NCBI GenBank assembly: GCA_008501785.1
Contig: QQUD01000948.1
Location: forward strand, 1 to 17,900
DNA: 17,900 bases
Reading direction: 5' to 3'
Source of the DNA: Chloroflexota bacterium
GTDB taxonomy: Bacteria; Chloroflexota; Anaerolineae; Promineifilales; Promineifilaceae
A program made the position numbers and the translations under genes. Every line of letters begins with the position of its first letter. The first letter of the stretch is position 1. This document shows positions 1 through 17,900 of this stretch, piece after piece. Under the pieces are notes generated by a model, which was not told the origin of the DNA, did not search any database, and was given only the letters and a program-made list of their open reading frames with translations.

Positions 1-15
1 GGTGATTAGGGCATT

Positions 16-798
16 GTGGGAGAAAAAGAAGCCGCTGTTGCCGATCTCGTCAAAAGTTGGCAGCCCGATTTCATCATCACGACTGGCGATAATAATTATC
101 CCATAGGCAGCGCCGACACGATTGACGGCAATGTTGGGCAAGTTTACAGCAGCTATATTTATCCGTACACCGGTGTTTACTCGTCCACTGAGACAGTTAA
201 TCGGTTTTTCCCGTCCCTGGGCAATCATGACTGGGATTCAGCAGACGCACAGGGATATTTGAATTATTTTCCCATCGATAGCAGCTCTGCAAACACCGGC
301 AGCAGCCAAAATGAACGGTATTATGATTTTGTGCAAGGGCCAGTCCATTTTTTTGTGATTGACAGCGACAGGCGCGAGCCGGATGGCAACGACAAAAGTT
401 CTATCCAGGCAGCATGGCTGCAAACGCAGCTGGCTGCTTCGCAAACGCCCTGGCAATTTGGCTATTTTCATCATCCGCCATACTCATCTGGTTGGCATGG
501 ATCATCAAGATTCATGCGATGGCCGTTTGCCGAATGGGGAGCCGACGCAGTTTTTTCGGGCCACGAACACAGCTATGAGCGCATCTTGCGAGACAATATT
601 CCTTACTTTGTGAATGGATCGGGTGGGCAAGGTTTGCGCATGTTTTTGTTGCCAATTACAGGTAGCAAGGCGCGTTACAATGACGACAATGGGGCAATGA
701 GGGTGCAGGCAACGGAAACGGCCGTTACCTTCCATTTTTTCTCTATCGCCAATGGGGGAGAACTAATCGATTCCTATGCAATTTCAATAAGTGATTGA
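16..798 (+). CDS. Metallophosphoesterase (calcineurin-like / purple acid phosphatase-like), 5' part broken or outside the window
   Basis: Encodes the bulk of a calcineurin-like metallophosphoesterase, a two-metal hydrolase of phosphate esters. Visible metal motifs from the GTG at 16: GDNNYP (residues 24-29), GNHD (69-72), the HH of YFHHPPYSS (152-153) and GHEHSYER (182-189). The C-terminal 60 or so residues look like a beta-rich tail. The GTG start is formal only. The same frame continues upstream as GGT GAT TAG GGC ATT GTG (1-18), reading G-D-stop-G-I-V, and family members have an aromatic residue where the TAG is (GDYG or GDFG). The real gene therefore begins before the window, and its first metal-binding Asp lies ahead of an in-frame stop at 7-9. 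A product starting at 16 would lack that ligand and is unlikely to be active. No ribosome binding site precedes 16. The gene is followed by another broken gene, so decay is plausible; a base-call error is the alternative. Family call is firm; intactness is doubtful. Confidence 0.8.
   Translation: MGEKEAAVADLVKSWQPDFIITTGDNNYPIGSADTIDGNVGQVYSSYIYPYTGVYSSTETVNRFFPSLGNHDWDSADAQGYLNYFPIDSSSANTGSSQNERYYDFVQGPVHFFVIDSDRREPDGNDKSSIQAAWLQTQLAASQTPWQFGYFHHPPYSSGWHGSSRFMRWPFAEWGADAVFSGHEHSYERILRDNIPYFVNGSGGQGLRMFLLPITGSKARYNDDNGAMRVQATETAVTFHFFSIANGGELIDSYAISISD
717..726. repeat. First copy of the iterated palindrome AACGGCCGTT (position list for the window)
   Basis: Perfect 10-bp palindrome inside the phosphoesterase gene, read as Thr-Ala-Val. 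Perfect copies start at 717, 1486, 2183, 6573, 7331, 7355, 8054, 9212, 10376, 11095, 11848, 12739, 14123, 15359 and 16196. Copies keeping the ACGGCCGT core but differing at an end base start at 1021, 3152, 8266, 10363, 14306, 16777, 16895 and 17853. Looser cousins (AACGGCCG followed by CT or AT) start at 10609, 10818 and 15920. Eleven perfect copies lie in genes: seven read as TAV, three as NGR, one as RPL. Four lie between genes. Confidence 0.9.
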
Positions 799-939
799 AA
801 TTTTCAGAGTCTTCATCAACAAATAGTGTGCTTGACAACTCAATTACAATTTACCAACTCAATATCATTGCGTGTATGGTCTCTGACGCGATGATGGCTA
901 CAGCGGATATAAATAAGGAACGGATGAAGAAAGCGGATT

Positions 940-1128
940 TTGTCCGTTGCTGATTTTGAGATGGATTTAGGTGTTAGCCCAGACAATTTGGAAGGAATGA
1001 CTTTTGGACCACCGCTGCCAGACGGCCGTTTACCGCTCATCGTCGTTAGTGATAACAACTTCAATCCAAATCAGATCACACAATTTATTGTTGTTGCAAT
1101 CGAATTAGAGTCAGCATCAGGCGATTAA
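940..1128 (+). pseudogene. C-terminal remnant of an esterase-like phytase-family protein
   Basis: The 62-residue frame contains NLEGMTFGPPLPDGR followed by a VVSDNNF block, then ends ITQFIVVAIEL. This is the hallmark C-terminus of the esterase-like-activity-of-phytase family (secreted beta-propeller proteins of several hundred residues), so most of the protein is missing. The frame can only start at a TTG (940) with no ribosome binding site. Just upstream, a second frame (about 869-945) reads an Asp/Lys-rich stretch that would fit the preceding family segment. This suggests a frameshift near 925-945 in addition to a large 5' deletion. It lies 142 bp after the damaged phosphoesterase; both could be remains of one phosphate-ester utilisation locus. 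It ends 2 bp before the terminator hairpin. Confidence 0.6.
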
Positions 1129-1130
1129 AC

Positions 1131-1166
1131 AAAAAAAGACCATCGGGCTGTCCCGATGGTCTTTTT
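1131..1166. terminator. Bidirectional intrinsic terminator
   Basis: Perfect 10-bp stem GACCATCGGG (1138-1147) / CCCGATGGTC (1152-1161) with loop CTGT. It is flanked by A7 on the left (1131-1137) and T5 on the right (1162-1166). It works as a U-tract hairpin in both directions. It separates the plus-strand phytase remnant from the minus-strand ABC operon, whose ATPase gene stops at 1178. Confidence 0.9.
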
Positions 1167-1177
1167 AAAAGCCTTAT

Positions 1178-2254
1178 TTAATCAGCTACCACAAACAAAC
1201 ATTCATCCCAGAATTTCACCTGAACAGATTCCCCTTCTGCGAAAATGGTGGTGCGCCGTGGGTCGTTTTCAACCAACGAGAGGAGCTGTCCGTTGACCTC
1301 AACATCATATTCAACGGTGCTGCCCAAATAGGCAGATTGACGCACAATGCCGGAAACATGTGCGCCTTCAATTGGATTGATCAGGGCCATTTCTGGGCGA
1401 ATCACCAGCGTCACCTTTTGCCCGACCTGAAAATCTTGGCTGGCAGCAGACACGTCTAACAAAACGCCTAAGGATTCAACAGATAAACGGCCGTTATCCA
1501 CCCCCCGCACAACCCCATCCACAAAATTAGCGCGACCAATAAAGTCAGCCACAAATCGGCTTGTTGGCCGACGATAAATTTCTGTCGGCGGCCCCACCTG
1601 TTCAATGCGTCCCTCATTCATCACCACAATGCGGTCCGACATTGTCATCGCTTCTGTTTGATCGTGTGTCACATACATGCTGGTGATACCAATTTGCTGA
1701 TGAATGCGGCGAATTTCTGAGCGCATTTGCTCGCGCAGTTTGGCATCGAGATTGGACAGCGGCTCATCCATCAGCAGCACTTTTGGCTCCATCACCAAAG
1801 CACGCGCCAACGCCACCCGCTGCTGCTGTCCACCAGAAAGCTGTTCGGGAGTGCGACCACCAAATCCCGGCAGTTCGACCAGATCAAGTACGCGGTCTAC
1901 CCGTTGGGTGATTTCCGCTTTTGGCAGCCGTTTTACATTCAATCCATAGGCAATATTTTCAAAGACAGTCAGGTGCGGAAAGATGGCGTAGCTTTGAAAC
2001 ACCATCGACATATCACGCTTGTGGGGCGGTAGATTGTTGATGACTTTGTTGTCTAGGCGCAGATCGCCAGCCGTCGGGAATTCGAAGCCTGCTACCATGC
2101 GCAGCGTCGTTGTTTTGCCGCAGCCTGAGGGTCCTAACAGCGTTACAAACTCGCCTTTTTCGATCTGAAGGGAGACATCGTCAACGGCCGTTACCTCACC
2201 CGTCCCCCCACGGCTTTCAAAAATTTTATACACATTCTCCAAAACCAGATACAT
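1178..2254 (-). CDS. ABC importer ATP-binding subunit (FbpC/PotA type, with TOBE domain)
   Basis: The 358-residue ATPase energises the permease encoded just upstream. Walker A GPSGCGKTT (41-49), Q-loop MVFQSYAIFPHLT (84-96), signature LSGGQQQR (139-146), Walker B LLMDEPLSNLD (160-170) and switch His (T-H-D, H197) are all intact. The C-terminal third (about 235-355) has the beta-rich TOBE pattern with VTLVIRPE, typical of spermidine, iron(III), sugar and phosphonate importers. It is the last gene of the three-gene operon, 4 bp after the permease stop. Its ribosome binding site AGGAG (2268 down to 2264) lies inside the permease's last codons, so translation is probably coupled. The strong bidirectional terminator follows. 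Sequence alone cannot separate iron(III) from 2-aminoethylphosphonate or polyamine substrates. Confidence 0.93.
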   Translation of the reverse strand: MYLVLENVYKIFESRGGTGEVTAVDDVSLQIEKGEFVTLLGPSGCGKTTTLRMVAGFEFPTAGDLRLDNKVINNLPPHKRDMSMVFQSYAIFPHLTVFENIAYGLNVKRLPKAEITQRVDRVLDLVELPGFGGRTPEQLSGGQQQRVALARALVMEPKVLLMDEPLSNLDAKLREQMRSEIRRIHQQIGITSMYVTHDQTEAMTMSDRIVVMNEGRIEQVGPPTEIYRRPTSRFVADFIGRANFVDGVVRGVDNGRLSVESLGVLLDVSAASQDFQVGQKVTLVIRPEMALINPIEGAHVSGIVRQSAYLGSTVEYDVEVNGQLLSLVENDPRRTTIFAEGESVQVKFWDECLFVVAD

Positions 2255-2258
2255 GTGG

Positions 2259-4526
2259 TTATGCTCCTAAGGTTAAATCAACATCGCCGCGACCACTCAT
2301 GACTCGTGTGGTCACCACATATAAAATGCCAATCGCAATCAGCACCAGCACAATAATTGTTGAAGCATAGGCGGCTGCAAAGCTAATGCCCCCTTGCTCC
2401 CACTCACTCAAAATCGAAGCGGTCACAATTCGCCAGCGTGGACTCACCAAAAAGATAATGGCAGATAGGCTGGTCATATGTCGCGTAAAGCTAAAAATCA
2501 AGCCGGCTAATAAAGCGGGCGTAATCAGCGGCAGCGTCACTTTACGGAAGGTGTATTGGGCATCGGCCCCCAGGTTGTTGGATGCTTCTTCGATGCTGGG
2601 GTCAATTTGTTGCAGCGCCGCCACACCGGCCCGTACCGAAGCTGGCAAACTGCGCACCGCAAACGCGGCAATAATGATGTAAGGTGTACCAATGATTGCC
2701 AACGGTTCGCCAATAAATGCGAGCGTCCCGCCCAACCCAAGCAAAACAATTCCCATTATCTGTTTTATGCTACCAGACAATCGCCCGATGATGACGACTG
2801 CTAAAAACAGATAAATGATCATCGTGAAGGGTTGGGGCAGCTGGAAGAAGACTTGAATATAGTCGGCAAACTGGGTAATTGCATTGCCCCAAAATGGGCT
2901 GTCAAGGGTTAAGCTAAAACGCGAGATGGGACGCGCAATGAGTCGGATTAAGTCGAACATCATCAGGTAGAAGCCCATCCCGGCCAATATTTTGGCGGAA
3001 GCCCGGTCGCGCAGCATGAACAGGAAATAAGCAGCAACGGCAATGAAACCACCACCCAGCAGGTACATAAGCCCAATTTCGCCTAGCACCATTTGCAGTA
3101 AACGCAGCCCAACGGCGATGGTGGTACCGAAGAAAAGGGTGGTGAGTTGAATACGGCCGTTTTCAAACAACGTCCTTACCATAAACAACGCCATCACAAT
3201 AAACAACCCCACCACTAAAAACCAGGGCGGCGTCACAAACGAAATAATAAACCCAATCCCTAAAATCGTGCCTGGTACGCCAGCGCCCAAATTCGAGCCA
3301 AAATCTAACACATCTTTGCCGCTAAACGTTTTGCGCACCACCAGGAAGGCAATACCCATCCCCAAAAATCCGGCAATCGGCGTCGCCATGATGCTCAAAA
3401 ACGTCGTGTCCAAAATCGCTTCAATGCCACGACTCAACATGAGCTTCCAATGATCCAGCGACGGCGTAAAGTCAATGCCCCACACCTTGCTAAACGACCC
3501 CACCACAATCGAGGCGTACATCAACACAATCAGTGCTGTTGTGGCATACGTCACAAAAATAAATGACCAGCGGGTAATTGGCTCTTTCACCATGATATGA
3601 CCGCTGGCTGGTTTGCCAGTCACTGAAATATAGGATCGGCGATTCACCCAATACCGCTGCAAAATAAACACAATCAGCGTCGGCAGCAGCAGCACAAACG
3701 CCAGTGTCGATGCCTTTTGATAATCAAATTCACCGGCAACCGCCAGAAAAATCTGCGCGGCCAACACATTCACATTACCAGAAATGAGCAGCGGGTTCCC
3801 TAAATCGGCCAACGACTCGACAAACAGCAGCAAAAAAGAGCCAGCTAACCCAGGAATAAGCAGCGGCAAGGTAATTGTCCGAAATATATGGAACTTAGAC
3901 GCGCCTAAACTGTGCGCCGCTTCTTCCATTGAAGGATGCAGCCTTTCTAGCATGGCCCGAATAATCAAATAGGCGACCGAGAAAAAAGTAAGCACTTGCA
4001 CAAAAACCAGGCCATCCATGCCATAAACATCATTGGTTCCCAGCGAAAATTCCATGCCTAAAAAACGTCGTGTGATTAAACCATTTCGCCCAAACAGCAG
4101 AATGGTAGACATGGCAATGGCAAATGGAGGCGAAACGGTTGGTACCAGCGCCAAGATATGCACCCAACGCTGGCCCGGTGGGTTACAACGCACCATCGTG
4201 TATGCAAAAATAAAGCCGAGGGTCGTACCCCCGGTAGCAGTGAGTAAGCCTAATTTAAGCGTGTTCCAAAAAGCGCCCCACGCCGTTGATGCATAATAAG
4301 GGTCAATGTACCGGGCAAAATATTCTAAACTTAAAACGCCATCTCTGTCGACAAAACCGCGTCCCACCACCCGCAATATCGGGGAGAAAACGAGGATGAC
4401 CATAAAAATACCGGCAACGAGTAAGCCAATAAGCAAAACTGGGTCACGGGCAATCAGCGCATATTCTCGATAACGACGTGTTAATTTTGTTCGCCAGGAA
4501 GATTGTGAAGGGGATGTTGCTGCCAT
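2259..4526 (-). CDS. Fused two-domain ABC importer permease (FbpB type) with a large membrane insert
   Basis: This 755-residue membrane protein carries both permease halves of an iron(III)/2-aminoethylphosphonate-type importer. Half one spans residues about 30-290, with its EAA loop EEAAHSLGASKFHIFRT (201-217) followed by LPLLIPG. Half two begins near 320, with its EAA loop EEASNNLGADAQYTFRK (646-662) followed by LPLITP. FbpB-type permeases are usually about 550 residues. Here a block of roughly 170-180 residues (about 432-610), rich in hydrophobic helices, splits half two between GVPGTILGIGFIISF (417-431) and the IIIAAFAVRSLP segment (617-628), which are normally close together. The start ATG at 4526 gives a charged N-terminus before the first helix. 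A compound hairpin lies between it and the binding-protein gene upstream. The permease call is firm; the insert boundaries come from memory of the family. Confidence 0.9.
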   Translation of the reverse strand: MAATSPSQSSWRTKLTRRYREYALIARDPVLLIGLLVAGIFMVILVFSPILRVVGRGFVDRDGVLSLEYFARYIDPYYASTAWGAFWNTLKLGLLTATGGTTLGFIFAYTMVRCNPPGQRWVHILALVPTVSPPFAIAMSTILLFGRNGLITRRFLGMEFSLGTNDVYGMDGLVFVQVLTFFSVAYLIIRAMLERLHPSMEEAAHSLGASKFHIFRTITLPLLIPGLAGSFLLLFVESLADLGNPLLISGNVNVLAAQIFLAVAGEFDYQKASTLAFVLLLPTLIVFILQRYWVNRRSYISVTGKPASGHIMVKEPITRWSFIFVTYATTALIVLMYASIVVGSFSKVWGIDFTPSLDHWKLMLSRGIEAILDTTFLSIMATPIAGFLGMGIAFLVVRKTFSGKDVLDFGSNLGAGVPGTILGIGFIISFVTPPWFLVVGLFIVMALFMVRTLFENGRIQLTTLFFGTTIAVGLRLLQMVLGEIGLMYLLGGGFIAVAAYFLFMLRDRASAKILAGMGFYLMMFDLIRLIARPISRFSLTLDSPFWGNAITQFADYIQVFFQLPQPFTMIIYLFLAVVIIGRLSGSIKQIMGIVLLGLGGTLAFIGEPLAIIGTPYIIIAAFAVRSLPASVRAGVAALQQIDPSIEEASNNLGADAQYTFRKVTLPLITPALLAGLIFSFTRHMTSLSAIIFLVSPRWRIVTASILSEWEQGGISFAAAYASTIIVLVLIAIGILYVVTTRVMSGRGDVDLTLGA

Positions 4527-4539
4527 CTTTGCTCGTCTT

Positions 4540-4585
4540 AACCTCCCGGAGGTGTGGCATTTATGCCTCGCATCTCCGGGAGGTT
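4540..4585. repeat. AACCTCCCGGAG hairpin element, copy 1 (inside the importer operon)
   Basis: The left arm AACCTCCCGGAG (4540-4551) pairs perfectly with CTCCGGGAGGTT (4574-4585). The interior folds further, with GGCAT (4556-4560) pairing to ATGCC (4563-4567). It lies in the 73-bp gap between the binding-protein gene and the permease gene. There is no T-run, so it may be a processing or stabilising hairpin that sets a higher level of binding protein, as is common in importer operons. The same 12-mer arms recur at 15283-15315. Confidence 0.8.
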
Positions 4586-4599
4586 GGCAATCTACTAAT

Positions 4600-5634
4600 T
4601 TATTGCTTTAGATCATCTGCGCCTTGAATCTCGTTAGAGAAGCGATCTACATTGGCTTTTTTGTTGTCTCCAGCCCATTGGAAATCGTAGTCAATCAAAT
4701 TGACTTCCAACAACTCTGGATGGGAAAGCTCAACGCCACCAACGGTTGGTGCTTGATACGCTTTGTAAGTGGGTCCTAATGCCTGTGCGCCAGGGGTTAA
4801 GGCCCAGTCATACCATTTTTGTGCTGCATCGAGGTGTTGGGCACCGGCAACAATGGCCTGTCCACCGACTTCGTATCCGGTTCCTTCTTCGGTGAAGGTG
4901 AGAACGAGCGGCAGTCCAGCGTCAATTTGCTTAACGATGTCGTGCGAGAAAACGATACCCACAGCAGCTTCACCAGCGCCAACAAACTTGGCAGGAGCGG
5001 AACCACTCTTGGTAAATTGCAAAACTTGCCCTGCATATTTTTCCAGGTATTCCCAGCCTGCGTCTTCACCCATGAGTTGTAAGACTGTGGCCATGGCGGT
5101 GTATGATGTACCGGATGTAGACGGATGCGCGACTAACAACTGGCCTTCAAATTCTGGCCTGAGCAAGTCGTCCCACGATGTGGGTGCTTCAACGCCAGGA
5201 TTCGCTGCCAGCCAATCTGCATTGGTGGCAAAGCCGAGGGAACCCAGGTAAATGCCTGACCAATAATTGTCTTTATCACGATAAAGGTCTTGATTCAGCA
5301 AATCGTCTGCATTGGGGGATTCGTATTGCTGGAATAGACCTTCTTGTGCACCGGAGATGTAGGTGTCGATGGGGCCACCCCACATGATGTCGAACTGTGG
5401 ATTTTCACGTTCGGCTTCGAGTCGAGCAAGCGCTTCACCAGTGGACATACGCACATAGTTGACGGTAATGCCAAACTCTTTTTCGAACTCTTGCTTCATA
5501 CCTTCGCACCACTCTTCCTGTGGCACACAAAGCAAGTTTAGTTCGGTGCTTTCCTGTTCACCTTGGCAGGCTACGAGCAACATTGGAACAACTATCATGG
5601 CCATCAAAAAGACAACCATTTTCTTAACTGACAT
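4600..5634 (-). CDS. ABC importer substrate-binding lipoprotein (iron(III)/2-aminoethylphosphonate type)
   Basis: The 344-residue extracellular solute-binding protein is first in the operon. It begins with a lysine-bearing signal peptide and a lipobox L-V-A-C (C23), so it should be lipid-anchored. The mature start has the paired cysteines of LLCVPQEEWCEGMK (C36, C43), and a HPSTSGTSYTA segment (170-180) in the hinge region typical of AfuA/PhnS-like binding proteins. The adjacent Tyr-Tyr iron-ligand pair of classic FbpA was not seen, so iron is not assured. The start is supported by AAGGAGG (5646 down to 5640), five bases before the ATG. It is followed by the hairpin element at 4540-4585, then the permease and ATPase genes, which complete the importer. 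Confidence 0.9.
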   Translation of the reverse strand: MSVKKMVVFLMAMIVVPMLLVACQGEQESTELNLLCVPQEEWCEGMKQEFEKEFGITVNYVRMSTGEALARLEAERENPQFDIMWGGPIDTYISGAQEGLFQQYESPNADDLLNQDLYRDKDNYWSGIYLGSLGFATNADWLAANPGVEAPTSWDDLLRPEFEGQLLVAHPSTSGTSYTAMATVLQLMGEDAGWEYLEKYAGQVLQFTKSGSAPAKFVGAGEAAVGIVFSHDIVKQIDAGLPLVLTFTEEGTGYEVGGQAIVAGAQHLDAAQKWYDWALTPGAQALGPTYKAYQAPTVGGVELSHPELLEVNLIDYDFQWAGDNKKANVDRFSNEIQGADDLKQ

Positions 5635-5646
5635 GTTTTCCTCCTT

Positions 5647-5935
5647 GAATTGATGATCTGAAAACGTAAATAACCATCCAGGTACAAAGGGGGGAATAAG
5701 GTTACGGGCGTTTTCAGGTGAACTTTACCTTTTGCCCAATACAAAAGATGAAAGCACATCTTACTCTATACATTTGTTATAAGCAAATGGAATAATTTAT
5801 TGTGGAAAATATACAAATTTAACTATAGTAAAGTTGTTTTGTTAGATAGACTCTAAGGGTTTTTAACACGAAAGCATCCTGTTTTAGAGAGAAAATCCCT
5901 TAAAGTCTGAATACTTAGCTATCAGGTGTAAATGA
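5647..5935. other. AT-rich intergenic region upstream of the importer operon
   Basis: The region carries the leader and presumably the promoter of the minus-strand importer operon, and the 3' flank of the receiver gene ending at 5936. A small inverted repeat CATTTG (5771-5776) / CAAATG (5784-5789) with a 7-base spacer could be an operator. On the minus strand TTGCTT, 17 bases, then TAAGAT is a weak promoter candidate overlapping it. The G-run near 5690 (tacaaaggggggaa) recurs near 10491. No RNA gene or riboswitch fold was recognised. Confidence 0.3.
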
Positions 5936-6325
5936 TTATGCAGGCTGTAAAATGGACTGTGCTTCAAGTAATTGGTTGATGTTTTCTAACAACAATTGCA
6001 CAGCCATTGGCTTGAACATGTAGCTGTTTGCGCCTGCTTGCAGGCCTTCATTTTCAGCTTCTAAAGTTGTTTTGCCACTCAGCATAATAATTGGCAGATC
6101 GACGGTTTGTGGGTGGTTACGAAGTTTTTTGCACAGAGTGATACCATCCATGCGCGGCATCATCACATCTAAAATCATGGCATCTGGTTTTGCGGTTTGA
6201 ATTTTTTCTAGCGCATCAACTCCGTCAAAGGCTTCGTTTACCTGAAAGCCGTTAAAATTGAGCAACATACCTAACATTCGACGCGTGTCTGCTTGATCGT
6301 CTACTATCAAAATCAATGGGTTCAT
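5936..6325 (-). CDS. Stand-alone CheY-like response regulator receiver (copy 1)
   Basis: The 129-residue single-domain receiver has no output domain. The acidic pair D9-D10, phospho-acceptor D53 (ILDVMMPRMDG), S83 (MLSGKT) and K105 (FKP) are all present, so it can be phosphorylated. AGGAG sits seven bases before the ATG and fixes the start. It is 56% identical, gap-free and equal in length to the receiver at 7369-7758; the two lie on the minus strand on either side of the V4R gene. No kinase lies beside it, so it probably takes phosphate from a hybrid kinase elsewhere. Confidence 0.93.
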   Translation of the reverse strand: MNPLILIVDDQADTRRMLGMLLNFNGFQVNEAFDGVDALEKIQTAKPDAMILDVMMPRMDGITLCKKLRNHPQTVDLPIIMLSGKTTLEAENEGLQAGANSYMFKPMAVQLLLENINQLLEAQSILQPA

Positions 6326-6572
6326 GGGTTGGCTCCTATGGATACCCAGAAGTGAATTAAATTATTTTACTTCTAGCTGATGGTCATAGTATATCTGAGA
6401 TTGTGGATAGAATGAGTGGGCCAAAAGTACTTGTAAAAGGAATTTTATTTTTGGGAGCAATATGGGGTATGGAAAATTAGAAGTTTTACGCAAAGACGCG
6501 ACGTTGCAAAATGGAAGACCTTAGCATCTTTGTGCCTTTGATTTCGATAGTGTCTGAAATTTTCTGGAGGGT

Positions 6573-6582
6573 AACGGCCGTT
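6573..6582. repeat. Intergenic iterated palindrome inside a larger hairpin
   Basis: AACGGCCGTT flanked by GGAGGGT on the left and TCCCCCCTCC on the right, so the fold can extend to about 6566-6592 with a three-C bulge. It lies upstream of the V4R gene. Confidence 0.7.
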
Positions 6583-6607
6583 TCCCCCCTCCTCTAGACA
6601 AAGTGCC

Positions 6608-6626
6608 AATAATCATTATGATTATC
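6608..6626. promoter_or_regulatory. Fur-box-like palindrome upstream of the V4R gene
   Basis: ATAATCAT-T-ATGATTAT is a perfect 8-1-8 palindrome. Read on the minus strand as a 19-mer, it matches the classical Fur consensus (GATAATGATAATCATTATC) at 16 of 19 positions by hand count. It lies about 50 bp before the V4R start. Any repressor with a similar AT-rich site could use it; assignment to Fur is an inference. Confidence 0.35.
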
Positions 6627-6675
6627 AACAGACATCGGACATTGCGCAGTTTCATAAAATCACGGAGATAAAAAT

Positions 6676-7323
6676 ATGAGTAACCTGAAGCGGGTTGATA
6701 TTCCTGAAGATGCACCCTATGTTAATGCACTTTTTTGGCAAATGCTGCAAGGTATGGAAGAAGTACTTGGTGAAAATGGATTAAATGCTGTGCTGCGTTC
6801 TAGTGGATTGGAACGGTTTATTGGCAATCTACCGGAAAACAATCTGGAAAGTGGTGTGCTAGCGCGGGAGTATGCCCGTTTAAATGAGGCGATTGAGCAA
6901 TTTACCGGTCGTGCGGGCAAGGGCATGTTGCAGCGAATTGGTCGTGCTTCGTTTCGCTGGGGAATTAAGGAGCAAGCAGCGGTGATGGGGTTGGCAAATA
7001 TTGCATTAAAGGCGTTACCGCAGCGGTTGCGGAAGCGGGCTATTTTGCTGGGCTTGCGCAAAGGGCTGATGGATTTGGTTGATTTTGGACTAGTAGATGT
7101 GCGGGATGAGGGTGGGGTGATGGTGTATTCGGACTATGCCTGCACGATTTGCCATACACGCCGCAGTGATGATTCGTCTTTGTGTCATCTTTATGTGGGT
7201 ACGCTGGGGGAAGCAATGGCGTATGCGACTGGTAAGGATTTTCGTGAGTTTGAGATTGTGGAGACGCATTGCCGTGCGCGTGGGGATCAATGTTGTCGAT
7301 TTGAGATTCGGGATCGGGTGTGA
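6676..7323 (+). CDS. V4R (4-vinyl reductase-like) domain protein
   Basis: The 215-residue protein has a helical N-terminal part (1-100) and a C-terminal V4R domain (about 110-212). V4R is the small-molecule-binding fold found in bacteriochlorophyll 4-vinyl reductase and in many sensory proteins. The domain's cysteine pattern is clear: C156, C159 and C170 (CTICH followed by SSLCHLYVG), then C199, C206 and C207 (HCRARGDQCCRFEI), plausible metal or thiol-sensing ligands. The start has GGAG eight bases upstream. It sits between two minus-strand receivers, which suggests a sensory partner rather than an enzyme; no pigment genes are nearby. A pair of iterated palindromes follows the stop. Confidence 0.8.
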   Translation: MSNLKRVDIPEDAPYVNALFWQMLQGMEEVLGENGLNAVLRSSGLERFIGNLPENNLESGVLAREYARLNEAIEQFTGRAGKGMLQRIGRASFRWGIKEQAAVMGLANIALKALPQRLRKRAILLGLRKGLMDLVDFGLVDVRDEGGVMVYSDYACTICHTRRSDDSSLCHLYVGTLGEAMAYATGKDFREFEIVETHCRARGDQCCRFEIRDRV

Positions 7324-7328
7324 GGGGG

Positions 7329-7366
7329 TAAACGGCCGTTTCAAACTTCCTCAAAACGGCCGTTAC
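7329..7366. repeat. Paired palindromes between convergent genes, possible bidirectional terminator
   Basis: Two perfect AACGGCCGTT words (7331-7340 and 7355-7364) lie 14 bases apart in the 45-bp gap between the ends of the V4R gene (7323) and the receiver gene (7369). Flanks GTAA on the left and TTAC on the right extend them into one larger hairpin with a loop around CAAACTTCCTC. Each word can also fold alone. Confidence 0.7.
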
Positions 7367-7368
7367 TT

Positions 7369-7758
7369 TCAATTCGTTTCAGTCACCAGTTGTTGTGCTA
7401 ACAGTTGATTCACGTTTTCTACCAATTTCTTGATATTCGCAGGTTTCGACATGTAAGCATTTGCCCCGGCGGTCAACCCTTCTGCATCTGCACTGAGATG
7501 CGTTTTTCCGCTGAGCATGATAACCGGCAGGTTTGCTGTTTCTGATTGACTGCGTAGTCTTCTGCAAACAGTTAGCCCATCCATATTGGGCATCATCACA
7601 TCTAAAATCATCACGGATGGGTTAACTTCGTTTACTTTTTTTAATGCATCCAGGCCATCGACAGCTTCTTCGACCCGAAAACCTTTTAATTCCAACAAAA
7701 TCCGCAACATTAACCGCGTTTCGTCTTCATCATCTACTACAAGAATAAGTGGCTTCAT
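7369..7758 (-). CDS. Stand-alone CheY-like response regulator receiver (copy 2)
   Basis: The 129-residue receiver has D9-D10, phospho-acceptor D53, S83 and K105 intact and no output domain. The frame is open to an ATG at 7788, but AGGAG stands six bases before the internal ATG at 7758 (MKPLILVVDDED). That start gives exactly the length of the paralogue at 5936-6325, so 7758 is chosen. The two are 72/129 identical without gaps, with the least conserved stretch near the C-terminal helix, which suggests duplication followed by different partners. It is convergent with the V4R gene. Confidence 0.92.
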   Translation of the reverse strand: MKPLILVVDDEDETRLMLRILLELKGFRVEEAVDGLDALKKVNEVNPSVMILDVMMPNMDGLTVCRRLRSQSETANLPVIMLSGKTHLSADAEGLTAGANAYMSKPANIKKLVENVNQLLAQQLVTETN

Positions 7759-8036
7759 TTCATGCTCCTGTGTGCTTCTGCTACGCATTACTAAATATCT
7801 GGTTACGCTTAATCAAACTAACTGAATGAGTATACCGAAGAAACGATACGAGATTAACCATCACATTAGTACTAGTGTTCCAACCAACAAAATTTTATAA
7901 TTAATAGCTTGCTGTTGTGTGTTTTTGAGTCAGGAGGATGCTTCATGTTTTGCCACACAATTATTTTTGACAGGCTGTTGATGAGGGTTATTATGCTGTT
8001 GGGGCAGCAATTGGGGAGACACTGCTGCTCGTTGTC

Positions 8037-8615
8037 ATGCTGAGTGGGATGGAAACGGCCGTTGCCGCTCCAACCACACCCGATGGTATTTATGAAATAC
8101 GTAAAACAGGTTTAGCCGTTCGTGCTGATCAGGATTTTGCTGACGATTTATTTCGTGCAGTTGAAACAGACCTGGACAAAGAGCCATTTGACCAGATTAA
8201 CAAAATCGATTGCCCAAAACCAGTAGACAAACCCAATGGCTGGGCGATGATCTTGCGCACGGGGGGACGGCCGTTTTTAAATTTCGATCATATTGAAATT
8301 GATGGTGACGTGTGGTCGCCTGAACCTTGCACGCAAGCTGGCAGTAAGATACCACCCGTTATGATTGCAGACCACTATGCTAGTGGCAAAACAGTCAACC
8401 GCATCTGGTTTACGCATTATGTGAGTGATACCAGTTTTCCAGTTGTGGTGGTGATGACAGCCGACGGCTTCTTTAATGTTGGTGGGGCTGGCAAACCCAT
8501 GCTGCAAGGTGCTGCTAATCGTATGGGTTTTATTGGCGCTCCGTTTACCAATGGATGGAGACCAATGGTCTGCCTGGGGATCGACACCTGGGTTGAATTC
8601 AGATATTACAATTAA
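8037..8615 (+). CDS. Secreted protein of unknown function, probably frameshifted at both ends
   Basis: I do not recognise this family. The frame reads a hydrophobic stretch ending A-V-A-A-P (a signal-peptidase-like site near residue 12), then a 180-residue domain with PDGIYEIRKTG, two cysteines (DCPKP, EPC) and an aromatic Gly-rich end. Both ends look wrong. The ATG at 8037 has no ribosome binding site, and the hydrophobic core (AIGETLLLVV) is encoded in frame before it, with a TGA at 7968. A strong AGGAGG plus ATG (7945) lies upstream in another frame and would supply the signal peptide's N-terminus. At the 3' end, skipping one base at 8601 joins W-V-E-F to D-I-T-I-K-I-T-D-P-A-T-G and runs to 8706. 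The intact gene is probably 7945-8706, and a terminator at 8736 fits that end. Confidence 0.6.
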   Translation: MLSGMETAVAAPTTPDGIYEIRKTGLAVRADQDFADDLFRAVETDLDKEPFDQINKIDCPKPVDKPNGWAMILRTGGRPFLNFDHIEIDGDVWSPEPCTQAGSKIPPVMIADHYASGKTVNRIWFTHYVSDTSFPVVVVMTADGFFNVGGAGKPMLQGAANRMGFIGAPFTNGWRPMVCLGIDTWVEFRYYN

Positions 8616-8706
8616 AATTACGGACCCTGCGACAGGGATATCGGTCCAAGAAACCCGAAGCTACAATCTCTCACAGTGTATATTTTTACCATTGATACGA
8701 AAGTGA
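8602..8706 (+). pseudogene. Out-of-frame C-terminal tail of the secreted protein
   Basis: This frame, one base off the main one, reads DITIKITDPATG, then a QETRSYNLSQC segment, and ends IFLPLIRK before TGA. F/YLPL(I/V) endings are common at the C-termini of secreted proteins in Anaerolineae-type genomes. A single extra base near 8601 explains the switch. It lies 30 bp before the terminator hairpin. Confidence 0.6.
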
Positions 8707-8735
8707 TTTTAGGATATGCGGGAGGGATTAAATGG

Positions 8736-8761
8736 AGAGGGGGATTGTTTCCCCTCTTTTT
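8736..8761 (+). terminator. Intrinsic terminator after the secreted-protein gene
   Basis: Stem AGAGGGG (8736-8742) / CCCCTCT (8751-8757), with an eight-base loop and a run of five T from 8757. It is placed 30 bp after the corrected gene end at 8706. Confidence 0.75.
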
Positions 8762-8800
8762 GTTGTGTTTTAAGTATATGAAGGAATTGCTTCCAAAATC

Positions 8801-8830
8801 TGTGTTCATTTGCGTTCATCCGTGTTCAAA
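8801..8830 (+). repeat. Imperfect 10-bp tandem repeat, three units
   Basis: Units TGTGTTCATT, TGCGTTCATC and CGTGTTCAAA stand exactly head to tail upstream of the small membrane protein gene. GTTCA is constant apart from its position in the unit. It is outside any supported gene once the downstream start at 8903 is used. Confidence 0.7.
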
Positions 8831-8902
8831 TTCTTATCTCCAAATTCAGGTTATAATCTAAGCAAACATGCATTGGTTTTGAACCAAAATGGAGAACATG
8901 AA

Positions 8903-9229
8903 GTGAAAATTGCGAAATTGATTGCACTGATTGGGGTGTTGGCGATGGGTGGCATTCTCATTTATGCGTTTGCGACAGGGGATTTTCAGGCTGAAGGCAG
9001 TCAACTGATGTCGATGCCCTGGGGAATTGTGTCGCTGGTTGATTTGTACGTGGGATTTGCTTTGTTTGCAATCTGGATTGCGTATCGTGAACCGTCGCTG
9101 TGGCGAGCCATTATCTGGATTGTGCTGCTGATGGTGTTGGGGTTTTTTATTGGCAGTTTGTACACGCTGCTGGCTTTGCACAACAGTGATGAGGATTGGC
9201 AGGTGTTTTGGAACGGCCGTTCCCCCTAA
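8903..9229 (+). CDS. Small three-helix membrane protein, DUF1475-like
   Basis: The 108-residue protein has three membrane segments: residues about 5-24, a MPWGIVSLVDLYVGFALFAIW helix (about 37-57) ending in a YRE turn, and WRAIIWIVLLMVLGFFIG (about 65-82). The W-G-x-V-x-L-V-D-L-Y-x-G-F pattern resembles DUF1475 proteins, whose role is unknown. The frame is open to an ATG at 8810, but that start lies in a tandem repeat and has no ribosome binding site. GTG at 8903 has GGAG eight bases before it and begins directly before the first helix (KIAKLIALIG). The gene ends with an iterated palindrome (9212-9221) that supplies its N-G-R-S codons immediately before the last Pro and stop. Confidence 0.7.
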   Translation: MKIAKLIALIGVLAMGGILIYAFATGDFQAEGSQLMSMPWGIVSLVDLYVGFALFAIWIAYREPSLWRAIIWIVLLMVLGFFIGSLYTLLALHNSDEDWQVFWNGRSP

Positions 9230-9255
9230 ACCTTACCCACTACCCACATCACACT

Positions 9256-9312
9256 ATTTCCCCGGAAACTGATTACCAGGCCAATGTGTCCTACGAAAGT
9301 TTCCGGGGAAAT
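9256..9312. repeat. 15-bp perfect inverted repeat between convergent genes
   Basis: ATTTCCCCGGAAACT (9256-9270) pairs with AGTTTCCGGGGAAAT (9298-9312) across a 27-base loop. It fills most of the gap between the small membrane protein (ends 9229) and the rRNA methyltransferase (ends 9338). No T-run follows on either strand, so it is a repeat element or an mRNA-end hairpin rather than a textbook terminator. Confidence 0.75.
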
Positions 9313-9337
9313 TCACGGAATTGTTGAAATAATGATT

Positions 9338-10471
9338 TCAATCCGGTCTATCCCCATAAAATTGATAATAATTGACCTTGATATTGCCATTCGTCAATTT
9401 GCGAACGCGATTGGGTCGCGCACGTTTAAAGTAGTCAGGGAACTTTTCATCAGCAGTAAGAATGTGTACTGCCCAGCCCCGCTTCTTACGAAACGTTTTG
9501 TTGAGCGAAATGTAGATAGTGTTAATGTCGCGATATTCCGAGATGCGAATGCCATAGGGCGGGTTCGAAATTAGTACGCCATACTGCTGATCAATCCATA
9601 AATCTTTCACATTTTTTTGCGTAAAAGTAATGTCATGTTTCACGCCAGCTTTTTCAGCATTTTGGTTAGCGATGGCGATTTCAGTTGGATTGATATCGTA
9701 GCCAAAAAGCTGCAATGGCTCATCATAATTGGCGGCGGCTTCAGCTTCTTGCCTTGCTTTTTGCCACGCTTCTTGCGTAATTGCAGGCCATTCCTCCGAG
9801 GCAAAGGTGTGCTGCAAACCAGGGGCGATGTTGCGAGCTATTTGTGTTGCTTCAATCAAAATCGTGCCAGAACCGCACATTGGGTCAATCAGCAGCTGGT
9901 TTTTGTCCCAGTTGCTCAGCTTGACCAATGCAGCTGCCAGCGTCTCTTTCAGCGGCGCTTCACCCGCATCGGCGCGATAGCCGCGCCTGTGCAGGCCCAT
10001 GCCAGACGTGTCCAGCGTCAACGTTGCCACATCTTTCAGCAGCGCAACTTGAATCGTGAAAGATGGCCCGGTTTCGGCAAACCACTCAGTTTGGTAGTGT
10101 GCTTTCAGCCGCTCAACCACAGACTTTTTGACGATAGCCTGACAAGTACGATTACTTTTCAACTGAGATCGATACGACTTGGATAAAACCGTGAATTTGC
10201 CATCTTCTGTGATGAAATCTTCCCATGGCAGCGTTTTTGTTTGCTCAAACAGATCGTCAAACGTTGTTGCTTTAAACTCGCCAAACTTAAGCTGTACCCG
10301 ATCTGCACAGCGCAGCCAGATATTTGCGGTGGGGATGTCGTTGAGGGTGGCTTTGAATTCGACACGGCCGTCGGAAACGGCCGTTATCTCAAACCCCAAA
10401 TCCTGAACTTCCTCTTTCACCAGCATTTCTAGACCAAATTTCGTAATAGCGATTAGTGTGATTTTTTCCAT
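9338..10471 (-). CDS. THUMP-domain class I rRNA (guanine-N2)-methyltransferase (RlmL/YpsC type)
   Basis: The 377-residue enzyme is predicted to methylate a guanine N2 in 23S rRNA, using S-adenosylmethionine. The N-terminal ferredoxin-like and THUMP RNA-binding region is residues 1-155 (ITKFGLEMLVKEEV at the start). It is followed by the family's HRRGYR (161-166) and APLKETLAAAL (172-182) blocks. The SAM site is DPMCGSGT (196-203), the acidic end of the next strand is GYDIN (257-261), and the catalytic NPPYG is at 303-307. Length matches the short bacterial YpsC form rather than the fused E. coli RlmKL. There is no clear ribosome binding site before the ATG. Two iterated palindromes near the 5' end supply I-T-A-V-S-D-G-R-V. 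Confidence 0.93.
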   Translation of the reverse strand: MEKITLIAITKFGLEMLVKEEVQDLGFEITAVSDGRVEFKATLNDIPTANIWLRCADRVQLKFGEFKATTFDDLFEQTKTLPWEDFITEDGKFTVLSKSYRSQLKSNRTCQAIVKKSVVERLKAHYQTEWFAETGPSFTIQVALLKDVATLTLDTSGMGLHRRGYRADAGEAPLKETLAAALVKLSNWDKNQLLIDPMCGSGTILIEATQIARNIAPGLQHTFASEEWPAITQEAWQKARQEAEAAANYDEPLQLFGYDINPTEIAIANQNAEKAGVKHDITFTQKNVKDLWIDQQYGVLISNPPYGIRISEYRDINTIYISLNKTFRKKRGWAVHILTADEKFPDYFKRARPNRVRKLTNGNIKVNYYQFYGDRPD

Positions 10472-10578
10472 AAGAATTTAATACAAAGATACAAAGGGGG
10501 GAAGGAAGAAAAAGGAGGAAAATTATTCACAATTTATTATTTTCTTCTCTTACTATCCCTCCGTGTCCTTCTCTTTCC
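10472..10578. other. Short intergenic gap with a truncated repeat relative
   Basis: Between the start of the methyltransferase gene and the end of the NarL-type regulator gene. ATTCACAATTTATTATTTTC (10525-10544) closely resembles the right arm of the inverted repeat at 16128-16143. A purine-rich tract with tacaaaggggggaa (near 10491) matches one near 5683. No terminator hairpin was found for the regulator operon. Confidence 0.4.
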
Positions 10579-11232
10579 TTATCCTATTAGTTGATGTTCA
10601 TACGCATAAACGGCCGCTTGAATACGATCTCGCAGCCCCAACCTGCTTAAAATATTGGAAACATGATTTTTGACCGTGCCTTCACTCACAACCAGTTCCT
10701 TAGCAATCTCGCGGTTGGTGGCGCCAGTGGCGATCAACTTTAGTACCTCAAGTTCGCGCTCTGTGAGATCATGCGCTGGTGGGGCAGGCTTGGGTGGCGT
10801 TGGGGACGTCGTGTCCAAACGGCCGATTAGCTTTCCGGCAATGCTTGGCGCAAGTTGATAAATGCCGGTATGTGCCAGCCGCACCGCCTGTGCCAGTTCT
10901 GCTGCCGGAATATCTTTCAGCAGGTATCCCACTGCACCAGCCCGCAGCGATTTGACGATGTACTCTTCATCATCAAAAGTCGTCAGCATCAGTACCTGGC
11001 AGTTCGGCAGCTGGCGGCGAATTTGTTGCGTGGCCGTAATACCGTCCATGATAGGCATGCGAATATCCATGAGGATGATGTCAGGGTTGAGAGAAACGGC
11101 CGTTTTCACCGCATCCTCACCATTCACCGCCTGCCCAATCACCTGCACGCCATCCTGAATATCCAGCAGCGACGCAATGCCCTCACGTACGAGCCGTTGA
11201 TCGTCCACCACCAAAACCGAAATGTTGCTCAT
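10579..11232 (-). CDS. NarL/FixJ-family response regulator
   Basis: The 217-residue transcriptional regulator has a receiver domain (1-120) with D10-D11, phospho-acceptor D56 (ILMDIRMP), T84 (MLTTFD) and K105 (LLKD). A proline-rich linker (about 138-152, SPTPPKPAPP) follows, then a LuxR-type helix-turn-helix (about 155-212) with LTERELEVLKLIATGATNRE and GTVKNHVSNILSRL. It follows the kinase gene by 39 bp and is its cognate partner. The divergent MacB-like transporter starting at 12883 is the natural target. Only a weak ribosome binding site precedes the ATG; a 22-bp palindrome lies just upstream. Confidence 0.95.
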   Translation of the reverse strand: MSNISVLVVDDQRLVREGIASLLDIQDGVQVIGQAVNGEDAVKTAVSLNPDIILMDIRMPIMDGITATQQIRRQLPNCQVLMLTTFDDEEYIVKSLRAGAVGYLLKDIPAAELAQAVRLAHTGIYQLAPSIAGKLIGRLDTTSPTPPKPAPPAHDLTERELEVLKLIATGATNREIAKELVVSEGTVKNHVSNILSRLGLRDRIQAAVYAYEHQLIG

Positions 11233-11241
11233 GGTAGTTCC

Positions 11242-11263
11242 AAGAAATTATTAATAATTTCTT
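11242..11263. repeat. 22-bp perfect AT-rich palindrome between kinase and regulator genes
   Basis: AAGAAATTATT (11242-11252) is immediately followed by its reverse complement (11253-11263), with no loop base. It sits in the 39-bp gap, ten bases before the regulator start on the minus strand. It could be a regulator-binding site or an mRNA hairpin near the ribosome binding region. Confidence 0.6.
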
Positions 11264-11271
11264 TCTCCGCT

Positions 11272-12546
11272 TTACGCGGTGTCCCTCTTAAACAGTTGAG
11301 CCGGATTTTTCGGCACAATCACCATCATGCGCGTGCCGTGCGGGGAAACGTGGCTCAAATCCATTTGCCCCTGCACCAATTCTAGACGTTCTCGAATCCC
11401 CTGCAAGCCATAGCTGTGCGGAGAAGCCAGTTTTGTTTCTAATTGTGTAAAATCTAAACCAACACCATTGTCTTCGAGCAAAAGCTGTGCGTGATTTGCT
11501 TCCAGAGATACTTTAAGTCGAACTTGATTTGCTTGGGCATGTTTTTGTACATTGGTGAGTCCTTCTTGTGCAACCCGAAACAGCGTGGTCAGGACAGGGT
11601 AAGCAAATCCAGCTTCTTGGCCCTCCACTTGCAGCGCCACGTCCAGCGCTTGATCATCAATCCCCTGAACTAATTCGTGTAGCGAGTTGGACAATGAGAA
11701 AGCTGCATCCTTTTCACGCAGTGTGCGCACGGAGTTGCGCACGTCGAGCAGCGCTTCATGTGCGGCGATTTTGGCGTTTTGTACGGCTTCGTCGGCTTCG
11801 GCAGGGTTGCGATTGCGGAAGGTGAGTGCTTTTTCGAGCTGGATGTTAACGGCCGTTAAATGATGCCCCAAACTATCATGAATATCACGCGCCAGCCGGT
11901 TCCGCTCCTCCGCAACCGCCAGTTCACCCACTTGCGCCGCATACAGTTGCAGCTTTTCGTGCGACACCTTCAGTTCAGCAAACAGCCGCCGCGTCTGTTC
12001 TTGTCGCTTTTCATTTGCCGCAATGATAAAAGCAATAATATGAATGAACACCAGCGTTAATGAAAGCAGCACGATGCCAACATTTGCCAGCGGGTCTGAA
12101 ATCCAATTTATCTCGGAACGTCCCAAATTGTAGACAGTTAACAACCAAAAGAAGCTGCCGGTGGCGATACTGACTTTGCTGCCAATGGAAAAGAAGATGG
12201 CGAACGGAATGATTGAGTACATGGATGCCGCAATCGAGGTGCAGTCGATTTGGATGATACCCCAAATAACGGCGGTTCTCGCCAACAACAAAAACATCAC
12301 ATGCGGCATCGTCAATGTCTCATGTTCGATTTCGTATCGTTCAATGGCTAATAGCAAAATGAGCAGCGCCGCCATCCACGTCGCATTGCGAAAGGGGGTC
12401 GAACTATTGCACACGTTGATGGCATTAATGTATACCATCACCGCCCCAATCAGAGAAATGTAGGCAATAATAAATCCCCAGCGCAAGACGCTTTGCCCGC
12501 TGACTGATGGAATCATCCACTGCATGAATTGATTTTTAATTCTCAT
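11272..12546 (-). CDS. Membrane histidine kinase of the DesK/NarX (HisKA_3) family
   Basis: The 424-residue sensor kinase has an N-terminal membrane part with about six hydrophobic helices (residues 21-40, 57-67, 82-100, 108-122, 125-139, 156-178). A coiled stretch (179-210) follows, then the HisKA_3 box AEERNRLARDIHDSLGHHL with phospho-acceptor H223. The ATPase domain shows N332 (EGLTN), the G1 box ED-N-G-V-G-L-D (358-365) and YGLQGIRERL (379-388). No large extracellular loop is visible, so it probably senses membrane state or its transporter. The frame is open to an ATG at 12684, but those extra 46 residues read through short tandem repeats and look artificial, so MRIKNQF at 12546 is chosen. 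No clear ribosome binding site. It is co-transcribed with the regulator. Confidence 0.9.
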   Translation of the reverse strand: MRIKNQFMQWMIPSVSGQSVLRWGFIIAYISLIGAVMVYINAINVCNSSTPFRNATWMAALLILLLAIERYEIEHETLTMPHVMFLLLARTAVIWGIIQIDCTSIAASMYSIIPFAIFFSIGSKVSIATGSFFWLLTVYNLGRSEINWISDPLANVGIVLLSLTLVFIHIIAFIIAANEKRQEQTRRLFAELKVSHEKLQLYAAQVGELAVAEERNRLARDIHDSLGHHLTAVNIQLEKALTFRNRNPAEADEAVQNAKIAAHEALLDVRNSVRTLREKDAAFSLSNSLHELVQGIDDQALDVALQVEGQEAGFAYPVLTTLFRVAQEGLTNVQKHAQANQVRLKVSLEANHAQLLLEDNGVGLDFTQLETKLASPHSYGLQGIRERLELVQGQMDLSHVSPHGTRMMVIVPKNPAQLFKRDTA

Positions 12547-12609
12547 AGCTATTGAATGGGTATATTGGTGTAATGGTGTATTGGTGTATTTGATATCAAG
12601 CAATAATCC

Positions 12610-12641
12610 AATATACCAATATACGAATATACAAATATACA
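12610..12641. repeat. 8-bp tandem repeat, four units
   Basis: AATATACC, AATATACG, AATATACA, AATATACA in perfect register, 60 bp or so upstream of the chosen kinase start. Confidence 0.75.
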
Positions 12642-12738
12642 AAACTCTCCTCTCTCCCAGCATAACACACCCGCCATTCTGCAAACAATATGCCAGGTGA
12701 GCGATTCTTTTTAGCTAGTTGGCATAGGTCGGTTGGCT

Positions 12739-12748
12739 AACGGCCGTT
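12739..12748. repeat. Intergenic iterated palindrome in the divergent control region
   Basis: AACGGCCGTT, followed by TCCC, about 135 bp upstream of the chosen permease start and about 190 bp upstream of the kinase start. Confidence 0.8.
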
Positions 12749-12882
12749 TCCCACAATAGGCTACTCGGCACATGTGTAAAAATGCACAAAGCCGTAAACT
12801 GGGGAAGGTAGCTTTCAGGTATCAGCTATCAGCCGTCAGCAACAATCAGACGACAAGACGAAAGACTACGAGACAAACAACT

Positions 12883-15270
12883 ATGATCCGAACCCGTTGG
12901 TATAAAGTAATGAGCGATTTATGGAGCAACCGGATGCGTACCCTGGTGGTAGCCGTTGCGGTTGCGGTGGGGGTTTACGCAATTGGTGGCGTGATTACGA
13001 CCCAGACCCTGATGCTGCGTGAATTTCACAGTGATCAAGACGATGCCCTGGTTGCTTCTGCCATTCTGTACACCTTTCCATTTGATGAAGACTTGGCCGA
13101 ACGTATGTCAGAACTCCCCGGTGTTGCCGCTGCTGAAGGACGGTACAGCATCAGTTCGCGCATCATCACCGCTCCCGGTGAGTGGAAAGATATGGACATC
13201 ATCTCTGTATCTGATTTTAGCAACATGCAGGTTGACAAATTTTTGTATGTGGATGGGGCCTGGCCGACTGCCAAAGACGAAATCATGCTCGAATGGATGG
13301 GCACCGACTATATTGAAGCAGGGATCGGCGATACGATCCTGATTGAATTGGGTGATGGCACGCAAAAGGAATTGACCATTTCTGGTCTGGCTCATTATCC
13401 ACAGCGCCCTAGTCCAGCCATTATGGGCAACACTTATGGCTTTGTTTCACCAGATACGATGCGCTATTTAGGCGAATTGGACCAGTTCACCGAACTCCAT
13501 TTTATTGCCGTCGGAGAAGACCCAGACAAAGAAACGGTTGAACAGGTTGTTGAGGTGGTTTCAAAACAAATTGAAGACAGCGGTCGCGTTGTGCTAAACA
13601 CGTACATTCTGGGTGAATTTATCATCGAGTCCATTATCAATACCGTTGCGCTCATTCTTTCTACTTTTGGCTGGATGACGCTGTTTTTGTCTGGGTTTCT
13701 GGTTGTCAACACCATTTCAGCACTGATTACGCAGCAGATTAACCAGATTGGCATCATGAAGCTGGTTGGAGCCAGTCGGCTGCAAATGGTTGCCATGTAC
13801 ATCACGATGGTGTTGGTGTATGGCGTGATAGCGTTTTCGGTTGGCATTCCCATGTCTGTGGCAACGGCGCGTTATTTGATGGTCAACTTGATTGAAGTGA
13901 CCGTCAACATGCGCCCGGAAAGTTATGCAATCCCGCTGTGGGTGTATGCAGTGATGGTTGGCGTAGGGGTAATCATCCCTGTATTTGCGGCGCTGCTGCC
14001 TGTGATGCAAGGCACACGCCTCACCACACGCAAAGCACTGAATGGCACTGGGATGGCATCTGCCACTAGCGGGGATACTGTTTTTGAAAAGTTGTTAGGG
14101 TTGGTTCCACGGAAGCGGTTGCAACGGCCGTTACTGCTCGCCATCCGCAACACCCTCCGTCACAAAAGCCGCCTGCTGCGTACTTTAATGGTCCTCATTT
14201 TGGGAACGGCGCTGTTCATTGCCGTTATTTCCGTACGTTTGTCGGTCGACAGCACACAGGCTGACTTTCTTGCCTATCATCAATACGATGTGCAGCTGCG
14301 CATGGAACGGCCGTATCGCATCACCCAGCTCGAAAACACAGCACTCGAACTCCCCGAAGTAGTCGCCGTCGAAAGTTGGGGCAGAGATTCTGCTACCATC
14401 ATGCGTCCCGATGGCAGTGAGAGTAATGGGTACATCGTTTTCGGACTGCCTGAAGAGACCAAATTGGTCACACCTGTTGTCACCGAAGGGCGCTGGCTGC
14501 GTCCCGATGATACAAACGCCATCGTTCTCAATGCCACGCTGCTCAACGACGAAACCGATATTCGGGTAGGTGACGAGATTACGCTTGATTTCGCAGGGCG
14601 TGAGCAGACCTGGCAGGTGGTGGGTTTTGTGGGCACTGATGCGCAAGGCCCAAATATTTATATGAATTTCGACACATTCGCTTACGAATTGCGCATGCCT
14701 GGACAAGCCAACAGCTTACAGGTCATTTCCAATCAACATGATGCACAGTCACAGGCAAATTTGGAATCAAAATTGTTCCATCACTTTGAAAACAGCGATT
14801 TTGAAGTGAGCGGCAGCCACACAACCCAAACGCTAAACAGTCAAAATGAGTTCATGTTTGACACCATTGTCGCCTTCCTTATTTTGATGGCGGTTTTGCT
14901 GGCGGCAGTGGGCAGCCTGGGCTTGTCTACCACAATGGGCATCAACATGCTAGAGCGCATCCGCGAGATTGGCGTGCTGCGTGCGATTGGGGCGTCCAAC
15001 GTTGCCGTGCGCCGCATCGTGCTGCTCGAAGGGCTGGTGATTGGCTCGATTAGCTGGGTGATTGGCTTTTTCCTGTCGTTCCCGGTTGCCAAATTTATGA
15101 GCGCCCAAATTGGTGTGGCTCTGCTGGATATGCCGTTAACTTACACCTACGCATATGGTGCGGCAATCATCTGGCTCTTTGTGATACTTGGCCTTGCCGT
15201 AGCTGCCAGCCTTGGCCCTGCCCAAAGTGCCGTTAAGCTGACGATTCGAGAGGTATTGGCTTACGAGTAA
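12883..15270 (+). CDS. MacB/FtsX-type ABC transporter permease
   Basis: The 795-residue inner-membrane protein belongs to the type VII (mechanotransmission) ABC class. It has an N-terminal helix (21-41), a periplasmic domain (about 45-245), and a first FtsX domain with helices near 250-280, 303-325 and 350-375, including QIGIMKLVGASRLQ (288-301). A repeat of this layout follows: helix 433-452, periplasmic domain 455-655, then helices 662-685, 713-735 and 758-778 with REIGVLRAIGASN (694-706). The frame is open to an ATG at 12772, but those 37 residues read a repeat-rich leader. ATG at 12883 (MIRTRWYKVMSDLW) matches family N-termini. The ribosome binding site is weak. Two ATPase genes follow; no MacA-like adaptor is present. 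Substrate unknown: lipoproteins, peptides or envelope stress signals are the family options. Confidence 0.92.
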   Translation: MIRTRWYKVMSDLWSNRMRTLVVAVAVAVGVYAIGGVITTQTLMLREFHSDQDDALVASAILYTFPFDEDLAERMSELPGVAAAEGRYSISSRIITAPGEWKDMDIISVSDFSNMQVDKFLYVDGAWPTAKDEIMLEWMGTDYIEAGIGDTILIELGDGTQKELTISGLAHYPQRPSPAIMGNTYGFVSPDTMRYLGELDQFTELHFIAVGEDPDKETVEQVVEVVSKQIEDSGRVVLNTYILGEFIIESIINTVALILSTFGWMTLFLSGFLVVNTISALITQQINQIGIMKLVGASRLQMVAMYITMVLVYGVIAFSVGIPMSVATARYLMVNLIEVTVNMRPESYAIPLWVYAVMVGVGVIIPVFAALLPVMQGTRLTTRKALNGTGMASATSGDTVFEKLLGLVPRKRLQRPLLLAIRNTLRHKSRLLRTLMVLILGTALFIAVISVRLSVDSTQADFLAYHQYDVQLRMERPYRITQLENTALELPEVVAVESWGRDSATIMRPDGSESNGYIVFGLPEETKLVTPVVTEGRWLRPDDTNAIVLNATLLNDETDIRVGDEITLDFAGREQTWQVVGFVGTDAQGPNIYMNFDTFAYELRMPGQANSLQVISNQHDAQSQANLESKLFHHFENSDFEVSGSHTTQTLNSQNEFMFDTIVAFLILMAVLLAAVGSLGLSTTMGINMLERIREIGVLRAIGASNVAVRRIVLLEGLVIGSISWVIGFFLSFPVAKFMSAQIGVALLDMPLTYTYAYGAAIIWLFVILGLAVAASLGPAQSAVKLTIREVLAYE

Positions 15271-15282
15271 AGTAAGCTCTAT

Positions 15283-15315
15283 AACCTCCCGGAGGTGCCG
15301 CACCTCCGGGAGGTT
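15283..15315. repeat. AACCTCCCGGAG hairpin element, copy 2 (between permease and ATPase genes)
   Basis: AACCTCCCGGAGGTG (15283-15297) pairs perfectly with CACCTCCGGGAGGTT (15301-15315) around a CCG loop. This is a 15-bp stem and one of the most stable structures in the window. It lies 12 bp after the permease stop and 17 bp before the ATPase start. There is no T-run, so it is not an obvious terminator. Confidence 0.85.
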
Positions 15316-15332
15316 AAATCAATAGGTAATCT

Positions 15333-16070
15333 ATGATTAAACAACTATTTCGGTCAGAAACGGCCGTTTCTACCCACACAACCGGCCCCCTCATCAACCT
15401 GCGTGATGTCAAAAAGGCATACCAGACACCGGCTGGTGACTTTTTTGCGCTGAAGAGGATTGATTTACAAGTTGAGCAGGGTGAATTCGTAGCCATGCTG
15501 GGCAAATCTGGTGCAGGTAAATCGACTTTGATTAACATGATGACCGGCATTGATGCGCCTACCGGTGGTGAAATTATGATTGGCGGTCAGGCCGTGCACC
15601 ACATGAGCGAAGCCCAAATCACCAACTGGCGTGGGCGTAACGTAGGCGTCATCTTTCAGTTTTTTCAGCTCATGCCCATGCTCACCTGTGCCCAAAATGT
15701 GATGCTGCCCATGGATTTTGCCAACCGCTACAAGACACCCAAAGAACGTTACGAGCGTGCCGCTTATTTGTTGGAGCAGGTCGAAATTCCTGAACAGGCA
15801 GACAAACTGCCATCGGCTGTGTCTGGTGGTCAGCGCCAACGCGTGGCAATTGCGCGGGCGTTGGCGAATGATCCCGATTTTCTCGCCGCTGATGAGCCAA
15901 CCGGCAGCCTAGACTCAAAAACGGCCGATGCAGTGTTTGGTGTGTTTGAAAAGCTGGTCGATGAAGGCAAAACGATTTTTATGGCGACGCATGACCATGA
16001 GTTAGCGTCACGAGTGTCGCGGGTGATGCATATTGCTGATGGAAAGATTAAAGAGAACAATGAATTGTGA
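15333..16070 (+). CDS. LolD/MacB-type ABC ATPase (copy 1)
   Basis: The 245-residue ATPase partners the permease just upstream. Walker [10 protein letters not shown] (57-65), the Q-loop within [10 protein letters not shown] (106-115), signature VSGGQRQR (163-170), Walker [13 protein letters not shown] (183-194) and switch H220 are intact. The first 20 residues are not conserved and contain the palindrome-encoded S-E-T-A-V. The last codons (N-N-E-L-stop) lie inside the left arm of an inverted repeat that begins near 16059, so the native C-terminus may have been replaced by repeat sequence. No strong ribosome binding site; the hairpin at 15283-15315 intervenes. The following gene is a paralogue. 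Confidence 0.93.
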
Positions 16071-16143
16071 ATAATTAATAATGAATTGTGAAGTGGGGTG
16101 GTTTCATTCACAGTTCACAATTCGTTATTCACAATTCATTATT
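16059..16143. repeat. Inverted-repeat element between the two ATPase genes
   Basis: AATAATGAATTGTGAA (16077-16092) is matched by a perfect 16-bp inverted copy at 16128-16143. The left arm is itself doubled (AATGAATTGTGAA at 16059-16071 and again at 16080-16092), and the right arm holds a second half-copy (TTCACAATTCGTTATT, 16115-16130). The first ATPase stop codon (16068-16070) lies within it. A related single arm occurs at 10525-10544. It has the size and AT-rich form of a small non-coding repeat, without a transposase. Confidence 0.7.
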
Positions 16144-16159
16144 TCTTCGGAGATATTGA

Positions 16160-16930
16160 ATGTTACTTGATTGGAAACGAATACGATTTGGCGAAAACGG
16201 CCGTTCCACCCTCTCCCCCGCCATCTACCAAACCGTGCCTGCTGACGGCATGATTGATTTGCGCGGTATTGAGAAGGCATATGAAACCGACGCTGGCCCA
16301 TTTTTAGCCCTCAAAGACATTGACTTAAAAGTGGGTGAGGGTGAATTTGTGGCGGTAGTTGGTAAATCTGGCAGTGGCAAATCAACCTTGATCAATATGT
16401 TTACCGGCATTGACCATCCCACCAAAGGTGAAGTGATTGTGGCCAACACCCCTATTCGCCAGCTCGACGAAGGGCAAATGGCTGAATGGCGCGGCAAGCA
16501 CATGGGCATCATTTTTCAATTTTTTCAACTGCTGCCTACGCTCACCATCATCGAAAATGTAATGATTCCGATGGACTTGGCCGACCTGTACGACCTCGAT
16601 GAGCGATATGATCGTGCCATGCATTTGCTGGAACAGATGCAAATGGCTGACGATGCCCACAAATTCCCCCGCGCCGTTTCCGGTGGTCAGCAGCAGCGTG
16701 CTGCCATCGCCCGTGCGCTTGCCAATGACCCGCCGATTTTGGTTGCTGACGAACCTACAGGGAATTTGGATTCGAAAACGGCCGTAACCATCTTCGACCT
16801 CTTCGCCTCCCTGGTAGACAACGGCAAAACCATCCTCATGGTGACGCACGACAACGATCTCGCCAACCAGGCCGGACGCAAAGTGACAATTGCAGACGGC
16901 CGTATTGTAAACGAGGTCGTGCGTCGTTGA
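16160..16930 (+). CDS. LolD/MacB-type ABC ATPase (copy 2)
   Basis: The 256-residue paralogue of the ATPase before it has Walker [10 protein letters not shown] (68-76), a Q-loop within [10 protein letters not shown] (117-126), signature VSGGQQQR (173-180), Walker [13 protein letters not shown] (193-204) and switch H230. CGGAG stands seven bases before the ATG. The N-terminal 30 residues differ from copy 1 and include palindrome-encoded E-N-G-R-S. The 3' end (from 16788) has a second copy at 17746-17888. With copy 1 it may form a heterodimeric motor for the single double-size permease, or serve another permease. Confidence 0.93.
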
Positions 16931-16943
16931 GCCGGTGCATCTA

Positions 16944-16958
16944 TGTTATAATTTAAAC
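16944..16958 (+). promoter_or_regulatory. Extended -10 promoter giving a leaderless transcript
   Basis: TGTTATAAT (16944-16952) is a perfect extended -10 element. A start site about seven bases after it falls on the A of the ATG at 16959, so the mRNA would have essentially no 5' leader. That agrees with the lack of a ribosome binding site. The best upstream match, TTGAGC (16927-16932), is only 14 bases away and overlaps the ATPase stop. Confidence 0.55.
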
Positions 16959-17180
16959 ATGGATGCATCAGATGCGCAGGCATATGTTGGGCGATGGCAA
17001 GCAGTCTCAAAACTCAAACAGTTAGAATCCCATCCAGTTTCGCCTACCGAAAATTGGCGACGGCTAAACGCGATTAAACGGCGTGCTGCTCGCCTGGGTA
17101 TCACACGGAAAGATGACGACGGGGAAATGGAAATCTACTTGCTGTGGGCCAAACTAAAGGCAAACTATGCCCCAAATTGA
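16959..17180 (+). CDS. Small protein of unknown function paired with a nucleotidyltransferase
   Basis: The 73-residue protein is highly charged and mostly helical by composition (VGRWQAVSKLKQLE, NWRRLNAIKRRAARLG, EMEIYLLWAKLKANY), with no cysteine and no membrane segment. I do not recognise a family. The frame could begin at GTG 16935, but the extended -10 element overlaps that stretch, so ATG 16959 is chosen. Its stop overlaps the nucleotidyltransferase start by 14 bp, which indicates translational coupling and a joint function. The basic helix (KRRAARLG) would suit nucleic-acid or partner binding. An antitoxin role is inferred only from position, and it does not resemble the winged-helix antitoxin AbiEi. 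Confidence 0.65.
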   Translation: MDASDAQAYVGRWQAVSKLKQLESHPVSPTENWRRLNAIKRRAARLGITRKDDDGEMEIYLLWAKLKANYAPN

Positions 17181-17742
17181 ACAGCAAAACGCATTCCATG
17201 ATCCACTTGAAGCGTTTGGAAAGTTATTATCCCGCTTTGGCGATCAGGGTGTTGTGATTGGCGGGATTGCAGTGAGTCTTTTGGGAGAAGCTCGATTCAC
17301 GGAGGACCTGGATGCAATGGTCTTGCTTTCCATAGAAGATATCCCTCGTTTTTTGATGGCAGCCCAACAAGAAGGAATTGAACCACGCATTTCAGATGCA
17401 GAAGTTTTTGCACGGCAAAATCGGGTTTTGCTCTTACGTCATTCCCTCTCTCAAACAGATATAGATATTTCGCTTGGTATTTTGCCATTTGAGCAGGAAA
17501 TGGTTGAAAGAAGTATGGTTTACAAGGTGGATGATTCGTTGCAAATCCGTTTGCCAACACCTGAAGATTTGATCATCATGAAAGCGGTTGCCCATCGCCC
17601 CAAAGACCTGTTGGACATTCAGGGAATTATTCAAAGCCATCCTAATCTAGATCGAGAGCGCATTCAAAATTGGGTTTCTCAATTTGCAGAACTCTTAGAA
17701 AATCCAGAAATTTGGGAAGATATAGCTAAAATGCTTTTTTGA
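17167..17742 (+). CDS. Nucleotidyltransferase of the AbiEii/MNT toxin-like superfamily
   Basis: The 191-residue protein has the polymerase-beta-like nucleotidyltransferase pattern: GGIAVSLLGEARFTEDLDAMV (G32-G33, R43, T45, metal ligands D47 and D49), a third acidic strand TDIDISLG (D98, D100), then LPTPEDLIIMKAVAHRPKDLLDI (K139, R144, D147, D150). This combination is typical of nucleotidyltransferases found in toxin-antitoxin and phage-defence pairs, which transfer nucleotides to tRNA or protein. AAAGG lies six bases before the ATG inside the preceding gene. No transposase or phage gene is nearby. The pair interrupts the end of the ABC transporter operon and is flanked by duplicated ATPase sequence, as expected for an acquired cassette. 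Catalytic residues look intact; target unknown. Confidence 0.8.
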   Translation: MPQIEQQNAFHDPLEAFGKLLSRFGDQGVVIGGIAVSLLGEARFTEDLDAMVLLSIEDIPRFLMAAQQEGIEPRISDAEVFARQNRVLLLRHSLSQTDIDISLGILPFEQEMVERSMVYKVDDSLQIRLPTPEDLIIMKAVAHRPKDLLDIQGIIQSHPNLDRERIQNWVSQFAELLENPEIWEDIAKMLF

Positions 17743-17745
17743 TTT

Positions 17746-17888
17746 CCATCTTCGACCTCTTCGCCTCCCTGGTAGACAACGGCAAAACCATCCTCATGGT
17801 CACACACGACAACGATCTCGCCCCCCAGGCCGGCCGCACAGTGACACTTAGCGACGGCCGTATTGTGAACGACGTTGTGCGCAGTTAA
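17746..17888 (+). pseudogene. Decayed copy of the ATPase 3' end
   Basis: This stretch aligns without gaps to 16788-16930, the last 48 codons of the second ATPase, with 16 mismatches in 143 (about 89%). The first 55 bases are identical, then divergence rises. It still reads in frame ([14 protein letters not shown] through MVTHDNDLA to a TAA at 17886), but it lacks the Walker motifs and any start. It begins 4 bp after the nucleotidyltransferase stop. Confidence 0.9.
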
Positions 17889-17900
17889 GTGCACCGCACC

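Follow-up and report, generated by a model that had tools for sequence, protein, structure and literature searches.

A highly iterated palindrome of HIP type in an order of Chloroflexota

Outside the cyanobacteria, an order of Chloroflexota has a system of the highly iterated palindrome (HIP) kind, with the word AACGGCCGTT and a core of its own. The word occurs genome-wide and, within the samples searched, is confined to that one order. Its copies are probably a selected recognition site of a putative host DNA factor.

The word in the window and across the order

The window, i.e. the whole stretch of 17.9 kb that was analysed, contains 15 exact copies of AACGGCCGTT (717...16196; order-3 Markov expectation 0.07) and 23 copies of ACGGCCGT (718...17854; expectation 0.56). 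In 200 dinucleotide shuffles of the window the means were 0.01 and 0.22, respectively, and the observed number was reached in 0 of 200. By a crude longest-ORF assignment, 17 copies are coding and 6 non-coding. The sites are as follows.

717..726, AACGGCCGTT, in phosphoesterase ORF 16-798
1022..1029, ACGGCCGT unit, intergenic
1486..1495, AACGGCCGTT, in ABC ATPase ORF 1178-2254 (minus strand)
2183..2192, AACGGCCGTT, in ABC ATPase ORF 1178-2254 (minus strand)
3153..3160, ACGGCCGT unit, in permease ORF 2259-4526 (minus strand)
6573..6582, AACGGCCGTT, intergenic
7331..7340, AACGGCCGTT, intergenic, first member of a pair 14 bp apart
7355..7364, AACGGCCGTT, intergenic, second member of the pair with 7331..7340
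8054..8063, AACGGCCGTT, close to the 5' end of ORF 8037-8615
8267..8274, ACGGCCGT unit, in ORF 8037-8615
9212..9221, AACGGCCGTT, 3' end of ORF 8810-9229, read as NGR
10364..10371, ACGGCCGT unit, in RlmL-like methyltransferase ORF 9338-10471 (minus strand)
10376..10385, AACGGCCGTT, in RlmL-like methyltransferase ORF 9338-10471 (minus strand)
11095..11104, AACGGCCGTT, in ORF 10579-11232 (minus strand), response-regulator-like by eye
11848..11857, AACGGCCGTT, in ORF 11272-12684 (minus strand), histidine-kinase-like by eye
12739..12748, AACGGCCGTT, intergenic
14123..14132, AACGGCCGTT, in FtsX-like permease ORF 12772-15270
14307..14314, ACGGCCGT unit, in FtsX-like permease ORF 12772-15270
15359..15368, AACGGCCGTT, close to the 5' end of ORF 15333-16070, read as TAV; ABC ATPase by eye
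16196..16205, AACGGCCGTT, close to the 5' end of ORF 16160-16930, read as NGR; ABC ATPase by eye
16778..16785, ACGGCCGT unit, in ORF 16160-16930
16896..16903, ACGGCCGT unit, in ORF 16160-16930
17854..17861, ACGGCCGT unit, close to the window end, outside the listed ORFs

A preliminary description of this DNA had reported 15 perfect and 23 core copies, which is exact, each copy lying where it was placed. Its spacing range also holds, from 14 bp, for the pair at 7331 and 7355, to the widest gap, 2183 to 6573, and its placement of copies in all frames, on both strands and between genes is borne out by the window counts and by stretches of relatives, which carry the word in all phases, on both gene strands and between genes. 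The word is not the HIP1 sequence GCGATCGC, and the host is not a cyanobacterium.

The word is far above expectation in the window after both codon and Markov correction. Codon-corrected, it spells 8 of 9 TAV tripeptides (0.97 expected), 6 of 6 [YHND]GR (0.29 expected) and 3 of 4 xRP[SFYCLW] (0.07 expected). Relative to kin that lack this word, TAV tripeptides are enriched 2.6- to 11-fold, the comparison set being mostly rpoB regions; compared like for like in rpoB, there are 8 in 38.6 kb of G320-G322 vs 13 in 162 kb. The Markov-3 excess is found in relatives too (observed vs expected: 71 vs 0.56 in G003, 57 vs 0.32 in G311 and 87 vs 0.73 in G201), and it is on relatives' genomes, not the window's own, that the genome-wide evidence rests. 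Neither a genome-wide count near the Markov expectation nor an enrichment limited to the window was found there.

Among 56 genomes of the GTDB order of the window's nearest relative, 29 carry 361-5,060 copies of AACGGCCGTT, with 1-42 for the reversed-word control. The rest of a 298-genome sample of the class has at most 24 copies per genome. The genomes are mostly MAGs of unstated completeness, and MAGs from several projects carry the word (L001, L003, L004, L015). Other words in other orders, hinted at by control counts (135 in G244 and others), were unconfirmed in short stretches of those genomes. One 16.8-kb contig (G319:C1), where the word is not in excess, was left out of pooled counts.

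A few members of the order are without any such word (G002, G314, G315). G002 branches off first in a group of six genomes (SH-aLRT 93, midpoint-rooted rpoB tree), the rest of which have the word, and 0 of 4 word sites of G001 are kept in it; G002 is a lineage loss among word genomes.

Density was 1.66 per kb in coding and 1.0 per kb in non-coding DNA over 260 kb of G201, and 1.25 and 0.95 per kb over 140 kb of G321. Gaps under 100 bp number 34 and 9, fewer than the 59 and 19 of random placement. Even spacing was rejected, with a gap CV of 0.97 and 1.16 and the scarcity limited to close pairs. Within the G321 contig the density is uneven (variance/mean 3.05 per 10 kb), and genes for type I restriction and recombinases lie in the word-poor stretch.

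Phage stretches carry the word at chromosome-like density; they were recruited by the word, so that this density is biased upward. In a set of 102 stretches, 45 have about 0.42 per kb or more and the other 57 less; in a larger set 47 of 300 passed the test, several of them on a shared contig. The idea that phages are denser than their hosts was dropped on these two counts. Two phage stretches are of the TCGGCCGA type, without any ACGGCCGT.

Unit, dialects and conservation in place

Within a weaker symmetric context, ggNAACGGCCGTTNcc, the repeated unit is ACGGCCGT, whose CGGCCG core is strict. In 472 kb, ACGGCCGT occurs 631 times vs 10.4 expected. Inner one-off variants stand at 0.72, 0.55 and 1.46 of expectation (0.71, 0.94 and 2.21 in genomes without this word), and first-base variants at 2.9 (1.41 in such genomes). 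Counted by mismatches, the 8-bp unit has 629 exact and 353 one-mismatch occurrences, with two mismatches at chance level; the 10-mer has 320 one-mismatch vs 278 exact, and at that length the Chloroflexota word is not sharper than HIP1. No repeat extends past about 5-7 bp on either side, and the longer repeated unit and mostly extragenic placement of REP or MITE elements were not found.

The CGGCCG core is common to most of the order, and the flanking base varies by lineage. Other members have the TCGGCCGA flank type (up to 9,414 copies), GCGGCCGC flanks or a flank-free core; the exception is G318, whose word is TGCCGGCA with the core GCCGGC. Between flank classes, core positions are shared no more often than in controls for most of 11 pairs (2/10, 2/18, 0/8 and others). 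G279 and G211, both with little flank preference, share 7 of 14.

Left and right flanks, measured separately at 1,430 sites in 20 genomes, show an equal profile, and within a genome the two sides vary independently. When genomes are pooled, symmetric first-flank pairs are in excess of expectation in three sets (323 vs 285, 72 vs 60 and 158 vs 135). Within genomes this excess is gone (607 vs 600.8), and an RNA hairpin reading was rejected. Offsets 2-5 gave 381 vs 407, 408 vs 436, 516 vs 480 and 359 vs 380. As the within-genome excess vanishes, flank covariation is unsupported, the sole exception being offset 4, where the excess is weak (z 2.35).

Word sites are conserved in place. Between species 120 of 186 are shared, vs a fraction of 0.112 for other 8-mers by the same measure; by a one-way measure, 536 of 2523 same-composition 8-mers are intact. 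These are non-redundant sites. Of the 15 pairs 12 lie in the rpoB region, and certain genomes appear more than once, so that the pairs are not all independent. Sharing was lowest in G305/G306 (8/23), G174/G324 (5/15) and L003/L001 (0/2). Where a word site is not shared, 42 of 66 partners differ by at least 3 bases (control 29%), and near-miss partners are rarer than in controls. Conservation alone does not discriminate between selection and repeated rewriting of the word by a repair process.

Candidate factors and rival explanations

On the reading that we favour, selection would maintain the copies as sites for a host factor, most likely a symmetric dimer or an enzyme, that recognises CGGCCG in duplex DNA. 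Should this factor be lost or change its taste, sites would decay or a new word would build up. The likeliest job of the word, the least certain step, would be to mark DNA, or to offer a docking site, for maintenance that does not depend on methylation, e.g. repair, recombination or nuclease control, and any DNA that persists in the cell, that of phages included, would gain from a word every ~600-800 bp. Of the roles listed in the preliminary description, the word may be a repair target or the binding site of a DNA protein. A wider version is speculative, though conceivable: a plain, unmethylated word serving a whole order as a code for native DNA, in which a host system reading CGGCCG dialects would favour word DNA, copies would be kept, proteins bent to the word, and phages obliged to write the host dialect.

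Among the 56 order genomes the methyltransferase families PF00145 and PF01555 matched in 26 and 40, respectively, and MutL in 50, which is consistent with Elhai's cyanobacterial proposal of a methylation-linked HIP, where here a CGGCCG or GGCC methyltransferase would mark the site and a mismatch-repair ratchet would make and keep the words. The accessible text of Elhai (2015) offers a close parallel in core-plus-flank build and alternates, and MAG gaps and families outside the survey (PF07669, PF02384) leave the proposal some room. Against it, at E <= 1e-8, PF00145 had no match in 9 of the 18 richest genomes and PF01555 none in 3 of them; neither matched in the word-rich G321 and G329, and the flank-free G211 and G332 had no match to PF00145, PF01555 or PF02086. 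Of these three families G321 has only D12 (PF02086), which the wordless G002, G314 and G315 also have; D12 methyltransferases are known for adenine, and the CGGCCG core is without any A. G321 also has one type I PF02384 copy. The near-miss deficit at non-shared sites is opposite to a one-step ratchet. Since word-rich G321 has neither PF00145 nor PF01555 and half of the richest genomes have no PF00145, the HIP1 methylation model is insufficient here, as far as MAG presence and absence tell, and we regard it as unlikely. Of the roles suggested earlier, that of a cytosine methyltransferase target is not required, judged by presence and absence in MAGs. The NotI/EagI family PF12183 matched in 4 of 56 genomes, all with a CGGCCG word (G001, G004, G008 and G188; G004 weakly, E 8e-6), and being in only 4 it is not a general factor. 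None of PF00145, PF01555, PF02086, MutL and the NotI family tracks the word across the order genomes, mostly MAGs, and no protein reading the word was found among these five.

A mutation or repair bias without methylation, the word being an unselected by-product made and remade, is consistent with conservation that has no gene-specific pattern, with the word shared by phage stretches and with flanks that can switch. Such a bias must restore eight defined bases after any substitution, and the near-miss deficit counts against it as well; the stretch of G321 presumed to be newly arrived is word-poor, which a slow process would also produce. We hold it to be decidedly unlikely. A Chi-like protection, a special case of the favoured reading in which the word would stop or tune a DNA-end nuclease and phages carry it to survive, is suggested by the phage stretches, and short Chi words have a density comparable to that found here; known Chi sites are one-strand and non-palindromic, which makes it quite improbable. 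A DNA uptake word of DUS/USS type, proposed in the preliminary description, fits the density of 1-2 per kb, the clade dialects, the coding and non-coding copies and the slight one-mismatch majority of the 10-mer (cf. the accessible text of Bakkali 2007). It is disfavoured by the perfect palindrome in symmetric context, the strict core, the sharp 8-bp unit and the phage stretches with the word, and we find it very improbable. A codon, peptide, mobile-repeat or assembly artefact is refuted by copies in three frames, on both strands and between genes, by the lack of a longer repeat and by MAGs of several projects; no support for it was found.

Comparison with known systems

HIP1 was described in 1995. 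We know of no agreed function for it, and to our knowledge it is treated as cyanobacterial, likewise in the papers cited here. No report joining highly iterated palindromes and Chloroflexi or Chloroflexota was found in one open-access collection, searched partly by titles and abstracts, where the only match to AACGGCCGTT or ACGGCCGT as a word was a DNA encryption paper. The old HIP1 puzzle now has an independent, testable counterpart in a little-studied Chloroflexota group. This second HIP clade offers comparisons that were not to be had for HIP1: natural losses, switches of flank, one switch of core, and two flank types among the phage stretches. It permits a gene-content association for the reading factor and a direct test of the methylation model. 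Word dialects may also help to predict phage hosts.

The preliminary comparison with HIP1 was apt and extends further than that description could show: a fixed 6-bp core, lineage-specific flanks, positional conservation, loss in G002 and phages with the word. Relatives have the excess over Markov and codon expectation, copies in and between genes, a strict core with tolerant outer bases and conserved sites that mark a HIP. In the accessible text of Elhai (2015), HIP1 (GCGATCGC) is likewise an 8-bp palindrome with a 6-bp core at about one copy per kb, and cyanobacterial alternates (TCGATCGA) keep the core and change the flanks, as the Chloroflexota dialects do. Some cyanobacterial lineages are without the word, and its maintenance is credited to selection (Elhai 2015; Xu 2018 via PMC6604393; parts accessible). 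A putative matching methyltransferase is given there for the highly over-represented words that Elhai lists, and four HIP1 strains have no CGATCG enzyme (Elhai 2015, same text). A cyanophage carries HIP1 too (Nostoc phage A1, 27 vs 0.57 expected over 50 kb), as phage stretches here carry the Chloroflexota word. Unlike HIP1, with its CGATCG core in cyanobacteria, the Chloroflexota word has a CGGCCG core, is not coextensive with a cytosine methyltransferase, and has flank-free and GCCGGC dialects inside one order.

DNA uptake sequences (Neisseria DUS, Haemophilus USS) are alike in their many short-word copies and lineage dialects and, at the 10-mer level though not at that of the 8-bp unit, in one-mismatch copies being about as common as exact ones (947 vs 438 for the 10-mer uptake word in the accessible part of Bakkali 2007). 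In that source they are non-palindromic, whereas the Chloroflexota word is a palindrome with a strict core and occurs in phage stretches. Chi sites share the over-represented short word and a possible role in DNA-end processing. They are oriented, with one strand read by RecBCD or AddAB, whereas the Chloroflexota word is symmetric, a form that conceals any orientation. EagI reads CGGCCG and NotI reads GCGGCCGC, and this family is alike in that the same core is read with different flanks.

Abundance in the window and among relatives

The 15 copies of the decamer AACGGCCGTT and 23 copies of its inner octamer ACGGCCGT counted in the preliminary description were recounted in the window at the same positions. 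Dinucleotide shuffles of the window give expectations of 0.01 and 0.22 copies, respectively, and an order-3 Markov model 0.07 and 0.56. Codon use is no explanation of the excess either: in a codon-corrected count, TAV is written with the word in 8 of 9 cases (0.97 expected), [YHND]GR in 6 of 6 (0.29 expected) and xRP[SFYCLW] in 3 of 4 (0.07 expected). Features of the window are:

1178-5634: ABC transporter set of ATPase, permease and binding protein
2262-4526: permease
17167-17742: ORF resembling an AbiEii/DUF6036-type nucleotidyltransferase

Sixteen relatives of the permease, at up to 83% identity, come mostly from Chloroflexota MAGs. For 12 of these 16 loci the source genome was searched for AACGGCCGTT; four carry 564 to 3,261 copies, seven carry 0-8, and genome G002, with a permease 79% identical to that of the window, has only 29. 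Among 56 genomes of the GTDB order of genome G001, to which the window presumably belongs and in which one MAG carries the label Ardenticatenaceae, copy numbers are 361-5,060 in 29 genomes, 51-149 in six, 29 in G002 and 4-22 in 20, while the reversed word, used as control, occurs 0-42 times everywhere but in G318 (157). Enrichment reaching beyond the window is thus borne out genome-wide in relatives. At least 83 copies were found in 11 of 298 genomes sampled from the class, every one from this order, and the remainder have at most 24.

Several genomes of the order negative for AACGGCCGTT use other flanks. TCGGCCGA is found 9,414 times in G309 (reversed control 27), 7,668 times in G105 (reversed control 125), 1,889-2,070 times in G334-G336 and 1,326 times in G159, and GCGGCCGC 25 times in 18.7 kb of G188 (0.8 expected). 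CGGCCG is enriched, and shows little flank preference, in G159, G279, G334 and G335, and more weakly in G211 and G332. G318 carries a different iterated palindrome, TGCCGGCA (24 against 2.1 expected in 30 kb; loci L127 and L279-L281), and is depleted in CGGCCG (447 in 4.0 Mb). None of these words was seen in stretches of G002, G078, G314, G315 and G325. Counted over the whole genome, 52 of the 56 hold more CGGCCG than GCCGGC, the exceptions being G318, G002, G314 and G315. In a midpoint-rooted tree built from rpoB regions of 40 genomes, G002 is the first branch (SH-aLRT 93) of a six-genome group whose other five members carry the word; of four word sites of G001, none is kept in G002.

Anatomy and conservation of the unit

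The repeated unit is ACGGCCGT, within the wider context ggNAACGGCCGTTNcc. By subtraction, CGGCCG outside the unit is close to expectation (36 against 43 in G003, 25 against 25 in G311, 145 against 133 in G201), and a large excess remains for ACGGCCGT lacking both outer AA..TT. In 472 kb, 631 units were found against 10.4 expected. One-base variants reach 2.9 times expectation at the first base and 0.72, 0.55 and 1.46 times at the three inner positions; since genomes without the ACGGCCGT word give 0.71, 0.94 and 2.21 at these positions, inner near-misses are not enriched. Left and right flanks, measured separately at 1,430 sites from 20 genomes, have the same profile and vary independently within genomes: the adjoining base is A in 0.56 and 0.57 of the sites, and G occupies the third place in 0.45 and 0.43 and the fourth in 0.50 and 0.50.

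Copies with 0, 1 and 2 mismatches number 629, 353 and 2068 for the unit (8.8, 204 and 2072 expected) and 278, 320 and 391 for the 10-mer (0.5, 14.6 and 194 expected). In excerpts of Bakkali (2007), the Synechocystis word GGCGATCGCC has counts of 5648, 1830 and 5212, and an Actinobacillus uptake word has counts of 438, 947 and 2635. Taken with these excerpted counts, the mismatch classes mean that the core is strict and the outer bases graded, and that the 10-mer profile alone does not distinguish an iterated palindrome from an uptake word.

Conservation was compared over 120.9 kb of alignment from 15 genome pairs. Both genomes of a pair keep the word intact at 120 of 186 sites, and other 8-mers have a Jaccard index, worked out from totals, of 0.112; by a one-way measure, 536 of 2523 8-mers of the same composition are intact. 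By pair, 17 of 22 sites are intact in G320/G321 (80% identity), 12 of 18 in G001/G316 (77% identity), 8 of 23 in G305/G306 and 5 of 15 in G174/G324. Of the 66 non-shared sites, 42 differ by at least three bases, to which alignment error in diverged stretches may contribute, against 29% of control windows, with a further 38% of control windows differing by one base; single-base breaks therefore rarely persist. Neutral decay or a one-step ratchet fits this rarity less well than selection does.

Placement along genomes and effect on proteins

In 260 kb of one G201 contig, 410 words lie roughly evenly along genes, in all three phases and on both gene strands, with 1.66/kb in coding and 1.0/kb in non-coding sequence by crude longest-ORF gene calls. 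Gaps between words are approximately random except for a deficit below 100 bp (34 against 59 here, 9 against 19 in 140 kb of G321). Words are unevenly spread along the G321 contig, with 1, 5, 4 and 10 in successive 10-kb bins from its start and mostly 15-20 in later ones. Among ten ORFs of G321 contig C11, positions 1-40000 (loci L426 and L427), are genes for a serine recombinase, type I restriction and NB-ARC, and also Nuo and hydrogenase genes. Part of this word-poor stretch may be a recent arrival, and the word may serve to date horizontal arrivals. A 16.8 kb stretch of G319 contig C1 (L270) has no ACGGCCGT excess though its genome holds 3,388 decamers, being either a binning error or an island.

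The word shapes protein sequence, as most TAV are word-written in G201 (116 of 121, in 155 kb), G003 (69 of 75) and G311 (32 of 37). In genomes without the ACGGCCGT word, 13 TAV were found in 162 kb, mostly rpoB regions, six of them word-written; the per-kb excess over these genomes runs from 2.6-fold (rpoB regions of G320-G322) to 11-fold (G003).

Phages, candidate factors and a possible role of the word

Viral stretches were recruited from IMG/VR by word density itself. A PHROGs scan of six found phage hallmark genes in the first four listed here:

L151: terminase (weak match)
L144: tape measure
L209: tape measure and endolysin
L135: portal and head protease
L128: DnaC-like loader
L129: ParA and FtsK, resembling a plasmid or integrative element

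Among 300 recruited stretches of at least 3 kb, 47 passed a simple test for ACGGCCGT and four for TCGGCCGA; all were recruited by word, and the counts are neither frequencies nor host matches. Two of these four, L384, which has a phage primase-helicase gene, and L472, both of GC 0.52, each hold 11 TCGGCCGA and zero ACGGCCGT.

Iterated palindromes are tied to methyltransferases in the excerpted text of Elhai (2015), where the CGATCG enzyme is absent from four HIP1 strains. We surveyed the 56 order genomes for three methyltransferase families, PF00145, PF01555 and PF02086. Among the 18 genomes with most words, nine had no PF00145 match at E <= 1e-8, three no PF01555 match and two neither (G321 and G329). 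G329 is visibly incomplete (an rpoB fragment only, no MutL match); G321 is not incomplete by these two markers and carries one or more type I enzymes of a further family, PF02384. PF02086 matches occur in 42 of 56 genomes, including the wordless G002, G314 and G315, and were not found in the word-rich G310 and G322; G211 and G332 matched none of the three surveyed families. MutL, present in 50 of 56, does not separate word from wordless genomes. NotI/EagI-type matches, putative nucleases, were found in four of 56 genomes, every one with a CGGCCG word:

L410-L413: NotI-family matches on G001 contig C102, G008 contig C7, G188 contig C49 and G004 contig C390

On the last contig a PF01555 match adjoins the NotI-family match. 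Many word genomes avoid other palindromic hexamers made of G and C only: for six of them the window has 1 against 19.2 expected, phage stretches have 0.15 of expectation and G321, without PF00145 or PF01555 matches, has 0.28. This avoidance is nearly absent in the wordless G002, G314 and G315 (0.89-0.94) and slight in some word genomes (G317 0.79, G334 0.84), and therefore only a trend.

The pattern calls for a host factor that acts in trans and is strictly specific for CGGCCG. Its reading of the flanks would be tolerant and drift between lineages, and its effect would reach DNA living in the cell. Selection on the sites is offered as the explanation for their conservation, the purged single-base breaks, the scarcity of close pairs, the wholesale loss in G002 and the phage copies. 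Phages and chromosome together are best accommodated by a putative role in repair, recombination or nuclease control, with the word as a mark or docking site.

Selection on HIP1 sites has likewise been argued by Xu and others, as relayed in an excerpt of PMC6604393, and the same explanation is applied here to the Chloroflexota word. As with that word in phage stretches, HIP1 is strongly over-represented in a cyanophage: the 50 kb of Nostoc phage A1 (L409) hold 27 copies of GCGATCGC against 0.57 expected.
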